A DNA stretch of 64,000 nucleotides from positions 1,646,123-1,710,122 of the forward strand of contig NZ_VDET01000002.1 of the NCBI RefSeq assembly GCF_006381105.1, given 5' to 3'. Below the pieces are notes generated by a model. That model worked only from the letters and a program-made list of their open reading frames with translations. It was not told where the DNA came from and did no database searches. The position numbers were made by a program, and so were the translations under genes. This document shows positions 1 through 64,000 of the stretch, in pieces; the stretch's first letter is position 1; each line of letters opens with the position of its first letter. This DNA is from Flavicella sediminum (GTDB lineage Bacteria; Bacteroidota; Bacteroidia; Flavobacteriales; Flavobacteriaceae).

Positions 1-57
1 ATTGCAAGGGTTTTTTATATAAACCATTTTTTTCTTGACTTAGGAAATAGAGCTTAC

Positions 58-1785
58 TTATTCATCTTCTAAAGTAACAGTTAAGATAGGTGCCGTAGCT
101 ATGCTTTCACCTCCATCAAATTGTAAATGTGCCCAGGTATCCATATCATCTCTATTGGCACTTATTCTAATAAATAAAAATTCACCAGCAGCTGCTCCAT
201 TTTGATATTGGCTATTCATAAAAGTGGCCAATTCTATTCCTGAGGCATCATTCATGCTGAATTCACCTACAGCATCTCCATTTTTAATAAAAGACTTTTG
301 GATTCCAGTTGCATTAGGGTCTGTGTCGAATACACCTAAAAAGAAATCTGTTGGTAAAACCTCTGCGGTAGCTCTAGCTGCAATAGCATAAACATCGTAT
401 TCTACAGCTATCCAAGAATTATTAGTGGTTACATTTACTTTTAATACCGCCGATTTTACTTTTTTTCCAGCGGGTACATCGGGCAAGGCAAATGGCATTA
501 CACCAACAACATGGTCATCTCCTCCAATTCCAGTAGCGACATGCCCTCCAAATAATTTAGTATAAGAAGCGTCAACAGATCCTCCGCCCCAAATAGTGGC
601 ATCTGCTAAATCTACCTTTACATCAAAAGCAGCATTTGGATCCATAATTTCAATTTTAAAATCTAAATTGGAAGTTTCTGCACTGTTGGTTGCGCTTATA
701 GAAATGTCATGAAGTCCTAAATCACAGCCACCACAATCAGAATAAGGTTTAAAAGTCAGTGTTCCTTTCCCAAAACCATGGTCGGTAAAATTAGCAAAAC
801 GAGGCAAATTGGTTGCTTCTAAAATAATAGAACCTCCTAAAGGATCTACTGCTTCAATATCGACATCTAAAGTCATGCCTTCAGCTACTACTAAATCATC
901 GATGGCAGTAAATACAGGAGCTTGATTTTGTGTATGTGTCGTTATTTCCATGTTTAAAATTCTATGTGTACCAGGATCGCTAATATTGAAATTTCCAGCA
1001 ACCATAGACCAGTAATCTAGATGTGTGATTTTACGTCTGAATTTAAAATCTTTTCCGATTTCAATAATATCTCCACCTTGCTCATTGGCATATACATCAT
1101 AACTCATTGTAACAACGTCAATATCCATTTTTATATGATAGGTTACTCCGGCATGATAGGCAAGTTCATTTGAAGCTGCGTACCCCGTATCGTCATAGGC
1201 ATCTATTTTTCCAGACGGATTTAAGCGAACAATACAAGAGTTGTTAGAGTAGGTGGTTGAAATACCATCTAAAACACCTACAATGACATCAATATTGTTT
1301 TTGCTAGGAATCATGTCAAATTCAACAGTAAAGGTGCCTGTTTGCGTTCCTTGTGGAATTAATACCGATTGCCATTCGTTGATTTTACTGGTAAAACCAT
1401 CTAAGTTACCTCTAAAATTAAAAACTACTTTTTTCTCGTAACCTGAAGGTCGGGTAGCAATAAAATTAATTTTTCTAGCTTCTTCTTGAGTTGGAGCGTA
1501 GGTGTATTCTAAGCTCGTACTCAGTACTTCTCCTGTGGCATCGTCAACCCATTGAATACTTGTGTTTTGCTTTGGCGAAACTTGAAGTTTTAAGTCAAGT
1601 GTTTCTCCGATTAATACATCGTATCCTTCCCAAGCAAGGCCTGTAAGATTGTCTCCTTCACCCCAAAAGTATACTTTCAAATCAGTATCAGACAATACAG
1701 GGTTGCTAATGTCTTCTTCATTACAAGACAGCATTGTGAGTAACAAAACACTAAAAATCCAGGTAATATATTTATTTATTTTCAT
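58..1785 (-). CDS. PUL surface lipoprotein with Ig-like domain and C-terminal module
   Basis: This lipoprotein is the third gene of the susC-susD unit, the position where SusE/SusF-like surface glycan-binding proteins usually sit. The signal peptide ends in a lipobox (MLSC). The middle looks like a concanavalin-like beta-sandwich. An Ig-like domain follows (about residues 290-385) that resembles one in the NodB-like protein at 22015-24336. The last roughly 190 residues are one copy of the module that recurs through this PUL (PFALP...GKKV, then a GEFLFIRIS strand). No catalytic motif or T9SS sorting domain is visible, which fits lipid anchoring at the cell surface. The ATG at 1785 is chosen because the signal peptide starts there; an in-frame ATG nine codons upstream would overlap susD. 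Glycan binding is inferred from position and architecture. Confidence 0.72.
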   Translation of the reverse strand: MKINKYITWIFSVLLLTMLSCNEEDISNPVLSDTDLKVYFWGEGDNLTGLAWEGYDVLIGETLDLKLQVSPKQNTSIQWVDDATGEVLSTSLEYTYAPTQEEARKINFIATRPSGYEKKVVFNFRGNLDGFTSKINEWQSVLIPQGTQTGTFTVEFDMIPSKNNIDVIVGVLDGISTTYSNNSCIVRLNPSGKIDAYDDTGYAASNELAYHAGVTYHIKMDIDVVTMSYDVYANEQGGDIIEIGKDFKFRRKITHLDYWSMVAGNFNISDPGTHRILNMEITTHTQNQAPVFTAIDDLVVAEGMTLDVDIEAVDPLGGSIILEATNLPRFANFTDHGFGKGTLTFKPYSDCGGCDLGLHDISISATNSAETSNLDFKIEIMDPNAAFDVKVDLADATIWGGGSVDASYTKLFGGHVATGIGGDDHVVGVMPFALPDVPAGKKVKSAVLKVNVTTNNSWIAVEYDVYAIAARATAEVLPTDFFLGVFDTDPNATGIQKSFIKNGDAVGEFSMNDASGIELATFMNSQYQNGAAAGEFLFIRISANRDDMDTWAHLQFDGGESIATAPILTVTLEDE

Positions 1786-1798
1786 AATGTTTATTTTA

Positions 1799-3469
1799 TT
1801 ATAATGATACATCTACTCCTCTTGTTAAGCTGTTATCCCACCAAACGGGTGCTCCCCAAAAGTTTACACCATTGTATAAATGTGCTTCTAAATTATCTCT
1901 GTTAAAGTTCATTTCCGTATTTGGATATGGAAATCTTCTAGGAATTAGACCGTTTAATTCTTGGTCGGTATAAGCATTTGTGGTGGTTGGTACTAACTTA
2001 GGGAAACCAGATCTTCTCCAATTGGCAAAACCTTCAATTCCGTTGTAAAAATTATTTACATAATGCTGCATGTTTATAGCTTCTAGTTTGTCTGCCGTTG
2101 TATTCCATAAATTTTCAGCATACACATCGGCGTTTAGGTTTAAATTAGGACTTGCACCTAATATTTGAACCAATTCATCAATATTGGCGAAAATTGCTTT
2201 TTTATAATGTGCTTTGGCATCTCCTTGAAAGTTAGTCCATCCTTTATGTGCGGCTTCAGCAATCCACAATTCTACTTCAGAATAAGACTGATAAATTGAA
2301 GGTAAATCGATACGAGTTAAGTTTCTTCTGACCTGAACGGATTTAAAGAATTTATTAATTTGAACAGTACGTCCATTTTTTTCAACGAAACGAGGTGACC
2401 AAATATCTGCAGGGGCGCCTTCTGGAGCTTCCCATAAGAAATATCCAGGAGCATAGCCTTCGGTTACACCATATTTAGCCAAGTACTCTTGTGTTATTTC
2501 AACACTTGTTTCTGTTGACGATTTTGAATTGTATCTTGATGTGGCATCTTCTTCGTAGGCGGCATACATTCCAAATAACATGTGTAATCTTGGGTCGTTA
2601 TTTTCACGTAAATAGGCTACGTAAGTTTCACAGGCAACCATAATTTCTTCAGAGAAATTTTGAACTTGAGAAAAACCATTTCCTCTAATTTCAACAGCAC
2701 CACTTGTGCTTACATTAAAATTACCATGTTCCACAGTGGCTGCATCGTCTATACTTTGCATAACACCATCATTAATGGCTAAAACGGCTTCAGTTTCAGC
2801 TTTACTTTCATTTACATTGACCAAACGCATGGCATATCTTAAGCGTAATGAATTTGCAAATTTTCTCCATTTATCAACATCTCCATTGTAAATTAAATCA
2901 CCTTCTAAAGCCAAAGATTCGTCTAGTTGATTTGCAGCTTCTTTTAGTTCTTTAAAGAAATCGTTGTAAATATCTTCTTGCTTATCATAGGCAGGATGTA
3001 GGTTGTTAACATCTGCTTGAGCTCCTGCTTCAAAATATGGTAAATCGCCGTAAGTATCTGTTAATTGCGCAAAAATCATAACTTTTAATATTCTACCAAC
3101 AGCCGAATAATTGGCAAGTTCTGGTTTTTTATTGGCTTCTTGTATGGCTAATATTAAATCATTGATTTCTCTGTAGGAACTTTTCCACATATATTCCATA
3201 TAACTTATGTCAAGTTTATAGGCTTGTCCATGAGAGATTGTCCAGCCATCTGAAATCATTTGTGTAATGGACATATGATAGGCGGCTAAAGATCTCCATT
3301 GAGTTTCTCTATCTCCAGAATAACTAATTTGTACTTTTGAAATCAGACTTTTTGGATTTGCTGTAGTGGAGGTTGTGGGATCCACATTTAAGTCGTTGAA
3401 ATCGTCACAGCTGGTTGCAAGTGTTAGTATAAACACAAACAGCATTAATATGTTTGTTCTTTTTTTCAT
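1799..3469 (-). CDS. SusD/RagB-family outer-membrane lipoprotein
   Basis: Cell-surface glycan-binding lipoprotein that forms a lid over the SusC transporter. It is 556 residues long with a lipobox (LATSC) at about residues 17-21. The helical body (YMEYMWKSSYREINDL and following) and the C-terminal region (NWRRSGFPKLVPT, then RRFPYP) are typical of the SusD-like_2 branch of the family. It starts 3 nt after the susC stop codon, so the two are almost certainly co-translated. The family binds oligosaccharides released at the surface. The specific ligand cannot be read from the sequence, but the neighbouring enzymes suggest a uronic acid-containing glycan. Confidence 0.93.
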   Translation of the reverse strand: MKKRTNILMLFVFILTLATSCDDFNDLNVDPTTSTTANPKSLISKVQISYSGDRETQWRSLAAYHMSITQMISDGWTISHGQAYKLDISYMEYMWKSSYREINDLILAIQEANKKPELANYSAVGRILKVMIFAQLTDTYGDLPYFEAGAQADVNNLHPAYDKQEDIYNDFFKELKEAANQLDESLALEGDLIYNGDVDKWRKFANSLRLRYAMRLVNVNESKAETEAVLAINDGVMQSIDDAATVEHGNFNVSTSGAVEIRGNGFSQVQNFSEEIMVACETYVAYLRENNDPRLHMLFGMYAAYEEDATSRYNSKSSTETSVEITQEYLAKYGVTEGYAPGYFLWEAPEGAPADIWSPRFVEKNGRTVQINKFFKSVQVRRNLTRIDLPSIYQSYSEVELWIAEAAHKGWTNFQGDAKAHYKKAIFANIDELVQILGASPNLNLNADVYAENLWNTTADKLEAINMQHYVNNFYNGIEGFANWRRSGFPKLVPTTTNAYTDQELNGLIPRRFPYPNTEMNFNRDNLEAHLYNGVNFWGAPVWWDNSLTRGVDVSL

Positions 3470-3472
3470 CTT

Positions 3473-6400
3473 TTAAAATTTTGCAGTTAAGTTAAATCCA
3501 TAACTTCTTCTTTGTGGTAACGAGCCATATTCATATCCTTGCCCATTGCTAATACTATAGGTCGATTCAGGGTCAATATTTGGTACATTAGAGTGAATTA
3601 ACCATAGGTTTCTTCCTATGACAGAGAATGTTAGTGCTTTGAAGAATTTAAGTTTTTTTAGAGCTTCGCTATCAAGAGTATAAGATACAGATAACTCTCT
3701 TAATTTGATGTAGGAAGCATCATATACAAAAGGTTTAATAATATGCCCGTTGGCAACATTTCCCCAGTAATCTCTAGGGTCAACATATACATCATTAGGT
3801 TTGTAATTAGGATTTCCTTCGCCATCCACACCATCTTGTATAACACCTTGTGCTAAATAACCACCAGTTGCAACCCAGTCGGCACGTGCTATTGCGGCTT
3901 CTTCTCTTGCTGCTTCAGATAATGCCCACTCTTCCCTGCCTTCTAAGGTACCAATATGTGCACCTTGTTGGTAAAGTTTTTGATTGGTCATTGATAGCAG
4001 GTCGGCACCAGATTTAACTTGAATCAAGGCTCTAACTTTGAAACCCTTGTGTTGAATTGTATTGGTAATTCCACCTGTAAATTTGTATTGACCGTTTCCT
4101 AAAGTAATTTGTTCATCAGAACGAATAGGCAATCCATTTGCTCCAATTATAGGTGTTCCATCATCGGTACGTTTAAAATCATAGCCAACAATATCTCCAT
4201 AAGATCCACCTTCTTCAGCGGTTATTAATGAACTAATCCAGTCTGCTCTTGCAATGGTTTGTGTTTTGGCTTCGTCATGAAGTTTTACTATTTTATTTTT
4301 ATTGTTAGCAAAATTAAAAGTCAAATCCCAACGGGTGTTTTCGGTTTTAACAGGAACAATATTTACCATTACTTCCCATCCTTTGTTGTTTATTTCACCT
4401 GCATTGATCGTTGCAGATCCAAAACCATTTGAGTTGGAAACGGGAATTTGCATGATTTCATCAAAGGTAGTTTGATTGTAGTGTGTGATGTCTAAACCAA
4501 CTCTCCAATTAAATAATTTTGCGTCCAGTCCAAGTTCGTATCCTTTTGTTCTAGAGGGATTTATTTCGGTGAAATAGGTGTCTCCACTTACCGTTGAAAA
4601 ATTTGCACCATTGGAAGAATAGGGAAGTGCATCATAACCATTATAGGCGTATGGTGAAGTATCTCCTCCAACTTCAGCATAGGCAGCTCTAAACTTAGCA
4701 TATGGCAAAATATTACTTTTAAGAGCTTCAATACCTTTGGTAAGTACTACAGCTGTAGTAATAGAAGGATAAAAATAACCATTGTTTCCTTTTTTAAGTG
4801 TTGAAGACCAGTCTTGTCTACCTGTTACATCAACAAATAAATAATCTTTGTAACCAACATTGGCAAAACCATAAAAAGATCTGACTTCTTTTCTTGGGTT
4901 AACACGTCCGATAACAAATTCATTATAGTTATTAATGGAAATAACATTTTCTGCTACTTGATTTTTTCCTAGGATGGTTGTAGTGTTGTTGTCAAAACTC
5001 ATAATATTTCCACCGATACTTCCACCAACTGTCCAATCTTCATTTAACTCTTTGTTTGCAGAAATTAAAAACTCAGTATTTGATTCGGTTGTTTTTGAAT
5101 CTATCTTTCTGTTTTCTCCCCATTCGGCCAAAGGTGTTGTAGTAGGAGAAAAATTATAGTAGTCGTACGTAAAGCTATCTACTCCAGATTTGAATTTAAA
5201 ATTTAACCAATCTGTCATTTGATAGGTGAAAGAGGCATAACCAATCATTCTATTTTTCTTCGATTCATTTTTCATATGATACAAGGCGTAATAGGGATTG
5301 ATGATTCGGGTTGCTGAATTCCAAAACACATAATCTCCATTTGCATCCACAGCACTTTCTTTCAGCCATTGTTGGTCAAAATTACCAGGTAAGCCCAAAA
5401 GTGATAGCGCTGTATTTGCGCCAGAAAAGCCTAAATAGGGTCTGTTGTCTACATCTTCCATAGTATAACTAATCTTTGTGTCTACAGTTAATTTATCCCA
5501 CATTTTCATGTTTCCTCGTAAGGAGAAATTATTTCGGTGTAAATCACTATTGGGTACAATGTCAGCCATTTTAACATCAGAGGCAGAGAATCTGAAGTTT
5601 GCACTTTCGTTTCCGCCAGACAAGGCAACTGTGTTTTGTGCCGTATGTCCTTGTCTAAAAAAAGATTTGATATGTTCTTTTTTTATACCATAATCTCTTG
5701 TTTGTCCATCAAATGAAATAAATTCTAAATTCGGATCCATTTTTCCTCCCCAACTCCACATTCCCGTGGCATCACCAATATCTTTAGGAGGTGTTTTTAT
5801 TCCTTGACCATAAACATGTTGTACATCATCATATTCTCCCACAACCTGATCTAGGGTAATATTAGAAGAGAAATCTATACTAAATTTAGATTTTTGATTG
5901 TTTTTAAAAGATTTTGTGGTAATTAAAATAACCCCATTACCACCTCGCGATCCGTATAAAGCTGAAGCTGCAGGACCTTTAAGGACAGACATGGTTTCAA
6001 TATCGTCTGGGTTAATGGAGGATATACCATCACCTAAATCTTGTCCGCCATATTGACCAGCCTGACCTAGTGTATTATTGTCCATAGGAACTCCGTCAAT
6101 TACATACAAAGGTTGGTTGGAGCCATTAAATTTCGTATTCCCACGAATAATAACTTTAGAAGAACCTCCTACCCCTGTATTTGGTTGTGAAATATCCACA
6201 CCGGCTACTTTACCCGATAATGAATTTACTGCATTGATACTCTTTATTTCTGCTAATTCTCCACCATCAACTTTTGAAATAGCATATCCTAAAGATTGTT
6301 CTTTACGTGAAATTCCAAGTGCAGTTACAACAACAGCATCTAAAGCTTCAATGGATTCTGCCAGTTGAATATTTATAACGGTATTGTCACCAATACGTTG

Positions 6401-6658
6401 TTTTTGTTCGGTGTATCCCACATAGCTAAAGAGAAGGTTGTCTCCTTTTTTTGCTTTTATGGAATAATTACCATCAAAATCTGTAATAGCTCCTTTGGTA
6501 GTTCCTACTATAAGAACAGTTACACCTGGTATGGGTTCTTCGTCTTCTGTTGAGGTGACCTTACCAGTGATATTTGTTTCTTGAGCTTGTAAATCAAAAA
6601 TTCCTGTTGTCAAAATGACACAGAGAAATACAATGAATTTAAAATGCGTAATTCTCAT
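3473..6658 (-). CDS. SusC/RagA-family TonB-dependent outer-membrane transporter
   Basis: TonB-dependent beta-barrel that imports oligosaccharides across the outer membrane with SusD. The 1061 residues begin with a signal peptide ending at LQAQ. A carboxypeptidase-D-like plug extension follows (GKVTSTEDEEPIPGVTV, FDGNYSI), then a TonB-box-like ALDAVVVTALG and the plug domain with RGN...PLYVIDGVPM. The rest is a 22-strand-type barrel ending in an aromatic-terminated strand (GFNLTAKF). Length and order are normal for the family. It is the first gene of its unit. A -7 element at 6766-6773 and a 44-bp box at 6818-6861 precede it, giving a leader of about 100 nt. Confidence 0.95.
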   Translation of the reverse strand: MRITHFKFIVFLCVILTTGIFDLQAQETNITGKVTSTEDEEPIPGVTVLIVGTTKGAITDFDGNYSIKAKKGDNLLFSYVGYTEQKQRIGDNTVINIQLAESIEALDAVVVTALGISRKEQSLGYAISKVDGGELAEIKSINAVNSLSGKVAGVDISQPNTGVGGSSKVIIRGNTKFNGSNQPLYVIDGVPMDNNTLGQAGQYGGQDLGDGISSINPDDIETMSVLKGPAASALYGSRGGNGVILITTKSFKNNQKSKFSIDFSSNITLDQVVGEYDDVQHVYGQGIKTPPKDIGDATGMWSWGGKMDPNLEFISFDGQTRDYGIKKEHIKSFFRQGHTAQNTVALSGGNESANFRFSASDVKMADIVPNSDLHRNNFSLRGNMKMWDKLTVDTKISYTMEDVDNRPYLGFSGANTALSLLGLPGNFDQQWLKESAVDANGDYVFWNSATRIINPYYALYHMKNESKKNRMIGYASFTYQMTDWLNFKFKSGVDSFTYDYYNFSPTTTPLAEWGENRKIDSKTTESNTEFLISANKELNEDWTVGGSIGGNIMSFDNNTTTILGKNQVAENVISINNYNEFVIGRVNPRKEVRSFYGFANVGYKDYLFVDVTGRQDWSSTLKKGNNGYFYPSITTAVVLTKGIEALKSNILPYAKFRAAYAEVGGDTSPYAYNGYDALPYSSNGANFSTVSGDTYFTEINPSRTKGYELGLDAKLFNWRVGLDITHYNQTTFDEIMQIPVSNSNGFGSATINAGEINNKGWEVMVNIVPVKTENTRWDLTFNFANNKNKIVKLHDEAKTQTIARADWISSLITAEEGGSYGDIVGYDFKRTDDGTPIIGANGLPIRSDEQITLGNGQYKFTGGITNTIQHKGFKVRALIQVKSGADLLSMTNQKLYQQGAHIGTLEGREEWALSEAAREEAAIARADWVATGGYLAQGVIQDGVDGEGNPNYKPNDVYVDPRDYWGNVANGHIIKPFVYDASYIKLRELSVSYTLDSEALKKLKFFKALTFSVIGRNLWLIHSNVPNIDPESTYSISNGQGYEYGSLPQRRSYGFNLTAKF

Positions 6659-6765
6659 AAAAAATAAATTTAATTAGTATACAATGATTGGATAAGTTGT
6701 AAAGAAGTAAAGAGTACTTCAGTGACTTATGTGTTTGTTGTGAAAAAATGGTTGATTATTATTCT

Positions 6766-6773
6766 CAAATGTA
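6766..6773 (-). promoter_or_regulatory. Predicted -7 element of the susC promoter
   Basis: On the minus strand this reads TACATTTG, a perfect match to the Bacteroidota consensus TAnnTTTG. It lies about 108 nt upstream of the susC ATG and exactly 44 nt downstream of box A. A canonical -33 TTG is not obvious, which would suit an activator-dependent promoter. The rest of the gap between 6659 and 6966 holds box A, the GH88 terminator and no coding sequence. Confidence 0.7.
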
Positions 6774-6817
6774 AATAAAGTCTCGTGTTTATCTATGTGA
6801 AAAACACTGTTATTTGT

Positions 6818-6861
6818 CATAAAAGACAAAACTTACAAAGGATTAAGCAGTTCGTATAAAC
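6818..6861 (-). promoter_or_regulatory. PUL box A, conserved 44-bp upstream element (susC unit)
   Basis: One of three 44-bp elements found in this PUL, the others being at 24464-24507 and 26802-26845. Read in the direction of transcription, all three contain TTTAWAC near the start, a CTGCTTAWTC core in the middle, and TTTTGYCTTTT near the end. The distance from the box to the -7 element is 44 nt in every case. It is probably the binding site of an activator such as a hybrid two-component or AraC-like regulator. No such regulator is encoded in the window. Confidence 0.78.
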
Positions 6862-6886
6862 TTCCTCTTTTGCATTTTTTAGGAAT

Positions 6887-6931
6887 GAAAAAAAGATTCT
6901 AAGCCTTTTGTTTTATTGAGGTTTAGAATCT
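6887..6931 (-). terminator. Terminator after the GH88 gene
   Basis: On the minus strand AGATTCTAA..CC pairs with GG.TTAGAATCT across an A-rich loop and is followed by seven T residues. It ends the long enzyme unit and separates it from the susC promoter just downstream. Confidence 0.8.
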
Positions 6932-6966
6932 AGTAAGTTTTTGTTGTCTAGTTTGTTAATGTGGTT

Positions 6967-8184
6967 TTAGTTGCTGTTCTTCCATCTTAGAAGCGCTTCT
7001 AAAAAATAATAATCAGCATAATTTAAAGGAGCATCATTTTCATTGTTTTCATGAAAATTTCCAACAGAATGTTTTAGTAAAAAACCTCCATTATCTCCCT
7101 TTTTAGCAAAATATATATCAGACGCAAGTGTTCTTAAAATGGTTTCTGTATAGCTTAGATATTTACTTTTATTTCCTGGATCAAATTCTTGTAATTCTAG
7201 CAAGGCAGACGCAACAATTGCTGCGGCTGAAGCATCTCGTGGAATTTCTTCAGTGCTTTCTGCATCATAATCCCAAAATGGAATATGGTCGTTTGGAATT
7301 TTAGGGTGTTGCATAATAAATTGTGCTATTTTTTTAGCCTGTTCTAGAAAGAGTACATTTTTAGTTTCCCTATATACTTCGGTATATCCGTACAAACTCC
7401 AAGCTTGACCTCTAGCCCAAGAGGATTCATCTGCATAACCTTGAAAGTTTACTTTTTTTCTAACAAGTCCAGTTATATGGTCGTAATCAACAATATGATA
7501 ACAGCTAAAATCGCTCCGATATTGATTTTTAATGGTTGTGCCGGCGTGTGATGTAGCTATGTTTGCAAATGTAGTATCAGAACTGTGTTTTGTAGCTTGG
7601 TACAATAAGTTTAAATTCATCATATTGTCAATAATTACAGGCATGTCCAAGTCTTTTCCTTGAATCCAAGGCGCATCAGTGTCCCATGATTGAATTATTT
7701 TTGCCACGGGTCTGTACCTTGTACTTAAGGAATTCGCCGCATCAACGACAGCTTTTTTGTAGGTTTTATTGCCGGTTAAACGATAACCTTGTCCAAATGA
7801 ATTTTGAATCATAAAGCCAACATCATGGTTCCATTTAACAAATTGTGCCGAATCTAAGGCCATCGTATATCTATTTGCGTATGTTTTCCATTTTTCATTT
7901 TGTGTGTATTCAAATAAAAACCACAAGGATCCTGGAAAAAAACCACTGGTCCAATCTTGTTTGTAGGCCATTCTGTAACTACCATCCTTGTTTAAACTCC
8001 TAGGCTGTAGGAGAGGAGAAATAGTATCTATTTTCGAAATTAAATAGCTGAATTGGTCTTCGGCTACCTCAAAAACCCGAGTAATTACTTCTGTTTTTGA
8101 TTCTTGAGTATGATTTTTTTTACTTTGGCATTGAATGCATAAAAACAAAAATCCAAAGACAAACGGCAAGTTGTATTTTTTCAT
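6967..8184 (-). CDS. GH88 unsaturated glucuronyl hydrolase, lipoprotein
   Basis: Removes the 4,5-unsaturated uronic acid that a polysaccharide lyase leaves at the non-reducing end of oligosaccharides, using vinyl-ether hydration. The protein is 405 residues with a lipobox (LCIQC, Cys19), so it is probably anchored facing the periplasm. The (alpha/alpha)6 fold signatures are clear: GFFPGSLWFL, WNHDVGFM, DMPVIIDNMMNL and SSWARGQAWSLYG. D121 and D186 match the two essential aspartates of the family. It is the last gene of the ten-gene unit, 5 nt after GH3. Its presence means that at least one lyase acts upstream, for which the PL14-like protein is the best candidate in the same unit. Confidence 0.92.
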   Translation of the reverse strand: MKKYNLPFVFGFLFLCIQCQSKKNHTQESKTEVITRVFEVAEDQFSYLISKIDTISPLLQPRSLNKDGSYRMAYKQDWTSGFFPGSLWFLFEYTQNEKWKTYANRYTMALDSAQFVKWNHDVGFMIQNSFGQGYRLTGNKTYKKAVVDAANSLSTRYRPVAKIIQSWDTDAPWIQGKDLDMPVIIDNMMNLNLLYQATKHSSDTTFANIATSHAGTTIKNQYRSDFSCYHIVDYDHITGLVRKKVNFQGYADESSWARGQAWSLYGYTEVYRETKNVLFLEQAKKIAQFIMQHPKIPNDHIPFWDYDAESTEEIPRDASAAAIVASALLELQEFDPGNKSKYLSYTETILRTLASDIYFAKKGDNGGFLLKHSVGNFHENNENDAPLNYADYYFLEALLRWKNSN

Positions 8185-8189
8185 TTTTA

Positions 8190-10421
8190 TTAGTTTTTTA
8201 GTTTGAAATTCGCTGCTAATTGAGCGTCGGAATTTCCACCTATAAAAAGTGTAAAATCTCCATCTTCTGTTCCGGTGGATAAATCTGCTCTTACAAATGA
8301 TAAATCTCTTTCAGGAATAATTTCAAAGCGTATGGTTTTTGTTTCTCCTTTTTTAATTTTGATTTTTTCATAAGCTTTTAGTTCTCGTACAGGACGAGTT
8401 ACCGAACCTATTAAATCTCTTAAGTATAATTGCACGACTTCTTCTCCATCAAAATCTCCTGTGTTTTTAATGTTTACTGTCGCTGTTAATACGTCTTTGT
8501 TTGAAAGTGTTTCTTTGTCGATTTTTAAGTTGGAATACGCAAACGTTGTATAACTCAAGCCATATCCAAAGGGAAACAATGGGCTAGAGGGAATATCCAA
8601 AAATCGCGAAGAATACCGTACGTCAGGATTGCTCGGTCTTCCTGTATTTTTAAATGCATAATAAATAGGCAACTGTCCAATATCTCTTGGAAAAGTCATA
8701 GGCAGTTTTCCGGAAGGGTTGTATTTTCCAGTGAGTACATCTGCAATGGCATCCCCAGAAGTGGTTCCTAAAATCCATGTTTCAAGTACGGCGTTAGAAA
8801 GTTTTACTTCTTTTTCTAGGGTCATGGGCCTTCCGTTGGTTAAGATTAATACAATAGGTTTGTTTAATTTGGATAGTGTTTCTAATAATTTAGTTTGAAC
8901 ACCTGGTAAATTGATGTTTCCTTTGCTAGCTGCCTCCCCACTCATGTCTCCTTTTTCACCTAAGGCCAATAAAATAAGATCACTCTGTTTTGCTATTTTG
9001 ATTGCGTTTTTGAAATCTGAAGTATCATCAGAATCGATATCGCAGCCTTTGGTATATAGAAGTTTGCTGTTTTTAGGTAATTGCTTTTTTAAACCTTGAT
9101 AAGTTGTTACAACAGAAGTTGTGTCTCCTTGGGCTATCCAAGTTCCCATTGGGTCTGCTTGGTTTTTGGCAAGTGGACCAATAAGGGCAATAGTTTTTAG
9201 TTTTGATAAATTTAAAGGCAGAAGCTGATTTTCGTTCTTTAGCAATACGATAGATTTTCTAGCCATATCTCTTGCTATTGCTAAATTTGACTTGGTAAAT
9301 ACTTTATTTTTAGCCCTGTCTTCATTGCAGTATTTATAAGGATCGTCAAAAAGACCTAAATCGTATTTTACTCGTAAAATTCTACGGACAGAATTGTTTA
9401 ATTTTGAGATCTCTATTTTTTTTGCATCCACCAATGGTTGCACAATTTCTTCTTTGTAAACAGAAGCTTCCATGTCCATATCAAGTCCTGCGTTGATTGA
9501 TAGTTCAGCACATTGTTCTTTGTTTTCTGCAAAACCATGATTCATTAATTCTCCAATCGAGGCAAAATCAGAAACCACAAATCCGTCAAAGCCCCATTCA
9601 TCTCTTAAAACGTCGGTTAGTAATTTTTTGTTTGCTGTTGCAGGAATGCCGTTTACTTCGTTAAAAGCAGACATCATACTAGAAACGCCAGCATCTTTTG
9701 CCGATTTATAGGGTTTTAAATAGACCTCTCGTAAATAATTCTCAGAAAGATCAACGGTATTGTAATCTTTCCCCGAAATACTAGCACCATATGCGGCAAA
9801 GTGTTTGGCACAGGCCGCCACCGTATTGTTGTTTTTTAAATTACTTCCTTGGAATCCTTTTACGCGGGCTTTCGCAGCTAAACCGCCTAAGTAGGGATCT
9901 TCACCGGCACCTTCAGAAACTCGACCCCAGCGGGCATCACGTGCTAAATCTACCATTGGAGCAAATACCCAATTGATACCTGAGGCAGAAGCTTCATCTG
10001 CAGCTACAGCAGCAGTTTTTTCTAACATTTTCATATCCCAAGAAGCTGTTTCAGCTAAGGGAATTGGGAAAATAGTTTTGTATCCGTGAACGACATCGTA
10101 ACCAAATAACATCGGAATTTTTAAACGTGACTTCATGGCTAATCCTTGCAGGTATTTGATGCTATCCATAGAAATAGAAGCAAAAATGGCGCCTGCTCCT
10201 CCTTTCTGTATTTCTTCTCTAAATTTAGGGTTGAAAACAGGTACAGTAGGGTCTTCACCACTAGAATATAAGGTCATTTGTCCAACTTTTTCAGCCAAGG
10301 TCATTTGACTGATTAGGTTGTCTATAAATTTTTCTTTATCTGACTTTGTTGAGGTGTCAGAACAACTTTGAGTTATAATAACTGCAAATACAATAAGTAA
10401 GATTGATTTAAATTTTATCAT
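8190..10421 (-). CDS. GH3 beta-glucosidase-type glycosidase, lipoprotein
   Basis: Exo-acting beta-glycosidase of the BglX type, 743 residues, with a lipobox ending at Cys20 (ITQSC). It has the N-terminal TIM barrel with VFAPMVDLARDARWGR and the KH pair at 206-207. The nucleophile is D285 in GFVVSDFAS. An (alpha/beta)6 domain follows (IALIGPLA, LILALGEKGDMSGEA), then a C-terminal fibronectin III-like domain. Its ATG overlaps the stop of the upstream GH78 gene by one base (TAATG), which suggests translational coupling. It probably trims a beta-linked glucose, or possibly xylose, from oligosaccharides once GH88 has removed the unsaturated uronate. Exact specificity is unknown. Confidence 0.92.
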   Translation of the reverse strand: MIKFKSILLIVFAVIITQSCSDTSTKSDKEKFIDNLISQMTLAEKVGQMTLYSSGEDPTVPVFNPKFREEIQKGGAGAIFASISMDSIKYLQGLAMKSRLKIPMLFGYDVVHGYKTIFPIPLAETASWDMKMLEKTAAVAADEASASGINWVFAPMVDLARDARWGRVSEGAGEDPYLGGLAAKARVKGFQGSNLKNNNTVAACAKHFAAYGASISGKDYNTVDLSENYLREVYLKPYKSAKDAGVSSMMSAFNEVNGIPATANKKLLTDVLRDEWGFDGFVVSDFASIGELMNHGFAENKEQCAELSINAGLDMDMEASVYKEEIVQPLVDAKKIEISKLNNSVRRILRVKYDLGLFDDPYKYCNEDRAKNKVFTKSNLAIARDMARKSIVLLKNENQLLPLNLSKLKTIALIGPLAKNQADPMGTWIAQGDTTSVVTTYQGLKKQLPKNSKLLYTKGCDIDSDDTSDFKNAIKIAKQSDLILLALGEKGDMSGEAASKGNINLPGVQTKLLETLSKLNKPIVLILTNGRPMTLEKEVKLSNAVLETWILGTTSGDAIADVLTGKYNPSGKLPMTFPRDIGQLPIYYAFKNTGRPSNPDVRYSSRFLDIPSSPLFPFGYGLSYTTFAYSNLKIDKETLSNKDVLTATVNIKNTGDFDGEEVVQLYLRDLIGSVTRPVRELKAYEKIKIKKGETKTIRFEIIPERDLSFVRADLSTGTEDGDFTLFIGGNSDAQLAANFKLKN

Positions 10422-12814
10422 TATTTCAGCTTTATTTTTTGGTTTCCTTCTTTTAATGTAATTTTTTTCCCATTCCAGATAAATATTCCTGTACTTCCTT
10501 TTGGTAGCGATATTTCTCCTTTAATCGCTTTGTTTTTTCTTGTTAAGGTCACTTCTACAAAACCATTTGGGTGTGGCATTTTGGCTCTTAAATTTTTTAA
10601 TTCACCCAAGTTAGGTGCAATGGTTATTTTTTCGAAATTTTTAGATGCAGGCTGAATACCGGCTATTAAGGTTAAAAAATGATAATTTGGGGATGCACTC
10701 CAAGCATGACATTCAGATCGAGGCTCTATGTCTGTTTCAGCAAATGTTGTAAGTCCTTGTTCCAACTGATTTGTCCAATTTTGTAGCAGATTGACATATG
10801 TATCTCCTAAACCAGATTTTTGCAAGGCATTAAACAAATAGAATTTGTAATAAATTGTTGTTTGAATTAAGGATGAATCAGAGATTATCTTTTGCATTAG
10901 ATCCTTTTGGTTTTTTTTAGGAATGGCATCTGTTAGTATTGCTAAGATATTTGTGTGTTGAGAAAATTTTAATTTATTTGGTGTTTCTGCAAACATTCCT
11001 TTTTCTGGAACGAAACAGTTTTTTTGGACGCTTTTAAGAATTTTTTTTTGTAGGTCATCGTATTTTTTAGCTTCAGAAAGCATGCCTAAATCTGTGAATA
11101 TAGTTACTGTGTTTTGTAAAGTTTGTACAAGTTGTAATGCAATAGAACTTGAATACCCATCGTCTGCTCCGTCAGGAATTCCATTGTGGAATCCTGGGCT
11201 CCAGTCCGTGAAATTCCACCACTCCATTCCAGTTGGCATGCCTGTTTTGTTTACTTTATTAGCCCACCAATTTAGGACGGTTTTAATACCTGGGGTGAAT
11301 TTTTTTACAAAATCGGAATCATTTCTAAACCTGTGATAATCGTGGATCATATCAATCCAAAGCAATGAATAGGTGGGGATTACTTGAACTATATAGGAAG
11401 GGTATCTACTTTGTGTTAAGCCATTTGGTAATCGTGAATTATCAAACATTTCGATAGCTTTTCGCATCTGTCGATCATCTCCATCAACAGAAATAGAAAC
11501 CAAGGCTTCAATTCTAGCGTCTCCAACATATTGTAATTGTTCGTAATAAGGGTCAATAAAATTTTCAACAGCAGAGTTTCGAAGAGTCAACCAAGAAGCA
11601 TCCCAAATTTTGCTTAAAGTTTTGTTTTCTGTTTCAAATACCGCATTTTCTTTGAAAGGATAGGCCGTATAAACACCGTAGTAATCTTCAATTATTAAAG
11701 GTTCGTCTTTGGTATCTATTTCTAATTCAATAAAACGATAGGTTTTTTGACCAATTGGTTTGAACATATTATTTGAAGATCCATCCGCTATAATTATATC
11801 GTAGTAGCCTAAAATATGTTTGTCCTTTACAATATTCCTATTGCCTTTTTTCCAGTCTTTGGTGTACATGGCTTCAGAATAGGTTATTTTAATTTTACTG
11901 CCCTTTCCTTTTGAATAGTTAAATTCAGGATGGCCTATGGTATGGTGTTCTTGGTCGATTAATAGGGTTACTTTTTTATTAGCAGGAATGGTCAAAGCAC
12001 CCGTTCCTTTGATAAAATTATCGTTCATTTTCATTCCTTCTACACGTGCAATTTTTCCAAAGCGTTGCAAGCTTTCTTCTAAAAAAGGAATTGTTCTTGG
12101 AACTAAATACCAAGTGCTCCCGAAAAGAAAACCACGACCTACGGCGAATTCTACAGTTCCGGCTTTTGGAATTAACCAATTGGAATCATCAAAATTCTTT
12201 TTTTTCCAATTTTTATAGGTCTTTTTTGTGATTCTTTTTTCACCCGGTCCAGCTGCATAATATCCGCGTAGCGAGTCACTAACAAATGGGATGCTTTCAA
12301 AACCAAAATCGCGGACTACCTTCCAGTCACTTTTGTTACTGGTGTTTATATCAACAGGATTCTCTTCGTCACCTTGCATAATAAAAGCCGTTTGAAAGGT
12401 CATAGATGCTGCTTTTCTGTATTCACCGAAATTTACTACTTCGGTAGCAATAATGTTTTTCCCGGCAGTTAAGTAAGGGGCTATATCTAGGGTTTCATAC
12501 CTATAGTTGTTAATGTCTGATGAAGAAGGTCCTGAAACAATATAAGATCCGTTTACATACAAACGATAACGATTGTCTGCAGATACATGAACGATAAATT
12601 TGTCAGGTTTGCGATCTAAATCAATTTTTTTTCGAAATAAAAACATTCTGGCATCCAGGGTCGATTCTGTAGGATGTGTAATCCATTGGGCTGTCCATGC
12701 ATGTTTTAGCTGGTTGAAATCTTTTCCTTCTACATTAATGGTAGCTTTCGATTCTTGAGCAAAAACGCCAAGATGAATTAAAAGGAATAGGGACAAATAT
12801 TTTATAGTACGCAT
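10421..12814 (-). CDS. GH78-type alpha-L-rhamnosidase
   Basis: Predicted inverting alpha-L-rhamnosidase, 797 residues with a signal peptide ending at VFAQ. The N-terminal beta-sandwich carries FIVHVSADNRYRLYVNG, and a second beta domain follows. The (alpha/alpha)6 catalytic domain has IDPYYEQLQYVGDARIEALV, the equivalent of the classical D-x-x-x-E region, and MEWWNFTDW. Near the end EPRSECHAWSASPNYHFL and a C-terminal beta domain complete the family pattern. No lipobox is present, so it is probably soluble in the periplasm. It sits between the acetylesterase and GH3. The substrate glycan therefore probably contains rhamnose. Family assignment is firm; activity is inferred. Confidence 0.87.
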   Translation of the reverse strand: MRTIKYLSLFLLIHLGVFAQESKATINVEGKDFNQLKHAWTAQWITHPTESTLDARMFLFRKKIDLDRKPDKFIVHVSADNRYRLYVNGSYIVSGPSSSDINNYRYETLDIAPYLTAGKNIIATEVVNFGEYRKAASMTFQTAFIMQGDEENPVDINTSNKSDWKVVRDFGFESIPFVSDSLRGYYAAGPGEKRITKKTYKNWKKKNFDDSNWLIPKAGTVEFAVGRGFLFGSTWYLVPRTIPFLEESLQRFGKIARVEGMKMNDNFIKGTGALTIPANKKVTLLIDQEHHTIGHPEFNYSKGKGSKIKITYSEAMYTKDWKKGNRNIVKDKHILGYYDIIIADGSSNNMFKPIGQKTYRFIELEIDTKDEPLIIEDYYGVYTAYPFKENAVFETENKTLSKIWDASWLTLRNSAVENFIDPYYEQLQYVGDARIEALVSISVDGDDRQMRKAIEMFDNSRLPNGLTQSRYPSYIVQVIPTYSLLWIDMIHDYHRFRNDSDFVKKFTPGIKTVLNWWANKVNKTGMPTGMEWWNFTDWSPGFHNGIPDGADDGYSSSIALQLVQTLQNTVTIFTDLGMLSEAKKYDDLQKKILKSVQKNCFVPEKGMFAETPNKLKFSQHTNILAILTDAIPKKNQKDLMQKIISDSSLIQTTIYYKFYLFNALQKSGLGDTYVNLLQNWTNQLEQGLTTFAETDIEPRSECHAWSASPNYHFLTLIAGIQPASKNFEKITIAPNLGELKNLRAKMPHPNGFVEVTLTRKNKAIKGEISLPKGSTGIFIWNGKKITLKEGNQKIKLK

Positions 12815-12852
12815 AGGTATTCAATTTTTTATGTAATCTAAATAGAAGTAAG

Positions 12853-14346
12853 CTAGTTGATTTTTGTTTGAAATGGGGAAACAGGCAAATTGTTCGTCGA
12901 AATTACATTGGCCTCGGTATATGCTTTCCAAGCATAACGTATGTAAATTGGTTTTTTCTTAGGAATTGGATTTTTAAAGAAGATGGATTTTCCTTGAATT
13001 TCTGTCTGTAGTTTTGCAAAATTTAAATTGTCGTAACTAAATTCAAAACCAATAATTTCTTTTTCTCCTTTTGTTTTTAATTGGTTAAATGATCCTTTAA
13101 AATGTATTTGGAATCCATTTTTAGTAGCGCTTGTTTTATCAAAAAGTGGACTTTCATAATCGTCAATTAATTGATATGTATCGCCTAAAGCCAATATGGC
13201 TAATCTATCTCCAACAGGTTTTTTATTTTTTGCATGGGTATCATTTTTATCTCCAACATCGGTTATAACGACCATTTTAGAATTTGGAACAAGGTCGCGT
13301 AATTCACGTTGTGCATTTCTAAAAGCTGGCCAGGTAGATCGATTTTCACGGCTTGTTAATTGAACCGAGTAAAAAGGGAAATCTTGGTTGAAATCGGTTC
13401 TCCATAAGGCAACCATTTTTTGTAACATATTTTTGTACAATTCCGGATGTGCTGCATTCGATTCTCCTTGGTACCAAATAACACCTTTTATCACCATGTT
13501 TTTTATAGGAAGAATTCCGTTTACATAATTGTATGTCGGCATCCATGGGTGCTTTTGTTTTGTTGTGTGTGAAAGTGAAATTTGATTTTTAGCCGTCGAA
13601 ATCATTCCGTCCTCATTATTCTTATTTAGCCAACGTTGTTTGGTGAAATATTGGATAGCTGGATCCTGTGTTATTGTTTTTTTAGAAATCCAAGATTCTA
13701 TTGGAGATCCAGGAACGGCATTGTGAATAATACCTATAGGGATATTCAATTCTTTTTGTAGTTTCTCTGCAAAATAATAAGCCACAGCTGAAAAATAGCG
13801 TACATTTTCTGGGCTTGCTTTTACCCAACCCTTAGTATTGAAATAATGGTCGTTTTGAATTTTAGTCAATTCTGCTAGAGTGTGAACCCCATTTTCACCT
13901 GTTGGGTAGGTGGGTTTCATATTAAAGATTCTAATATTTTTGTTGTTGGCTTTTTTCGCAATTGCTTCACCGTCTATTGTTCGTTTTAAGTCTAAATGCA
14001 TATTAGATTGTCCCGAAGCAAGCCAAACTTCTCCAGCTAAAATATCTCGTATTGTAATACGGTCTTTTTTAGTGTGGATTTTGATACTGAAAGGAAGTCC
14101 GATTTTTTGTTTAGGAAGTGTTGTTTTCCATGTTCCATCTGGATTAACCTGTATGGTTTTGTGATGGGATTTTATCTTGAAAAAAACGGTGTCATTTGGT
14201 GTTCCTGTACCCCAAAGACTTATTGCTTGGTTTCTTTGTACAACCATGCCGTCCGATAAAACAGGCGCAACAGTTAATGTTTGTTGAGATTGTAGTGTAG
14301 GGATACAAAACAAACAGAGTAAGAAAAGTATGAATTGGTTTCGCAT
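12853..14346 (-). CDS. SGNH-type sialate O-acetylesterase family (SASA) carbohydrate esterase
   Basis: Carbohydrate esterase that probably removes acetyl groups from the target glycan. It is 497 residues with a signal peptide ending near LQSQ. The core has block I with GQSNM (Ser114), HNAVPGSPIESWI, and WYQGESNA (about 291-298). A late DVGDKNDTHAKNK segment offers the catalytic Asp/His. An inserted beta domain around residues 60-100 is normal for family members that act on plant or algal glycans. Despite the name, such proteins in PULs usually act on acetylated polysaccharides rather than sialic acid. It follows the PL14-like gene by 44 nt. Confidence 0.86.
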   Translation of the reverse strand: MRNQFILFLLCLFCIPTLQSQQTLTVAPVLSDGMVVQRNQAISLWGTGTPNDTVFFKIKSHHKTIQVNPDGTWKTTLPKQKIGLPFSIKIHTKKDRITIRDILAGEVWLASGQSNMHLDLKRTIDGEAIAKKANNKNIRIFNMKPTYPTGENGVHTLAELTKIQNDHYFNTKGWVKASPENVRYFSAVAYYFAEKLQKELNIPIGIIHNAVPGSPIESWISKKTITQDPAIQYFTKQRWLNKNNEDGMISTAKNQISLSHTTKQKHPWMPTYNYVNGILPIKNMVIKGVIWYQGESNAAHPELYKNMLQKMVALWRTDFNQDFPFYSVQLTSRENRSTWPAFRNAQRELRDLVPNSKMVVITDVGDKNDTHAKNKKPVGDRLAILALGDTYQLIDDYESPLFDKTSATKNGFQIHFKGSFNQLKTKGEKEIIGFEFSYDNLNFAKLQTEIQGKSIFFKNPIPKKKPIYIRYAWKAYTEANVISTNNLPVSPFQTKIN

Positions 14347-14390
14347 TGTATTTGTTGTTCTAGTAGAGGCTAGCTAATTGTTTTGTTTTT

Positions 14391-15239
14391 TTAAAATGAA
14401 GGCTTTTCTTTGCTCACTTGGATGCCGTGGTAAAGAGCAAACGAATCATTTTGTGGCATCCAACTTTCATCAGCCCCTCCGTGAAATGTTGAAAAGTAAA
14501 AAGAGTCTATAGCTCCTTTTTCCCAAAGTCTGTATCGTATATTTTTTTTATCAATTACTTGAACTCCGTCAATCCAAACTTGCATCAATCCATTTGCTAA
14601 ATTATCTTTGTTTAATTTAATTCTTTGGGTCATTCGGTACCATTTTCCTGTTTTAAAGTACACTTTGCTATCCACAGATTCGCCGTATTTAGAATTCATA
14701 TCGATGTAATAAAAATAGACAACCGCTTCTACACCCGCATTTCTTGTCGCCCACATATATCGGGCACTCCAACCTTCTCCATTATCTGGGTGTACTCCTC
14801 CAGTATAGGTAGATCCGCCGCTGGTCAATCCAGGTAGCTTTCCACCCAGTTTAAAATCAAAACCGTCTTGAAAATAAACATAATAATCTAAATAATATTC
14901 ATTGGCAGGAGGAAGGTTTTTTATGAATTGTATTCCGTTTGTTTGCGGACCTACGGTTAGTTTTGGGTAAGCTACTTTCAAAACATTTCCTTTGCTATTG
15001 GTTGGGTCTTTCACGATACTTGCTCTATCACCTAATAGTGCCCAGCCAATTGGACCTCCATTAGCAATTAATTTTTGCTTTGTGTATTTGCCTATTTCAG
15101 CGTTGTTAAAATTTAAATCGAAAACAATATTGGTAGTTTCTGGTTTTGTAATGCTTTCCTGTTCCAAATCATTTTGTGCTTGCACACAGCTGCTAAAAAT
15201 GAATAAGTTGACAATAATAAAAAAGACTCGTTTTTTCAT
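14391..15239 (-). CDS. PL14-like polysaccharide lyase, lipoprotein
   Basis: Probable polysaccharide lyase with a beta-jelly-roll fold. The protein is 282 residues with a lipobox (FSSC, Cys18). The PL14 hallmark GGKLPGL is at 132-138, preceded by YYVYFQDGFDF. It is followed by GWSARYMW, the strand containing VVYFYYID, GKWYRMTQRIKLN and the FHGG strand. Characterised PL14 enzymes cleave alginate or glucuronan. With GH88 in the same unit, a glucuronate-containing chain is the likelier substrate here. This is the only enzyme in the locus that I can name as a lyase; the beta-helix proteins are other candidates. Confidence 0.75.
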   Translation of the reverse strand: MKKRVFFIIVNLFIFSSCVQAQNDLEQESITKPETTNIVFDLNFNNAEIGKYTKQKLIANGGPIGWALLGDRASIVKDPTNSKGNVLKVAYPKLTVGPQTNGIQFIKNLPPANEYYLDYYVYFQDGFDFKLGGKLPGLTSGGSTYTGGVHPDNGEGWSARYMWATRNAGVEAVVYFYYIDMNSKYGESVDSKVYFKTGKWYRMTQRIKLNKDNLANGLMQVWIDGVQVIDKKNIRYRLWEKGAIDSFYFSTFHGGADESWMPQNDSFALYHGIQVSKEKPSF

Positions 15240-15243
15240 ATTC

Positions 15244-16299
15244 CTATTGTGGGTTAATGTTTAAATGCTTGAAGATAAATTTTTTCGTATTGTTTATGGC
15301 TATTTTCGATTCAGGAATTGTATAATATCCTTGCCAAACATGCCACATTCCTTCATAAACATCTAAGCTTACCGTTTTGTTGTTTTCAATTAAATTTCTG
15401 TAAAGTCGGATCGAGTTACTTAAGAAAATTTCTTTGCTTCCCACCTGAATTAATGTAGGAGGAAAGTCTTTAGTGTAATCTCCATAAATTGGTGATACAT
15501 AAGGGTTTTTCCATGCTGATTTTGGCGCATAGGCTTCCGCACAATTTTCTAAAAAATCATCAAAAACCAAATTAGGGTCATTGTCTTTTAAAGTGAAATA
15601 GGAGTCTCCAATTTCATGGATGTCAAACCAACCCGACCAAAGTACCAAGGCACCAGGCAAATTAATTTTTTGATCTCTCATTTTAAGGATAGAACTAACA
15701 GCAATGGCAGCGCCAGCAGAATCTCCATAAAAGGCAATATTTCCAGGTTCGTATTGTTTTAATAAGGCTTGGTAGAAGGAAATAACTTCATTTGATATTT
15801 GGTTGAATTTAGCCTGTGGAGCCAACGTATAATCTATAGATAGTATTTTTAAACCGCTTTTATTGGCTAAAGGAACGCTTGATAAAAGGGTTACATCCGC
15901 TGGATAAAAAGTAAAAGCGCCTCCATGAATATAGATTACTACCTTGTTTGATTTTTTATAGTTTTTAGGCCTAATAGAAATAGCTCTGATCCCTCCCTTA
16001 AATAGGGTATCAATAGTGGGTTGATATATTTCGAGTAGTTTTGGTAAAGGTTTTTCAGCATAAGATTGGAATTCTTTTTGCTTTTGTTCCCATACTTCTA
16101 TAGGTGCGTTCGCTTTTGGTAAATGTGCGCTTTTGTTTCTTTCTTCCAAGCTCCATTTATTTAAAATATGCTGTGCTTCTTCAGAGATGGTAGTTGGAAT
16201 GTGGAATTTATGTACAGGTATTTCACTTATAACTTCCTTTTTTTTGCAAGAAGTACAAGTAATAATGGCAATCAGTAATAAGAATATCGATTTGTTCAA
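15244..16299 (-). CDS. HSL-family alpha/beta-hydrolase esterase, lipoprotein
   Basis: Esterase of the hormone-sensitive-lipase type, 351 residues with a lipobox (CTSC, about residue 18). The oxyanion-hole HGGAF is at 125-129 and the nucleophile Ser194 is in GDSAGAA. The DYTLAPQAKF segment is typical of the family, and a late MWHVWQGY supplies the likely catalytic His. It lies 7 nt after the beta-helix gene and 4 nt before the PL14-like gene. It may remove acyl groups (acetyl or glycerate) that SASA does not reach. The acyl group removed is not known. Confidence 0.85.
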   Translation of the reverse strand: MNKSIFLLLIAIITCTSCKKKEVISEIPVHKFHIPTTISEEAQHILNKWSLEERNKSAHLPKANAPIEVWEQKQKEFQSYAEKPLPKLLEIYQPTIDTLFKGGIRAISIRPKNYKKSNKVVIYIHGGAFTFYPADVTLLSSVPLANKSGLKILSIDYTLAPQAKFNQISNEVISFYQALLKQYEPGNIAFYGDSAGAAIAVSSILKMRDQKINLPGALVLWSGWFDIHEIGDSYFTLKDNDPNLVFDDFLENCAEAYAPKSAWKNPYVSPIYGDYTKDFPPTLIQVGSKEIFLSNSIRLYRNLIENNKTVSLDVYEGMWHVWQGYYTIPESKIAINNTKKFIFKHLNINPQ

Positions 16300-16306
16300 T
16301 TTCAGT

Positions 16307-18595
16307 TTATTTAAGAATCAATTTATGTGTTTGACTAGCTGTATAGTTTGATAGTTTTAGAATGTATGCTCCTGCCTGTAATTTAACAAAAACTTGCGTT
16401 TCCTTGGTAGGAGTAGCTTCAATATTCTTCAAATAAACTATTTGTCCTGTAAGTGTTTGTATTTCTAGTTTTGACATTGAGCTAAGTAGTTCACTTTTAA
16501 TTCCTATAAGGCCGTTTTTTACAGGATTAGGAAATATTAATAAATTGTTTTTTGTTGTAATGTGTGTTTCTAAACTAAGTGGGTTTCCAATGGAGAGGGT
16601 TAGTTTTGGCGCGTTTTCACCTGTTGTTTCATCACTAATTGCATAATAGTGGGAGGCGGCTGTTGGTAATGAAGTTGGTGCTCCTGTGTTGATAGGTGCA
16701 TCAATATTTAGTCTTAAAAAAATATAATCTCCTTCGCTTGCTCCTGCGTCATATTGTTCATTTATATAATTTAATAAGGCAGAACTTCCAGTAGTATTTG
16801 TTTCAACTTTTCGGTTGGGCGTATAGGTGTTGCCCAAAATTTCTGAATTCAATCTCGAAATAAAATCATCCTGAATCGCAGTATCTGTTCCATGTGACGT
16901 TGTATAAACATCATCATAGTGATTGCTTGCGTAAATGGTATTGTTTGGCTGATAAGGCAATCCGTATAGATCAATATTTGCATGGATCCATTCCTTTATG
17001 TAATGAAGGTTTACTTGTAAGTTTGCTTGAATTACTTTTTCGCCAGAAGGCCTTTTAGGTAGTTTAAATGGTAAAATAGCGCTAGAAGTATTGCTGTCGT
17101 GATTTACATCTCTTCCTCCAATAAATAAGCTTAATTCGGCAGGAGATCCAGTATTTATACCTGTTAAAAACGGGTTGTTACTTGTTACGGTAGCAGCATT
17201 TGCTATGTTGCCATCTCCAGAAGATGTAATTTCATAATTTCCTTTTGGAGCAACAGAACCATTGCCTTGAAATTCATAGCAACCTGCATCAACAATTCCG
17301 TTGTTGTAAATTCTATTGTTTCCATCTAAATCGGTAGCTAGTAAATCGGTGTTGATACCGGCATTTACGGCTGGACTAGGTGCTATGGAGTGAAAATCTC
17401 CATTTGTATAGTCGATAAAATAGGCATCATAGTTGGCAATAGAACTTTGATCGATATCAATATTATGTTCATCGCTTGTGTTTGCTCCATAAGTCCATGT
17501 GGTAAAACGACCTGCAATATTATTTCGTAGGGTGTTGTTTTTGTTTTGTCGTCCGCCCGATTTTCCTTGGTCTTGAATGCTGATCCAAGGAACGTCTGTT
17601 AGGTTGCTTAATATTGGAGTTTGAACCACTGTATTATTTTGAATTCGACAATTTTGTGCCCCGTATAGCGTTATTCCATGCGATTGTCCGCTAACAACTA
17701 AATTGTTTTCAACAAGCCAACCTTCGGCATTTCCATCAGTAATAATAATTCCTTGCATCAAAGCTCCAATTAAATCATTGTCAATAACAAATTGAGAAGG
17801 GTTTTCAAAAAGTATTATTTTATTGTTTCTAAAGCTAACATTAGAAATAATACTGCTACCTGGACTTTTAAAGGCTTGGAAGGCATCATCATGTTGGATG
17901 GCATAATCGTCAATAAAACAGTTTTTGATGAGGTTGTTTTCATAAGTGCTGTAAGAACCCAATCCACGGATTGCATCGGCAGCAAAGTTTACAATGCTAT
18001 TATTTTGCATGTATGAATAATCTCCTCTTAGCTCTACAGCATGGTATAAGTTGAGAAAAGTGTTGTTAGTAAGCGTAATATTAGTTCCTCTAAATTGTAC
18101 ACCGCTTGCGGCATTGTTGTACCAATCTGTTTTGGTCCAGGTTGAAGAATCGTCGGCAGATTGAATAAGGCAATTGTTTAAAGTAATAAAATCAGAAGCA
18201 TCATTTCCAAGTACGATAGGGTCATTTAATGAAAAACTGCCCAAACTTGCATCAAATTTCAGGTCTTCAAAAAATACTTTACTGCAATTATTGATTGTAA
18301 TGTTTGTTAGTACAGCTTGATGTGCGTTTACGGCTTTTATGGTAAGTTTTGTAGCAAATTGAAAATTTTGAATAAAACCAGTTCCGTGTTGTCCATTTAA
18401 TAAATAGATAACATCCTGATCTTGTAAACCGATGGAAGACCAATTAACGGATCCGAAAGAAGAAAGAGGGCTTGTAATAGATCCATTATTACTGTTGTTT
18501 CCATTTATTGGATCGCAGTAATAGGATGTTTGTGCTGTTGTAATAGCAAGAAAAAACAAACTAAAGAAAAAAGGAAAAAGATACTTGAAGTTCAT
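16307..18595 (-). CDS. Secreted right-handed beta-helix protein with PUL module and T9SS domain
   Basis: Extracellular protein of 762 residues. A signal peptide (ending TTAQ) leads into YYCDPINGNNSNNGS, the usual N-terminal cap of right-handed parallel beta-helix proteins, and then many N-N-x-I/V rungs (about residues 50-440). One PUL module follows (about 455-675; FKLPKRPSGEKV, DLYGLPYQP, YDAGASEGDYIFLRL, HYYAISDET). The C-terminal roughly 75 residues are a type A T9SS sorting domain (FPNP, LTGQIVYL, AGAYILKL). The fold is shared by PL6 and other lyases, epimerases and depolymerases, but I see no catalytic set that picks one. A terminator-like hairpin precedes the gene at 18631-18660. Confidence 0.8.
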   Translation of the reverse strand: MNFKYLFPFFFSLFFLAITTAQTSYYCDPINGNNSNNGSITSPLSSFGSVNWSSIGLQDQDVIYLLNGQHGTGFIQNFQFATKLTIKAVNAHQAVLTNITINNCSKVFFEDLKFDASLGSFSLNDPIVLGNDASDFITLNNCLIQSADDSSTWTKTDWYNNAASGVQFRGTNITLTNNTFLNLYHAVELRGDYSYMQNNSIVNFAADAIRGLGSYSTYENNLIKNCFIDDYAIQHDDAFQAFKSPGSSIISNVSFRNNKIILFENPSQFVIDNDLIGALMQGIIITDGNAEGWLVENNLVVSGQSHGITLYGAQNCRIQNNTVVQTPILSNLTDVPWISIQDQGKSGGRQNKNNTLRNNIAGRFTTWTYGANTSDEHNIDIDQSSIANYDAYFIDYTNGDFHSIAPSPAVNAGINTDLLATDLDGNNRIYNNGIVDAGCYEFQGNGSVAPKGNYEITSSGDGNIANAATVTSNNPFLTGINTGSPAELSLFIGGRDVNHDSNTSSAILPFKLPKRPSGEKVIQANLQVNLHYIKEWIHANIDLYGLPYQPNNTIYASNHYDDVYTTSHGTDTAIQDDFISRLNSEILGNTYTPNRKVETNTTGSSALLNYINEQYDAGASEGDYIFLRLNIDAPINTGAPTSLPTAASHYYAISDETTGENAPKLTLSIGNPLSLETHITTKNNLLIFPNPVKNGLIGIKSELLSSMSKLEIQTLTGQIVYLKNIEATPTKETQVFVKLQAGAYILKLSNYTASQTHKLILK

Positions 18596-18630
18596 TGTCG
18601 TTTGTTGGTTTAGGAATTGAATAAAGCATT

Positions 18631-18660
18631 AAAAAAACGAGTCGAAATAAATCGACTCAT
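18631..18660 (-). terminator. Intra-operon terminator or attenuator
   Basis: On the minus strand a 7-bp stem (GAGTCGA pairing with TCGACTC) with a short A/T loop is followed by seven T residues. It lies in the 86-nt gap between the last two-module gene and the beta-helix gene. I see no TAnnTTTG promoter in the gap, so downstream genes probably depend on read-through and would be expressed less than the three genes upstream. Confidence 0.68.
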
Positions 18661-18681
18661 TTTTATAAAAGAATCATACAT

Positions 18682-20325
18682 TTATTTTATAAATAGCTTT
18701 TGCGTTTTAGCAATGGTTTTGTCTTGTAATTTTGCAATATAAACTCCAGGAGCTAAATTTAAAACAACTTCTTGTTTGTTTCCGTCGACCGCTAATGTTT
18801 CAGAATGGATAAGTTGTCCTGTCAACGTATAAATTTGAAGGGTTGTAGTTTCTTTAAATCCTTCTGTAGAAATGGTCGCTTTTCCATTTGTAATCGGATT
18901 TGGGTATATGTTTAAAGTTGATTTCTCGTAGATAGTTACACCTAAGGAATTTTCTATTTCTAAGGTTAAAACAGGAGCTTGTTCGGTAGATTCATCGCTA
19001 ATTCCATAATAATGGGCACCTGTATTTCCTGAGGTAGCATCTACACTTAAACGTAAAAACACATAATCTCCTGCTTCAGCTCCCGCGTCGTATTGTGCAT
19101 TTAAATAAGCGGCTAAGGCGGTATCTCCTGTGTTGCTAGAGTTTACTTCTCTATCGGTTAATATTTCGGTACCTAAAGGTTCCGTATCTCCTGTGTCTCT
19201 AACAAAATAAGCATCTTGAATACCCGTAACTGTTCCGGTAGCATCAGGATACGTGCCGTCATAAAAATTACTTGGAGATATAGTGTTTGAAGCATTGTAA
19301 GGTAGTCCGTATAAGTCAATATCTGATGAAATCCAATGTCTTAAATAGGCCACGTTTATTTTTAAATTAGCACTAGCAACTAATTTACCTTCGGGTCTGG
19401 CAGGTAACTGAAAAGGTAAAATAGCATTGGTGGTATTTGGGGCTCCAGTTGGGTCGCTGGCACCTATTTTTAATACATTTGTTCCGTCAATTGTGTTACC
19501 TCCAATCCAAGGGTTTGTTCCTCCTTCAGCTAAATTAGCGGTGTTTACAATAATTCCATCACCTGTAGGGTTTACATTGTGACTTGTAGTGGGGGTTGGC
19601 TCAACCTCTTCCGCTTCTTCAATTTCCAAAGTTAAGGTAGGAGCATTGGTTGTTGAACCATCATCAACACCAAAATAATGTGCACCCGTGGTTGCAGGAT
19701 TGTCTACATTTAACCTTAAAAATATAAAATCTCCGGCAACTGCACCAGCATCATATTGCGCATTTATATAGGCCGCTAGTGCTGTGTTCCCTGCGGTGCT
19801 TGTTTCTTCAAAACGAGGCGTATCTAAATTTCCTGGCGCTACATTTTTTGCGAAAAAATCATCTTCAATAGCCGTTACTCCTAAAGTGGCATCTGGGTAT
19901 GCATCGTCGAAATGATTTGCTGGATCTATAGTACTCATGGCATTGTAACTTAGTCCATATAAGTCAACATTTGAGGTGATCCATTCTCTTCCATAATTGA
20001 CATGGATTTTTAAACTTGCAGAAGTTACCGACTTACCTGAAGGTCGTTCAGGTAATTTAAAAGGAATAATAGCACTTGTTGTAAATCCAGCTCCGTTGGC
20101 CGCACTAGCTCCAATTTTTAAAGATTGTACACCTCCAACATTGTTTCCGGTTAGATAAGGGTTGAAAGTTGGCATATCAGTTATGTCAGATACAATTCCA
20201 TCATTGTGATAAGCTTGTTCTGGAACAATTTCAGGTTTTATGGTATGTGATGTCTGTGCTTTTGTAGCAAATGGAATAGAAGCAAAAACAATTCCTAAAA
20301 TTGAATTTAAAATTTTATGGTTCAT
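18682..20325 (-). CDS. Two-module secreted binding protein with T9SS sorting domain (copy 1)
   Basis: No known family is recognised with certainty. The 547 residues consist of a signal peptide (ending TKAQ), two tandem copies of the PUL module (about 27-235 and 245-455), an acidic linker between them (EEAEEVEPTPTT), and a type A T9SS sorting domain (IYPNP, LTGQLIHSE, PGVYIAKL). No catalytic motif is present. Each module carries FKLP/FQLP...RP.GK, a DxDLYGL strand, YDAGA..GDF/YxFLRL and HYYGISDES-like ends. The layout recalls DNRLRE/CBM96-type beta-sandwiches, so glycan binding at the cell surface is the best guess. It is very similar to its neighbour at 20349-21983, indicating a local duplication. 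Confidence 0.75.
   Translation of the reverse strand: MNHKILNSILGIVFASIPFATKAQTSHTIKPEIVPEQAYHNDGIVSDITDMPTFNPYLTGNNVGGVQSLKIGASAANGAGFTTSAIIPFKLPERPSGKSVTSASLKIHVNYGREWITSNVDLYGLSYNAMSTIDPANHFDDAYPDATLGVTAIEDDFFAKNVAPGNLDTPRFEETSTAGNTALAAYINAQYDAGAVAGDFIFLRLNVDNPATTGAHYFGVDDGSTTNAPTLTLEIEEAEEVEPTPTTSHNVNPTGDGIIVNTANLAEGGTNPWIGGNTIDGTNVLKIGASDPTGAPNTTNAILPFQLPARPEGKLVASANLKINVAYLRHWISSDIDLYGLPYNASNTISPSNFYDGTYPDATGTVTGIQDAYFVRDTGDTEPLGTEILTDREVNSSNTGDTALAAYLNAQYDAGAEAGDYVFLRLSVDATSGNTGAHYYGISDESTEQAPVLTLEIENSLGVTIYEKSTLNIYPNPITNGKATISTEGFKETTTLQIYTLTGQLIHSETLAVDGNKQEVVLNLAPGVYIAKLQDKTIAKTQKLFIK
19253..19350 (-). repeat. Near-identical 98-bp segment, copy 1
   Basis: This stretch of the second module matches 20920-21017 in the neighbouring gene with only three differences in 98 bases. 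That is closer than the modules around it, which suggests recent duplication or gene conversion between the two genes. Confidence 0.85.
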
Positions 20326-20348
20326 AAATTTTAGTTTTAAAAATTAGT

Positions 20349-21983
20349 TTATTGAATGATTAATTTATGCGTAGCACTTTGGTTTTGGTCCTGTATTTTT
20401 ACAATATATACTCCAGATTCTAAATTTAAAAGAACCTCTTGCGCATTTGCGGCAGCATTTATTGTCTTTGCAAACACCATTTGACCAGCCAATGAATAGA
20501 TTTGAAGTGTGGAGTTTTCTGTAAAGCCTTCTGTAGAAACGGTGATTTTTCCATCTGATACTGGATTAGGGAAAATAGCTACAGTCGATTCTTTGTAAGA
20601 TTTTGTATCCAAAACATTTTCAATTTCTAATGTCAATACAGCAGCTTCTGAAGTAGATTCATCACTGATACCATAGTAATGTGCTCCTGTATTACCAGAA
20701 GTAGCATCTACACTCAATCTTAAAAACACATAATCTCCTTCTTCTGCGCCAGCATCGTATTGCGCATTTAGGTACGAAGCTAAGGCAGCGTCTCCTGAAG
20801 TGTCAGAATTTACTTCTCTATCTGTAAGTATTTCGGTACCTGTTGGCTCAGTGCCTCCTGTATCTCTAACAAAATAGGCATCTTGAATTCCAGTTGCTGT
20901 TTCTGTAGCATCAGGGTAGGTGCCGTCATAAAAATTACTTGGAGATATAGCGTTTGAAGCATTGTAAGGTAGTCCGTATAAGTCAATATCTGAAGAAATC
21001 CAGTGTCTTAAATAGGCAACGTTTATTTTTAAATTGGCACTGGCAACCAATTTACCTTCCGGTCTATTTGGTAGTTGAAAAGGCAAAATAGCGTTTGTTG
21101 TATTTGGATTTCCGCCTGGATCACTAGCTCCTACTTTTAATACAGTAGTTCCGTCAATTGAATTTCCTCCAAGCCATGGATTTGAAGCTCCTTCGGCTAA
21201 ATTAGCGGTGTTTACAATGATTCCATCACCAGTCGGGTTTACATTAAATGTAGTGGTTGGTGTAACTTCCGCTTCTTCAATGACAATTGTTAAGGTAGGT
21301 GCATTGGCGGTAGATCCATCGTCTACACCAAAATAATGGGCACCTGTAGTTGCTGGGTTGTCCACATTTAGTCTTAAAAAAACATAATCTCCAGCGACAG
21401 CACCTGCATCATATTGCGCATTTAAATAAGCCACCAAAGCGGCATCTCCACTAGTGTTTGTTTCTTCAAATCGTGCACTGTCTAAATTTCCTGCGGCAAC
21501 ATTTTTGGCGAAATAATTGTCCTCAATTTCTGTGGCACCAGCAGTAGCGTCAGGATACGCATTGTCGTAATGATTTGCTGCATAAATGGTGCTTGCTGAA
21601 TTGTAAGTAAGTCCATATAAATCAACGTTTGATGTTATCCATTCTCTTCCGTAATTGACATGTACTTTTAAATTAGCACTGGTTACTAATTTTCCTGAAG
21701 GACGTACGGGTAATTTAAAAGGAATGATGGCGCTTGTCGTAAAACTTGCCCCATTGGATGCACTTGCTCCAATTTTTAAAGATTTTATTCCGCCAACGTC
21801 ATTACCATTTAAGTAGGGGTTGTTTGTAGGGACATCTGTTATGTCAGAAACGATTCCATCGTTATAGTAACTTTGAGAAGGAACAATTTCAGGTTTTACA
21901 TTGTAGGTGGTTTGAGCTTGTGCAACAAATGTTGCCATGCTCAGTGTTATTCCTAATAATGAAGTTAGTAGTTTTGCTTTCAT
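20349..21983 (-). CDS. Two-module secreted binding protein with T9SS sorting domain (copy 2)
   Basis: Paralogue of the next gene in the unit, with the same plan: signal peptide (ending VAQAQ), module 1 (about 27-235), a short linker, module 2 (about 243-452) and a type A T9SS sorting domain (IFPNP, LAGQMVFAK, SGVYIVKI). It is 544 residues long. The second modules of the two proteins are nearly the same through the DLYGLPYNAS and AYFVRDTG regions. There is no catalytic signature. Being the second gene after the promoter and upstream of the hairpin at 18631, it should be among the most expressed proteins of the unit. A role as exported glycan-binding or scaffold protein is inferred. Confidence 0.75.
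   Translation of the reverse strand: MKAKLLTSLLGITLSMATFVAQAQTTYNVKPEIVPSQSYYNDGIVSDITDVPTNNPYLNGNDVGGIKSLKIGASASNGASFTTSAIIPFKLPVRPSGKLVTSANLKVHVNYGREWITSNVDLYGLTYNSASTIYAANHYDNAYPDATAGATEIEDNYFAKNVAAGNLDSARFEETNTSGDAALVAYLNAQYDAGAVAGDYVFLRLNVDNPATTGAHYFGVDDGSTANAPTLTIVIEEAEVTPTTTFNVNPTGDGIIVNTANLAEGASNPWLGGNSIDGTTVLKVGASDPGGNPNTTNAILPFQLPNRPEGKLVASANLKINVAYLRHWISSDIDLYGLPYNASNAISPSNFYDGTYPDATETATGIQDAYFVRDTGGTEPTGTEILTDREVNSDTSGDAALASYLNAQYDAGAEEGDYVFLRLSVDATSGNTGAHYYGISDESTSEAAVLTLEIENVLDTKSYKESTVAIFPNPVSDGKITVSTEGFTENSTLQIYSLAGQMVFAKTINAAANAQEVLLNLESGVYIVKIQDQNQSATHKLIIQ
20920..21017 (-). repeat. Near-identical 98-bp segment, copy 2
   Basis: Counterpart of 19253-19350, differing at three positions. 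A third, clearly more divergent relative lies in the module of the NodB-like gene near 22600-22690. Confidence 0.85.
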
Positions 21984-22014
21984 GATTTTTTGGTTTTATT
22001 GTTAAGTATTTAGT

Positions 22015-24336
22015 TTACTGTATAATTAATTTTTCGGTTTTTGATTTTACACCGTTGGTAATTTTAACAATGTATATTCCTGGTTGCAGATTTATTTTTG
22101 TTGTAAATTTTTCTAGTGTATCATTTTTGATAATTTCATGATGCATTAATGTCCCTGCTAATGAATAGATATTCAAGTCGGTTTTTTGTTGTTCGAAACC
22201 ATGCAATGCAAAAGATATTTCTCCATTTGTCACTGGATTTGGATAGATTTCTAAACTAGTTTCTTCATAACTAGTAGTCGTTAGAATATTTTCAATTTCT
22301 AGGCTTAAAGTCGGTGCCAATTCAGTTGATTCATCACTTATTCCGTAGTAATGCGCACCGGTACTGCCCGAGGTAGCGTCTACGCTCAAACGTAAAAAGA
22401 TGTAGTCTCCAGATACGGCACCGGCATCGTATTGTGCATTTATATAAGCAACTAAAGCTGTATCTCCATTGTTGTCAGAATTAACAATTCTATCGGTCAA
22501 AATTTCGGTACCTAAGGGTTCAGAGTCTCCCGTATCTCTTACAAAATAGGCATCTTGAATTCCAGTTACTGTTCCGTTTGCATCAGGGTATGTGCCATCA
22601 TAAAAATTATTTGGAGTAATAGTATTTGAAGTACTATAAGGCAGGCCGTATAAATCAATATCTGATGAAATCCAATGACGTAAATAGGCGACATTTATTT
22701 TTAAATTAGCAGCAGTTACTGATTTTCCTGAAGGTCGTATAGGGAGTTTAAAAGGAAGTATGGCATTGGTTGTAAAGGAAGCTCCTGTAGAAGCACTCTG
22801 ACCAATTTTTAAGACCGTGGTTCCGTCAATTCCATTTCCGTTGAGCCAAGGATTGGTGCCTCCTTCAGCTAAGTTGGCAGCATCAGAAATAATTCCGTCT
22901 CCTGTAGGGGTTATTTCGTAAGTAGAAGTGGCCTCACCACCAGAATCAGGACTTACTGATAGTTGGAAGGTTTTTGAAGAAAAGCTCCTCCCGTTATTGG
23001 CAATAATGGTGATATTTTGATAATCACCAGCATCAGAGTCTGATGGAGAAAAAATTATTTTCCCTGTATTGTCGCCATTGTCTGTTAAAATTCCAAAACT
23101 GGGTAAATTTGAAGTGCTAAAAGAAATGGCATCATTCCCAGTTGTTGCTGCTGAAAAATCTACCTGTAAATTAGCTCCTTCTAACATCGATTTGCTTTCA
23201 AGAGCACTAATTACTGCAGGATCAGCATCAGTAACTCCAGTAAGTGTGACTTGACCACCATCAGGAACTGCCTTTATTATTGCGTATTTATTGCCACTGT
23301 TTGTGATGATTTCAGTTGCAACTGTAGTACCATTTTGGGTTGCTGAAATAGAAGCCCATGAATTGTCAATTCTTATTTTAACGGATAAAGGGAAGTAAAA
23401 AGCGCTGTCTAACATGTCATCTGTTAAAGTGAATTTTATCTCACTAGCAGAGTTGCTGTCAATTGTTAGGTTGTGTGTTGCAAAAGATTGAGAATATTGT
23501 GAGACTTCCGTAAAGCCTGCCACCCATAAATCTGTTTTGTTAGCTAAATATTGTAAAAATTCATCTGTAGTCGTTTCACCAGGTGTGTCGACATAATGAA
23601 AATGTGTGCTAGCCCAACCTCTGTAGTAGTTGCTGCCATAAAGCTTGCTGGTTTTGTCTAAAAGTGGTAAAATATATTTATCTCTATTTGTATCATTTCC
23701 ATAGATATGAACATTAGAAATACTATTGATGTCTAAATAATCTATGGTGTTTGGTTGATTTAAAATCCCAGTAGTTCCTCTTACTCCAATAAATAATTTG
23801 CCAGCTTCTGTTCTGTTTCCTTCTCCAAAAGGATAGGCATATGTCAAGCAATTATTAGTGCCTGAAGTTACATTTGTGTTTACCGTATTTATTGTTGCTT
23901 GAAGTCTGGCTAAATAATCGGTATCTGATGGGTTTGTTTCACCGCTACCTGGTGTTTTGTACCAATTTCTATCATCATGTCCGTTTATTTGACTTCCTAA
24001 GTTTGCAAGGTCGTTGTAAAGTGTCCAGTTTTGCACATTGTATTGTGAGGCGGCTTCTGTAATTACAAACCAAGTAAAATGAAAATTATATTTAGCAATC
24101 ATGGTTTTCCAAAAAGGAATGTTTGATTCATTGTTGTCGTCTATGGTAATCGTAAATGCAGCTAGTTTGTCGTCGCTCCACATACATACATCTCCTTCGC
24201 CAATATTTGTTGGCCAAACTTTATCGGTAACTGTAAATCGAGCGCTTGAAGCACTGTCTAAATTCAAGGTGTTTTGACCTGTTATTTGAATAAAGGGTAT
24301 TGCTAGGAGTAATAAGAAAGTTTTTGTTTTGATCAT
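22015..24336 (-). CDS. NodB-type deacetylase-like protein with Ig-like domain, PUL module and T9SS domain
   Basis: First gene of the ten-gene unit, 773 residues, exported (signal peptide ending near ITGQ). Residues about 40-310 resemble the polysaccharide deacetylase (CE4/NodB) fold. AAFTITIDDNN (D66, D67) stands in the place of the TFDDG motif, GSQINGHDDRNW (H120) in that of the H(S/T)xxH motif, and YAYPFGEGN in that of the third motif. The second metal-binding histidine is not evident, so it may be inactive or have altered chemistry. An Ig-like domain (about 375-470), one PUL module (about 475-685) and a T9SS sorting domain (IYPNP, PGIYIVKI) follow. Fold assignment is moderate; function is uncertain. 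Confidence 0.7.
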   Translation of the reverse strand: MIKTKTFLLLLAIPFIQITGQNTLNLDSASSARFTVTDKVWPTNIGEGDVCMWSDDKLAAFTITIDDNNESNIPFWKTMIAKYNFHFTWFVITEAASQYNVQNWTLYNDLANLGSQINGHDDRNWYKTPGSGETNPSDTDYLARLQATINTVNTNVTSGTNNCLTYAYPFGEGNRTEAGKLFIGVRGTTGILNQPNTIDYLDINSISNVHIYGNDTNRDKYILPLLDKTSKLYGSNYYRGWASTHFHYVDTPGETTTDEFLQYLANKTDLWVAGFTEVSQYSQSFATHNLTIDSNSASEIKFTLTDDMLDSAFYFPLSVKIRIDNSWASISATQNGTTVATEIITNSGNKYAIIKAVPDGGQVTLTGVTDADPAVISALESKSMLEGANLQVDFSAATTGNDAISFSTSNLPSFGILTDNGDNTGKIIFSPSDSDAGDYQNITIIANNGRSFSSKTFQLSVSPDSGGEATSTYEITPTGDGIISDAANLAEGGTNPWLNGNGIDGTTVLKIGQSASTGASFTTNAILPFKLPIRPSGKSVTAANLKINVAYLRHWISSDIDLYGLPYSTSNTITPNNFYDGTYPDANGTVTGIQDAYFVRDTGDSEPLGTEILTDRIVNSDNNGDTALVAYINAQYDAGAVSGDYIFLRLSVDATSGSTGAHYYGISDESTELAPTLSLEIENILTTTSYEETSLEIYPNPVTNGEISFALHGFEQQKTDLNIYSLAGTLMHHEIIKNDTLEKFTTKINLQPGIYIVKITNGVKSKTEKLIIQ

Positions 24337-24411
24337 GAGAATAATTTCTTGGTTTTGGTTGTCTTTGAAATAATGTCAAAGGAGACTTTCAAAGGAATAA
24401 AATGGTGTACT

Positions 24412-24419
24412 CAAATATA
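24412..24419 (-). promoter_or_regulatory. Predicted -7 element of the ten-gene unit
   Basis: Minus-strand TATATTTG matches TAnnTTTG and lies about 76 nt upstream of the NodB-like ATG and 44 nt downstream of box B. The stretch just upstream of it (ACATTAGGTTTACT on the minus strand, 24432-24445) is also present at the same spacing before the 26750 promoter. Confidence 0.75.
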
Positions 24420-24463
24420 CATAATTGACTTAGTAAACCTAATGTTTACAGTGGGTTAGGGGG

Positions 24464-24507
24464 CATAAAAGACAAAACTAACAAATGAATAAGCAGATAG
24501 TATAAAC
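24464..24507 (-). promoter_or_regulatory. PUL box B, conserved 44-bp upstream element (ten-gene unit)
   Basis: Second copy of the box described at 6818-6861, and nearly the same as it at both ends (GTTTATAC at the start and TTTTGTCTTTTATG at the end, read on the minus strand). It sits just after the stop of the upstream beta-helix gene. I see no terminator between that gene and this box. Confidence 0.8.
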
Positions 24508-24569
24508 GCTAAAATGGCTTTTGGTAATTCTTTTGTTTTTTGTGAAGGTTTTTGTTTGGAGGAGTGTAT

Positions 24570-26702
24570 TTACCAGACAAATAAAATTTGCTTTTTTGTT
24601 TCAGACTCAGTTGTGGATTCTAATATGTATTTGCCTGTCGCTAGTTTTAAGTTTTTAGTTCGAAGCGTGTTTTTATGTAAATCTGAAGGTTTCAAACGAT
24701 GTTCATAAACTTGTTGGCCGGACAAATTAAAAAGCTTTAGCTGAATTAGATCATCAGGATGAAAACCAAGAAAGTAGAAGTTAAGGTCGCCGTTAGATAA
24801 TAGGTTTGGAGCACTTGCAATGGTGTTTTTTATTTTTTCAATTTTTTGAGCTGTTTCTTGGTTGAATTCTGGATAGCCAATAGTGATTTCTAAGGAAGGA
24901 CGGTTTTCTTTTGAATTGGCGCTTGCAAAATTCCATCTGTTAAAGTCGGTCACATTGTTGGCATTGGGATTCATTCTTAAAAAAAGGAAATTTTGTGAAT
25001 CTGTTTTTGACGTGATTATTGTATTTAAATAATCTTTAAGTCCGTTTTTAGCTGTTGGACTGGTGTTTATTTCTCCTGTAAATGAGTCGGAATCAATAAA
25101 ATTATTTTGAATAGGTCTCGCAGAAATATCTTGACCGAAGGTTCCTTGGTAATACATGTCTTCTGTTACCCAAAAGTCAGTTTTTGGAGGAAGTCCGTAT
25201 AGGTCAATTCCACCTTGAGGTTGATTGTCGACTTGCGTTAAGTGTACTTTGAAATTGGCTGAAATAACTTTTTTCCCTTTAGGTATATTGGGAAGTTTAA
25301 AAGGAAAGACTCCTGAACCATCAATTCCTTCTCCCACACCTCCAATACGTATTTGAGTTTGCCCGTCCCAATCTCCTTTACCTTTGGCATGTAATTGTCT
25401 GTCTGATTGTTCAGCTATAATTGTTAATTGTTCATTTCCTTCGTCAATTTTTGTGAATTCAAAAGCGCCTATGTTGACAAAATTGCCTAAAGTTCTTTTG
25501 TTTAAAGTGGCATCAAGTTTTGGTGCCATGTCTGAAGTACCCGTGTTTAAGGCAATGGAATAGTTATTTAAGGAAAAATCAAACAATGCCCAGTTTTTAA
25601 AACAGTCATCAAAAGCATGAACTGAAACAGGCAATGTAAGGTTATGGTCTGCAATTCCTTTAATGTTGTCAAATAAAATATTGTTTGCTAAATTGTTTTT
25701 GATGATTAGGTTTGAAGATTCATTTTCTCCAATAAGTTGAATAGCGATCGATGAATTAATTTTTTCTTCTTTGTTAAAATACAATCCAAAATAAGGGTTG
25801 ACGACAGTGTTGTTTACAATTTTAAGATTGTTTAGTTCTCCTTTTAAATATATTCCTTTTGTTCCGTTACTAATGACTAGGTTGTTTTCGAAAATACTGC
25901 TCGATATTTTTAAATCAGTACCATAGATTCCATGCAGTAAACCAATATGTTTTCTATTTGGTTTGGTGAAATTTAAAATAGTATTTCCTCGCATGATAGT
26001 ACCGGTTATTTCATTGGAATGGCAGAAGATACCAATATTAGTTTCTTCGTTAATGGCAATACTTTCTTTAATTATGTTGTATTCAAGTAAGTTTGAGCTA
26101 CCGGAAATTTCAACGCCATATTGGCTAAAAAAATCGATTCTATTATTTCTAATTTGATTTTTTTCTCCAGAAATATTGATTCCTTTTTTGTAAGCCGAAA
26201 TAATATTGTTTTCAATTTTACATTGGGATCCTTTTAATTCAATGGCCGTTGTAGTGTTCTTGTTGGAAAGAAAATTATTTTCTAATAAACGAATTTTACT
26301 ACTGTTCGGATTGATAAGAATAGTGTTGTTGTTTAAGGCGTTATCAAACGTGATGTTTTTAAGTGTCCATCTTGAAGCGCCTAAAATCTCGGTTCCAAAT
26401 ACTATTGAGTTGACAACTGCTCGGTGCGATTCTACGCCAATAATATTTATATATTTTTCATTTTCACCTACAATTTGTACATGACCATGATTTCCGGTTA
26501 ATAAATACAAGTTGTCTCCTATGATGAATTTTTTGCCATTTTCAAAAACAGATTGTAAAGTTTTCCAAGGTTTTTCTTTACTACCATCGTTGGTTGTTTT
26601 TCCGTTTACTGGATCGCAATAAAAATTTGTAGCAAATAGGCTTTGTAGTGTCAATAGGCAAAAAGCGACTAAAAAACTCAATTTTGTATTTCTATTGACC
26701 AT
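24570..26702 (-). CDS. Secreted beta-helix protein with PUL module and divergent T9SS-like end
   Basis: Exported 710-residue protein that forms its own unit behind box C. The signal peptide ends at LFAT. The FYCDPVNGKTTNDGSKEKPW cap and roughly 370 residues of N-N-x-I rungs match the beta-helix protein at 16307-18595. One PUL module follows (about 430-625; FPFKLPNIPKGKKV, DLYGLPP, NFLFLRMNPN). The C-terminal roughly 70 residues look like a divergent T9SS sorting domain (LKLFNLSGQQVYEHRL, ATGKYIL). No lyase catalytic set is clear. It could be a depolymerase, an epimerase or a binding protein. The start is placed at the ATG before the signal peptide. Confidence 0.77.
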   Translation of the reverse strand: MVNRNTKLSFLVAFCLLTLQSLFATNFYCDPVNGKTTNDGSKEKPWKTLQSVFENGKKFIIGDNLYLLTGNHGHVQIVGENEKYINIIGVESHRAVVNSIVFGTEILGASRWTLKNITFDNALNNNTILINPNSSKIRLLENNFLSNKNTTTAIELKGSQCKIENNIISAYKKGINISGEKNQIRNNRIDFFSQYGVEISGSSNLLEYNIIKESIAINEETNIGIFCHSNEITGTIMRGNTILNFTKPNRKHIGLLHGIYGTDLKISSSIFENNLVISNGTKGIYLKGELNNLKIVNNTVVNPYFGLYFNKEEKINSSIAIQLIGENESSNLIIKNNLANNILFDNIKGIADHNLTLPVSVHAFDDCFKNWALFDFSLNNYSIALNTGTSDMAPKLDATLNKRTLGNFVNIGAFEFTKIDEGNEQLTIIAEQSDRQLHAKGKGDWDGQTQIRIGGVGEGIDGSGVFPFKLPNIPKGKKVISANFKVHLTQVDNQPQGGIDLYGLPPKTDFWVTEDMYYQGTFGQDISARPIQNNFIDSDSFTGEINTSPTAKNGLKDYLNTIITSKTDSQNFLFLRMNPNANNVTDFNRWNFASANSKENRPSLEITIGYPEFNQETAQKIEKIKNTIASAPNLLSNGDLNFYFLGFHPDDLIQLKLFNLSGQQVYEHRLKPSDLHKNTLRTKNLKLATGKYILESTTESETKKQILFVW

Positions 26703-26749
26703 GGGTTTTGATTTGATGTTTTCTGACTAAAAATAATATTTAGGAGTCT

Positions 26750-26757
26750 CAAAAGTA
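26750..26757 (-). promoter_or_regulatory. Predicted -7 element of the second beta-helix gene
   Basis: Minus-strand TACTTTTG matches TAnnTTTG. It was found by looking exactly 44 nt downstream of box C, as at the other two sites. It lies 47 nt upstream of the ATG. ACATTAGGTTTACT is shared upstream with the 24412 promoter. Confidence 0.75.
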
Positions 26758-26801
26758 CATAAATACTAAAGTAAACCTAATGTGTATAAGTGTTTAGAGG
26801 G

Positions 26802-26845
26802 TAGAAAAGGCAAAATCCACAAGTGATTAAGCAGATCGTTTAAAG
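26802..26845 (-). promoter_or_regulatory. PUL box C, conserved 44-bp upstream element (beta-helix unit)
   Basis: Third and most divergent copy of the box. It keeps the CTGCTTAATC core exactly and the TTTTGCCTTTT end with one change. Confidence 0.75.
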
Positions 26846-26892
26846 TAGTGAAGCCGAATTTTAAAATTTTCAGAAAAGTTTTTTCCAAGCAT

Positions 26893-26930
26893 AAAAAAAG
26901 CCTTTTAATCAAAAGATTAAAAGGCTTTAG
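26893..26930 (-). terminator. Terminator after tRNA-Leu
   Basis: A long stem (AAAGCCTTTTAATC pairing with GATTAAAAGGCTTT) followed by a T run on the minus strand, directly downstream of the tRNA. Confidence 0.9.
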
Positions 26931-27016
26931 TACTCGAGATGGGACTTGAACCCATACGGACCTTACAGTCCACTGGATTTTAAGTCCAGCGTGTCTACCA
27001 ATTCCACCACTCGAGC
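26931..27016 (-). tRNA. tRNA-Leu (anticodon TAA)
   Basis: An 86-nt tRNA with the long variable arm expected for leucine. The acceptor stem is GCTCGAG/CTCGAGT with discriminator A. The D-arm holds GGTAGACAC. The anticodon loop is CTTAAAA, giving anticodon TAA. The T-arm contains GGGTTCAAGTCCC. CCA is not encoded. Its 3' end faces the PUL. Confidence 0.96.
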
Positions 27017-27228
27017 GTGATGTATTTGATTGCTCAAATGCGAGTGCAAAGATACACGATATTTGAAATAATAAAACCTTTTTCAAGTTTTTTTTGAAAA
27101 ATAATTGCAATTAATTTTTTGATCTTCTTTTGCTGTAGCTCAAATGAATTGATTTGTTGGTAGTTAGGTGTTTGTTCTACTGTGAAATCTATTTGTGATT
27201 TTTGGTTGGTGAATCTCTAATAAAGAAA

Positions 27229-27236
27229 TATCTTTG
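27229..27236 (+). promoter_or_regulatory. Predicted -7 element for the heme o synthase operon
   Basis: TATCTTTG matches TAnnTTTG and lies about 21 nt upstream of the ATG at 27258. A TTGG stretch about 20 nt further upstream may be the -33 element. Confidence 0.65.
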
Positions 27237-27257
27237 CAAAAAATTTACAGGATTTAT

Positions 27258-28169
27258 ATGAGTTCAACAATAGATGGGATAGAGGAAAAAGCGAAGGCTT
27301 CTACTTTGGTTGGTGATTTTAAGCAACTTACAAAAGTAGGGCTGTCAATGAGTGTGGTTTTCTCATCTGTAGCAGGATATTTGTTAGCCGTGTCGCCAGG
27401 AGAAATATCTATATTGACAATCTTTTTATTGGCTCTTGGTGGTTTTTTAATGGTAGGTGCTTCCAATGCTTTTAATCAAATTATAGAAGTAGATACGGAT
27501 GCCTTGATGAAGAGAACGAAAAATCGTCCGTTACCAACAGGAAGAATGTCGGCAACCACAGCCATGATTGTTGCAGTAAGTTTTACCATTTTTGGTATTG
27601 GTATTTTGTATTCCATAAATCCAAAAAGTGCCTTGTTTGGTGCTATTTCTATATTTTTATATACCTGTGTTTATACGCCGCTAAAGCCCGTAACACCTTT
27701 GGCCGTTTTTGTAGGTGCATTTCCAGGAGCCATTCCTTTTATGTTAGGTTGGGTGGCTGCCACAAATCAGTTTGGACTAGAGGCTGGTTTTTTATTTTTG
27801 ATTCAGTTTTTTTGGCAATTTCCACATTTTTGGGCCATTGGTTGGTTGCAAGATGAAGAATATAAAAAAGCAGGTTTCAATATGCTTCCTATGGGGCAAA
27901 AGGACAACAATGCAGTAAAGCAAATTATTTTGTACACGGTTATTATGATTTTGGCTTCAATAGCTCCTGTTTTAAAATTAACAGGCGCTTTTTACATTCA
28001 TCCAATAACTGCGGTTGTTATTTTTTTATTGGGGGTTTATATGCTGTACTACGCAGTGAAATTATTAAAAGACCATAGCAATGTTATTGCTAGAAAATTA
28101 ATGCTTGCCAGTGTGTTGTATATTACCGTAGTGCAAGTTATTTATGTGGTTGATAAATTTTTACATTAA
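27258..28169 (+). CDS. ctaB: Protoheme IX farnesyltransferase (heme o synthase)
   Basis: UbiA-family membrane prenyltransferase that adds a farnesyl group to heme b, making heme o for the terminal oxidase. The 303 residues include the allylic diphosphate-binding NAFNQIIEVDTDALMKRTKNRPLP and the second aspartate-rich segment GWLQDEEYKKAGFNMLP. There are about nine membrane segments. The ATG at 27258 is preferred over an in-frame TTG at 27234 because that codon lies within the predicted -7 element. The downstream oxidase genes follow within 40-55 nt in the same direction, so it is probably the first gene of that operon. Confidence 0.93.
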   Translation: MSSTIDGIEEKAKASTLVGDFKQLTKVGLSMSVVFSSVAGYLLAVSPGEISILTIFLLALGGFLMVGASNAFNQIIEVDTDALMKRTKNRPLPTGRMSATTAMIVAVSFTIFGIGILYSINPKSALFGAISIFLYTCVYTPLKPVTPLAVFVGAFPGAIPFMLGWVAATNQFGLEAGFLFLIQFFWQFPHFWAIGWLQDEEYKKAGFNMLPMGQKDNNAVKQIILYTVIMILASIAPVLKLTGAFYIHPITAVVIFLLGVYMLYYAVKLLKDHSNVIARKLMLASVLYITVVQVIYVVDKFLH

Positions 28170-28208
28170 AATTTCAGTTAAAAGAATCTACAATTAAACG
28201 ATTAAATA

Positions 28209-28793
28209 ATGATAAAAGAAACGCTAGAGTTAGAACTACAAGAAGGTAAAAAGAAAACTGCCAAGCCGATGATGTGGATTTCTATGGTAAGCATGACCAT
28301 GATGTTTGCGGGGTTGACAAGTGCCTATGTGATTAGTAGTAATAGAGAAGACTGGATAAGCTTTGAGTTGCCTCAAGCATTTTTTCTAAGTTCACTATTT
28401 ATTGTACTAAGTAGTATTACGCTTCATTTTTCTAAAGTAGCCATTAGAAAGAGCAACAGAAATTTGGCGACTTTGCTGTTATTGGCAACCTTGGTCTTTG
28501 GTTTGGGCTTTGTTTTTGAACAATTTCAAGGATTTGAAGCTTTAAAATCGATGGGATTGTATTTTACAGGACCTGAAAGTGCCGTGTCATCTTCAATGTT
28601 ATTGGTCATTGTTTTTGCGCATGTGATACACGTTGCAGTTGGAGTAATTTGCTTATTTGTAATAATTTATAATCATTTTAAGTTAAGGTATACGGCTAAC
28701 AATATGCTAGGTTTAGAGTTAGGTGCTATATTCTGGCATTTCGTAGATTTATTATGGATTGGCTTATTTTGCTTTTTCTATTTTAATACTTGA
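28209..28793 (+). CDS. Cytochrome c oxidase subunit III family protein (short form)
   Basis: Heme-copper oxidase subunit III homologue, 194 residues with about five membrane helices. It ends with the family signature AIFWHFVDLLWIGLFCFFYF. It is shorter than the paralogue that follows directly and lacks that protein's soluble insertion. Two tandem subunit III genes are common in Flavobacteriia. Whether both join the same oxidase is not settled by the sequence. Subunits I and II are not encoded in this window. Confidence 0.88.
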   Translation: MIKETLELELQEGKKKTAKPMMWISMVSMTMMFAGLTSAYVISSNREDWISFELPQAFFLSSLFIVLSSITLHFSKVAIRKSNRNLATLLLLATLVFGLGFVFEQFQGFEALKSMGLYFTGPESAVSSSMLLVIVFAHVIHVAVGVICLFVIIYNHFKLRYTANNMLGLELGAIFWHFVDLLWIGLFCFFYFNT

Positions 28794-28846
28794 TTTAAAT
28801 TGTTATTTTTGCCAAATATTAGATAAATATTAATTAAAAGAATTTT

Positions 28847-29824
28847 ATGGGAGCAAATATTGCTGATAAATCTGAAGGTAAAACATGGGATGGAGGTTCT
28901 GTGAAACCGATGGGAGCTAGTTATGGAAAAATGATGATGTGGTTTTTCATCGTTTCCGATGCATTAACATTCTCAGGTTTCCTTGCAGCCTATGGTTTAA
29001 CTCGTTTTAAGTTTATTGACATTTGGCCAATTGCGGATGAAGTGTTTACACACTTTCCGTTTATGCATGGCGCACATGCACCAATGTATTATGTAGCTTT
29101 AATGACATTTATTTTGATCTTTTCTTCTGTAACCATGGTGTTGGCAGTTGATGCAGGTCATAATATGAACAAAAAGAAAGTTACTTTCTATATGTTCTTA
29201 ACAATTATTGGTGGTATTATTTTCGTTGGTTCTCAGGCTTGGGAATGGAAAAACTTTATTCAAGGTTCTTACGGAGCAGTACAATTGAAAGATGGTAAAA
29301 TTGTTCAGTTTGTAAAAGACGGACATCAAATAGCTTTGAGCGATTTTGTAGTGGCTCATGAAAAAGAAGCTGTTGATCATACAAGAAATAACGGACTTTG
29401 GTTTGAATCTGGTGAGGCAAATCCTAGTTTTTCTGTAGAAGAAGTTGTGGCTTCATTTAAAGCAAACCACGATGTAAACTTAAGATTAGAAAGAATTGAT
29501 CCTGAAACAAAAGAAAAAATTATTGTTTCTAGAGCAGAAGCTTTCCGATTTTTAGAAGAATCAGCTAGAGTTGTTGAAGGTGCTAACTTAGAAGTAAATG
29601 AATACGGTAGTGCTCAGTTTGCAGATTTCTTTTTCTTTATTACAGGTTTTCACGGTTTCCACGTATTTTCAGGAATCGTATTAAATATCATTATCTTTTT
29701 TAATGTTATTATAGGAACTTACGAAAGAAGAGGACACTACGAAATGGTAGAAAAAGTTGGATTGTACTGGCACTTTGTCGATTTAGTATGGGTATTTGTA
29801 TTTACATTCTTCTACTTAGTATAA
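28847..29824 (+). CDS. Cytochrome c oxidase subunit III (long form)
   Basis: Second subunit III homologue, 325 residues. The N-terminal half has MMMWFFIVSDALTFSGFLAAYG, and the C-terminal half has HGFHVFSG and LYWHFVDLVWVFVFTFFY. Between them lies a hydrophilic insertion of about 110 residues (about 145-255) rich in charged residues, which should sit outside the membrane and may contact another subunit. A TATTTTTG match at 28804-28811 could be an internal -7 element, but there is no good -33 element. Confidence 0.9.
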   Translation: MGANIADKSEGKTWDGGSVKPMGASYGKMMMWFFIVSDALTFSGFLAAYGLTRFKFIDIWPIADEVFTHFPFMHGAHAPMYYVALMTFILIFSSVTMVLAVDAGHNMNKKKVTFYMFLTIIGGIIFVGSQAWEWKNFIQGSYGAVQLKDGKIVQFVKDGHQIALSDFVVAHEKEAVDHTRNNGLWFESGEANPSFSVEEVVASFKANHDVNLRLERIDPETKEKIIVSRAEAFRFLEESARVVEGANLEVNEYGSAQFADFFFFITGFHGFHVFSGIVLNIIIFFNVIIGTYERRGHYEMVEKVGLYWHFVDLVWVFVFTFFYLV

Positions 29825-29845
29825 TTATAAAATAGAAAAAACATA

Positions 29846-30190
29846 ATGGGACACGCAGAATCACATAAAGCATTAATTTGGAAAGTATTTGGATTACTTT
29901 CATTAATTACAATAGTTGAGGTTGTATTAGGTATAATTAAACCTGAATTTTTATTCAAAACACAATTTTTAGGAACGTCTATTTTAAATAGTTTGTTCAT
30001 CATTTTAACGGTAATAAAAGCGTACTATATTGTGTATTATTTTATGCACCTAGGAGATGAGAAAAAGAATTTACAATACTCAATTGTATTGCCATTGGTA
30101 ATCTTAATTCCTTACTTAGCAACTTTGTTAATTATTGAAGGAGGTTACGTGCACGATTCTGTAGCACAGTATATCAATTGGAGATACTAA
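29846..30190 (+). CDS. Cytochrome c oxidase subunit IV family protein
   Basis: Small integral membrane subunit of a bacterial caa3-type oxidase, 114 residues with three membrane helices (about 10-30, 40-65 and 75-100). The YYFMHLGDEKKNL segment between helices 2 and 3 is typical of the prokaryotic subunit IV (COX4_pro) family. It lies 21 nt after subunit III and is followed by a strong terminator at 30207-30235. Confidence 0.88.
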   Translation: MGHAESHKALIWKVFGLLSLITIVEVVLGIIKPEFLFKTQFLGTSILNSLFIILTVIKAYYIVYYFMHLGDEKKNLQYSIVLPLVILIPYLATLLIIEGGYVHDSVAQYINWRY

Positions 30191-30206
30191 AAAAATAGAA
30201 TACGAT

Positions 30207-30235
30207 AAAAAAGGTGGTTTTAACCACCTTTTTTT
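30207..30235 (+). terminator. Terminator after the oxidase genes
   Basis: AAGGTGGTT and AACCACCTT form a hairpin with a two-base loop, flanked by A and T runs. It ends the ctaB-oxidase unit. Confidence 0.92.
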
Positions 30236-30272
30236 GTATCAAATAATTAAGTCAACTGCTCAAATTTATATC

Positions 30273-30929
30273 ATGAAAACGGATCAAAACCAGATTAAAA
30301 AATTTGCGATTCTTTTTGCCACGTTTGTTGTGCCTTTGCTTTTTTTCTTGTTCTTAGCATCTGGTAAGGTAAACTTTACAAAACTACCCGTGCTAACTAC
30401 TCAGGTAAAGAATTTGCCAAGTGAATCAAAAATTTCTTTTCGAGACAAAGTTTCTGTTGTGGCCTTTTTAGGAGAAAAAGAAACCTTAACTTCTGTTCAA
30501 GGTTTGTTAAATTTGTACCAAGTTGTTTATAAGTCTACAGAAAAATATACCAAATTTCAAGTGGTGGTTGTACTTCCTGAAACCAGAGAAAAAGGATTGG
30601 AAAAATTAAAATCAGAATTGGCGTTTGTAGGTGGGGTCGACTTGCAGAAATGGCATTTTGTAGTGACTTCCGAAGCAAAACTACGCACCTTGTATAACAG
30701 TTTTGAAGTTCCAGGAAATTACGATTTAGTTTCAGGAGCTAAGGAGGTGTTTATTGTAGATGAAGCTGTACAACTAAGAGGTAGAACCGATGATGAAGAT
30801 ACCGAAAGTGGTGTTTTATTTGGTTATGATACGGAGTCGGTGGCAGTTTTAAAAAATAAATTGAGAGAAGACTTGAAAGTTGTTTTTTATGAGTCTAAAT
30901 TTGCCGTAAAAGAACCAAGTTTGGAATAA
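30273..30929 (+). CDS. Membrane-anchored thioredoxin-fold protein lacking the SCO cysteines
   Basis: A 218-residue protein of no certain family. One N-terminal membrane helix (about 10-32) is followed by a periplasmic domain with thioredoxin-like order: KVSVVAFLGEKETLTSVQGLLNLY, then FQVVVVLPETREKG, then AKEVFIVDEAVQLRGR. It lies 27 nt before SCO1 and resembles it in layout but has no CxxxC, so it cannot bind copper in the SCO manner. A structural or chaperone role in oxidase assembly is inferred from the neighbours. The ATG at 30273 puts the membrane helix at the N-terminus; an upstream in-frame ATG overlaps the terminator. Confidence 0.65.
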   Translation: MKTDQNQIKKFAILFATFVVPLLFFLFLASGKVNFTKLPVLTTQVKNLPSESKISFRDKVSVVAFLGEKETLTSVQGLLNLYQVVYKSTEKYTKFQVVVVLPETREKGLEKLKSELAFVGGVDLQKWHFVVTSEAKLRTLYNSFEVPGNYDLVSGAKEVFIVDEAVQLRGRTDDEDTESGVLFGYDTESVAVLKNKLREDLKVVFYESKFAVKEPSLE

Positions 30930-30956
30930 TTTCTAGAATTTTAAAAAGCTAATATT

Positions 30957-31592
30957 TTGAAAAAAAAATCATACATAGGTATTTCATTTATCATATTGGT
31001 ATTTGGAATTTGGGTGGTCAGTGAATTTGAAAGTCGTTCTTCAGTAAAGGAATTGGTGACTTTTGAAAAGGTACCTGACTTTTCATTTACCAATCAAAAT
31101 GGGAAACTAATTAGCAACAAAGATTACGAAGGGAAGGTTTATGTACTGGAGTTTTTCTTTACAAGTTGTCCAACCATCTGTCCGGTTATGACACAAAACA
31201 CGGTATTACTTCAAAATAAATACTATGGAAACCCTAAGTTCGGAATTGCTTCTATCAGTATCAATCCTGAAAATGATACGCCAGAAGTGTTAAAAGCATA
31301 TGCTTTGGAAAAAGGAGCAACCATGCACAATTGGCATTTTTTAACAGGAAATGAAGAAGAAATTTATAAATTTTCTAACGAAGGTTTTAAATTGTATGCC
31401 GGAAAAAATGAAGAAGTTGAAGGTGGTTTTGAACATTCAGGTTTGTTTGCTTTGGTTGATAAAAATGGTTTTATTCGATCAAGAACGGTTGTAATGGGAG
31501 AAAATGAAAACCCAATCAAGTTTTACGATGGTTTAGATAAAGATGCTATTGAAATGTTAAAAGAGGATATTCAAATTTTATTAGAGGAATAA
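30957..31592 (+). CDS. SCO1/SenC copper chaperone for cytochrome oxidase
   Basis: Membrane-anchored copper chaperone that helps metallate the CuA site of cytochrome oxidase. It is 211 residues with an N-terminal membrane helix (7-23). The copper ligands are present: C71 and C75 in TSCPTICPVM and H160 in FEHSGLF. Translation appears to start at a TTG codon; no ATG lies nearby in frame. Its stop overlaps the start of the DUF420 gene by one base (TAATG). The order SCO1-DUF420 next to oxidase genes is common in Bacteroidota. Confidence 0.92.
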   Translation: MKKKSYIGISFIILVFGIWVVSEFESRSSVKELVTFEKVPDFSFTNQNGKLISNKDYEGKVYVLEFFFTSCPTICPVMTQNTVLLQNKYYGNPKFGIASISINPENDTPEVLKAYALEKGATMHNWHFLTGNEEEIYKFSNEGFKLYAGKNEEVEGGFEHSGLFALVDKNGFIRSRTVVMGENENPIKFYDGLDKDAIEMLKEDIQILLEE

Positions 31593-32104
31593 TGAGTTCA
31601 GAAAAAAAATACAATAAATTAATTATCGCTTTATCCGTGGTAATTCCTTTGGCAGTGGCTATTTTATTTGGTGTGAAAATCGATTTAGAATTACCGATAT
31701 TTTTACCGCCAATTTATGCAAGTATCAATGCGCTAACAGCTGTTTTGTTAGTTGTTGCAGTTTTACAAGTGAAAAAAGGTAATATAAAATTACACGAACA
31801 AGTAATGAAAGCAGCCATTGCATGCTCTGTTCTGTTTTTGGTCTTGTATGTTTTGTACCATATGACTTCAGATTCTACCCAATATGGCGGAGAAGGAATG
31901 ATGAGAGCTGTTTATTTCTTTATTCTTATTTCACATATTATTCTATCTATTGCTGTTATTCCTTTTGTATTAATTACCTATGTAAGGGCGATTACAAATA
32001 ATATCGAATTGCATAAAAAAATTGCCAAATATACATTTCCATTGTGGTTGTATGTTGCGGTAACTGGGGTAGTGGTATATCTAATGATCAGTCCTTATTA
32101 TTAA
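31592..32104 (+). CDS. DUF420 family membrane protein
   Basis: Integral membrane protein of 170 residues with about five helices, in the DUF420 family (relatives of CtaM/YozB of Firmicutes). Members are linked to cytochrome caa3 oxidase maturation. Conserved histidines sit in the membrane parts (KLHEQVMKAAIA, YHMTSDSTQYGG, ISHIILS, ELHKKIAKYTFPLWLY), which hints at metal or heme contact. It is coupled to SCO1 by a TAATG overlap. Confidence 0.86.
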   Translation: MSSEKKYNKLIIALSVVIPLAVAILFGVKIDLELPIFLPPIYASINALTAVLLVVAVLQVKKGNIKLHEQVMKAAIACSVLFLVLYVLYHMTSDSTQYGGEGMMRAVYFFILISHIILSIAVIPFVLITYVRAITNNIELHKKIAKYTFPLWLYVAVTGVVVYLMISPYY

Positions 32105-32123
32105 TATTTATTAAAATAGGCCT

Positions 32124-32345
32124 ATGTCTTTAAAAAAAATAGTTGCAGTTATTGTTCTTTTTATTTCTATAGAAAGCAATGCCCAATGTGCTATGTGTAA
32201 AGCGGTAGTAGAAAGTGGAGATGTAAGTATGGCTGAAGGTGTAAATGACGGAATTGTGTATTTAATGATTATTCCTTATTTATTGGTTGCGGCTTTAGCG
32301 TATGCCCTGTATAGATATATGAAAAAACAAAAAGCATCTAAATAA
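32124..32345 (+). CDS. Small membrane protein with CAMC motif
   Basis: A 73-residue protein with a signal-like first helix (to about residue 20), a CAMC cysteine pair just after it, and one membrane helix (about 42-62) ending in a lysine-rich tail. The cysteine pair would lie in the periplasm. It follows DUF420 by 19 nt in the same direction. I do not recognise a named family. A redox or copper-handling role linked to the oxidase is possible from motif and position, but unproven. Confidence 0.65.
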   Translation: MSLKKIVAVIVLFISIESNAQCAMCKAVVESGDVSMAEGVNDGIVYLMIIPYLLVAALAYALYRYMKKQKASK

Positions 32346-32352
32346 AGAGTAC

Positions 32353-33279
32353 ATGATAGGATTAGGTTTAGCAGCATTAGGACGTCCAGAATACCTTAAT
32401 ATTCGATTAGGGACATCGATAGATAAATCAGAAGCTTCTTATAAGGAAAACGCTTTTAAAGTCTTAGATGCCGCTTATAGCAATGGGGTTCGCTTTTTTG
32501 ATACCGCACCATCTTATGGAAAAGGAGAATTTTTTTTAAAAGACTGGCAAGCAACCAGATCTTATGCTGATACTGTGCTTTCTACCAAATGGGGCTATAC
32601 CTATGTGGCCAATTGGGAATTGGGTTTTTCTAGTGCTCATGAAGTAAAAGAACATTCCCTGTCTAAATTAATTGAACAATGGGATACCTCTAAAATTTTA
32701 TTGCCAAATTTAAAAGTATATCAAATTCACTCGGCTACTTTTGAAAGTGGTGTTTTGGAAAATATAGAAGTGCTAAAAAAACTTTCTGAGATCAAAGCAG
32801 CAACGGGACTTAAAATTGGCTTGACAGTTAGTGGAAAAAATCAGAAAGAAGTTATCAAAGCGGCTTTGGAAATTAAAGTCAATGATTTGTCTTTGTTTGA
32901 TAGTTTTCAAGTGACGTATAATGTTTTTGAACAAGACACTGCCGACATATTAAAAGAAGTACATGTGGCCGGAAAATTCATTATTATAAAAGAAGGTTTG
33001 GCGAATGGTCGAGTATTTCTTCCGAGTACAGCACAAGAAATTTTGCAGCAATTGGCTAGTAAATACAAAGTAGGTATAGATGCCATTGCTTTGCGTTTTT
33101 GTATAGATAGCATTCCTTCAACGATTGTTTTAAGTGGTGCTTCAGATAGCCAGCAGTTAGAAGAAAATTTAAAAGCACTTACTTTTAAGTTGACTGAAGA
33201 TGAAATGAAGCTCTTAAAAAGCTGTAAAGTAGATGCTGCCACTTATTGGAAAGAACGTAGCGATTTGTCATGGAATTAA
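32353..33279 (+). CDS. Aldo/keto reductase family protein
   Basis: Probable NADPH-dependent oxidoreductase with a TIM-barrel fold, 308 residues. MIGLGLAALGRPEY opens the barrel, GVRFFDTAPSYGKGE holds the catalytic Asp and Tyr region, and STKWG holds the Lys. A late ALRFCIDSIPSTIVLSGASD is the cofactor-binding end. It starts 7 nt after the small CAMC gene, so it may be co-transcribed, but the function looks unrelated to respiration. The substrate is unknown. Confidence 0.87.
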   Translation: MIGLGLAALGRPEYLNIRLGTSIDKSEASYKENAFKVLDAAYSNGVRFFDTAPSYGKGEFFLKDWQATRSYADTVLSTKWGYTYVANWELGFSSAHEVKEHSLSKLIEQWDTSKILLPNLKVYQIHSATFESGVLENIEVLKKLSEIKAATGLKIGLTVSGKNQKEVIKAALEIKVNDLSLFDSFQVTYNVFEQDTADILKEVHVAGKFIIIKEGLANGRVFLPSTAQEILQQLASKYKVGIDAIALRFCIDSIPSTIVLSGASDSQQLEENLKALTFKLTEDEMKLLKSCKVDAATYWKERSDLSWN

Positions 33280-33316
33280 AAAAACCTGCCAAATAAATTA
33301 CTTGACAGGTTGTTCT
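33278..33316. terminator. Terminator between convergent genes
   Basis: AACCTG.CAA pairs with TTG.CAGGTT, with one mismatch, flanked by A and T runs. It lies between the aldo/keto reductase (+) and the M3 peptidase (-) and probably serves both. Confidence 0.65.
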
Positions 33317-33332
33317 ATACTGTTTGTTTTTT

Positions 33333-35363
33333 TTAAAGAAGTCCAGCCCTTTTTAGCAAAGCGTCAGAATTAGGTTTTTTACCTCTAAACTGAATATACA
33401 GGTCCATTGGTTTTTGTGTTCCTCCTTGTGATAAAACGGTGTTTTTAAATTTTTCTCCAATTTCTTTATTGAAAATTCCTTCTTGTTTAAAATATTCAAA
33501 AGCATCGGCATCTAAAACTTCTGCCCATTTGTAAGAATAATATCCTGCTGAATATCCTCCTTGAAAAATATGAGAAAAAGAAGTACTCATACAGTTTTCA
33601 GCAACATCAGGGTACAATTGTGTTTCTGCAAAAGAGGCTTGCTCAAACGTTTTTACATCCAACTTGTCAAAATTCATTTCGCTTTGTGAATGCCAAGACA
33701 TATCTAGCAAACCAAAACTTAATTGTCTTAAAGTGGCCATACCTTCTAAAAAGCTAGCCGCGTCTTTTATTTTTTGAATCAAATCCATCGGAATCACTTC
33801 TCCGGTTTCGTAATGTTTGGCAAAAAGTTTTAATACCTCTTCTTCATAACACCAATTTTCAAAAATCTGACTTGGTAATTCAACAAAATCCCAAGGTACA
33901 CTGGTTCCTGATAGGCTAGAAAAAGTAGTATTTGCCAACATACCGTGCAAGCCATGTCCAAATTCATGGAAAAGGGTGGTAACTTCGTTAAAAGTTAATA
34001 GCGAAGGTTTTGTGGCAGTAGGTTTTGTAAAGTTGCAAACGTTAGAAATATGAGGTCTGCTGTTTTCCCCATTTCTTATATACTGACTTTTATAAGAAGT
34101 CATCCAGGCACCATTTCTTTTTCCTGCTCTAGGGAAGAAATCGGCGTAAAAAATTGCGATATACTTGTTGTCCGCATCCGTAACTTTATAAGTTGTTACT
34201 TCTTCATGGTATTTGTCAATATCAAATACTTCTTCAAAATTTAATCCAAATAATTTATTGGCAACCGTAAAAGCACCATTTAAAACATTTTCTAATTTGA
34301 AATAGGGTTTGATCGCTTCTTCATCAAAATCGAATAATTCTTTTTTTAATTTTTCTGAATAGTAGGCGCCATCCCATTTTTGCAATTGCTCAATACCGTC
34401 TTTTTTAGCAAAGGCACTTAAAGTGTCAAATTCCTTTTGGGCAGCAGGCTTCGCTTTTAATAACAATTCGTTTGAAAAATCTAAAACAGTTTCTGGTGTT
34501 TCTGCCATACGTTCTTCCAAAACAAAATGTGCATGGGTTTTATAACCTAACAATTCTGCGCGTTGTTGACGTAATTTTACAATCTCTAACACAATTTCTT
34601 GATTGTCGTATTCGTTTCCTTGAAAAGATTTTTTTCCAAAAGCAATGGCCATTTCCTTTCTTAAATTTCGGTCATCCAAATAAGTCATAAACGGAATATA
34701 ACTTGGGTAATCTAAAGTAAATAACCAACCTTCTTTTTCTTTTTGACTTGCCGCTTGTTTTGCTGCCTCTAAAGCGCCTTCTGGAAGTCCTTTTAATTGA
34801 TCGATGTTGGTAATATGTAATTCATAGGCATTTGTTTCTGCCAAAGAATTTTCTCCAAATTGTAAAGATAATTTGGAAAGTTTCATGTCAATTTCTCTTA
34901 GTAAATCCTTGTCCTTTCCTTTTAAGTTGGCACCGTTTCTAGAAAAACCTTTGTATTGTTTTTCCAATAATATCATTTCTTCACCGGTCAAATTCAGTGC
35001 ATTTCTTTGCTCATAAACTGCTTTTACTTTTTCAAACAAAGCCTCGTTCAATCGGATGTCATTTGAAAATTCAGACAGCCAAGGAGAAACTTCTTGTGCT
35101 ATTTTCTGAATGTCATCATTGGTTTCTGCAGAATTTAAATTGAAGAAAATACTCGAAATAGTTCCTAGTGTTTCTCCAGAATTTTCTAGGGCTACCGTAG
35201 TGTTTTGAAAAGTAGGTGCTTCGTTGTTGTTTACAATCGTAGCTACTTCTTCTTTGGCCAAACGGATTGCTGTTTCAAAAGCAGGCTTGTAATGTTCGTT
35301 TTTTATTTTTGAAAAAGGTGCTGTATGGTAAGGGGTGTCGAATTTTTGTAATAATGGATTCAT
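33333..35363 (-). CDS. M3 family metallopeptidase (oligopeptidase A / Dcp-like)
   Basis: Zinc peptidase that cleaves short peptides, 676 residues. The zinc site HEFGH is at 466-470, followed by the third-ligand segment (FVELPSQIFENW). The rest is the helical M3 fold with the C-terminal QGGYSAGYYSYKWAEVLDADAFE. It has no signal peptide, so it is likely cytoplasmic. The start at 35363 is chosen because MNPLLQKFDTPYHTAPFSKI matches the family N-terminus; the reading frame extends 24 codons further upstream without support. It stands alone as a unit. Confidence 0.93.
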   Translation of the reverse strand: MNPLLQKFDTPYHTAPFSKIKNEHYKPAFETAIRLAKEEVATIVNNNEAPTFQNTTVALENSGETLGTISSIFFNLNSAETNDDIQKIAQEVSPWLSEFSNDIRLNEALFEKVKAVYEQRNALNLTGEEMILLEKQYKGFSRNGANLKGKDKDLLREIDMKLSKLSLQFGENSLAETNAYELHITNIDQLKGLPEGALEAAKQAASQKEKEGWLFTLDYPSYIPFMTYLDDRNLRKEMAIAFGKKSFQGNEYDNQEIVLEIVKLRQQRAELLGYKTHAHFVLEERMAETPETVLDFSNELLLKAKPAAQKEFDTLSAFAKKDGIEQLQKWDGAYYSEKLKKELFDFDEEAIKPYFKLENVLNGAFTVANKLFGLNFEEVFDIDKYHEEVTTYKVTDADNKYIAIFYADFFPRAGKRNGAWMTSYKSQYIRNGENSRPHISNVCNFTKPTATKPSLLTFNEVTTLFHEFGHGLHGMLANTTFSSLSGTSVPWDFVELPSQIFENWCYEEEVLKLFAKHYETGEVIPMDLIQKIKDAASFLEGMATLRQLSFGLLDMSWHSQSEMNFDKLDVKTFEQASFAETQLYPDVAENCMSTSFSHIFQGGYSAGYYSYKWAEVLDADAFEYFKQEGIFNKEIGEKFKNTVLSQGGTQKPMDLYIQFRGKKPNSDALLKRAGLL

Positions 35364-35450
35364 TTTTTTTATTTTGTTAAGTTCAAAAGTTGAATAGTCT
35401 AACTTTCGTAATTGCATTTCGGGGACTATAATCAATCAAAAATAGAAAGT

Positions 35451-36830
35451 TTACAGCAAACCTCTTGCTTTAATTTCTAAATATTTATTAATGGTATCAA
35501 TAGTCAGGTCCTTAGGACTAGAAAGCAAGGTGTGTATTCCGTATTTTTTAAGCTCAGAGACAATTAGTTTTTTGTCATTCATGAATTTTTCCGCGATGGT
35601 TTTATCGTAGATTTCTTGAATTGTTTTGGCAGGTTTGGCAGCAATTTCTTCCAAATGGGTATTCTTAAAAAAGACCACCACTAGCAAATGATTTTTGTTA
35701 ATTCCTCTCAAATAATTCATTTGTCGGTGTACCGCATCTAGGCTTTCAAAATTGGTAAATAGAATAAGCAAACTTCTTTGACGAATGTTTCTTTTAACCG
35801 TTGCATAGAGGTAACTGTAATCCGATTCATGAAAATCGGTTTTTACATTGTACAGCGATTCTAAAATTAAATTCATTTGAGAATTTCTTTTTTCAGCAAC
35901 TACAAAATTGTCTATTTTTTTTGAAAAAGAAAAACTACCTGCTTTGTCGTGTTTTCTTAAGGCCACACTATTAATTATTAAAGAAGCGTTGATGGCGTGG
36001 TCTAACAAACTTAATCCGTCAAAAGGCATTTTCATCACACGACCTTTGTCGATAATAGTATAAATATGCTGTGATTTTTCATCTTGAAATTGATTGACCA
36101 TCAATTGATTTCTTTTGGCAGTGGCCTTCCAATTAATGTCTCTAATAATATCTCCTTGAACGTATTCTTTTATTTGCTCAAATTCAAAAGAATGTCCAAT
36201 GCGTCTAATTTTTTTTATACCATGATGACGAGATTGCTGGTTGAAAGCCAACAAATCGTATTTTTTTAGTTGAAGAAAACTCGGATATGTTTTTACGGTT
36301 TTCGGCGTTTCAAAAGTAAATTTTCTAGAAACAAACCCGATGGACGATTTTGTATAAACCAATAAATCGCCAAAATGGTATTCACCACGTTGGGTTGGTT
36401 TTAGCTCGTAGTTTAGTTTTTTTGTTTCCTGAGGTTTTAATTTATGCGTTAAAGAAAAATCTCTAATTTGAAATTGAAAGGGAAGTTCGTCAATAATTGT
36501 AGCAATAATAGCTATCGTATATCGGTTTTCAATAGTAATAGAAATAGGGTTTTGATCTCCGTTTGAAAATTTTTCGGGTAAAATTCGAGTAGCTTCAATG
36601 CCCTTTGCTACAAAATACAATGTGAAACCGTCCAACAAAAAGATAAGACTCACCGCAAATAAAAAAAGTTTGCTAAAAAGAAATAAACTTGGATAGATAA
36701 ATCCAAACATAAACAGCACAATACAAGCCATAAGCACATAAAAAAAACGATTGTTTATGTGTAGTGAGTTGAAAAACTGAGCCAATTTTGCTTGTATGCC
36801 AGTTGTTTTTTCTTTTGGTTGCGACTTCAT
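35451..36830 (-). CDS. DUF58 domain protein (MoxR-associated)
   Basis: Membrane protein of 459 residues with two helices near the N-terminus (about 30-75) and a DUF58/von Willebrand A-like domain. The hallmark YVQGDIIRDINWKATAKRNQLMVNQF is split over about residues 215-240, followed by an Asp in the IIDKGR strand. DUF58 proteins are regular partners of MoxR ATPases and DUF4129 proteins. It overlaps nothing and lies 3 nt after moxR, so they are surely co-transcribed. The role, probably in envelope or protein-complex maturation, is not defined. Confidence 0.9.
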   Translation of the reverse strand: MKSQPKEKTTGIQAKLAQFFNSLHINNRFFYVLMACIVLFMFGFIYPSLFLFSKLFLFAVSLIFLLDGFTLYFVAKGIEATRILPEKFSNGDQNPISITIENRYTIAIIATIIDELPFQFQIRDFSLTHKLKPQETKKLNYELKPTQRGEYHFGDLLVYTKSSIGFVSRKFTFETPKTVKTYPSFLQLKKYDLLAFNQQSRHHGIKKIRRIGHSFEFEQIKEYVQGDIIRDINWKATAKRNQLMVNQFQDEKSQHIYTIIDKGRVMKMPFDGLSLLDHAINASLIINSVALRKHDKAGSFSFSKKIDNFVVAEKRNSQMNLILESLYNVKTDFHESDYSYLYATVKRNIRQRSLLILFTNFESLDAVHRQMNYLRGINKNHLLVVVFFKNTHLEEIAAKPAKTIQEIYDKTIAEKFMNDKKLIVSELKKYGIHTLLSSPKDLTIDTINKYLEIKARGLL

Positions 36831-36833
36831 GTT

Positions 36834-37823
36834 TTATCTTGGAATTTCAACAGTCTTTAAAATGTCTTGAATAATTTGGGCAGCCGTAATTCCTTCCATT
36901 TCTCTTTCAGGAGTGACAATGACACGGTGTATTAAAATTGGAATTGCCACCTGTTTGATATCTTCAGGAGTTACAAAATCTCTACCATTAATGGCTGCTA
37001 GGGCTTTACTCGCTTTTAATAAGGCAAGAGAAGCTCTTGGTGACGCGCCCAAATACAAAAAGGCATTAGAACGTGTGTTGGTAATAATTTCTGCAATGTA
37101 TTTGATCAAGTGTGGTTCTATAATAATTTGTTTGATCAATTGCTGATAGGCTACAATTTTTTCTTTGGAAAGACTGTTGGTAATCTGAGCTAATTTGGTG
37201 GTTTTTAATTCATGCTCTCGTGTAATAATTTCAATTTCCTCCTCAAACGTAGGATAGTCAATTGTAATTTTAAATAAAAATCGGTCTAATTGCGCTTCTG
37301 GTAATTTATAAGTTCCTTCCTGTTCAATTGGGTTTTGCGTTGCCAAAATCATATAAGGCGATTCTAAAGGATATTTGTTGCCATCAATTGTGACTTGCTG
37401 TTCTTCCATGACTTCAAAAAGAGCTGCTTGCGTTTTTGCAGGCGCTCTGTTAATTTCATCGGTCAATAATATATTGGCAAACACAGGGCCTTTTTTAAAC
37501 TCAAATTCGGCTTCTTTTAAATTAAAAATAGAAGTTCCTAATACATCCGAAGGCATTAAATCTGGCGTAAACTGAATTCGGCCAAAATCGGTGTTTAAAG
37601 TCTTGGCTAAAAGTTTTGCAGTGATGGTTTTGGCAACACCAGGAACTCCTTCTAATAAAACATGACCTTCAGCAAACAAGGCAACTATCAGCAAATTGGC
37701 CACCTGTTTTTGTCCGACAATAACTTTTGAAAGTTCTGCTTTTATTTTTTCTACATTTTCTTGCAATTCTCTTAGATCTAGTCTGTTGTTGAATTGAAAG
37801 TCTTGTGTTGTTTCATTTTCCAT
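36834..37823 (-). CDS. MoxR-family AAA+ ATPase
   Basis: Chaperone-like ATPase of 329 residues. Walker A is GVPGVAKT (about 60-67). Walker B is ILLTDEINRAPAKTQAAL, with VMEEQQVT next to it. Sensor 1 is LATQNPIEQEGTYKLPEAQLDRF. The C-terminal lid contains LGASPRASLALLKASKALA. The family acts with VWA or DUF58 proteins to assemble metalloenzymes or membrane complexes. It lies 11 nt after the DUF4350 gene in an unbroken unit running from 40710 down to 35451. Confidence 0.94.
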   Translation of the reverse strand: MENETTQDFQFNNRLDLRELQENVEKIKAELSKVIVGQKQVANLLIVALFAEGHVLLEGVPGVAKTITAKLLAKTLNTDFGRIQFTPDLMPSDVLGTSIFNLKEAEFEFKKGPVFANILLTDEINRAPAKTQAALFEVMEEQQVTIDGNKYPLESPYMILATQNPIEQEGTYKLPEAQLDRFLFKITIDYPTFEEEIEIITREHELKTTKLAQITNSLSKEKIVAYQQLIKQIIIEPHLIKYIAEIITNTRSNAFLYLGASPRASLALLKASKALAAINGRDFVTPEDIKQVAIPILIHRVIVTPEREMEGITAAQIIQDILKTVEIPR

Positions 37824-37834
37824 AATTATATAAA

Positions 37835-39031
37835 TTATTGATTTTTATAGAATTCGTTAATTTTTTTATTCAGTCGAAGCAAAGGTTCTTCTGTTGTGTA
37901 ATGGTGTTTTTTCATGTTCACAATCATTTGAATCAAAGCTTCCGTTTCTTTTAAATCGGTATTGGATTTACGAGCCAACTTGTTTATAAAATCTTCATCT
38001 AGCTTGTCTGTAGATAAATGATATTGACTTCTAATATGTTCTAAGAAATACCTTATTTTCTTTTGGATGATGTTATTTGTATCTGCAGATTCTTGGTACA
38101 AATTACTTACTGTTTGTACAAATTCAGTAGTCGTGTTCGAAACTACGGGGAGTATGGGTATGATACGTTGTCGGCGCTTGCTGTTAAATAGTAAAAATAA
38201 AGCCAGAGTTACCAAAGCTAAATACCAGCTCCAACGTAAACTTGGTTGAGAAAGAATATAACGCAAAGGAGAATTGCTAAGATCGGGGTCTCGTTTAAAA
38301 ACTTGATCGAAAAGAATATCTTCCTTAGGAATATAGGATAAGGTGGTATTTATATAATTAAAATTTGTTGCTTTTAGCAATTGGTAGTTGGTAAATATTT
38401 CAGGGTTGGTATGCAGATATACGATTCCTTTTTTAAATGGAATTCCCACAAAATTAGTTCGTTTTTTTTGTTTCGAATTGATATAGTACCCTAATTTTTT
38501 ATTGGCTAAGGTGTCTTTTATATAGGAATTGTTGTTTTCCATTTTACTGTCAAACACCAAGCTGTCAGAAGTATAGTTCAAATGCAAAACATGTTTTGTT
38601 TCATCGAATTTTCTTTCGTCATATTGAATTTGAAAATTCAAAGTATCTTTTAAATGATTGCCAAAATGTACTGCAGAAATAAAAGCCGTATTTCCTTGTG
38701 CAATAAAAGCTAGTAAGGAATTTACTGAGGTTTTATCAGGTGAAAAATTTTCAGAGATGCTTATATAATTGGTGCTATCAGAGGTATATATTTCTTTATT
38801 GGCTTTGGCATACTGATAAAAGGTAACCGGTATTTTTTCAATTTTTTTAGTGGAGAACCAAGAAGGCAATTGTTCAAATAAAATTTTAGTATCCAATGGG
38901 TTGGTGGTACTTTCATCAAAGCGATGACTCCAGTCTGGGGTTTGCGGTCCTGTTTTGCTTAGAATTACAAGAAGTATATACACAAGGATGACCGTGATTA
39001 AAATAATTTTTCCTTTGCTATTCATGTCCAA
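37835..39031 (-). CDS. DUF4350 domain membrane protein
   Basis: A 398-residue protein with a membrane helix at each end of an extracytoplasmic domain (about 10-25 and 268-285). The domain holds DTKILFEQLPSWFS and a GATase-like fold (NTAFISAVHFGN), as expected of DUF4350. The cytoplasmic C-terminus is helical. It overlaps the end of the DUF4129 gene by 14 nt. It is a constant member of the MoxR-DUF58-DUF4129 cluster in Bacteroidota, with no assigned biochemical role. Confidence 0.82.
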   Translation of the reverse strand: MDMNSKGKIILITVILVYILLVILSKTGPQTPDWSHRFDESTTNPLDTKILFEQLPSWFSTKKIEKIPVTFYQYAKANKEIYTSDSTNYISISENFSPDKTSVNSLLAFIAQGNTAFISAVHFGNHLKDTLNFQIQYDERKFDETKHVLHLNYTSDSLVFDSKMENNNSYIKDTLANKKLGYYINSKQKKRTNFVGIPFKKGIVYLHTNPEIFTNYQLLKATNFNYINTTLSYIPKEDILFDQVFKRDPDLSNSPLRYILSQPSLRWSWYLALVTLALFLLFNSKRRQRIIPILPVVSNTTTEFVQTVSNLYQESADTNNIIQKKIRYFLEHIRSQYHLSTDKLDEDFINKLARKSNTDLKETEALIQMIVNMKKHHYTTEEPLLRLNKKINEFYKNQ

Positions 39032-39746
39032 TTTGTTTTAAAAATTGACGATACAAATTTGCTGTGGTTTCATATTCACTTTCGTTAACTGAAAATTCAC
39101 CATACCAAATATAGGTGTAGTAGTAGGAAACACGTTTAAAGCTTTGGTAAAACTCGGTAGCCTCCATTTCAAATAAATAATCAATGTTTGTTTTTTCAGG
39201 AGTGTAGGTAATTAGCCCTTTTTCATTGGCTTGTTTTAGGAGCCATAAATAGTAGTAACGTACGGCCAATCGGTAATCTTTGTTTTGAATAGCTTCTTCA
39301 ATTAAGTTTTCAAAATTGACCAAAGCAATATTTTCTTCAATAGTAGAATTTATAGAATTTGGATGGTTTTTCTTTTTGCCAAAGATCCAACGTCCTTCCT
39401 TGTTTAAAATTATTTTGACCAGTATGTAGACTGCCATTATGAGAATTAATAGATAAATACCATATTTTAGATAATTAAATATAGCGCTAGCACCTTCTGT
39501 AGTTGTTTCAAATAAATTGGCCAAACGATTTAAAATCCAATTTTTAAGTTTTGTAAAAAAGGAAGGTTCAAACTCATAGATATAATTGGCATCCGTATAG
39601 TGTTGTTTGAAGGAATCGTCAATTTTCCGAAGCTGAGTCGGTGTGCTCGAAACCAAAGTAGTGTCTATTGCGGGCAAGCTATTTTGTGCGAACAAAAAAT
39701 TACTGCAAACAAAAAACACAAAAACTATTTTATTTTTTAAGGCCAA
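39018..39746 (-). CDS. DUF4129 domain membrane protein
   Basis: Probable membrane protein of 242 residues with a signal peptide (ending LFAQ), one central helix (about 95-115) and the C-terminal DUF4129 region: RLAVRYYYLWLLKQANEKGLI, then YEMEATEFYQSFKRVSYYYTYIWYGEF in two parts. There is no ATG near the start. A TTG at 39746 gives a compact signal peptide and a 17-nt overlap with the SpoIIM gene; a TTG at 39788 is also possible. It is part of the MoxR cluster. Confidence 0.78.
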   Translation of the reverse strand: MALKNKIVFVFFVCSNFLFAQNSLPAIDTTLVSSTPTQLRKIDDSFKQHYTDANYIYEFEPSFFTKLKNWILNRLANLFETTTEGASAIFNYLKYGIYLLILIMAVYILVKIILNKEGRWIFGKKKNHPNSINSTIEENIALVNFENLIEEAIQNKDYRLAVRYYYLWLLKQANEKGLITYTPEKTNIDYLFEMEATEFYQSFKRVSYYYTYIWYGEFSVNESEYETTANLYRQFLKQIGHE

Positions 39747-40710
39747 TTTCTGTGTGTATTTTTTTGTGAACAATAAAAGGATAAACAAGGTAGTAATAGG
39801 AAATTAAACTTAGGGTACCCAAAATGATACATAGCGCTAAAAGGATAGGCATATCATTGGCATATCGAGTAATAAAACCTTCTAAAAAACCGGCTGCAAT
39901 GGTAAAAGGAAATGTGCTAATGACAATTTTAATACTGTTTCTTAAACCTGTTTTAAAGGAGTTTAATCGTGTATGTGTTTTAGGGAATAAAATACTGGCT
40001 CCTAGTATAAAACCTGCGGCTCCTTCAATAACAATAGCAAATATTTCCATGGCACCATGAATCCAAATACCTTTTACACTTTTCCAAAAAACACCCTGTT
40101 GTTCAAAAAAGTATTGAAAGGCGCCCAGCATAATTCCGTTTTGTAATAAAACATAGCCAGTGCCAATTCCGCCAGAAATTCCAAAAGCAAAACTTGTAAG
40201 TCCCACTTTTAAATTATTAAAGGTTATTCCAATAAAACTACCCCAATTGCTCCCGCCTTTGTAGATGGCTGTTGGATTTCCATTTTCAATATTCTTTAGA
40301 GTGGTGTTTACATAGTCGTCACCTAAAATTAAGCGGACAAAACTATCTTCATGCATGGCAGAAATTACACCTATTAAAACGGAGAGTCCAAAAACAACAA
40401 AGGCATAAAGCATATACCTTTTATAGGTATAAAGAAGTAGCGGTATTTCGGTTTTAAAAAAATAGAGGAAATGATTGCTTTCTTGTCGCTTGGTTTGGTA
40501 AATTCTTTGAAATACTTTTACCGCAAGATCATTTAAATAAACAATGAGTTTACTTTTTTTATAGTATGTTTGTGCATAAGCCAAATCATTGATCAGGTGC
40601 AAATACAATCTCGCTAATTCATCAGGGTTATCTGTTTTTTTTTGCTTGATTGCTTTTTCAAATTGCAACCATTTTTCTTTATTTAGCTTAATGAATGCTA
40701 TCTCTCTCAT
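39730..40710 (-). CDS. SpoIIM/DUF95 family membrane protein
   Basis: Integral membrane protein of 326 residues related to stage II sporulation protein M. MREIAFIKLNKEKWLQFE is the usual opening, then a helical cytoplasmic part, then about six membrane helices with GIGTGYVLLQNGIMLGAF and WIHGAMEIFAIVIEGAAGFILG. The ATG at 40710 is chosen over an in-frame upstream codon because it matches the family N-terminus and leaves room for the divergent RDD gene at 40734. In Bacteroidota it accompanies MoxR and DUF58; sporulation is not implied. Confidence 0.87.
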   Translation of the reverse strand: MREIAFIKLNKEKWLQFEKAIKQKKTDNPDELARLYLHLINDLAYAQTYYKKSKLIVYLNDLAVKVFQRIYQTKRQESNHFLYFFKTEIPLLLYTYKRYMLYAFVVFGLSVLIGVISAMHEDSFVRLILGDDYVNTTLKNIENGNPTAIYKGGSNWGSFIGITFNNLKVGLTSFAFGISGGIGTGYVLLQNGIMLGAFQYFFEQQGVFWKSVKGIWIHGAMEIFAIVIEGAAGFILGASILFPKTHTRLNSFKTGLRNSIKIVISTFPFTIAAGFLEGFITRYANDMPILLALCIILGTLSLISYYYLVYPFIVHKKIHTEIGLKK

Positions 40711-40733
40711 AGAGAAACAAATTACACCAATAT

Positions 40734-41480
40734 ATGGCAGAAATACAAATAAACACAACCCAAAATGTAAACATCAGTTTTATTGCCGCAGAAGCTGGCG
40801 AACGTATTTTAGCTTGGTTTATAGATGTGTTAATTAAAATAGCATATTTAAGCGTAATTTTTGGTGTGGTCTTTGGCGTTTTTACAAATGGTTTAGATGC
40901 TGTAGCGGATGATCAATGGAGTAGGATTGCTTTTGTAATTGTATTGGCGAGTCCTGTTATTGTATATACCTTGGTTTTAGAAAGTTTGTTAAGTGGTCAA
41001 ACCATAGGAAAGCGGATTGTTCGCATACAAGTCGTAAAAATTGATGGTTACCAAGCTAGTTTTCTAGACTTTTTTATTCGTTGGGTAATGCGGATTGTGG
41101 ATATAAATTTATTTTCAGGTATTGTTGCTTTGGTTAGTATTGGAAGTACCAAATACCATCAGCGAGTAGGAGATATAGCTTCAGGAACTGCAGTTATTAC
41201 TAGGAAAAACAAAATAAATATAGATCAAACTATTTTGTTAGAATTGGATGAAGCATACCGGCCGACTTATTTTTCGGTGATAAAATTGTCAGACAATGAT
41301 ATGCGAATTGTAAAGGAGAATTATGAAAACTCCAAAAAACTAGGCGATCATAAAGTAATTTTAAAAATCAAAGAAAAAGTTATAAATGTGATTGGAGAAG
41401 AACCGATAAAGGAACACAATGCTTCTTTGTTTTTAGAAACTGTTATAAAGGACTATAATTATTTTACCAAAAATATGTAA
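40734..41480 (+). CDS. RDD family membrane protein
   Basis: A 248-residue membrane protein of the RDD family. The family residues appear as AGERILAWFIDVLIK and GKRIVRIQVVKIDGYQASFLDFFIRWVMRIVD, with three or four helices in the first 140 residues and a cytoplasmic charged tail. It is divergent from the SpoIIM gene with only 23 nt between the start codons, so both promoters must overlap coding sequence. RDD proteins in this setting go with the MoxR cluster. Transport function is not shown. Confidence 0.87.
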   Translation: MAEIQINTTQNVNISFIAAEAGERILAWFIDVLIKIAYLSVIFGVVFGVFTNGLDAVADDQWSRIAFVIVLASPVIVYTLVLESLLSGQTIGKRIVRIQVVKIDGYQASFLDFFIRWVMRIVDINLFSGIVALVSIGSTKYHQRVGDIASGTAVITRKNKINIDQTILLELDEAYRPTYFSVIKLSDNDMRIVKENYENSKKLGDHKVILKIKEKVINVIGEEPIKEHNASLFLETVIKDYNYFTKNM

Positions 41481-41481
41481 T

Positions 41482-41513
41482 AAAAAAAGACAGCTAGCCA
41501 GCTGTCTTTTTTT
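41482..41513. terminator. Bidirectional terminator
   Basis: AAAAAAAGACAGCT and AGCTGTCTTTTTTT form a perfect stem with a four-base loop between convergent genes (RDD and DUF805). Confidence 0.93.
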
Positions 41514-41520
41514 ATATAAT

Positions 41521-41931
41521 TTATTCTTCTGTTACACCAATGGCGTCCAGTTCGTCATAAGGTTTTTTGGGATCTGGTCCATATTTATTTTTTCCAACGG
41601 TTCCTTCTTTAATGGTAAGAATCAGAAACCAAATACTGCCAATAAATGGAATGAAATAAATTAAAACATGACTTCCCGTTTTATCGATGTCGTGCATTCT
41701 TCTTACAGCCAAAGAAATAGTTGGAACAATACTTCCCAGAAAGTACAAGCCTAAAAGACTTGATAGGAGTGTAGAAAAGATACTTTCCTCAGGAAGATCT
41801 AATATTCCCATAAATGTAGAAAAAGCCAATAGAATCAGTATTTGAAAAAGTGCATACATCCAATACTCTTTCCGTCTAGCTCGTCCGTTAAATGTTGCGT
41901 AGTTTTTAAACGCAAGTAGATACCAATTCAT
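41521..41931 (-). CDS. DUF805 family membrane protein (copy 2)
   Basis: Small membrane protein of 136 residues with four helices. The family pattern is complete: MNWYLLAFKNYATFNGRARRKEYW is split between the N-terminus and helix 1, RRMHDIDKTG lies before helix 3, and NKYGPDPKKP lies at the C-terminus. It is a tandem paralogue of the gene 4 nt upstream. The DUF805 function is unknown. Confidence 0.9.
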   Translation of the reverse strand: MNWYLLAFKNYATFNGRARRKEYWMYALFQILILLAFSTFMGILDLPEESIFSTLLSSLLGLYFLGSIVPTISLAVRRMHDIDKTGSHVLIYFIPFIGSIWFLILTIKEGTVGKNKYGPDPKKPYDELDAIGVTEE

Positions 41932-41935
41932 GTTT

Positions 41936-42340
41936 TTATGCTTGTGCGGTACCTATTTCTTCTAATTCGTCGCTAGGGTTTTTAGGGTTTGGACCGTATT
42001 TGTTCGCGCCTTCTTTGCTATCTGTGCAAAAAAGTACAAGTAACCAAATAATACCGACTAAAGGAATCAATGAAATAAATAAAAACCATCCGCTTTTACC
42101 TACATCATGTAAACGTCTTACAGAAAGGGATAAATTAGGAACAATAGTTGCCAAGGCATAAAGTGCGTAGATGTATCCATAAATAATCACATCACTAAAG
42201 CTTAAGCCTAAAGCGTAATCAAGTGCCATACAAATATATATTGCAATGGTGTTTATCAGTGCAAACATCCAATATTCTTTTCTTCTAGCTCTTCCGTTAA
42301 AGTCAGCGTATTTTTTAAACGCCATAAAATACCAATTCAT
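41936..42340 (-). CDS. DUF805 family membrane protein (copy 1)
   Basis: Paralogue of the next gene, 134 residues, with the same N-terminus (MNWYFMAFKKYADFNGRARR), RRLHDVGKSGW, and NKYGPNPKNP. Four membrane helices are predicted. The pair arose by tandem duplication and is probably co-transcribed. Relatives occur in many bacteria, often in multiple copies, without known function. Confidence 0.9.
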   Translation of the reverse strand: MNWYFMAFKKYADFNGRARRKEYWMFALINTIAIYICMALDYALGLSFSDVIIYGYIYALYALATIVPNLSLSVRRLHDVGKSGWFLFISLIPLVGIIWLLVLFCTDSKEGANKYGPNPKNPSDELEEIGTAQA

Positions 42341-42402
42341 AGTTTTATTTTTTTAGTTAAAATTGAAGAACAAATTTAGGGAAATAAAATGAAGTGTCAA
42401 TT

Positions 42403-43476
42403 TCACTCTTTTAACCAAGCTTGTAAGCCACCTGTCAGACTTTTTGCATTTTTATTAGGGTATTTCTCTAAAAATATTTTAGTAGCAATTAGACTTCTTT
42501 GTCCGACTTCACAATAAAATATAAGATGGTCAAGGTTTTTAAGTTCTTCTAATTTTTGATGTAGCTCATGTAATGGAATATGTAAGCCGCCAATGTTTAA
42601 GTTTTCACGTTCCATTAGTTTGCGCACATCTATGAGTTGAACTTTTTCAAAAGCTAATTTTTCTTTTAATTGCTTTGTGCTAATTTCAATGCTATCATTG
42701 TTTTCGATGCCGCAAAAAAAATCATAATCAATTAGTTTTTCAACTATTATGGAAGGATTTTTTTTAAAATTAAGAATGTTCTGTTGTAAATTAAGGGTGT
42801 TTAGCGAAAGTAATTTTCCGCTTAGGACTTCACCAATTCCGCAAATTATTTTAAGGACTTCATTGGCTTGGTAGCAACCAATAATACCGGGTAAAACACC
42901 CAATACGCCAATGTCGGAACAATTAGGAATACTGTTGGCTTTTGGAGGTTCTGGAAAAAGGCATCGGTAGCTTGGTCCATTTTTATAATTAAAGACACTT
43001 ACCTGACCTTCAAATTTAAAAATAGCACCAAAAACGAGCGGTTTGTTGCAAAGAACAGCTGCGTCATTTGTCAGGTATCGTGTTTGGAAATTGTCCGATC
43101 CATCCACAATAACATCATATTGATTAAAAAGAGCTAAAGCATTATCCGAATTTAAATAGCTTTGATGTGTTTTAAAAGTGACAAACGGGTTGGTTTGTTG
43201 CAGTCGTTCTTTGGCGCAAATTACTTTGGGCTTTCCAATGTCGTTTGTTGTAAAAAGAATTTGTCTTTGTAAATTACTCTGTGCTACAACATCATTGTCA
43301 ATAATTCCAATAGTGCCAACACCAGCTGCCGTTAAATACTGTAAAATAGGACAGCCTAAGCCTCCGGCACCTACTACGAGTACTTTAGCGTTCTTTAATT
43401 TTTCTTGTCCTGATATTCCTATTTCACTTAAAATAAAATGGCGGTTGTATTGTTTTTTTTCTTCGGAAGAAAACAT
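42403..43476 (-). CDS. ThiF/MoeB-type adenylyltransferase fused to rhodanese domain
   Basis: E1-like enzyme of 357 residues that adenylates the C-terminus of a ubiquitin-like sulfur carrier (MoaD or ThiS type). The nucleotide site is VLVVGAGGLGCPILQYL, with NLQRQILF, DGSDNFQTRYLTNDA, and the PNCSDIGVLGVLPG loop. The C-terminal roughly 100 residues are a rhodanese domain with FYCEVGQRS, where the Cys could supply the sulfur. No thi, moa or other cofactor gene lies nearby, so the pathway (molybdopterin, thiamine or another) cannot be decided here. Confidence 0.9.
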   Translation of the reverse strand: MFSSEEKKQYNRHFILSEIGISGQEKLKNAKVLVVGAGGLGCPILQYLTAAGVGTIGIIDNDVVAQSNLQRQILFTTNDIGKPKVICAKERLQQTNPFVTFKTHQSYLNSDNALALFNQYDVIVDGSDNFQTRYLTNDAAVLCNKPLVFGAIFKFEGQVSVFNYKNGPSYRCLFPEPPKANSIPNCSDIGVLGVLPGIIGCYQANEVLKIICGIGEVLSGKLLSLNTLNLQQNILNFKKNPSIIVEKLIDYDFFCGIENNDSIEISTKQLKEKLAFEKVQLIDVRKLMERENLNIGGLHIPLHELHQKLEELKNLDHLIFYCEVGQRSLIATKIFLEKYPNKNAKSLTGGLQAWLKE

Positions 43477-43645
43477 TGAGTGCTGCTATGTTTAATGAAA
43501 ATTAATACCTCAAAAGTACTTGTTTTTTAGAGGGAAGCCAATATTATTTTTATAGAGAATTATTTTTTTTCTAAAACACTCTAATTCAAACAGATAAAAT
43601 TGAAGGTTTTTTGAGTTTTCTTTCGGTTTTTCGGTTGTTTTTTCG

Positions 43646-43653
43646 TATGTTTG
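43646..43653 (+). promoter_or_regulatory. Predicted -7 element for the small membrane protein
   Basis: TATGTTTG matches TAnnTTTG and lies about 68 nt upstream of the ATG at 43722. The -33 element is weak. Confidence 0.5.
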
Positions 43654-43721
43654 TAGAGTTAAAAGCATTTGAATAATCTACCCCATCTTTTACAATGTTT
43701 AATCTTTAAAAACACGTAATT

Positions 43722-43928
43722 ATGGACATAAAAAACTACTCAATTGAATCTGGTAAAACAGTAACTCAGAACGGCGGATTCCTGTCATCTGTTCAAAGCT
43801 TTATCGCTGAGAAAGGAGAGGGGTTGAATTTGTTTCAAAAAGTAATGCTTTCGCTCTATGTTTTAATGACCTTCTTTTTCTTTTTGTCGGCAATCTACTT
43901 TGTTTTGACAAAAGGATTTAAGTACTAA
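43722..43928 (+). CDS. Small single-helix membrane protein
   Basis: A 68-residue protein: a polar N-terminal half, then one membrane helix (about 40-62) ending in GFKY. It has its own predicted promoter and a terminator at 43982, so it looks like a real single-gene unit rather than a chance reading frame. I do not recognise a family. No cysteines or catalytic residues are present. Confidence 0.6.
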   Translation: MDIKNYSIESGKTVTQNGGFLSSVQSFIAEKGEGLNLFQKVMLSLYVLMTFFFFLSAIYFVLTKGFKY

Positions 43929-43981
43929 TAAAGTTGAAAATACAAGTTTGTACATCTGGTGTTATTGTGTAAACGAGGAAG

Positions 43982-44018
43982 TCCAAGTTGTGTATTCATA
44001 CAGCTTGGATTTTTTTTG
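43982..44018 (+). terminator. Terminator after the small membrane protein
   Basis: TCCAAG and CTTGGA form the base of an imperfect hairpin, followed by a run of eight T residues. Confidence 0.75.
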
Positions 44019-44109
44019 TTTCCCTGTAATGAATTGTCCTATTTATGTTCAAAAGCACTTGTTTTAAAATGTTAATGCTTTTCATTTTTGTAAATCGGAT
44101 AATTGTTGT

Positions 44110-44117
44110 TATATTTG
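44110..44117 (+). promoter_or_regulatory. Predicted promoter of rimP-nusA-infB
   Basis: TATATTTG matches TAnnTTTG, and TTG at 44088-44090 is 19 nt upstream, matching the -33 element. The transcript would start near 44124. Confidence 0.8.
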
Positions 44118-44148
44118 CACCGTAAAAATCAAGATTATTGAAGATGAA

Positions 44149-44173
44149 GGGGACTTACAAGTCCCCTCTTTTT
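44149..44173 (+). terminator. Leader hairpin with T run before rimP (possible attenuator)
   Basis: GGGGACTT and AAGTCCCC form a tight GC-rich stem followed by TCTTTTT, 11 nt before the rimP start. It has the form of an intrinsic terminator inside the 5' leader. Hairpins of this form recur upstream of rimP in Bacteroidota, as I recall, so it may control the operon. Confidence 0.6.
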
Positions 44174-44183
44174 ATACTAAACG

Positions 44184-44645
44184 ATGAATAGAGAGCTAGT
44201 AAAGCAATTAGTGGAGGACGCAATAAGTGAGGATGAATCATTGTTTTTGATAGATTTGGAGTTTTTGCCAGATAGTAAAATTTCAATATTTATTGATGGT
44301 GATAACGGTGTTCCTTTGAACGAATGTATTCGAGTAAGTAGAGCCGTTGAAAATAATTTAGATAGAGAAGAAGAGGATTTTAGTTTAGAAGTAAGTTCTC
44401 CGGATATTACAAAACCTTTGGTTGTTCTTCGTCAATATGTAAAAAATATAGGAAGAACCTTGACAATTAAAACAGCAGAAGCTAAATTTGAAGGTGTATT
44501 GCATGAAGTTTTAGAAGATGCAATTGTTTTGAAATGGAAAGCTAGAGAGCCAAAACCTATTGGGAAAGGTAAAGTAACAGTTGAGAAAACGGAAAGTATT
44601 TCGTTTGATAAGATAGTAGAAGCAAAAGTGAAGCTAATTTTTTAA
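44184..44645 (+). CDS. rimP: Ribosome maturation factor RimP
   Basis: Cytoplasmic factor for 30S subunit maturation, 153 residues. The N-terminal domain has FLIDLEFLPDSKISIFIDGDNGVPLNECIRVSR in consecutive strands, with EVSSPDITKPL closing it. The C-terminal SH3-like barrel runs from about residue 85. It is the first gene of the canonical rimP-nusA-infB operon, 13 nt before nusA. Confidence 0.95.
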   Translation: MNRELVKQLVEDAISEDESLFLIDLEFLPDSKISIFIDGDNGVPLNECIRVSRAVENNLDREEEDFSLEVSSPDITKPLVVLRQYVKNIGRTLTIKTAEAKFEGVLHEVLEDAIVLKWKAREPKPIGKGKVTVEKTESISFDKIVEAKVKLIF

Positions 44646-44658
44646 GATTAACGAAGAA

Positions 44659-45909
44659 ATGGAAAATATAGATTTAATAAATTCATTTTCGGAATTTAAA
44701 GATGATAAAAGTATAGACAGGGTAACACTTATGTCTATTTTGGAGGAAGTCTTTAGAGCGGCATTAAAACGTAAATTCGGATCAGATGATAATTTTGATA
44801 TTATCATCAACCCAGATAAAGGAGATTTAGAAATTTGGCGTAATCGTGTTGTTGTAGCCGATGGAATGTCAGAAGATGATAATGAAGAAATTGAGTTGGC
44901 TGAAGCTAGGAAAATTGAACCCGATTTTGAAATTGGTGAAGATGTTTCTGAAGAAGTGAAATTATTTCAATTAGGAAGAAGAGCTATTTTGGCATTACGT
45001 CAAAATTTGATCTCTAAAATATATGAACATGATTCTACAAATATTTTCAAACAATTTAAAGAATTAGAAGGAGATTTGTATTCTGCGGAAGTTCATCATA
45101 TCAAACACAATGCAATTATTTTGTTAGATGATGAAGGAAATGAATTGGTTTTGCCGAAAAGTGAGCAAATTCGTTCTGATTTCTTTAGAAAAGGAGAATC
45201 TGTTAGAGGTGTTATTAAAAGTGTAGAACTTAGAGGTAATAAACCTGTAATTATTCTTTCAAGAACAGCTCCAAGTTTCTTAACAAAATTATTTGAACAA
45301 GAAATTCCTGAAGTCTTTGACGGTTTAATTACTATTGAAGGAGTTGCAAGAATTCCTGGTGAAAAAGCAAAAGTTGCCGTAGATTCTTACGATGATAGAA
45401 TTGATCCAGTCGGAGCTTGTGTTGGTATGAAAGGATCTAGAATTCACGGAATTGTTCGTGAACTAGGAAATGAAAATATTGATGTAATTAACTTTACAAA
45501 AAATACACAACTATTTATTGCAAGAGCTTTAAGTCCAGCAAAAATAGTGTCTATGAATATTCTTCAAGAACCTGTAGATGGAAAGAAAGGACGTGTAAAC
45601 GTGTTTTTAAAACCGGAAGAAGTTTCTAGAGCTATTGGTAGAGGTGGTGTAAATATCCGTTTGGCAAGTGAGCTGACAGGATTTGAAATAGACGTACAAA
45701 GAGAAGGAGTTGAAGACGAAGATGTTGAATTAACTGAATTCTCTGATGAAATCGAAGGATGGGTGATTCAAGAGTTTAAAAACATTGGTTTAGATACGGC
45801 AAGAAGCGTATTGGATAAAGATGTACAAGAACTAGTAAAACGAACAGATTTAGAAGAGGAGACTATTTTAGACGTTCAACGAGTATTAAGGGAAGAATTC
45901 GAAGGATAA
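44659..45909 (+). CDS. nusA: Transcription termination/antitermination factor NusA
   Basis: RNA polymerase-binding factor that modulates pausing, termination and antitermination. The 416 residues contain the N-terminal polymerase-binding domain (1-130), an S1 domain (about 135-200; YSAEVHHIKHNAIIL), KH1 (GVARIPGEKAKVAV, VGACVGMKGSRIHGIV) and KH2 (AIGRGGVNIRLASELTG). It lacks the acidic C-terminal repeats found in proteobacterial NusA, as usual for this phylum. Confidence 0.96.
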   Translation: MENIDLINSFSEFKDDKSIDRVTLMSILEEVFRAALKRKFGSDDNFDIIINPDKGDLEIWRNRVVVADGMSEDDNEEIELAEARKIEPDFEIGEDVSEEVKLFQLGRRAILALRQNLISKIYEHDSTNIFKQFKELEGDLYSAEVHHIKHNAIILLDDEGNELVLPKSEQIRSDFFRKGESVRGVIKSVELRGNKPVIILSRTAPSFLTKLFEQEIPEVFDGLITIEGVARIPGEKAKVAVDSYDDRIDPVGACVGMKGSRIHGIVRELGNENIDVINFTKNTQLFIARALSPAKIVSMNILQEPVDGKKGRVNVFLKPEEVSRAIGRGGVNIRLASELTGFEIDVQREGVEDEDVELTEFSDEIEGWVIQEFKNIGLDTARSVLDKDVQELVKRTDLEEETILDVQRVLREEFEG

Positions 45910-45945
45910 TCTCTAAAAAAAATAAAATTAAGTTTAGACATAGAT

Positions 45946-48798
45946 ATGGCTGAAAACAAAACAATACGACTAAACAAAGTCTTAAGAGAACTAAACATTT
46001 CATTAGACAGGGCTGTAGAGCATCTGTCCAAAAATGGAATTGAGGTTGAGGCACGTCCTACTACCAAAATTTCTAATGACATTTATGAAGTTTTGTTAGA
46101 TGGTTTTCAGACGGATAAAAATAAGAAAGCTGCTTCTAAGGAAGTAGGTGAAGAGAAGAAGAAAGAGAAAGAAGAGCTTCGCTTAGCACAAGAAGCTGTT
46201 CTTGAAAAGAAACGTCAAGAGGAAGAAAGCCGTAAAGAAGTTTTAAGAGCAAAAGCTGAAAAGCTTGAGATTAAAACAGTCGGTAAAATCGATATCAAAA
46301 CTGGGAAACCAGAATTGCCAAAGGTAGAGTCTCCTAAAGCGGAAGCCCTAAAAGAGGAAACTCCAAAGGTTGAAGCTCCTAAAACAGAAACTCCACAAGC
46401 AGAAGAAACGAAAGTTGAAGCTGTAAAAGAGGTGAAAGTTGAAGAGACGGTTAAGGAAAAAATTCCAGCAAAAGTGGAAGCAGAGAAAAAAGAAAGTCCA
46501 AAAGTTTCTGGGCCAGTTACTCCTGCAAAACCTATCGCAGTAAAACCTATTGATCAAGCACAAGAATTTGTAGCTGCTAAACCTCAAGCTCCAAAAAAGC
46601 AAGAGCCAAAAGTAGAAGTAAATCCTGAAGAAGCTGAAAAATTAACGACGCAGTACAAAAAATTAGACGGGCCTAAGTTAACAGGTACCGTTATTGATTT
46701 GAAGCAATTTGAGCGTCCGAAGAAGAAAAAAGAAGATCCTAAAGCAGCGGCTTCAAAAACAAAAAGAAAGAGAATTGTAAAACCTGCGAACCCTGGACAA
46801 AGAAGACCGGGTGGACAAGGTGGCGCAAGAACTCCATTTAATAAAGGGAAAGGAAGAGGTCGTCCGGCACCAGCAGTTAAAAAAGAAGAACCAACTGAAG
46901 CAGAAGTACAAAAACAAGTACGTGAAACTTTGGAAAGATTACAAGGAAAATCTTCTAAGAACAAAGGAGCAAAGTACCGTAGAGATAAAAGAGATTTACA
47001 CCGTCAACAATCTGACATCGATCAGGAGTTAGCGGCTCAAGATAGTAAAATATTAAAAGTAACAGAATTTGTTACTGTAGGTGAAGTTGCTACCATGATG
47101 GAAGTTTCTCCAACTCAAATTATTTCAGCGTGTATGACACTTGGAATGATGGTAACAATGAATCAAAGGTTAGATGCTGAAACAATTACAATTGTAGCAG
47201 ATGAATTTAACTATTCTGTTGAGTTTATTGGAGCTGAAGTTGAAGAGTCTATTATAGAAGAAGAAGATGCTGAAGAAGACTTGACAACAAGAGCACCTAT
47301 TATTACGGTAATGGGACATGTAGATCACGGTAAAACATCTTTATTGGATTATGTGCGTAAAGCAAACGTAATCGCTGGTGAGTCTGGTGGAATTACACAA
47401 CATATTGGTGCGTATTCTGTAAGATTAGCGGATGGGCAAAGAATAGCCTTTTTAGATACTCCAGGTCACGAGGCCTTTACAGCCATGAGAGCACGTGGTG
47501 CACAGGTTACCGATTTAGTAATTATTGTAATTGCAGCGGATGATGATGTAATGCCACAAACAAAAGAAGCAATCAGTCATGCACAAGCAGCTGGAGTTCC
47601 TATTGTATTTGCCATCAATAAAATTGACCGTCCAGCAGCAAATCCTGATAATGTGAAGCAACAATTAGCTTCTATGGATTTATTAGTTGAAGACTGGGGA
47701 GGTAAAATTCAATCACATGATATCTCTGCTAAAACTGGACAAGGTGTTGATGAATTGTTAGAAAAAGTATTATTAGAAGCTGAAATCTTAGATTTAAAAG
47801 CGAATTCTAATAAGAGAGCCTCTGGTACAGTAGTGGAAGCATTATTAGATAAAGGTAGAGGATATGTATCTACAATTATGGTACAAACAGGTACTTTAAA
47901 AATTGGAGATTATGTATTGGCCGGAAGACATAGTGGTAAAGTAAGAGCTATGTTCGACGAAAGAGGAAATAACTTAAAAGAAGCTGGACCTTCTACACCG
48001 GTATCATTACTTGGTTTAGATGGAGCGCCTCAAGCAGGTGATAAATTCAACGTATTTGAAGACGAAAGAGAGGCAAAACAAATTGCAACAAAACGTTCTC
48101 AATTACAAAGAGAGCAATCTGTAAGAACTCAGAAACATATTACTTTAGATGAGATTGGAAGAAGAATTGCATTGGGTGACTTTAAAGAATTGAACATTAT
48201 CTTGAAAGGGGATGTGGATGGTTCTGTAGAAGCCTTAACCGATTCATTCCAAAAATTATCTACGGAAGAAATTCAAGTAAATATTGTGCATAAAGGAGTT
48301 GGTGCAATTACAGAATCTGATGTGTTATTAGCTTCTGCTTCTGATGCAATTGTAATCGGATTTAATGTACGTCCTTCTGGAAATGCAAGAATAATTGCAG
48401 ATACGGAAGAAGTTGATATCAGAATGTATTCTATTATATATGATGCAATCAACGACTTGAAAGATGCAATGGAAGGAATGTTGTCTCCAGATATGAAAGA
48501 GGAGATTACAGGTACTGCTGAAATTAGAGAAGTATACAAAATTTCTAAAGTAGGTAACATTGCAGGATCTATGGTCTTGACAGGTAAAATCTTTAGAGAT
48601 TCACAATTACGTGTAATACGTGATAGTATAGTGGTCTTTACTGGAGAATTTGCAGCTTTAAAACGTTTCAAAGATGATGCGAAGGAGGTAGCTAAAGGTT
48701 ACGATTGTGGTATGCAAATTAAAGGATACAACGATATTAAAATTGGAGATATCATTGAATCATTCCATGAAGTTGCAGTGAAGAAAAAATTGAAATAA
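45946..48798 (+). CDS. infB: Translation initiation factor IF-2
   Basis: GTPase that places initiator tRNA on the ribosome, 950 residues. After a short helical N-terminal domain there is a long Lys/Glu/Pro/Ala-rich linker (about 60-340) with many PKVE/PKAE-type repeats. The G domain has [31 protein letters not shown] and NKIDRP. Domains II-IV follow, ending EVAVKKKLK. The linker length is variable in the family and typical of Flavobacteriia. It starts 36 nt after nusA and ends at a strong terminator. Confidence 0.97.
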
Positions 48799-48830
48799 AT
48801 AGAGCAAACGACTCATTTCAGTTATATAAT

Positions 48831-48865
48831 AAAAAAACTCATTAGATTTTCTAATGAGTTTTTTT
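48831..48865 (+). terminator. Terminator after infB
   Basis: AACTCATTAG pairs with CTAATGAGTT across a five-base loop and is flanked by A and T runs. Confidence 0.93.
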
Positions 48866-49082
48866 ATGTTTTCTAAGTATAGAAAGTAGGTAGATTGTGG
48901 TCTTTTGATTAGGCTATAGGAATAACGAAATACTTCAATTGTTAGCTAGTTGTATAAGCATTTATTTGTTGTGAATACTAGTTAAAAGGACATCTTTAAG
49001 TATGTGAAAACAATTCATTGGACTATTTACTCCTTGGTTAAAAGTGTCTATTAGGTGATCCATAATAGATTTTGACAAAAAG

Positions 49083-49117
49083 AAAAATGCTCATTAGGAT
49101 TCCTAATGAGCATTTTT
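49083..49117 (-). terminator. Terminator after GH16
   Basis: AAAAATGCTCATTAGG pairs perfectly with CCTAATGAGCATTTTT across a three-base loop. It would work on either strand. Its stem shares CTCATTAG with the infB terminator. Confidence 0.9.
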
Positions 49118-49133
49118 ATAAAATAGGGAGTTG

Positions 49134-50015
49134 TTATTTTGTCAGTCTCCAAACTCGTACCCAATCATAAGACGTTGTTCTTTCTTTTTCGTTACCAGTC
49201 ATTCCTCCATCTGCAGGTACTGGATTCCAATCATAGGTTTCTACCACCATTCTTAAATGCATTGGAATGTCAAAGTCGGCAGGTGGTGTTACTGTTTTTA
49301 TAAGTTTTCCATCCAAGAAAAACTGTACTTCGGTTTTACTTTTCCACCAAGCTCCATAGGTATGATAATCATCATAAACTTTTCCTGAGTCTAAATTTTG
49401 GTTAACTCCAGCAGTTGCTTTTGCATAATCACAACCTTCAGGTATATTTCTGCTATGTGTGTTGGCATGCATGGATTGGTCAAAATTTTGAGCGAATGGT
49501 TTTTTGTTATTTATTTCTCCAACACATTCTTGAATATCCAATTCCACAGTTCTTTTGTCACAACCACTTAGATTTTTTCCTTCATTAATTAACCAGAAAG
49601 TTGAAGACATAAAGGTTTTGTTAGCTTTCATTCTACATTCGTAATAACCATAAGTCAATGATTCAGTAGAACCAACATAACCACCACCATGGGTAAATAC
49701 CTTATTGTGTTTTGTAATGGGGGCTGGAAGTTTGTATGCTGTTATGTGCAAAGAACCATTTTTTACACTTATATTGTCTTCCATAAACAAACCGGGTGCT
49801 CTCCCGATCCATCCACCTGAAGTGAGCCATTTGCTAGGGTCCAATCTTTTTTTGTTAAATTCATCCGACATGTTTTTGACCAATTTCCATTTTTTTCCTT
49901 CAAGGTTAGGAGCTTGTCCGTCGGCAAAGCTGGGAGCTTTTTGAGCCGTTATACTACTTGATATTGCGAAGAGGAGTACCGTTACTGTTCTAAGAAAAAG
50001 TTTACTATAATTCAT
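49134..50015 (-). CDS. GH16 glycoside hydrolase (agarase/porphyranase type), secreted
   Basis: Endo-acting beta-glycanase with a jelly-roll fold, 293 residues, with a signal peptide ending SITAQ. The catalytic motif ExDxxE reads VELDIQE (E158, D160, E163). It is preceded by YGYYECRMKANKTFMSSTFWL and followed by HTYGAWWKSKTEVQFFLDGK and MVVETYDW, in the order seen in beta-agarases and porphyranases. It has no CBM, T9SS domain or neighbouring PUL genes, so it is probably periplasmic or released. The ATG at 50015 starts the signal peptide; an upstream TTG is less likely. Substrate is not certain. Confidence 0.84.
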   Translation of the reverse strand: MNYSKLFLRTVTVLLFAISSSITAQKAPSFADGQAPNLEGKKWKLVKNMSDEFNKKRLDPSKWLTSGGWIGRAPGLFMEDNISVKNGSLHITAYKLPAPITKHNKVFTHGGGYVGSTESLTYGYYECRMKANKTFMSSTFWLINEGKNLSGCDKRTVELDIQECVGEINNKKPFAQNFDQSMHANTHSRNIPEGCDYAKATAGVNQNLDSGKVYDDYHTYGAWWKSKTEVQFFLDGKLIKTVTPPADFDIPMHLRMVVETYDWNPVPADGGMTGNEKERTTSYDWVRVWRLTK

Positions 50016-50182
50016 ATGATGCGTTTTTAAATTCAAAAGTAAATGTACTTAGATACAACTTTTTCAAACAGAAGATATGTCTTATTCACTAACACGAATG
50101 AGTTGTTATGATTAGAAACGTGATAGCTTATAGCTGGTTGAGTAATAACAATAATTAACCTTGGTTTTTAGGAAGCTTGTGT

Positions 50183-50190
50183 TATTTTTG
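50183..50190 (+). promoter_or_regulatory. Predicted promoter of the single-heme cytochrome c
   Basis: TATTTTTG matches TAnnTTTG, with TTG at 50161-50163 a further 19 nt upstream. The leader would be about 20 nt. Confidence 0.75.
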
Positions 50191-50215
50191 TTGTGGATTA
50201 CGTAAAAGAAGCACT

Positions 50216-50578
50216 ATGAATAGGAAAAGTAAAAAAAGAGGTATTGCATTGTTTTTGGTATTGTCAAGTTTTTGTTTTTCAGGAAACTCACAAACAAACA
50301 TTAAAGCCGGAAAAGGATTGTTCAACGCAAACTGCGTTGCTTGTCATCGTTTGGATAAAAAATTAATTGGTCCTGCACTAATTGAAAGTACCGAAAAACG
50401 AACATTTTCTTGGTTTAAAGAATTTGTTTCAGACAATGCTAAAATGAGAGCGAAAGGAGACAAGGAAGCCTTGGCTATTTTCAAGGCATTTAATGGAATT
50501 CCAATGCCTGCTTATCCACAATTTTCAGAGAAAGACATGGCAAATATATATGCATATATCAAATCTGAAAAAAAATAA
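50216..50578 (+). CDS. Single-heme cytochrome c, ActA-domain-like
   Basis: Exported electron carrier of 120 residues. The signal peptide ends near GNSQ. One heme site, CVACH, lies in AGKGLFNANCVACHRLDKK, with GPAL after it and the likely sixth ligand Met in GIPMPAYP. It resembles the N-terminal domain of ActA at 59655 almost residue for residue around the heme, including LFNANC.ACH.LDKKL.GPAL and the PM.A.PQ.S segment. It probably came from a duplication and may shuttle electrons at complex III. The ATG at 50216 is preferred because the reading frame upstream overlaps the promoter. Confidence 0.85.
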   Translation: MNRKSKKRGIALFLVLSSFCFSGNSQTNIKAGKGLFNANCVACHRLDKKLIGPALIESTEKRTFSWFKEFVSDNAKMRAKGDKEALAIFKAFNGIPMPAYPQFSEKDMANIYAYIKSEKK

Positions 50579-50623
50579 ATTATTGATTTCGTTTTTTTTA
50601 AAAAAATAGAATTAATCAATCCT

Positions 50624-51652
50624 TTAGCTTTTTGTAGATTCTCTTTTGATCAGTTCGGTTTCTAAGGTGATAATTTTTGGCTCCTTAGGTTTTTTATTTT
50701 TGATGGCTTTTATTTCTTTATACAATTGTTTAAAAGCGGTTTTTCCCATTTGATATCCTGGCTGATCTATGGTTGTTAGTGTTGGTGATATGACGGAGGA
50801 CATAAACCAATTACTAAATCCAACAATATTTATATCTTCTGGAATTTTAACTCCTTGTTTGTTAAATTCTGTCATGGCACCTATGGCAACTAAATCGGTA
50901 TTGATAAATATACCATCTACATCGGAATGATCTTTTAATAATTTTTTAGCATTTGTTTTTCCTTCTTCAAAACTCATGTCACCACATTCGCATATATAAA
51001 CTAAAGAGGGATCGTAGGGTAAATTGTGATCCAACAGTGCTTTTTTATATCCTAAAAAGCGGTCGATAGAATTTTGTGGTAAAAGAGCTCCTCTAAAATG
51101 TGCAATTCGTTTGCAACCAATATCAATTAAATGCTTTGTTGCGGTATATGCAGCTTTGCGATCGTCAATAATAACTTTGGAACATTTTACAATTTTAGCA
51201 ATTTTGTCAAACATCACCAAAGGTTTGTCTTGGGCTAAGACTTCATTTATATGGTCAAATTTTGCGGTTTCGTTGGCCAAGGAAATTAGGATGCCATCTA
51301 CTCGTTGACTTAATAGTAAATCAATCTGTTTTTTTTCTAAGTCGTAAGATTCATCCGATTGAAGTATGATTACCAAATAGCCTTTTTTTTCTGCTTGTGA
51401 TATAATTCCTTTAATCACACTTGAAAAGAAATGGTGTACAATCACTGGAATAATCAAACCGATGGTTTTCGATTCTTTGGTTCTTAAATTTACGGCGAAA
51501 GAATTTGGTTTGTAATTTAGCATAGATGCTGTTTCTCTTACCAACTTCCTCGTTTTTTTACTAACATCTGGATAGTCTTTTAAGGCTTTTGAAACGGTAG
51601 TTATAGAAATATTTAATTGTTCCGCAATTTCTTTTAAGGTAACAGGTTTCAT
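50624..51652 (-). CDS. LacI-family transcriptional regulator
   Basis: Sugar-responsive repressor of 342 residues. The DNA-binding helix-turn-helix and hinge are at 1-60 (VTLKEIAEQLNISITTVSKA, YKPNSFAVNLRTKESKTIG). A periplasmic-binding-protein-like effector domain follows (IGLIIPVIVHHFFSSVIKGI, DGILISLAN, DGIFINTDLVAIGAM). It is divergent from the TonB receptor gene, and two perfect palindromes typical of LacI operators lie between them. It very likely controls its own gene and the sucrose-type operon, with the effector being that sugar or a derivative. Confidence 0.93.
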   Translation of the reverse strand: MKPVTLKEIAEQLNISITTVSKALKDYPDVSKKTRKLVRETASMLNYKPNSFAVNLRTKESKTIGLIIPVIVHHFFSSVIKGIISQAEKKGYLVIILQSDESYDLEKKQIDLLLSQRVDGILISLANETAKFDHINEVLAQDKPLVMFDKIAKIVKCSKVIIDDRKAAYTATKHLIDIGCKRIAHFRGALLPQNSIDRFLGYKKALLDHNLPYDPSLVYICECGDMSFEEGKTNAKKLLKDHSDVDGIFINTDLVAIGAMTEFNKQGVKIPEDINIVGFSNWFMSSVISPTLTTIDQPGYQMGKTAFKQLYKEIKAIKNKKPKEPKIITLETELIKRESTKS

Positions 51653-51699
51653 TTTTTTGTTTAGAATTGGTTTGGTTAAATATAAGTAAAAAAGTGTTT

Positions 51700-51713
51700 C
51701 GAAAACGTTTTCG
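51700..51713. promoter_or_regulatory. LacI-type operator O1
   Basis: Perfect 14-bp palindrome CGAAAACGTTTTCG with the central CG typical of LacI/GalR sites. It is 48 nt upstream of the regulator start. Confidence 0.88.
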
Positions 51714-51720
51714 TTACTTT

Positions 51721-51734
51721 CGAAAACGTTTTCG
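51721..51734. promoter_or_regulatory. LacI-type operator O2
   Basis: An exact copy of O1. The centres are 21 bp apart, two helical turns, so two dimers would bind the same DNA face. It is 91 nt upstream of the TonB receptor start. Confidence 0.88.
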
Positions 51735-51824
51735 ATAATATAATTGCTACATTAACATGTTGTTAAATATAAATTAGCTAAAAATTAACTAAATAATTTA
51801 TTGATTAACTAAAATTTAAACGAA

Positions 51825-54449
51825 ATGAATTCTATTAAACAAAGTGGATTTTTATTGATTATGATGCTTCTTACAGCAACTGGCCTTGTGGCGCAATCAA
51901 TATCAGGAAATGTGAAAGACGAGACAGGTACACCTATACCCGGTGTAAATGTAATTTTAGATGGAACGATTAAAGGGGCGGTTTCAGATTTTGATGGTAA
52001 TTATACGATTTCAAATATTGAAAACGGGACCTATACTTTAACCGCAACTTTTGTTGGTTTTGCAAATGTTTCAAAAAGTGTAAGCATACAAGATGCCAAT
52101 GTAACCATGAATATAGTAATGTCTGAAGATGCTGAATCGTTGGATGAAATTATTGTGACTGGTGTTGTAAATCCAAAGTCTAAATTAGAATCAAGTATTT
52201 CTGTTTCTACCATGAACGCTTCCTTAATTGAACAGGCATCTCCAAGAAGTTCTGGTGAACTTTTTAGAAATGTACCAGGTATCCGAGCAGAATCTTCAGG
52301 TGGTGAAGGAAATGCGAATTTTAATGTTCGTGGTGTTCCTGTTTCTTCTGGAGGATCTAGATATTTTCAAATTCAAGAAGATGGATTGCCATTGAATTTA
52401 TTTGGAGATACTTCTTTTGGAAATGCAGATAATTTTTTAAGAATTGATTCAAATATTGGTAGAGTGGAAGCAATTAGAGGTGGTTCTGCATCTACACAAA
52501 CTTCTAACGGACCAGCAGGTATCATTAATATGATTAGTAAAACTGGTACTACAGAAGGTGGTTCTATAGGAACAACTTTTGGTTTGGACTACGAAACGAA
52601 TAGATTAGATTTTGAATATGGTACACCTATAGGTGATGGTTTGTCTTACCATATTGGTGGATTTATGAGAACAGGTGAAGGACCAAGAAATATTGGTTAC
52701 CAAGGAAATAAAGGAGGGCAAATTAAAGCCAACTTAACCAAAAGGTTTGAAAATGGTTATGTGCGTACTTATGTAAAGTATTTAAACGACAAATCAGTGA
52801 TGTATTTACCAATGCCAATGTTGTTAGAAGGAGATAATTCAAATCCTACCTATTCTAATTTACCAGGTTTTGATATTACTTCTGATGCGACTCATTCTGC
52901 TTATTTACAACAAAGTGCTGGAACATCTCCTTTTGATGGATCGAGACATGTAAATGACGTAAGAAGTGGTAATAATCCTATTTCAAAATCTATTGGAGCA
53001 GAGTTTTCTTTTGACTTACCAAATGATTTTAAAGTAACGGGTAAAGCTAGATATTCTAATAATAGTGGAGAATGGGTTGCCCCATTTACAGCAGGTGTTG
53101 GTACGGTTTCTGAAATGGAAACTTTGGCAAGAGATGCCTCTGGAGCAACAGGATCTTTAGTGTATTCTGATGGAGCAAGAGAAGCTTTTGCACCTTCAAA
53201 TGGATTGGCACAAGTTATTCATATGTTTGATGTTACGGTTGATGATTTAAGTAACTTTTTCAGTGATGTGAAAATTAGCAAGAAAATTAATGACAATGTT
53301 GGAATTACAGCAGGTTTGTTTACAGCAACTCAAAACACGAAAATAGGATGGCAATGGAATTCTTTTTTATCGGAAGTAAAAGGAGGTGGAGAAGCAAGAT
53401 TAGCTGATTTTGATGGCTATTCTAGAAATGGTCAGTTTTCTTATGGAACACCAGTTTGGGGTAACTGTTGTCAACGTAAATACAATACAGTCCATAATGT
53501 AAATTCACCTTATGTTGGTGTAGATGCAAATATAAACGAGAAGTTAAACTTTGATGGTAGTATTCGTTTTGAAAATGTAAGTGTAAATGGAAACATTCAA
53601 GGAGGACCTACAAGTCAAGGTAATTTTGATTATGATGGAAATGGAACGATAGAAGGTATTGAAGAAAGTGTTCCTCTTGTTCTTGGTAATGCAGGACAAA
53701 TAGTAAATGATGATTATAATTTTATTTCGTATTCTGCAGGTCTTAATTATAAATTTAATGAGGGTACAGCAATGTTTGCTAGATATAGTGCAGGTGCTTC
53801 TGGAAGGGCTGCAGATAGAAATTCTTATGGAATTGATGGTTTGGCAGATGTTCAGTACGATGAATTGTCACAACTAGAAGTTGGTTACAAGACAAGACTT
53901 TCAAACGGAGTTTTAAACCTTACCGGTTTTATGAGTAATACAAATGAAGGAGTTAGTAATGAATTGAATAGAACAGTTGGTAATCCATTTAAAGCTTTAG
54001 GTTTGGAGGCTGAAACGGCTTTGTCTTTTGGAGATAATTTATCATTAAATGGTTCTTTTACTTGGACAAAAGCAGAAATTGATGGAGGTGACAACAAAGG
54101 AAATACACCAAGAAGACAAGCGGAGTTGGTTTACAATATCTCTCCTAGGTATAACTTTGGTGAAAACAAAGAACACAGTGTGGCACTAAGTGCATTGGGT
54201 ACGTCTAAATCGTATGCGCAAGATGACAATACTTTGGTAATGCCTGCCTACACTTACTTTAACTTAATTGGTAGAGCTGGGTTAACAAAAGGACTTTCAG
54301 TAGTGTTAAGTGTGAACAATATTTTTGATGCAGTTGGAATTACAGAGGTTGAAGGAAACGGAGATGGAGCTTACGGAGCAAATCGTTTGGTAAGAGCAAG
54401 ATCAATTAGTGGTCGTTCTTCTACCTTGTCTTTACAATATAAGTTTTAA
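51825..54449 (+). CDS. TonB-dependent receptor of the sucrose-type operon
   Basis: Outer-membrane transporter of 874 residues. The signal peptide ends LVAQ. A carboxypeptidase-regulatory-like domain follows (SISGNVKDETGTPIPGVNVI), then a TonB-box-like SLDEIIVTGV, the plug (IEAIRGG-like VEAIRGGSASTQTSNGPAGII) and the barrel ending LSLQYKF. It is shorter than SusC proteins, and no SusD partner is encoded nearby, so it belongs to the classical receptor type for small ligands. As first gene after the LacI operators it probably brings in sucrose or a related sugar. Confidence 0.92.
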   Translation: MNSIKQSGFLLIMMLLTATGLVAQSISGNVKDETGTPIPGVNVILDGTIKGAVSDFDGNYTISNIENGTYTLTATFVGFANVSKSVSIQDANVTMNIVMSEDAESLDEIIVTGVVNPKSKLESSISVSTMNASLIEQASPRSSGELFRNVPGIRAESSGGEGNANFNVRGVPVSSGGSRYFQIQEDGLPLNLFGDTSFGNADNFLRIDSNIGRVEAIRGGSASTQTSNGPAGIINMISKTGTTEGGSIGTTFGLDYETNRLDFEYGTPIGDGLSYHIGGFMRTGEGPRNIGYQGNKGGQIKANLTKRFENGYVRTYVKYLNDKSVMYLPMPMLLEGDNSNPTYSNLPGFDITSDATHSAYLQQSAGTSPFDGSRHVNDVRSGNNPISKSIGAEFSFDLPNDFKVTGKARYSNNSGEWVAPFTAGVGTVSEMETLARDASGATGSLVYSDGAREAFAPSNGLAQVIHMFDVTVDDLSNFFSDVKISKKINDNVGITAGLFTATQNTKIGWQWNSFLSEVKGGGEARLADFDGYSRNGQFSYGTPVWGNCCQRKYNTVHNVNSPYVGVDANINEKLNFDGSIRFENVSVNGNIQGGPTSQGNFDYDGNGTIEGIEESVPLVLGNAGQIVNDDYNFISYSAGLNYKFNEGTAMFARYSAGASGRAADRNSYGIDGLADVQYDELSQLEVGYKTRLSNGVLNLTGFMSNTNEGVSNELNRTVGNPFKALGLEAETALSFGDNLSLNGSFTWTKAEIDGGDNKGNTPRRQAELVYNISPRYNFGENKEHSVALSALGTSKSYAQDDNTLVMPAYTYFNLIGRAGLTKGLSVVLSVNNIFDAVGITEVEGNGDGAYGANRLVRARSISGRSSTLSLQYKF

Positions 54450-54539
54450 GTTTAGATTGGTTTTATATTGTTAGCAAAAGGGTTGGGGTTACGCACTAAC
54501 TTCCAGCCCTTTTTTAATTCACTTTTTTATTTCTAAATT

Positions 54540-54893
54540 ATGAGAGCACTTATTTTTTCAGTACTATTAGTACTAGCCTTTACAAACATTAGTTATGGTC
54601 AAGTAGCAAGTTCTACTTCTTTAACAGAAAAAAAAGAAACCAAAAAAATGATTGTATATGGAAGTGATACTTGTCACTACTGTCTAGATGCAAAGGCTTA
54701 TTTAAAAGAAAGAAAAATTGATTTTATTTATTACGATGTCGATTTAAATTTAGTGAAGCAAAGAGAAATGTTGGTCAAATTGCAAAAAGCAGGTATTTCT
54801 GTAGATAATTTGTCTTTACCTGTTGTAGATTTACAAGGTAAAATGCTAATGAACGGTGCTAATTTTGAAGCGTTTCTTAAAAAATTAAACTAA
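54540..54893 (+). CDS. Exported glutaredoxin-like protein
   Basis: A 117-residue protein with a signal peptide (ending SYGQ) and a glutaredoxin fold: MIVYGSDTCHYCLDAKAYLKE with the CHYC redox pair, then IYYDVDLN, then LPVVDLQGKMLMNG. Glutaredoxins are normally cytoplasmic, so the signal peptide is unusual. It sits between the receptor and the sugar transporter, 91 nt after the first and 10 nt before the second, so it should be induced with them. Its link to sugar use is unclear. Confidence 0.8.
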   Translation: MRALIFSVLLVLAFTNISYGQVASSTSLTEKKETKKMIVYGSDTCHYCLDAKAYLKERKIDFIYYDVDLNLVKQREMLVKLQKAGISVDNLSLPVVDLQGKMLMNGANFEAFLKKLN

Positions 54894-54903
54894 AAAAATA
54901 CAG

Positions 54904-56262
54904 ATGAAAATTAGAAAACCGAACTTATCCTTTTGGCAAATTTTTAATATGAATGTGGGATTCTTAGGAATTCAATTTAGCTTTGGTTTACAGCAAACTG
55001 CTGTGAATCCTATATTTTCTTTTTTAGGAGCACATCATGAAGATTTACCCATCCTAAATTTAGCAGGTCCTGTTACAGGATTAATTATTCAACCTATTAT
55101 AGGGGCTATTTCAGATAAAACCTGGTCGCCACGATGGGGAAGACGTAAGCCTTTCTTTTTAATAGGAGCTTTGATAGGTAGTTTGTGTTTATTCGCATTT
55201 CCATTTAGTCCAACTTTATGGTTTGCTGTTGGTTTGTTATGGATTTTAGATGTGGGTAACAATATGGCCATGGAACCATATCGCGCTTTTGTGGGCGATA
55301 AATTACCCAATAAGCAATTGAGTTTTGGGTATCAAATGCAAAGTTTATTTGTGGGAGCTGGAATTGTACTAGCCAATGCTTCTATTTTTCTTTTTCAAGA
55401 TTGGTTTGGTGCTGAAGAAACAGCTACGGAAGCTGTAAAAAGCATTCCTGAATGGTTGTATTATTCCTTTTTTATAGGAGCCGTTTTGTCTATTGCCACC
55501 ATCTTATGGTCGGTTTTAAAAACACCTGAAATTCCACCTTCAGAAAATGAACTAGAAGCTATTAAGAAACACAATGCTTTGTCTTTGACAGACAGGATTA
55601 AAACGCCATTTGTAGAAATTATGGACGCCCTAAAAAAGATGCCAAAATTTATGTGGAAACTTTCTGTGGTGTATTTATTTCAATGGTATGCTTTGTTTGT
55701 GTATTGGCAATTTATTTCACCAATGTTTGAAGAAAGTATGGGCTTCGATAAATCTGAAGCTTTAAGTCAGGCTGCAAAAATGAATACAACCTATAATCTT
55801 TCTACCATAGTTTTTGCCTTGGCATTGGTGCCTTTGGCTTTAAAATTTGGGGGTAAAAAGGTATATGTGCTAAGTTTGTTTCTAACAGGAATTGCTATGC
55901 TTTCCATACCTTATATACAAGATCCACTTTTGGTTATTTTACCAATGGTTTTATTTGGTATTGGTTGGGCAGCTATGATGGGAATTCCGTATTCAATGGT
56001 TTCTAAAATAGTACCTCAAGAAAGACGGGGTGTATATATGGGGATCTTAAATATGATGATTGTTATTCCTATGGGAATACAAACGCTAACCTTCGGTCCT
56101 GTAGTTAAAAATTTATTAGACAACAGTGCCGTAAATGCCATACTTTTTGGAGGCGTATTTTTTGTAATAGCGGGTGTTTTGGCACTGCGCTTAAAAGAAC
56201 CTAAAATGGAAGACGACGATTTAGTTGTGCCAACGGGTGAACATGAAATAGATAGATTTTAA
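54904..56262 (+). CDS. MFS sugar transporter (sucrose/maltose type)
   Basis: Inner-membrane sugar-cation symporter of 452 residues with 12 predicted helices. The GAISDKTWSPRWGRRKPFF loop between helices 2 and 3 is the MFS signature of the sucrose/maltose (SUT, SLC45-like) branch, and QERRGVYMGI is its C-terminal repeat. Plant and bacterial relatives carry sucrose or maltose. It lies 10 nt after the glutaredoxin-like gene and probably moves the intact disaccharide into the cytoplasm for the kinase and phosphorylase encoded next. Confidence 0.87.
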   Translation: MKIRKPNLSFWQIFNMNVGFLGIQFSFGLQQTAVNPIFSFLGAHHEDLPILNLAGPVTGLIIQPIIGAISDKTWSPRWGRRKPFFLIGALIGSLCLFAFPFSPTLWFAVGLLWILDVGNNMAMEPYRAFVGDKLPNKQLSFGYQMQSLFVGAGIVLANASIFLFQDWFGAEETATEAVKSIPEWLYYSFFIGAVLSIATILWSVLKTPEIPPSENELEAIKKHNALSLTDRIKTPFVEIMDALKKMPKFMWKLSVVYLFQWYALFVYWQFISPMFEESMGFDKSEALSQAAKMNTTYNLSTIVFALALVPLALKFGGKKVYVLSLFLTGIAMLSIPYIQDPLLVILPMVLFGIGWAAMMGIPYSMVSKIVPQERRGVYMGILNMMIVIPMGIQTLTFGPVVKNLLDNSAVNAILFGGVFFVIAGVLALRLKEPKMEDDDLVVPTGEHEIDRF

Positions 56263-56304
56263 CGAAATTTTGTCGTTAGAATAAACTAAAAAACAGATTA
56301 CATT

Positions 56305-57243
56305 TTGGAAAATAATAAAAGAGAGATAGACATAGTATGTGTTGGTGAGGTCCTTGTCGACTTTATTGGTCACCAATCAGGTGTTCAAATTAACAATACT
56401 AGAGATTACCATCGTTATCTAGGAGGTTCTCCTACAAATGTGGCCATGAATATGGCTAGGTTGGGTTTAAAATCGATGATGGTGGCAACGGTAGGAAAAG
56501 ATGGTTTTGGAGAATATATTTTGGAGCGCCTTTCAGAAGTAGGGGTGGTTACAGATCAAATAAAAGAATTAAATGACAAAGCCTCCAGTGTTATTTTTGT
56601 TTCAAGAACTGATAGTACGCCAGATTTTATTCCTTTTCGAGATGCTGATTTTTGCATCAGTGAAGATCAAATTTCTAAGGAAATTCTTTCAAATTCTAAA
56701 ATATACCATACCACATGCTTTGCCCTTAGTAAAAAACCTGCACAGACTACAATTTTGAAAAAAGCAGAAGAAGCTTTTCAACTAGGCTGTAAGTTAAGTA
56801 TTGATGTAAATTATGCTAAGAAATTGTGGGACGGTCAAGAAGAAGCATTGCAAATAATTAAAGCTTATTGCAAGTTCAATCCTTTGGTGAAAATAAGTGA
56901 AGATGATATGCTTAGGCTTTTTGAGAAAGAAGTACCGCATGCTGAAATTTTCGATTTTTTTCATTCGCATGGTGTAGATACCGTTTGCTTAACTTTAGGA
57001 AGCAAAGGTGTAAAATTGGCTCAAAGAGGAAAAGCATTAATAGAATTACCTGCCATAAAAATAGATGTAGTGCAAGATGCTACGGGTGCCGGTGATGCTT
57101 TTTGGTCGGGGTTCTTGTTTGCTTATATCAAAGAAAAGCCTGTGGAAAAATGTTTGCAAGTTGCTTTGCAATTAGCAGCTTTAAAACTTCAAAACGTGGG
57201 TAGATTACCAGATAATATCAACATATTGTCTGAACTTCTTTAA
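56305..57243 (+). CDS. PfkB-family sugar kinase, probable fructokinase
   Basis: Ribokinase-fold kinase of 312 residues. YLGGSPTNVAMNMARLG binds substrate, and DATGAGDAFWSGF is the PfkB signature with the catalytic Asp. Overall it matches fructokinases. It starts with TTG; no ATG is available before the conserved IVCVGEVLVDFIG strand. It lies 12 nt before the GH13 gene. Fructose released by the phosphorylase would be made into fructose 6-phosphate, closing the pathway to glycolysis. Confidence 0.85.
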   Translation: MENNKREIDIVCVGEVLVDFIGHQSGVQINNTRDYHRYLGGSPTNVAMNMARLGLKSMMVATVGKDGFGEYILERLSEVGVVTDQIKELNDKASSVIFVSRTDSTPDFIPFRDADFCISEDQISKEILSNSKIYHTTCFALSKKPAQTTILKKAEEAFQLGCKLSIDVNYAKKLWDGQEEALQIIKAYCKFNPLVKISEDDMLRLFEKEVPHAEIFDFFHSHGVDTVCLTLGSKGVKLAQRGKALIELPAIKIDVVQDATGAGDAFWSGFLFAYIKEKPVEKCLQVALQLAALKLQNVGRLPDNINILSELL

Positions 57244-57255
57244 AAATAAAATTCG

Positions 57256-58998
57256 ATGCAAAAAGAAAATAATATAAGCAATGGAGTTATGCTAAACGCA
57301 TATCCAGACAGTATAGGGAAAAATCTAAGCGACATAGTTGCTATGTTGAAAAAGCCTGAATTCAAAGATGTTTTTTCTTTATTTTATGTGTTGCCAACTT
57401 TTTTTAATAGCGATTTAGATCGTGGTTTTTCTGTAATTGATTACAACTTGAATCAAGAATTAGTTTCAGAAGAAGATTTAAAAGCGTTTAAAGAGTTAAA
57501 TATTCAATTGAAATTTGATATTGTTTTAAATCATTTGTCGGTTGCTTCTCCTCAGTTTAAAGATTTATTGAAGTATGGAGTACAGTCAAAATACAAAGAT
57601 TTTTTTATCAATTGGAATGAGTTCTGGGAAGGCAATGGGAATATAGATGCCAATGGAGTTGTAATACCTGATGAGGAGTTTTTAAACAAATTGTTTATGA
57701 GAAAGTCGGGCTTGCCGATACTTAAAGTAGCATTTCCAGATGATTCAGAAAAACCTTATTGGAATACTTTTTACCAGCAAATTACCTATGCAAAATTGAC
57801 GACTTCGGATTTGGAACATTTAGAGGGGTTGACCAAGGCTCAGGGAATTTCCGTTTGCAAAATTGTAAACAATGCCATTGACAATGATTTGGATTTGTCG
57901 AGTTTTGATTTTGATAACGCTAAGCACTTAAAAAAAGAAATTTTACAAGTTGTACAAGCAAAGCGTTCGTATTTAGGACAAATGGACGTGAATGCAAAAT
58001 CAGAATTGGTTTGGGATTTTTATGAAGAAACCCTGAAAAAAGTAAGTAGTTATGGTTGTGAAATTTTACGATTGGATGCTTTTGCCTATTTGCATAAAGA
58101 AATTGGACAAACAAATTTTTTCAATAAACCAGGTACTTGGGACCATTTAGAACGGATCAACCAAATTGCAAAAAGCAATAATTTAACCCTTTTACCAGAA
58201 ATTCATGCAGAGTATGGTTTGCACTTACATGATGAAGTGGCAGATGAAGGCTATCAGATTTATGACTTCTTTTTACCAGGATTGACCATACATACCTTAG
58301 AGAATTGCAATAGTACATCCCTATTAACTTGGGCTAAGGAAATCATTAGCAAAGGCTACAAAACAGTAAATATGCTTGGTTGTCATGATGGGATACCGGT
58401 GTTAGATTTAAAAGGAAAAGAAGTAGATGGCGTTTATAATAAAGGTCTTTTAGAAGATCATGAAATTGAAGCCATTATGACCAAAATAATGGAACGAGGC
58501 GGGAGAGTAAAAAATTTATATGATCCTTCAGGGGAAAAGATATCTTACTACCAAGTCAATGCCACCTTCTTCAGCGCCTTAGGTGAAAATGAACAAAAGT
58601 TATTGGCGGCACGTGCCATCCAAATGTTTATGCCTGGTATTCCTCAAGTATGGTATTTAGATATTTTTGCAGGAAAAAATGATTATGAAGCTGCTGATAA
58701 AGGAGGAAGTGGCGGACATAAAGAAATTAATAGAACAAGCTTAAGCGAAGCGGATATTGAAGCAGGTTTAAAAAAGGAACTTGTCAATAATCAGCTTACA
58801 TTGATGCAAATACGAAATACTTGTGATGCCTTTTCAGGGAATATGCAAATAAAACAAGGAACTGAAACTGAAATTCATATTGTATGGAATAATGATAAAG
58901 ACATCGCTAGATTAAAGTTGGATTTAAAATCGTTGGTTTTTACAGTACAATATTCAAAGGGAGATTTGTTAGAAACACTTCATTTTAATAAGGACTAG
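57256..58998 (+). CDS. GH13_18 sucrose phosphorylase-like enzyme with insertion
   Basis: Cytoplasmic glycoside phosphorylase of 580 residues. Family features: LNAYPDSIGKNLSDI at the start, RGFSVIDY, DIVLNHLS, nucleophile D274 in LRLDAFAY, acid/base E315 in LLPEIHAEY, stabiliser D378 in LGCHDGIPVLD, and GIPQVWYLDIFAGKNDYEA. Sucrose phosphorylases are usually about 490-500 residues; the extra length is mainly a stretch of about 65 residues at 175-240, before GQMDVNAKSELVWDFY. With the fructokinase and transporter, conversion of sucrose and phosphate to glucose 1-phosphate and fructose is most likely. Glucosylglycerate or sucrose 6-phosphate phosphorylase activity cannot be excluded. Confidence 0.84.
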   Translation: MQKENNISNGVMLNAYPDSIGKNLSDIVAMLKKPEFKDVFSLFYVLPTFFNSDLDRGFSVIDYNLNQELVSEEDLKAFKELNIQLKFDIVLNHLSVASPQFKDLLKYGVQSKYKDFFINWNEFWEGNGNIDANGVVIPDEEFLNKLFMRKSGLPILKVAFPDDSEKPYWNTFYQQITYAKLTTSDLEHLEGLTKAQGISVCKIVNNAIDNDLDLSSFDFDNAKHLKKEILQVVQAKRSYLGQMDVNAKSELVWDFYEETLKKVSSYGCEILRLDAFAYLHKEIGQTNFFNKPGTWDHLERINQIAKSNNLTLLPEIHAEYGLHLHDEVADEGYQIYDFFLPGLTIHTLENCNSTSLLTWAKEIISKGYKTVNMLGCHDGIPVLDLKGKEVDGVYNKGLLEDHEIEAIMTKIMERGGRVKNLYDPSGEKISYYQVNATFFSALGENEQKLLAARAIQMFMPGIPQVWYLDIFAGKNDYEAADKGGSGGHKEINRTSLSEADIEAGLKKELVNNQLTLMQIRNTCDAFSGNMQIKQGTETEIHIVWNNDKDIARLKLDLKSLVFTVQYSKGDLLETLHFNKD

Positions 58999-59018
58999 TT
59001 ATCGTTTTTTTTGAGCCC

Positions 59019-59080
59019 TACATAATTATAAGGAAACAGCCCCTGATTTATATCAGGGGCTGTTTCCTTATAATTATGTA
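59019..59080. terminator. Perfect 29-bp-stem hairpin between convergent genes
   Basis: Bases 59019-59047 pair without a mismatch with 59052-59080 around a four-base loop. The GC core is ACAGCCCCTGA. It lies after the GH13 gene (+) and before the end of the SPOR gene (-). A long T run does not follow directly on either side, so it may be a terminator or an RNA-stability hairpin. Confidence 0.75.
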
Positions 59081-59100
59081 ATGTGTCGAATTGTCTAAAA

Positions 59101-59442
59101 CTATAAAACTCTGGCTCCAGGGTATTTTTTCTGAATTAAATTTAAAACACGATCTGCTTCCAAACGTGTTCTATAAACTTCAGTTTGTATTTTCCATTCT
59201 GGAACTTTGTAAGTTCTAAATATTTTTATGTCTGGAAAATTTTTCTGGAATTTGGCTAGCTTGTCAATTGCCATTTCTTCATTTCCATTGTACAATTGAA
59301 TACAAAATCCGCTTTTGATACTCTTATTATAAGCTCTTTTTTTATAGATAAGACTATCTAAGCTAGAAAGTGATTTTTGCGCTGTTGCTGTATTGGCAAA
59401 AGCAGCAATAAATAGAGTGATTAGAAAGTGTTTGATTTTCAT
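59101..59442 (-). CDS. SPOR-domain-like exported protein
   Basis: A 113-residue protein with a signal peptide (ending TATAQ) and a single SPOR-like domain: GFCIQLYNGNEEMAIDKLAKFQ, then YKVPEWKIQTEVYRTRLEADRVLNLIQKKYPGA. SPOR domains bind denuded septal peptidoglycan. The reading frame runs further upstream, but the ATG at 59442 starts the signal peptide. It is divergent from the alternative complex III operon. Confidence 0.83.
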   Translation of the reverse strand: MKIKHFLITLFIAAFANTATAQKSLSSLDSLIYKKRAYNKSIKSGFCIQLYNGNEEMAIDKLAKFQKNFPDIKIFRTYKVPEWKIQTEVYRTRLEADRVLNLIQKKYPGARVL

Positions 59443-59457
59443 GGTAAAATGTTTTTG

Positions 59458-59465
59458 CAAAAATA
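59458..59465 (-). promoter_or_regulatory. Predicted -7 element for the SPOR gene
   Basis: Minus-strand TATTTTTG matches TAnnTTTG, 15 nt upstream of the ATG. Confidence 0.6.
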
Positions 59466-59564
59466 AATTATTGTGAATTAATAATTTGCTGATTGCTTTA
59501 TTTAGAATAAATATAAATTGCATGATACGCTACCAATTTAATTTACAATTTTAGTAATTAGTAG

Positions 59565-59572
59565 TACTTTTG
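59565..59572 (+). promoter_or_regulatory. Predicted -7 element for the alternative complex III operon
   Basis: TACTTTTG matches TAnnTTTG about 82 nt upstream of the actA ATG. The -33 TTG is not clear. Confidence 0.6.
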
Positions 59573-59654
59573 CTCAAAATTTTTGGGTCACGAAATCCTT
59601 TTCTTATTTAGAGAAAATCGTACCAAAATAGATAGAAAATTTATATTTTATAGT

Positions 59655-60845
59655 ATGAAAAGTGTGAAAAAACACAGTCGAATCTCGAGATTAGTCATGA
59701 CTAGTCTTACTTTTTTATTCCTTTTTACCTTTAATTTGTCAGCTCAAGGAGATGCAAAAGCGGGTAAAAGTTTGTTTAACGCTAACTGTGCAGCTTGTCA
59801 TAAGTTAGATAAAAAACTTGTAGGGCCCGCCTTAGGAAAAATCTCTGAACGTAGAGAGTTAGCTTGGTTGAAAGCTTGGATTAAAGATAACAATGCATTA
59901 AGAGCATCTGGAGATGCGGATGCAATTGCTGTTTTTGAGGAATACAATAGTATGCCTATGTCTGCTTTCCCTCAGTTATCTGACGCCGACATTGAAAATA
60001 TTGTTGCTTATGCAGATGCGGATCCTGTAAAGAAAGCTGGTGCAGCTGTGGTTGCTACTGCTGATACAGGGGTTCAAGAAAAAGGATCTTCGGATTGGAT
60101 TTCTTATGTTGTATTGCTAATTCTAGCAGGTATTATTCTTTGGGTTTATTTCAAAAGTGATAATGGTTTCTTGAAAATTGCTGCAACAATTGTATTGTTG
60201 TTTAATATCGCTTATTTCGGTTTTACTGCCTTAATGAATATTGGTGTTGATCAAGATTACCAACCAGTACAGCCAATTGCTTTTTCTCATAAAATTCACG
60301 CAGGTGATAATAAAATTGATTGTCAATACTGTCACTCTTCTGCTAAGAATAGTAAAACATCTGGAATTCCTTCTGTGAATGTTTGTATGAACTGTCATAA
60401 AAATATTTCTGAAGTTTCTGATGATACGCAAATTGCTTCAATGGGCTTAGGAAAAGCTGGATTGGATAAAGAAATTCAAAAATTATACAAAGCTGCAGGT
60501 TGGGATTCTGAAAAATTAGAATACACAGGAGAAACGGAGCCAGTAAAATGGGTGCGTGTTCATAACTTGCCAGATTTCGCATACTACAATCACTCTCAAC
60601 ACGTAACTGTTGGAGGTCTTAAGTGTCAAAAATGTCACGGGCCAGTTGAAGAGATGGATGAAGTGTATCAATATTCTCCATTAACTATGGGATGGTGTAT
60701 CGACTGTCACAAAGAGACGAAAGTTAAAATGGAAGGAAATGGATACTACAAAAACATACATGAAGACTTGTCTAAAAAGTATGGTGTAGATAAAGTGACT
60801 GTCGCTCAAATGGGAGGGAAAGAATGTGGAAAATGTCACTATTAA
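59655..60845 (+). CDS. actA: Alternative complex III subunit A, hexaheme cytochrome c
   Basis: Periplasmic multiheme subunit of the quinol-oxidising alternative complex III, 396 residues. A signal/anchor helix (about 15-32) leads to a single-heme domain (CAACH in LFNANCAACHKLDKKLVGPAL). Two membrane helices follow (about 147-190), then a five-heme domain with CQYCH, CMNCH, CQKCH, CIDCH and CGKCH. The six CxxCH sites can be counted directly. The ATG at 59655 is preferred over an upstream TTG at 59583. In Bacteroidota ActA commonly carries the extra N-terminal cytochrome domain seen here. Confidence 0.93.
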   Translation: MKSVKKHSRISRLVMTSLTFLFLFTFNLSAQGDAKAGKSLFNANCAACHKLDKKLVGPALGKISERRELAWLKAWIKDNNALRASGDADAIAVFEEYNSMPMSAFPQLSDADIENIVAYADADPVKKAGAAVVATADTGVQEKGSSDWISYVVLLILAGIILWVYFKSDNGFLKIAATIVLLFNIAYFGFTALMNIGVDQDYQPVQPIAFSHKIHAGDNKIDCQYCHSSAKNSKTSGIPSVNVCMNCHKNISEVSDDTQIASMGLGKAGLDKEIQKLYKAAGWDSEKLEYTGETEPVKWVRVHNLPDFAYYNHSQHVTVGGLKCQKCHGPVEEMDEVYQYSPLTMGWCIDCHKETKVKMEGNGYYKNIHEDLSKKYGVDKVTVAQMGGKECGKCHY

Positions 60846-60878
60846 TCAATTATTAAGTTTATAAATACCTATATATAC

Positions 60879-63800
60879 ATGGCATCTAACAGAAAATACT
60901 GGAAAAGTGTTGAAGAGCTAAACGAAAATAGTTCGATTGTTGCTAAGCTTGAAGAAAATGAATTTGTATCAGATATTGCTACAGATGAATTTTTAGGAGA
61001 TAAAGAGACTTTAGAAGAATCTTCTACTTCTCGTCGTGACTTTTTAAAATATGTTGGGTTTTCAACAGCAGCTGCCTCTTTAGCAGCCTGTGAAGGTCCA
61101 GTTAGAAAATCAATTCCTTACGTAATCAAACCAGAAGAAATTACTCCTGGTATTGCTAATTATTATGCATCTACAATTGCTGATGGATATGATTTTGCAA
61201 ACGTATTAGTGAAGACTAGAGAGGGAAGACCAATTTTAATCAAGCCAAATAAGTTGGCCAATGGTTCTACCAATGCACGTGTACAGGCGTCTGTGCTTTC
61301 ATTGTATGATAGTTTGCGTTTAACAGGGCCTAAAGTAAATGGGAATGCCATTTCTTGGTCAGATGCAAATGGTCAAATAAAAGCAACTTTAGCAGAATTA
61401 AAAAATAAAGGTGAAAAGGTTGTTGTATTAACAGGAACTTTAGCGTCTCCTTCTACAGAGAAATTGATTGCTAATTTTGCTGCAGCTAACGGGAATGTAC
61501 AACACGTACAGTACGATGCTTTGTCTGAATCTGCAACTTTAGATGCATTTCAAGAAGTATACGGAACGAGAGCTTTACCAAACTATGATTTTTCTGATGC
61601 AAGTGTAATTGTTTCTATCGGTGCTGATTTCTTAGGAGACTGGCAAGGTGGTGGTTTTGAAAAAAGCTATACAGCAGGTAGACAAGTAGCAACAGGTAAA
61701 ATGTCTCGTCATATTCAAATAGAGTCTAATATGTCTCTTACTGGATCGAACGCTGATAAAAGAATTGTACTTAAACCATCAGAGCAAATTTTTGCTTTGA
61801 TTAATTTATACAACGCGGTAACGGGTGAAAATTTGCCTTCAAAAGCAACTCCAAAAGATGCTGATATTAAGAATGCTGCTAAGCAATTGAAGAAAGCAGG
61901 TTCTAAAGCAGTTGTTGTTACAGGAATTCAAGATAAAAACGCACAGCTAATCGCTTTGGCATTGAACAATGCTTTGGCAAGTTCTGTTATGGATACTGCT
62001 GCGGTAAAATATACAAGACAAGGTAATGATGCAGATGTTCAGCAATTAATTGCGGATATGAAAGCAGGTAAAGTTGGTGCTGTAATTTCTTACGGAGCTA
62101 ACCCAGTATACACGTTGGCTAATAGTGCTGATTTTGTAGCTGGATTGAAAAAAGTAAAACTTTCTGTTGCTTTTGCTTCTAGCGAAGATGAAACAGCTAG
62201 TGTTGCTCAATACGCTTTACCAACACCACATTATTTAGAAGCTTGGGGAGATGTTCAAATTTCTGCAGGTTCTTATAGTTTGACACAACCTACAATCAAT
62301 CCTTTATTTGATACAAAACAATTTCAAGATTGCTTATTAGATTGGTCAGGTAGCTCAGAAGCTTATTATGATTTCTTAAAGAATTCATGGGCTTCCGATG
62401 TATTAAACGGAACTTCATGGAATCAAGCATTGCATGATGGTTTGTTTACAACAAAAGTAGAAGAATTAGCTGCTAAAAGTATTGATGTTGCAGCTGCGGC
62501 TTCAGCATTAAAAGCGGAAACTAAAGGTGGTGCTTTTGAATTGACTTTATTTGCTTCTACAGCAATTGGAGACGGACAGCAAGCAAACAACCCTTGGTTA
62601 CAAGAATTACCAGATCCATTGACAAGAGCGGCATGGGATAATTACTTAACGATTTCTCAAGCAGATGCTACTGCCTTAGGTTTCTCTAATCCTATTCAGG
62701 ATAATGGAGCTATCAATGGTGATTATGCAAATGTTACGGTAGGAGGTACTATTCTAGAAAATGTTCCTGTATTAATTCAACCTGGTCAAGCAAAAGGTTC
62801 TTTTGGTTTGGCTGTTGGATACGGTAAAACAAAAGCAATGAAATCTGAAATGCAAGTTGGTGTAAATGCTTACACTTTGGCAAAAGGATTGAAATTGGTT
62901 CAAGTGGCTTCTGTTGAAAAAGTTGGAGGTACACATAAATTTGCCTGTGAACAATTGCAACATACAATTGCAGGTAGATATGAAATATTAAAAGAAACAT
63001 CTTTAACATCATACAACGATTCAAGTTTAGATCCTAAAGAATCTTGGAATCAAGTGACTAAGGTTTCTTTAAAACATGAAGAAGTATCTGTAAATGATGT
63101 AGATTTATGGGATGATCAAGATAGAAGTATCGGACATCACTTTAATTTATCTATTGATTTATCTGACTGTACTGGATGTGGAGCTTGTGTTGTAGCTTGT
63201 CACGCTGAAAACAATGTTCCTGTTGTAGGGAAACATGAGGTACGTGTAGGTAGAGATATGCACTGGTTGCGTATTGATAGATATTATTCATCTGAATTGG
63301 ATGCAACTTCTGAAGAAAGAACAGAAAATGTAAATACTACTTCAGATTCTGTTTCTGATTATTACAATTTGGAAGTTCCTGCTGAGAATCCTCAAGTAGC
63401 TTTCCAACCAGTAATGTGTCAGCACTGTAACCATGCACCATGTGAAACAGTTTGTCCAGTTGCGGCAACATCACACGGTCGTCAAGGTCAAAACCAAATG
63501 GCTTATAACAGATGTGTAGGTACAAGATATTGTGCAAACAACTGTCCTTATAGAGTTCGTCGTTTTAACTGGTTCAAATACAATGAAAATTCTGAATTTG
63601 ATTTCAATATGAATGATGACTACGGAAAAATGGTATTGAACCCAGATGTTGTTGTTCGTTCAAGAGGAGTTATGGAAAAATGTTCTTTCTGTATCCAAGC
63701 AACGCAACAAGTAATCTTGAATGCTAAGAAAGATGGAAGAAAAGTAGCACCAGGTGAGTTTAACGACGCTGTGGCTTGTTCTTCTGCTTGTACTACTGGA

Positions 63801-63947
63801 GCTTTAGTCTTTGGTGATGTAAACGAGGAAAAAGATGAAATCGTTGAAAAGAAAGCAGATAAAAGAATGTATCGTTTACTAGAGGCTATTGGAACAGATA
63901 ACAATGTTCTATACCAAGTAAAAGTTAGAAATACAGAAGAAGCATAA
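60879..63947 (+). CDS. actB: Alternative complex III subunit B, iron-sulfur protein
   Basis: Large periplasmic iron-sulfur subunit, 1022 residues. A twin-arginine signal is internal (SRRDFLKYVGFSTAAASLAAC, about 51-71), as typical of this family, with the Cys as likely lipid site. A molybdopterin oxidoreductase-like domain without evident cofactor ligands follows (about 75-740). The C-terminal ferredoxin part has four cysteine clusters: CTGCGACVVACH, CQHCNHAPCETVCP, CVGTRYCANNCPYRVRR and CSFCIQ with CSSACTTGAL. It passes electrons to the ActA hemes or on to the oxidase. It lies 33 nt after actA. Confidence 0.94.
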   Translation: MASNRKYWKSVEELNENSSIVAKLEENEFVSDIATDEFLGDKETLEESSTSRRDFLKYVGFSTAAASLAACEGPVRKSIPYVIKPEEITPGIANYYASTIADGYDFANVLVKTREGRPILIKPNKLANGSTNARVQASVLSLYDSLRLTGPKVNGNAISWSDANGQIKATLAELKNKGEKVVVLTGTLASPSTEKLIANFAAANGNVQHVQYDALSESATLDAFQEVYGTRALPNYDFSDASVIVSIGADFLGDWQGGGFEKSYTAGRQVATGKMSRHIQIESNMSLTGSNADKRIVLKPSEQIFALINLYNAVTGENLPSKATPKDADIKNAAKQLKKAGSKAVVVTGIQDKNAQLIALALNNALASSVMDTAAVKYTRQGNDADVQQLIADMKAGKVGAVISYGANPVYTLANSADFVAGLKKVKLSVAFASSEDETASVAQYALPTPHYLEAWGDVQISAGSYSLTQPTINPLFDTKQFQDCLLDWSGSSEAYYDFLKNSWASDVLNGTSWNQALHDGLFTTKVEELAAKSIDVAAAASALKAETKGGAFELTLFASTAIGDGQQANNPWLQELPDPLTRAAWDNYLTISQADATALGFSNPIQDNGAINGDYANVTVGGTILENVPVLIQPGQAKGSFGLAVGYGKTKAMKSEMQVGVNAYTLAKGLKLVQVASVEKVGGTHKFACEQLQHTIAGRYEILKETSLTSYNDSSLDPKESWNQVTKVSLKHEEVSVNDVDLWDDQDRSIGHHFNLSIDLSDCTGCGACVVACHAENNVPVVGKHEVRVGRDMHWLRIDRYYSSELDATSEERTENVNTTSDSVSDYYNLEVPAENPQVAFQPVMCQHCNHAPCETVCPVAATSHGRQGQNQMAYNRCVGTRYCANNCPYRVRRFNWFKYNENSEFDFNMNDDYGKMVLNPDVVVRSRGVMEKCSFCIQATQQVILNAKKDGRKVAPGEFNDAVACSSACTTGALVFGDVNEEKDEIVEKKADKRMYRLLEAIGTDNNVLYQVKVRNTEEA

Positions 63948-63977
63948 ATTAATTAATTAAGAAACTATATATAAATT

Positions 63978-64000
63978 ATGTCGTCTCATTACGAAGCACC
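63978..64000 (+). CDS. actC: Alternative complex III subunit C (NrfD-like), 5' end only
   Basis: Only the first seven codons are in the window (MSSHYEA). The opening resembles that of NrfD-like ActC proteins in Bacteroidota, and the place 30 nt after actB is where actC is expected. The gene runs off the end of the window. Confidence 0.7.

Follow-up and report, generated by a model that had tools for sequence, protein, structure and literature searches.

A conserved, promoter-phased box points to a three-promoter PUL regulon linked to an AraC-family regulator in Flavicella sediminum

Genes and features of the locus

The window, that is the whole stretch of 64,000 nucleotides that was analysed, contains a PUL organised in three minus-strand transcription units, each preceded at its 5' end by a 44-bp box and a TAnnTTTG element. 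The features of this region are as follows.

58-6658, minus strand: unit 1, composed of susC (3473-6658), susD (1799-3469) and the gene of a 584-aa protein (58-1812)
6766-6773, minus strand: TACATTTG, predicted -7 element of unit 1, separated from box 1 by 44 nt
6818-6861, minus strand: box 1, with a 40-nt core and two half-sites at a 21-bp period, at the susC-unit promoter; conserved upstream of susC in 6/6 relatives
6894-6931, minus strand: hairpin with 13-nt arms (92%) just before box 1, likely terminator of unit 2
6967-24336, minus strand: unit 2, ten genes
24412-24419, minus strand: TATATTTG, predicted -7 element of unit 2
24464-24507, minus strand: box 2, at the promoter of the ten-gene enzyme unit; the second box of 6/6 relatives precedes the orthologue of gene 22015-24336
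24570-26702, minus strand: unit 3, a 710-aa beta-helix protein
26750-26757, minus strand: TACTTTTG, predicted -7 element of unit 3
26802-26845, minus strand: box 3, at the promoter of the beta-helix gene; its counterpart in relatives lies before rhaEW
26897-26928, minus strand: perfect 14-nt hairpin, likely terminator of the tRNA-Leu gene (26930-27016), lying between that gene and box 3

Besides susC and susD, unit 1 encodes the 584-aa protein, which gave a weak match, below the Pfam cut-off, to a sialidase-like CBM. Unit 2 includes four genes with a T9SS sorting tail (22015, 20349, 18682 and 16307) and encodes an alpha/beta hydrolase, a PL14, a SASA esterase and GH78-like, GH3 and GH88-like proteins. 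The substrate of this PUL looks like a rhamnose-containing polysaccharide.

Box sequence and promoter architecture

An earlier note on this DNA had described three 44-bp boxes sharing TTTAWAC, CTGCTTAWTC and TTTTGYCTTTT, each followed at exactly 44 nt by TAnnTTTG, the third element having been predicted from the spacing of the first two. All three boxes and all three elements were found at their coordinates on the minus strand. The distance from the element to the ATG is 107, 75 and 47 nt for units 1, 2 and 3, respectively. The pattern CTGCTTAWTC-N0-6-TTGT-N3-6-TTTTGYCTTTT has exactly three matches in the 4.58-Mb genome, which are the three boxes, and its reversed control has none. Since TAnnTTTG occurs in the intergenic DNA of this genome at 0.0015 per position (9 in 6028, the three box-linked ones included), the probability that boxes 2 and 3 match the offset of box 1 by chance is about 2e-6.

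The conserved core spans 40 nt (TTTATAC to CTTTT), the final letters of the 44-nt box being variable. It is composed of two half-sites 21 bp apart, TTTATAC-N3-CTG-N-TTAAT (A) and TTTGT-N4-TTTG-N-CTTTT (B), which make the box a direct repeat: among the 23 lags from 8 to 30, lag 21 was the best, with a modest significance (p 0.024, uncorrected). No palindrome was detected in the box (p 0.79).

Considering all the genomes described below, TAnnTTTG was found 44-46 nt downstream in 22/22 boxes read, one of them a relic (gap of 44 nt in 11 promoters, 45 in seven and 46 in four), or 47-49 nt from the CTTTT end of the core in every case. The identical phasing claimed in the earlier note thus holds to the nucleotide within the window and becomes nearly identical across genomes. 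A -33-like TTG was absent 17-23 nt before TAnnTTTG in 15/15 promoters, a count made without a control set, and this would suit an activator-dependent promoter. In F. psychrophilum, TAnnTTTG reportedly occupies -12 to -5; the same placement here gives the core a class-I-like position, about -99 to -60.

Conservation of the boxes in related genomes

Three boxes per orthologous PUL were present in 7/7 genomes (our own, one Tamlana, four Winogradskyella and one Polaribacter), giving 21 boxes. The orthologue of gene 22015-24336 behind the second box is 68-71% identical in the six relatives. Between genera, identity is 0.83-0.88 in the boxes and falls to 0.31-0.48 in the DNA upstream, in the spacer and downstream, as computed on 15 of the 22 promoters after omission of near-identical Winogradskyella copies. 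With the box model R1, the third boxes obtained E values of 4.5e-4 to 1.1 and the second box of genome G426 1.2, a range that overlaps chance matches (0.0016-0.0033); these weak boxes were distinguished by their full length, by lying on the same contig as the PUL and by the promoter element, which the box models excluded. With model R2 (alignment A2, built from 15/21 boxes, near-identical Winogradskyella copies omitted), the same boxes reached 1.2e-7 or better, most of them being in the training set.

The earlier note had named absence of the boxes from orthologous PULs as evidence against its reading, and one such absence was observed. Among the seven homologous PULs counted besides that of the window (SusC at least 65%), six carry the boxes; the box is absent from that of genome G052 (SusC 65%, another family of the same order), where palindromes lie at the promoters instead. 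The claim of three co-regulated units under an activator at a fixed position is supported by this comparative evidence, namely three boxes in six further PULs, an element 44-46 nt away and diverged spacers.

Elsewhere, no box match better than E 2.3e-4 was obtained in 165 other Polaribacter-group genomes. Weak R2 matches came from five other Polaribacter-group genomes (E 2e-4 to 6e-4), as well as from G098 and contig C31 of our own genome, and were treated as chance; within the 120 nt downstream, TAnnTTTG is missing in six of the seven cases and lies at 11 nt in the seventh (L158). Among the Winogradskyella genomes without the AraC orthologue described below, 63/64 have no box. The other one, G453, has a box and a frame that is a dctM remnant, and the site looks like a deletion scar left after loss of the PUL.

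A linked AraC-family gene and the L-rhamnose genes

The earlier note placed the regulator outside the window and suggested looking just left of position 1. Indeed, 5.7 kb left of position 1 lies the following gene.

L005:13430-14293; G000:C12:1639555-1640415, minus strand: candidate regulator, 287-aa AraC-family protein with HTH_18 and AraC_binding (cupin-type ligand domain)

Its orthologue is 76-82% identical in 6/6 relatives and syntenic in all seven genomes, and in 6/6 relatives the gene is divergent from the same Rieske/creatininase/AKR genes. Among 68 Winogradskyella genomes, four have the orthologue (E<=1e-70), the same four that have three boxes, a co-occurrence that cannot fully separate AraC, PUL and boxes because all three are linked. 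The NCBIfam RhaS/RhaR models scored the protein far below their cut-offs. The araC/Rieske intergenic region yielded no full box; about 85 bp of it form a strongly conserved footprint, with a weak likeness to half-site B (best 5.6-11.1 bits in five genomes vs 18.6-27.6 in real boxes). Two other AraC-type genes also lie left of the window; the relatives were searched for the orthologue of the 287-aa protein alone.

In 6/6 relatives, the gene behind the third box is rhaEW, an L-rhamnose gene at the same locus as the AraC gene; rhaI, rhaK and lldD follow in the four relatives whose flank was fetched, and the beta-helix orthologue comes after this operon. In our own genome, rhaT is the only rhamnose gene near araC, rhaEW and rhaI being on an orphan 3.2-kb contig; a fourth box is not visible because this contig ends inside rhaEW. 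The genome-wide box search revealed no box at rhaT or at the Rieske operon.

In genome G091, an AraC paralogue (33% identical) and rhaI-rhaK-lldD are divergently oriented, with a half-site A of 20.8 bits in the 94-bp gap between them; NSLxYFSK is common to the second recognition helices of this paralogue and of the candidate AraC. Over 2.06 million positions, three distinct sequences scored at least 18 for half-site A apart from the real boxes and the relic: this gap, one sequence selected by the box model itself (22.0) and one inside an open frame (L005, at 1918; 19.3 bits). Only 2/17 paralogue loci (flanks of about 1.5 kb) touch rhamnose genes; none of the 17 has a full box (full-box scores <=10.4 bits), including the paralogue beside rhaEW in G180.

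Proposed regulon and alternative explanations

From the boxes, their conservation and phasing, the presence of rhamnose genes behind the third box of relatives and the linkage and co-occurrence of araC, we consider it likely that the boxes are operators of a single activator, most likely the 287-aa AraC protein, and that the PUL is a three-promoter regulon. Our reading is that of a RhaR-like flavobacterial regulon that has been extended to include a PUL, a proposal built on sequence comparison. Two AraC DNA-binding domains would occupy the two half-sites, 21 bp apart on the same helix face, and would make contact with RNA polymerase from a site upstream of a TAnnTTTG promoter without evident -33 element. 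The inducer would probably be L-rhamnose or a close derivative freed by the PUL enzymes.

HTCS are the usual PUL activators in Bacteroides. An unlinked HTCS could bind the boxes, the neighbouring AraC controlling the divergent Rieske/creatininase/AKR operon alone, a reading that we regard as unlikely. Our own genome has 17 matches to Y_Y_Y (HTCS-type sensor), the nearest being, however, 224 kb from the window, and the only frames above 1200 aa in the relatives' stretches with frames listed have 2058 and 2148 aa, the former being a T9SS-tailed protein by Pfam. Moreover, the box is common to the rhamnose operon, which suits a cytoplasmic sugar sensor, and a half-site is present beside the AraC paralogue at rhaI. 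The form of the repeat does not discriminate HTCS from AraC, since Bacteroides HTCS operators, as described in part of PMC3878776, are direct repeats of similar period (16+5, 12+9 or 14+6 bp).

Conservation as an upstream promoter element, an RNA leader or a repeat-borne sequence, and not as an operator, appears very unlikely. The boxes of the window are AT-rich, ACATTAGGTTTACT is common to the spacers of boxes 2 and 3, and a box copy persists in G453 after loss of the PUL; but the boxes lie upstream of the promoter element and are thus not in a leader, they were kept while spacers and flanks diverged, no further full-length copies were found in our own genome by the box-model search, and the searches of Winogradskyella without the AraC orthologue and of the other Polaribacter-group genomes argue in the same direction. 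Finally, action of a LacI-type regulator on the boxes is extremely improbable: a LacI gene is present in the window (50624-51652) and, in the two Winogradskyella loci retrieved far enough, another that is kduI-linked lies about 3 kb from araC (the Tamlana and Polaribacter flanks reach 1.1-1.4 kb past araC, and a LacI gene could lie beyond), but the box is non-palindromic, unlike LacI operators as described in part of PMC3870299, and G052, which has palindromes at its promoters, lacks the box.

Under the AraC regulon proposed here, this analysis provides a concrete predicted operator, regulator and inducer for a flavobacterial PUL, and suggests that a cytoplasmic sugar sensor can govern glycan import across the outer membrane and monosaccharide catabolism as one regulon. 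It may also offer a picture of an activator-dependent TAnnTTTG promoter with a fixed activator position and, considering the box versus the G052 palindromes, a natural example of one regulatory system taking the place of another in homologous PULs. More generally, we lean slightly towards the view that, in marine Flavobacteriaceae, a one-component, monosaccharide-sensing RhaR-like AraC protein, and not an HTCS, runs both the PUL and L-rhamnose catabolism from promoters of a class of their own, which lack a -33 element and have two half-sites at about -99 to -60 in fixed phase with TAnnTTTG, the same PUL having been rewired in another family to a palindromic LacI-like operator.

Comparison with known systems

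The available descriptions of HTCS PUL regulons in Bacteroides (PMC3878776) report, as here, several promoters of one PUL sharing a common direct-repeat operator of 20-21 bp; in contrast, no HTCS gene was found at our locus, where the linked regulator gene encodes a one-component AraC protein. The SusR-like regulon differs, its direct-repeat centres being given in the same source as 67 or 77 bp apart, whereas here the half-sites lie 21 bp from each other within a core of 40 nt. The rhamnose activators RhaS and RhaR of E. coli and Erwinia are of AraC type like our candidate, and the Erwinia RhaS is stated to control rhamnogalacturonide genes as well; their sites are, however, described as inverted repeats, whereas our box is a direct repeat (PMC3870299, in part). 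The Bacteroides RhaR (BT3768; parts of PMC3870299 and PMC3878776) is, like our candidate, an AraC-family regulator of rhamnose genes, a likeness that rests on descriptions and not on compared protein or motif sequences, and the operator of such Bacteroides regulators is reported as a 21-bp direct repeat (PMC3870299, in part). Two features of a RhaR regulon were found here, an AraC gene near L-rhamnose genes and a predicted operator before rhaEW in 6/6 relatives. According to the same partial descriptions, the Bacteroides RhaR regulon is a single operon and PULs are under HTCS and SusR, whereas here the box also precedes susC/susD and the genes of secreted enzymes.

The three boxes and the units they head

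A minus-strand polysaccharide utilization locus (PUL) fills the left 26.7 kb of the window (G000 contig C12, 1646123-1710122) and is organised in three units, each preceded by a 44-bp box:

6818-6861, minus strand: box 1, ahead of susC, susD and the gene for a 584-aa protein (unit 1)
24464-24507, minus strand: box 2, ahead of ten enzyme genes (unit 2: GH88-like, GH3, GH78-like, SASA esterase, PL14, alpha/beta hydrolase and four proteins with T9SS tails)
26802-26845, minus strand: box 3, with the beta-helix gene directly downstream (unit 3)

These boxes, the three TAnnTTTG promoter elements and the 44-nt spacers all lie precisely where an earlier note had placed them, and its split into three transcription units is sound, since unit 2 ends in a hairpin immediately ahead of box 1, and between box 3 and a tRNA-Leu gene there is a second hairpin, this one perfect. 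The box core pattern has three matches in the 4.58-Mb genome of Flavicella sediminum, versus none for the reversed control.

Conservation and specificity of the box

A SusC search identified six named genomes, of Tamlana haliotis, four Winogradskyella species and Polaribacter marinus, whose SusC is 78-81% identical, and the box and TATATTTG were present upstream of susC in 6/6. R1, a sequence-only model built from nine boxes (own boxes and the relatives' susC boxes), found two more per relative, outside the training set and on the same contig as the susC box. Ten of these 12 had E values between 1.7e-7 and 0.0036, and two scored 1.1 and 1.2; because chance matches in the same search start at E 0.0016, the weaker boxes depend also on their location and on being full-length. 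A second model (R2), built from 15 of the 21 boxes, returned three boxes per genome in 7/7 genomes, all at E 1.2e-7 or better. Under stricter filters, it found nothing better than E 2.3e-4 in 165 other Polaribacter-group genomes and a single match, the relic of genome G453, in the 64 Winogradskyella-group genomes without the AraC orthologue described below; no match below E 0.006 was found in G052 or in fifteen genomes with AraC paralogues only. We regard the boxes as real, functional-looking, putative operators of a three-promoter regulon.

In 6/6 relatives, box 2 precedes a gene orthologous to window gene 22015-24336, with 68-71% identity, and box 3 precedes rhaEW; in all four relatives whose flank was examined, rhaEW is followed by rhaI, rhaK, lldD and the beta-helix orthologue. 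The F. sediminum rhaEW and rhaI stand alone on a short contig (L099, G000:C11, 3212 bases) that breaks off inside both genes, which hints at a repeat or assembly gap; their promoter is therefore not visible. A rhaT gene (NCBIfam, above cut-off) lies immediately left of the window. L-rhamnose is the likely signal for the regulon.

Between their GH78-like and GH88-like genes (L054 4565-8530 and orthologues), the relatives have genes for a GH94 phosphorylase and an MFS_2 sugar transporter; the window PUL has GH3 at this place. With PL14, GH88, GH78 and RhaT, they point to a polymer of uronic acid, rhamnose and glucose.

Promoter architecture

The identical 44-nt distance claimed previously holds for the three own promoters, but across 22 promoters (21 plus the relic) it is 44, 45 or 46 nt: in 22/22, the next TAnnTTTG starts 47 (11), 48 (7) or 49 (4) nt after CTTTT, orthologous promoters being non-independent events in this count. 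Own intergenic DNA has a TAnnTTTG background of 0.0015 per position. Between genera (nine pairs per promoter group, three groups), the box is 0.83-0.88 identical and the -7 element 0.88-1.00, versus 0.31-0.42 for upstream DNA and 0.41-0.48 for both the spacer and downstream DNA. No TTG was found 17-23 nt ahead of TAnnTTTG (0/15 promoters, a figure without control set).

Column autocorrelation of the box peaks at lag 21 (z 2.1, p 0.024, uncorrected for 23 lags), and no palindrome was detected in it (p 0.79); the two half-sites, A and B, are TTTATACNATCTGCTTAAT and TTTGTNNNTTTTGTCTTTT. The box position would be class-I-like, with half-sites presumably on the same face of the helix. One passage on F. 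psychrophilum places the TAnnTTTG element at -12 to -5 (PMC9723704), and the 40-nt core would therefore lie at about -99 to -60.

Minus-strand ACATTAGGTTTACT is common to the promoter 2 and promoter 3 spacers (window 24432-24445 and 26770-26783); the similar TAGGWTTAG occurs in promoters 2 and 3 of several relatives and is absent before susC. The shared sequence is perhaps a second site.

Candidate regulator

The 20 kb to the left of the window contain three AraC-type genes. One of them (L005:13430-14293, in the DNA left of the window) encodes a protein with AraC_binding and HTH_18 domains and is divergent from a Rieske/creatininase/AKR operon, an arrangement that flanks the PUL in 6/6 relatives (76-82% identity). 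Orthologues at this level occur in 2/397 genomes drawn from the family, namely F. sediminum itself and G317, whose box coordinates are those of the Tamlana record. Among 68 Winogradskyella-group genomes, the four with an orthologue (E<=1e-70) are exactly the four with three boxes. No HTCS-type sensor match in the own genome lies closer than 224 kb. We infer that this AraC protein is the best-supported regulator of the boxes.

About 85 bp upstream of araC (L005 14291-14511 and relatives) are strongly conserved in five aligned genomes and end in TAnATTTG, 7 nt ahead of the ATG, which hints at additional regulation and at a leader that is very short or missing. The PUL start adjoins the tRNA-Leu gene (window 26930-27016), and araC is patchy in Winogradskyella (4/68), as for an island.

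Paralogues of this AraC (17 loci, 32-36% identity) include one in G091, which diverges from rhaI-rhaK-lldD and has rhaEW, a GH78-like gene and a SusC homologue close by, and one in G180, upstream of rhaEW-rhaI-rhaK. Half-site A scores 20.8 bits inside the 94-bp araC/rhaI gap of G091; at 43 and 64 nt further on, the gap has far lower-scoring copies (3.4 and 8.6 bits, respectively). The scan covered 2.06 million positions of DNA with some overlap, and the only further distinct sequences to reach 18 bits were the real boxes, the relic, one in L005 (19.3) and one of 22.0 bits already picked out by the box model. The G091 protein and the candidate AraC protein share NSLxYFSK in the second recognition helix. 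The G180 gap holds no full box and its best half-site reaches just 11.6 bits, which counts against the paralogue link.

A probable loss and a possible replacement

The G453 box (E 4e-9) is part of 107 bp that match promoter 3 of W. sediminis at 94% identity:

L163/L164, G453:C12:108989-109034: relic promoter 3, intact box and TATTTTTG, joined to a 3' remnant of dctM

The same gene, presumably patatin-like as named from its sequence, adjoins the relic and W. sediminis promoter 3. In two Winogradskyella, dctM lies beside the PUL on the far side of araC, and the dctM remnant in G453 is 94-97% identical to it. G453 has no AraC orthologue at E<=1e-70, and the 40 kb examined there gave no matches to PUL proteins at E<=1e-8. 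A deletion running from promoter 3 into dctM, with joint loss of PUL and araC, would explain this most simply.

The earlier note would have been contradicted by boxes missing from orthologous PULs: the box is present in 6/6 relatives but was not found in the homologous PUL of G052 (SusC 65%, SusD 51%, beta-helix 43% identity), the clearest result against its universality. The palindrome AATCGATT (ACAATCGATTGT-like) occurs there at three places in 14.9 kb (0.31 expected):

L098 (G052 C142) 4206-4213: susC promoter region
L098 (G052 C142) 4276-4283: susC promoter region
L098 (G052 C142) 12839-12846: just before the beta-helix gene

They are probably a LacI-type operator. With such palindromes instead of boxes, the same PUL would therefore be under different control, which suggests regulatory replacement.

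Comparison with known systems

A literature search, mostly at the level of listings, found no published description of this regulon. For AraC-type rhamnose regulators of Bacteroides, Bacillales and Enterococcus, unique motifs built as direct repeats of 21 bp are reported (PMC3870299). Bacteroides HTCS motifs are described, in a passage of another study, with periods of 20-21 bp (PMC3878776). The form of the box is thus compatible with both.
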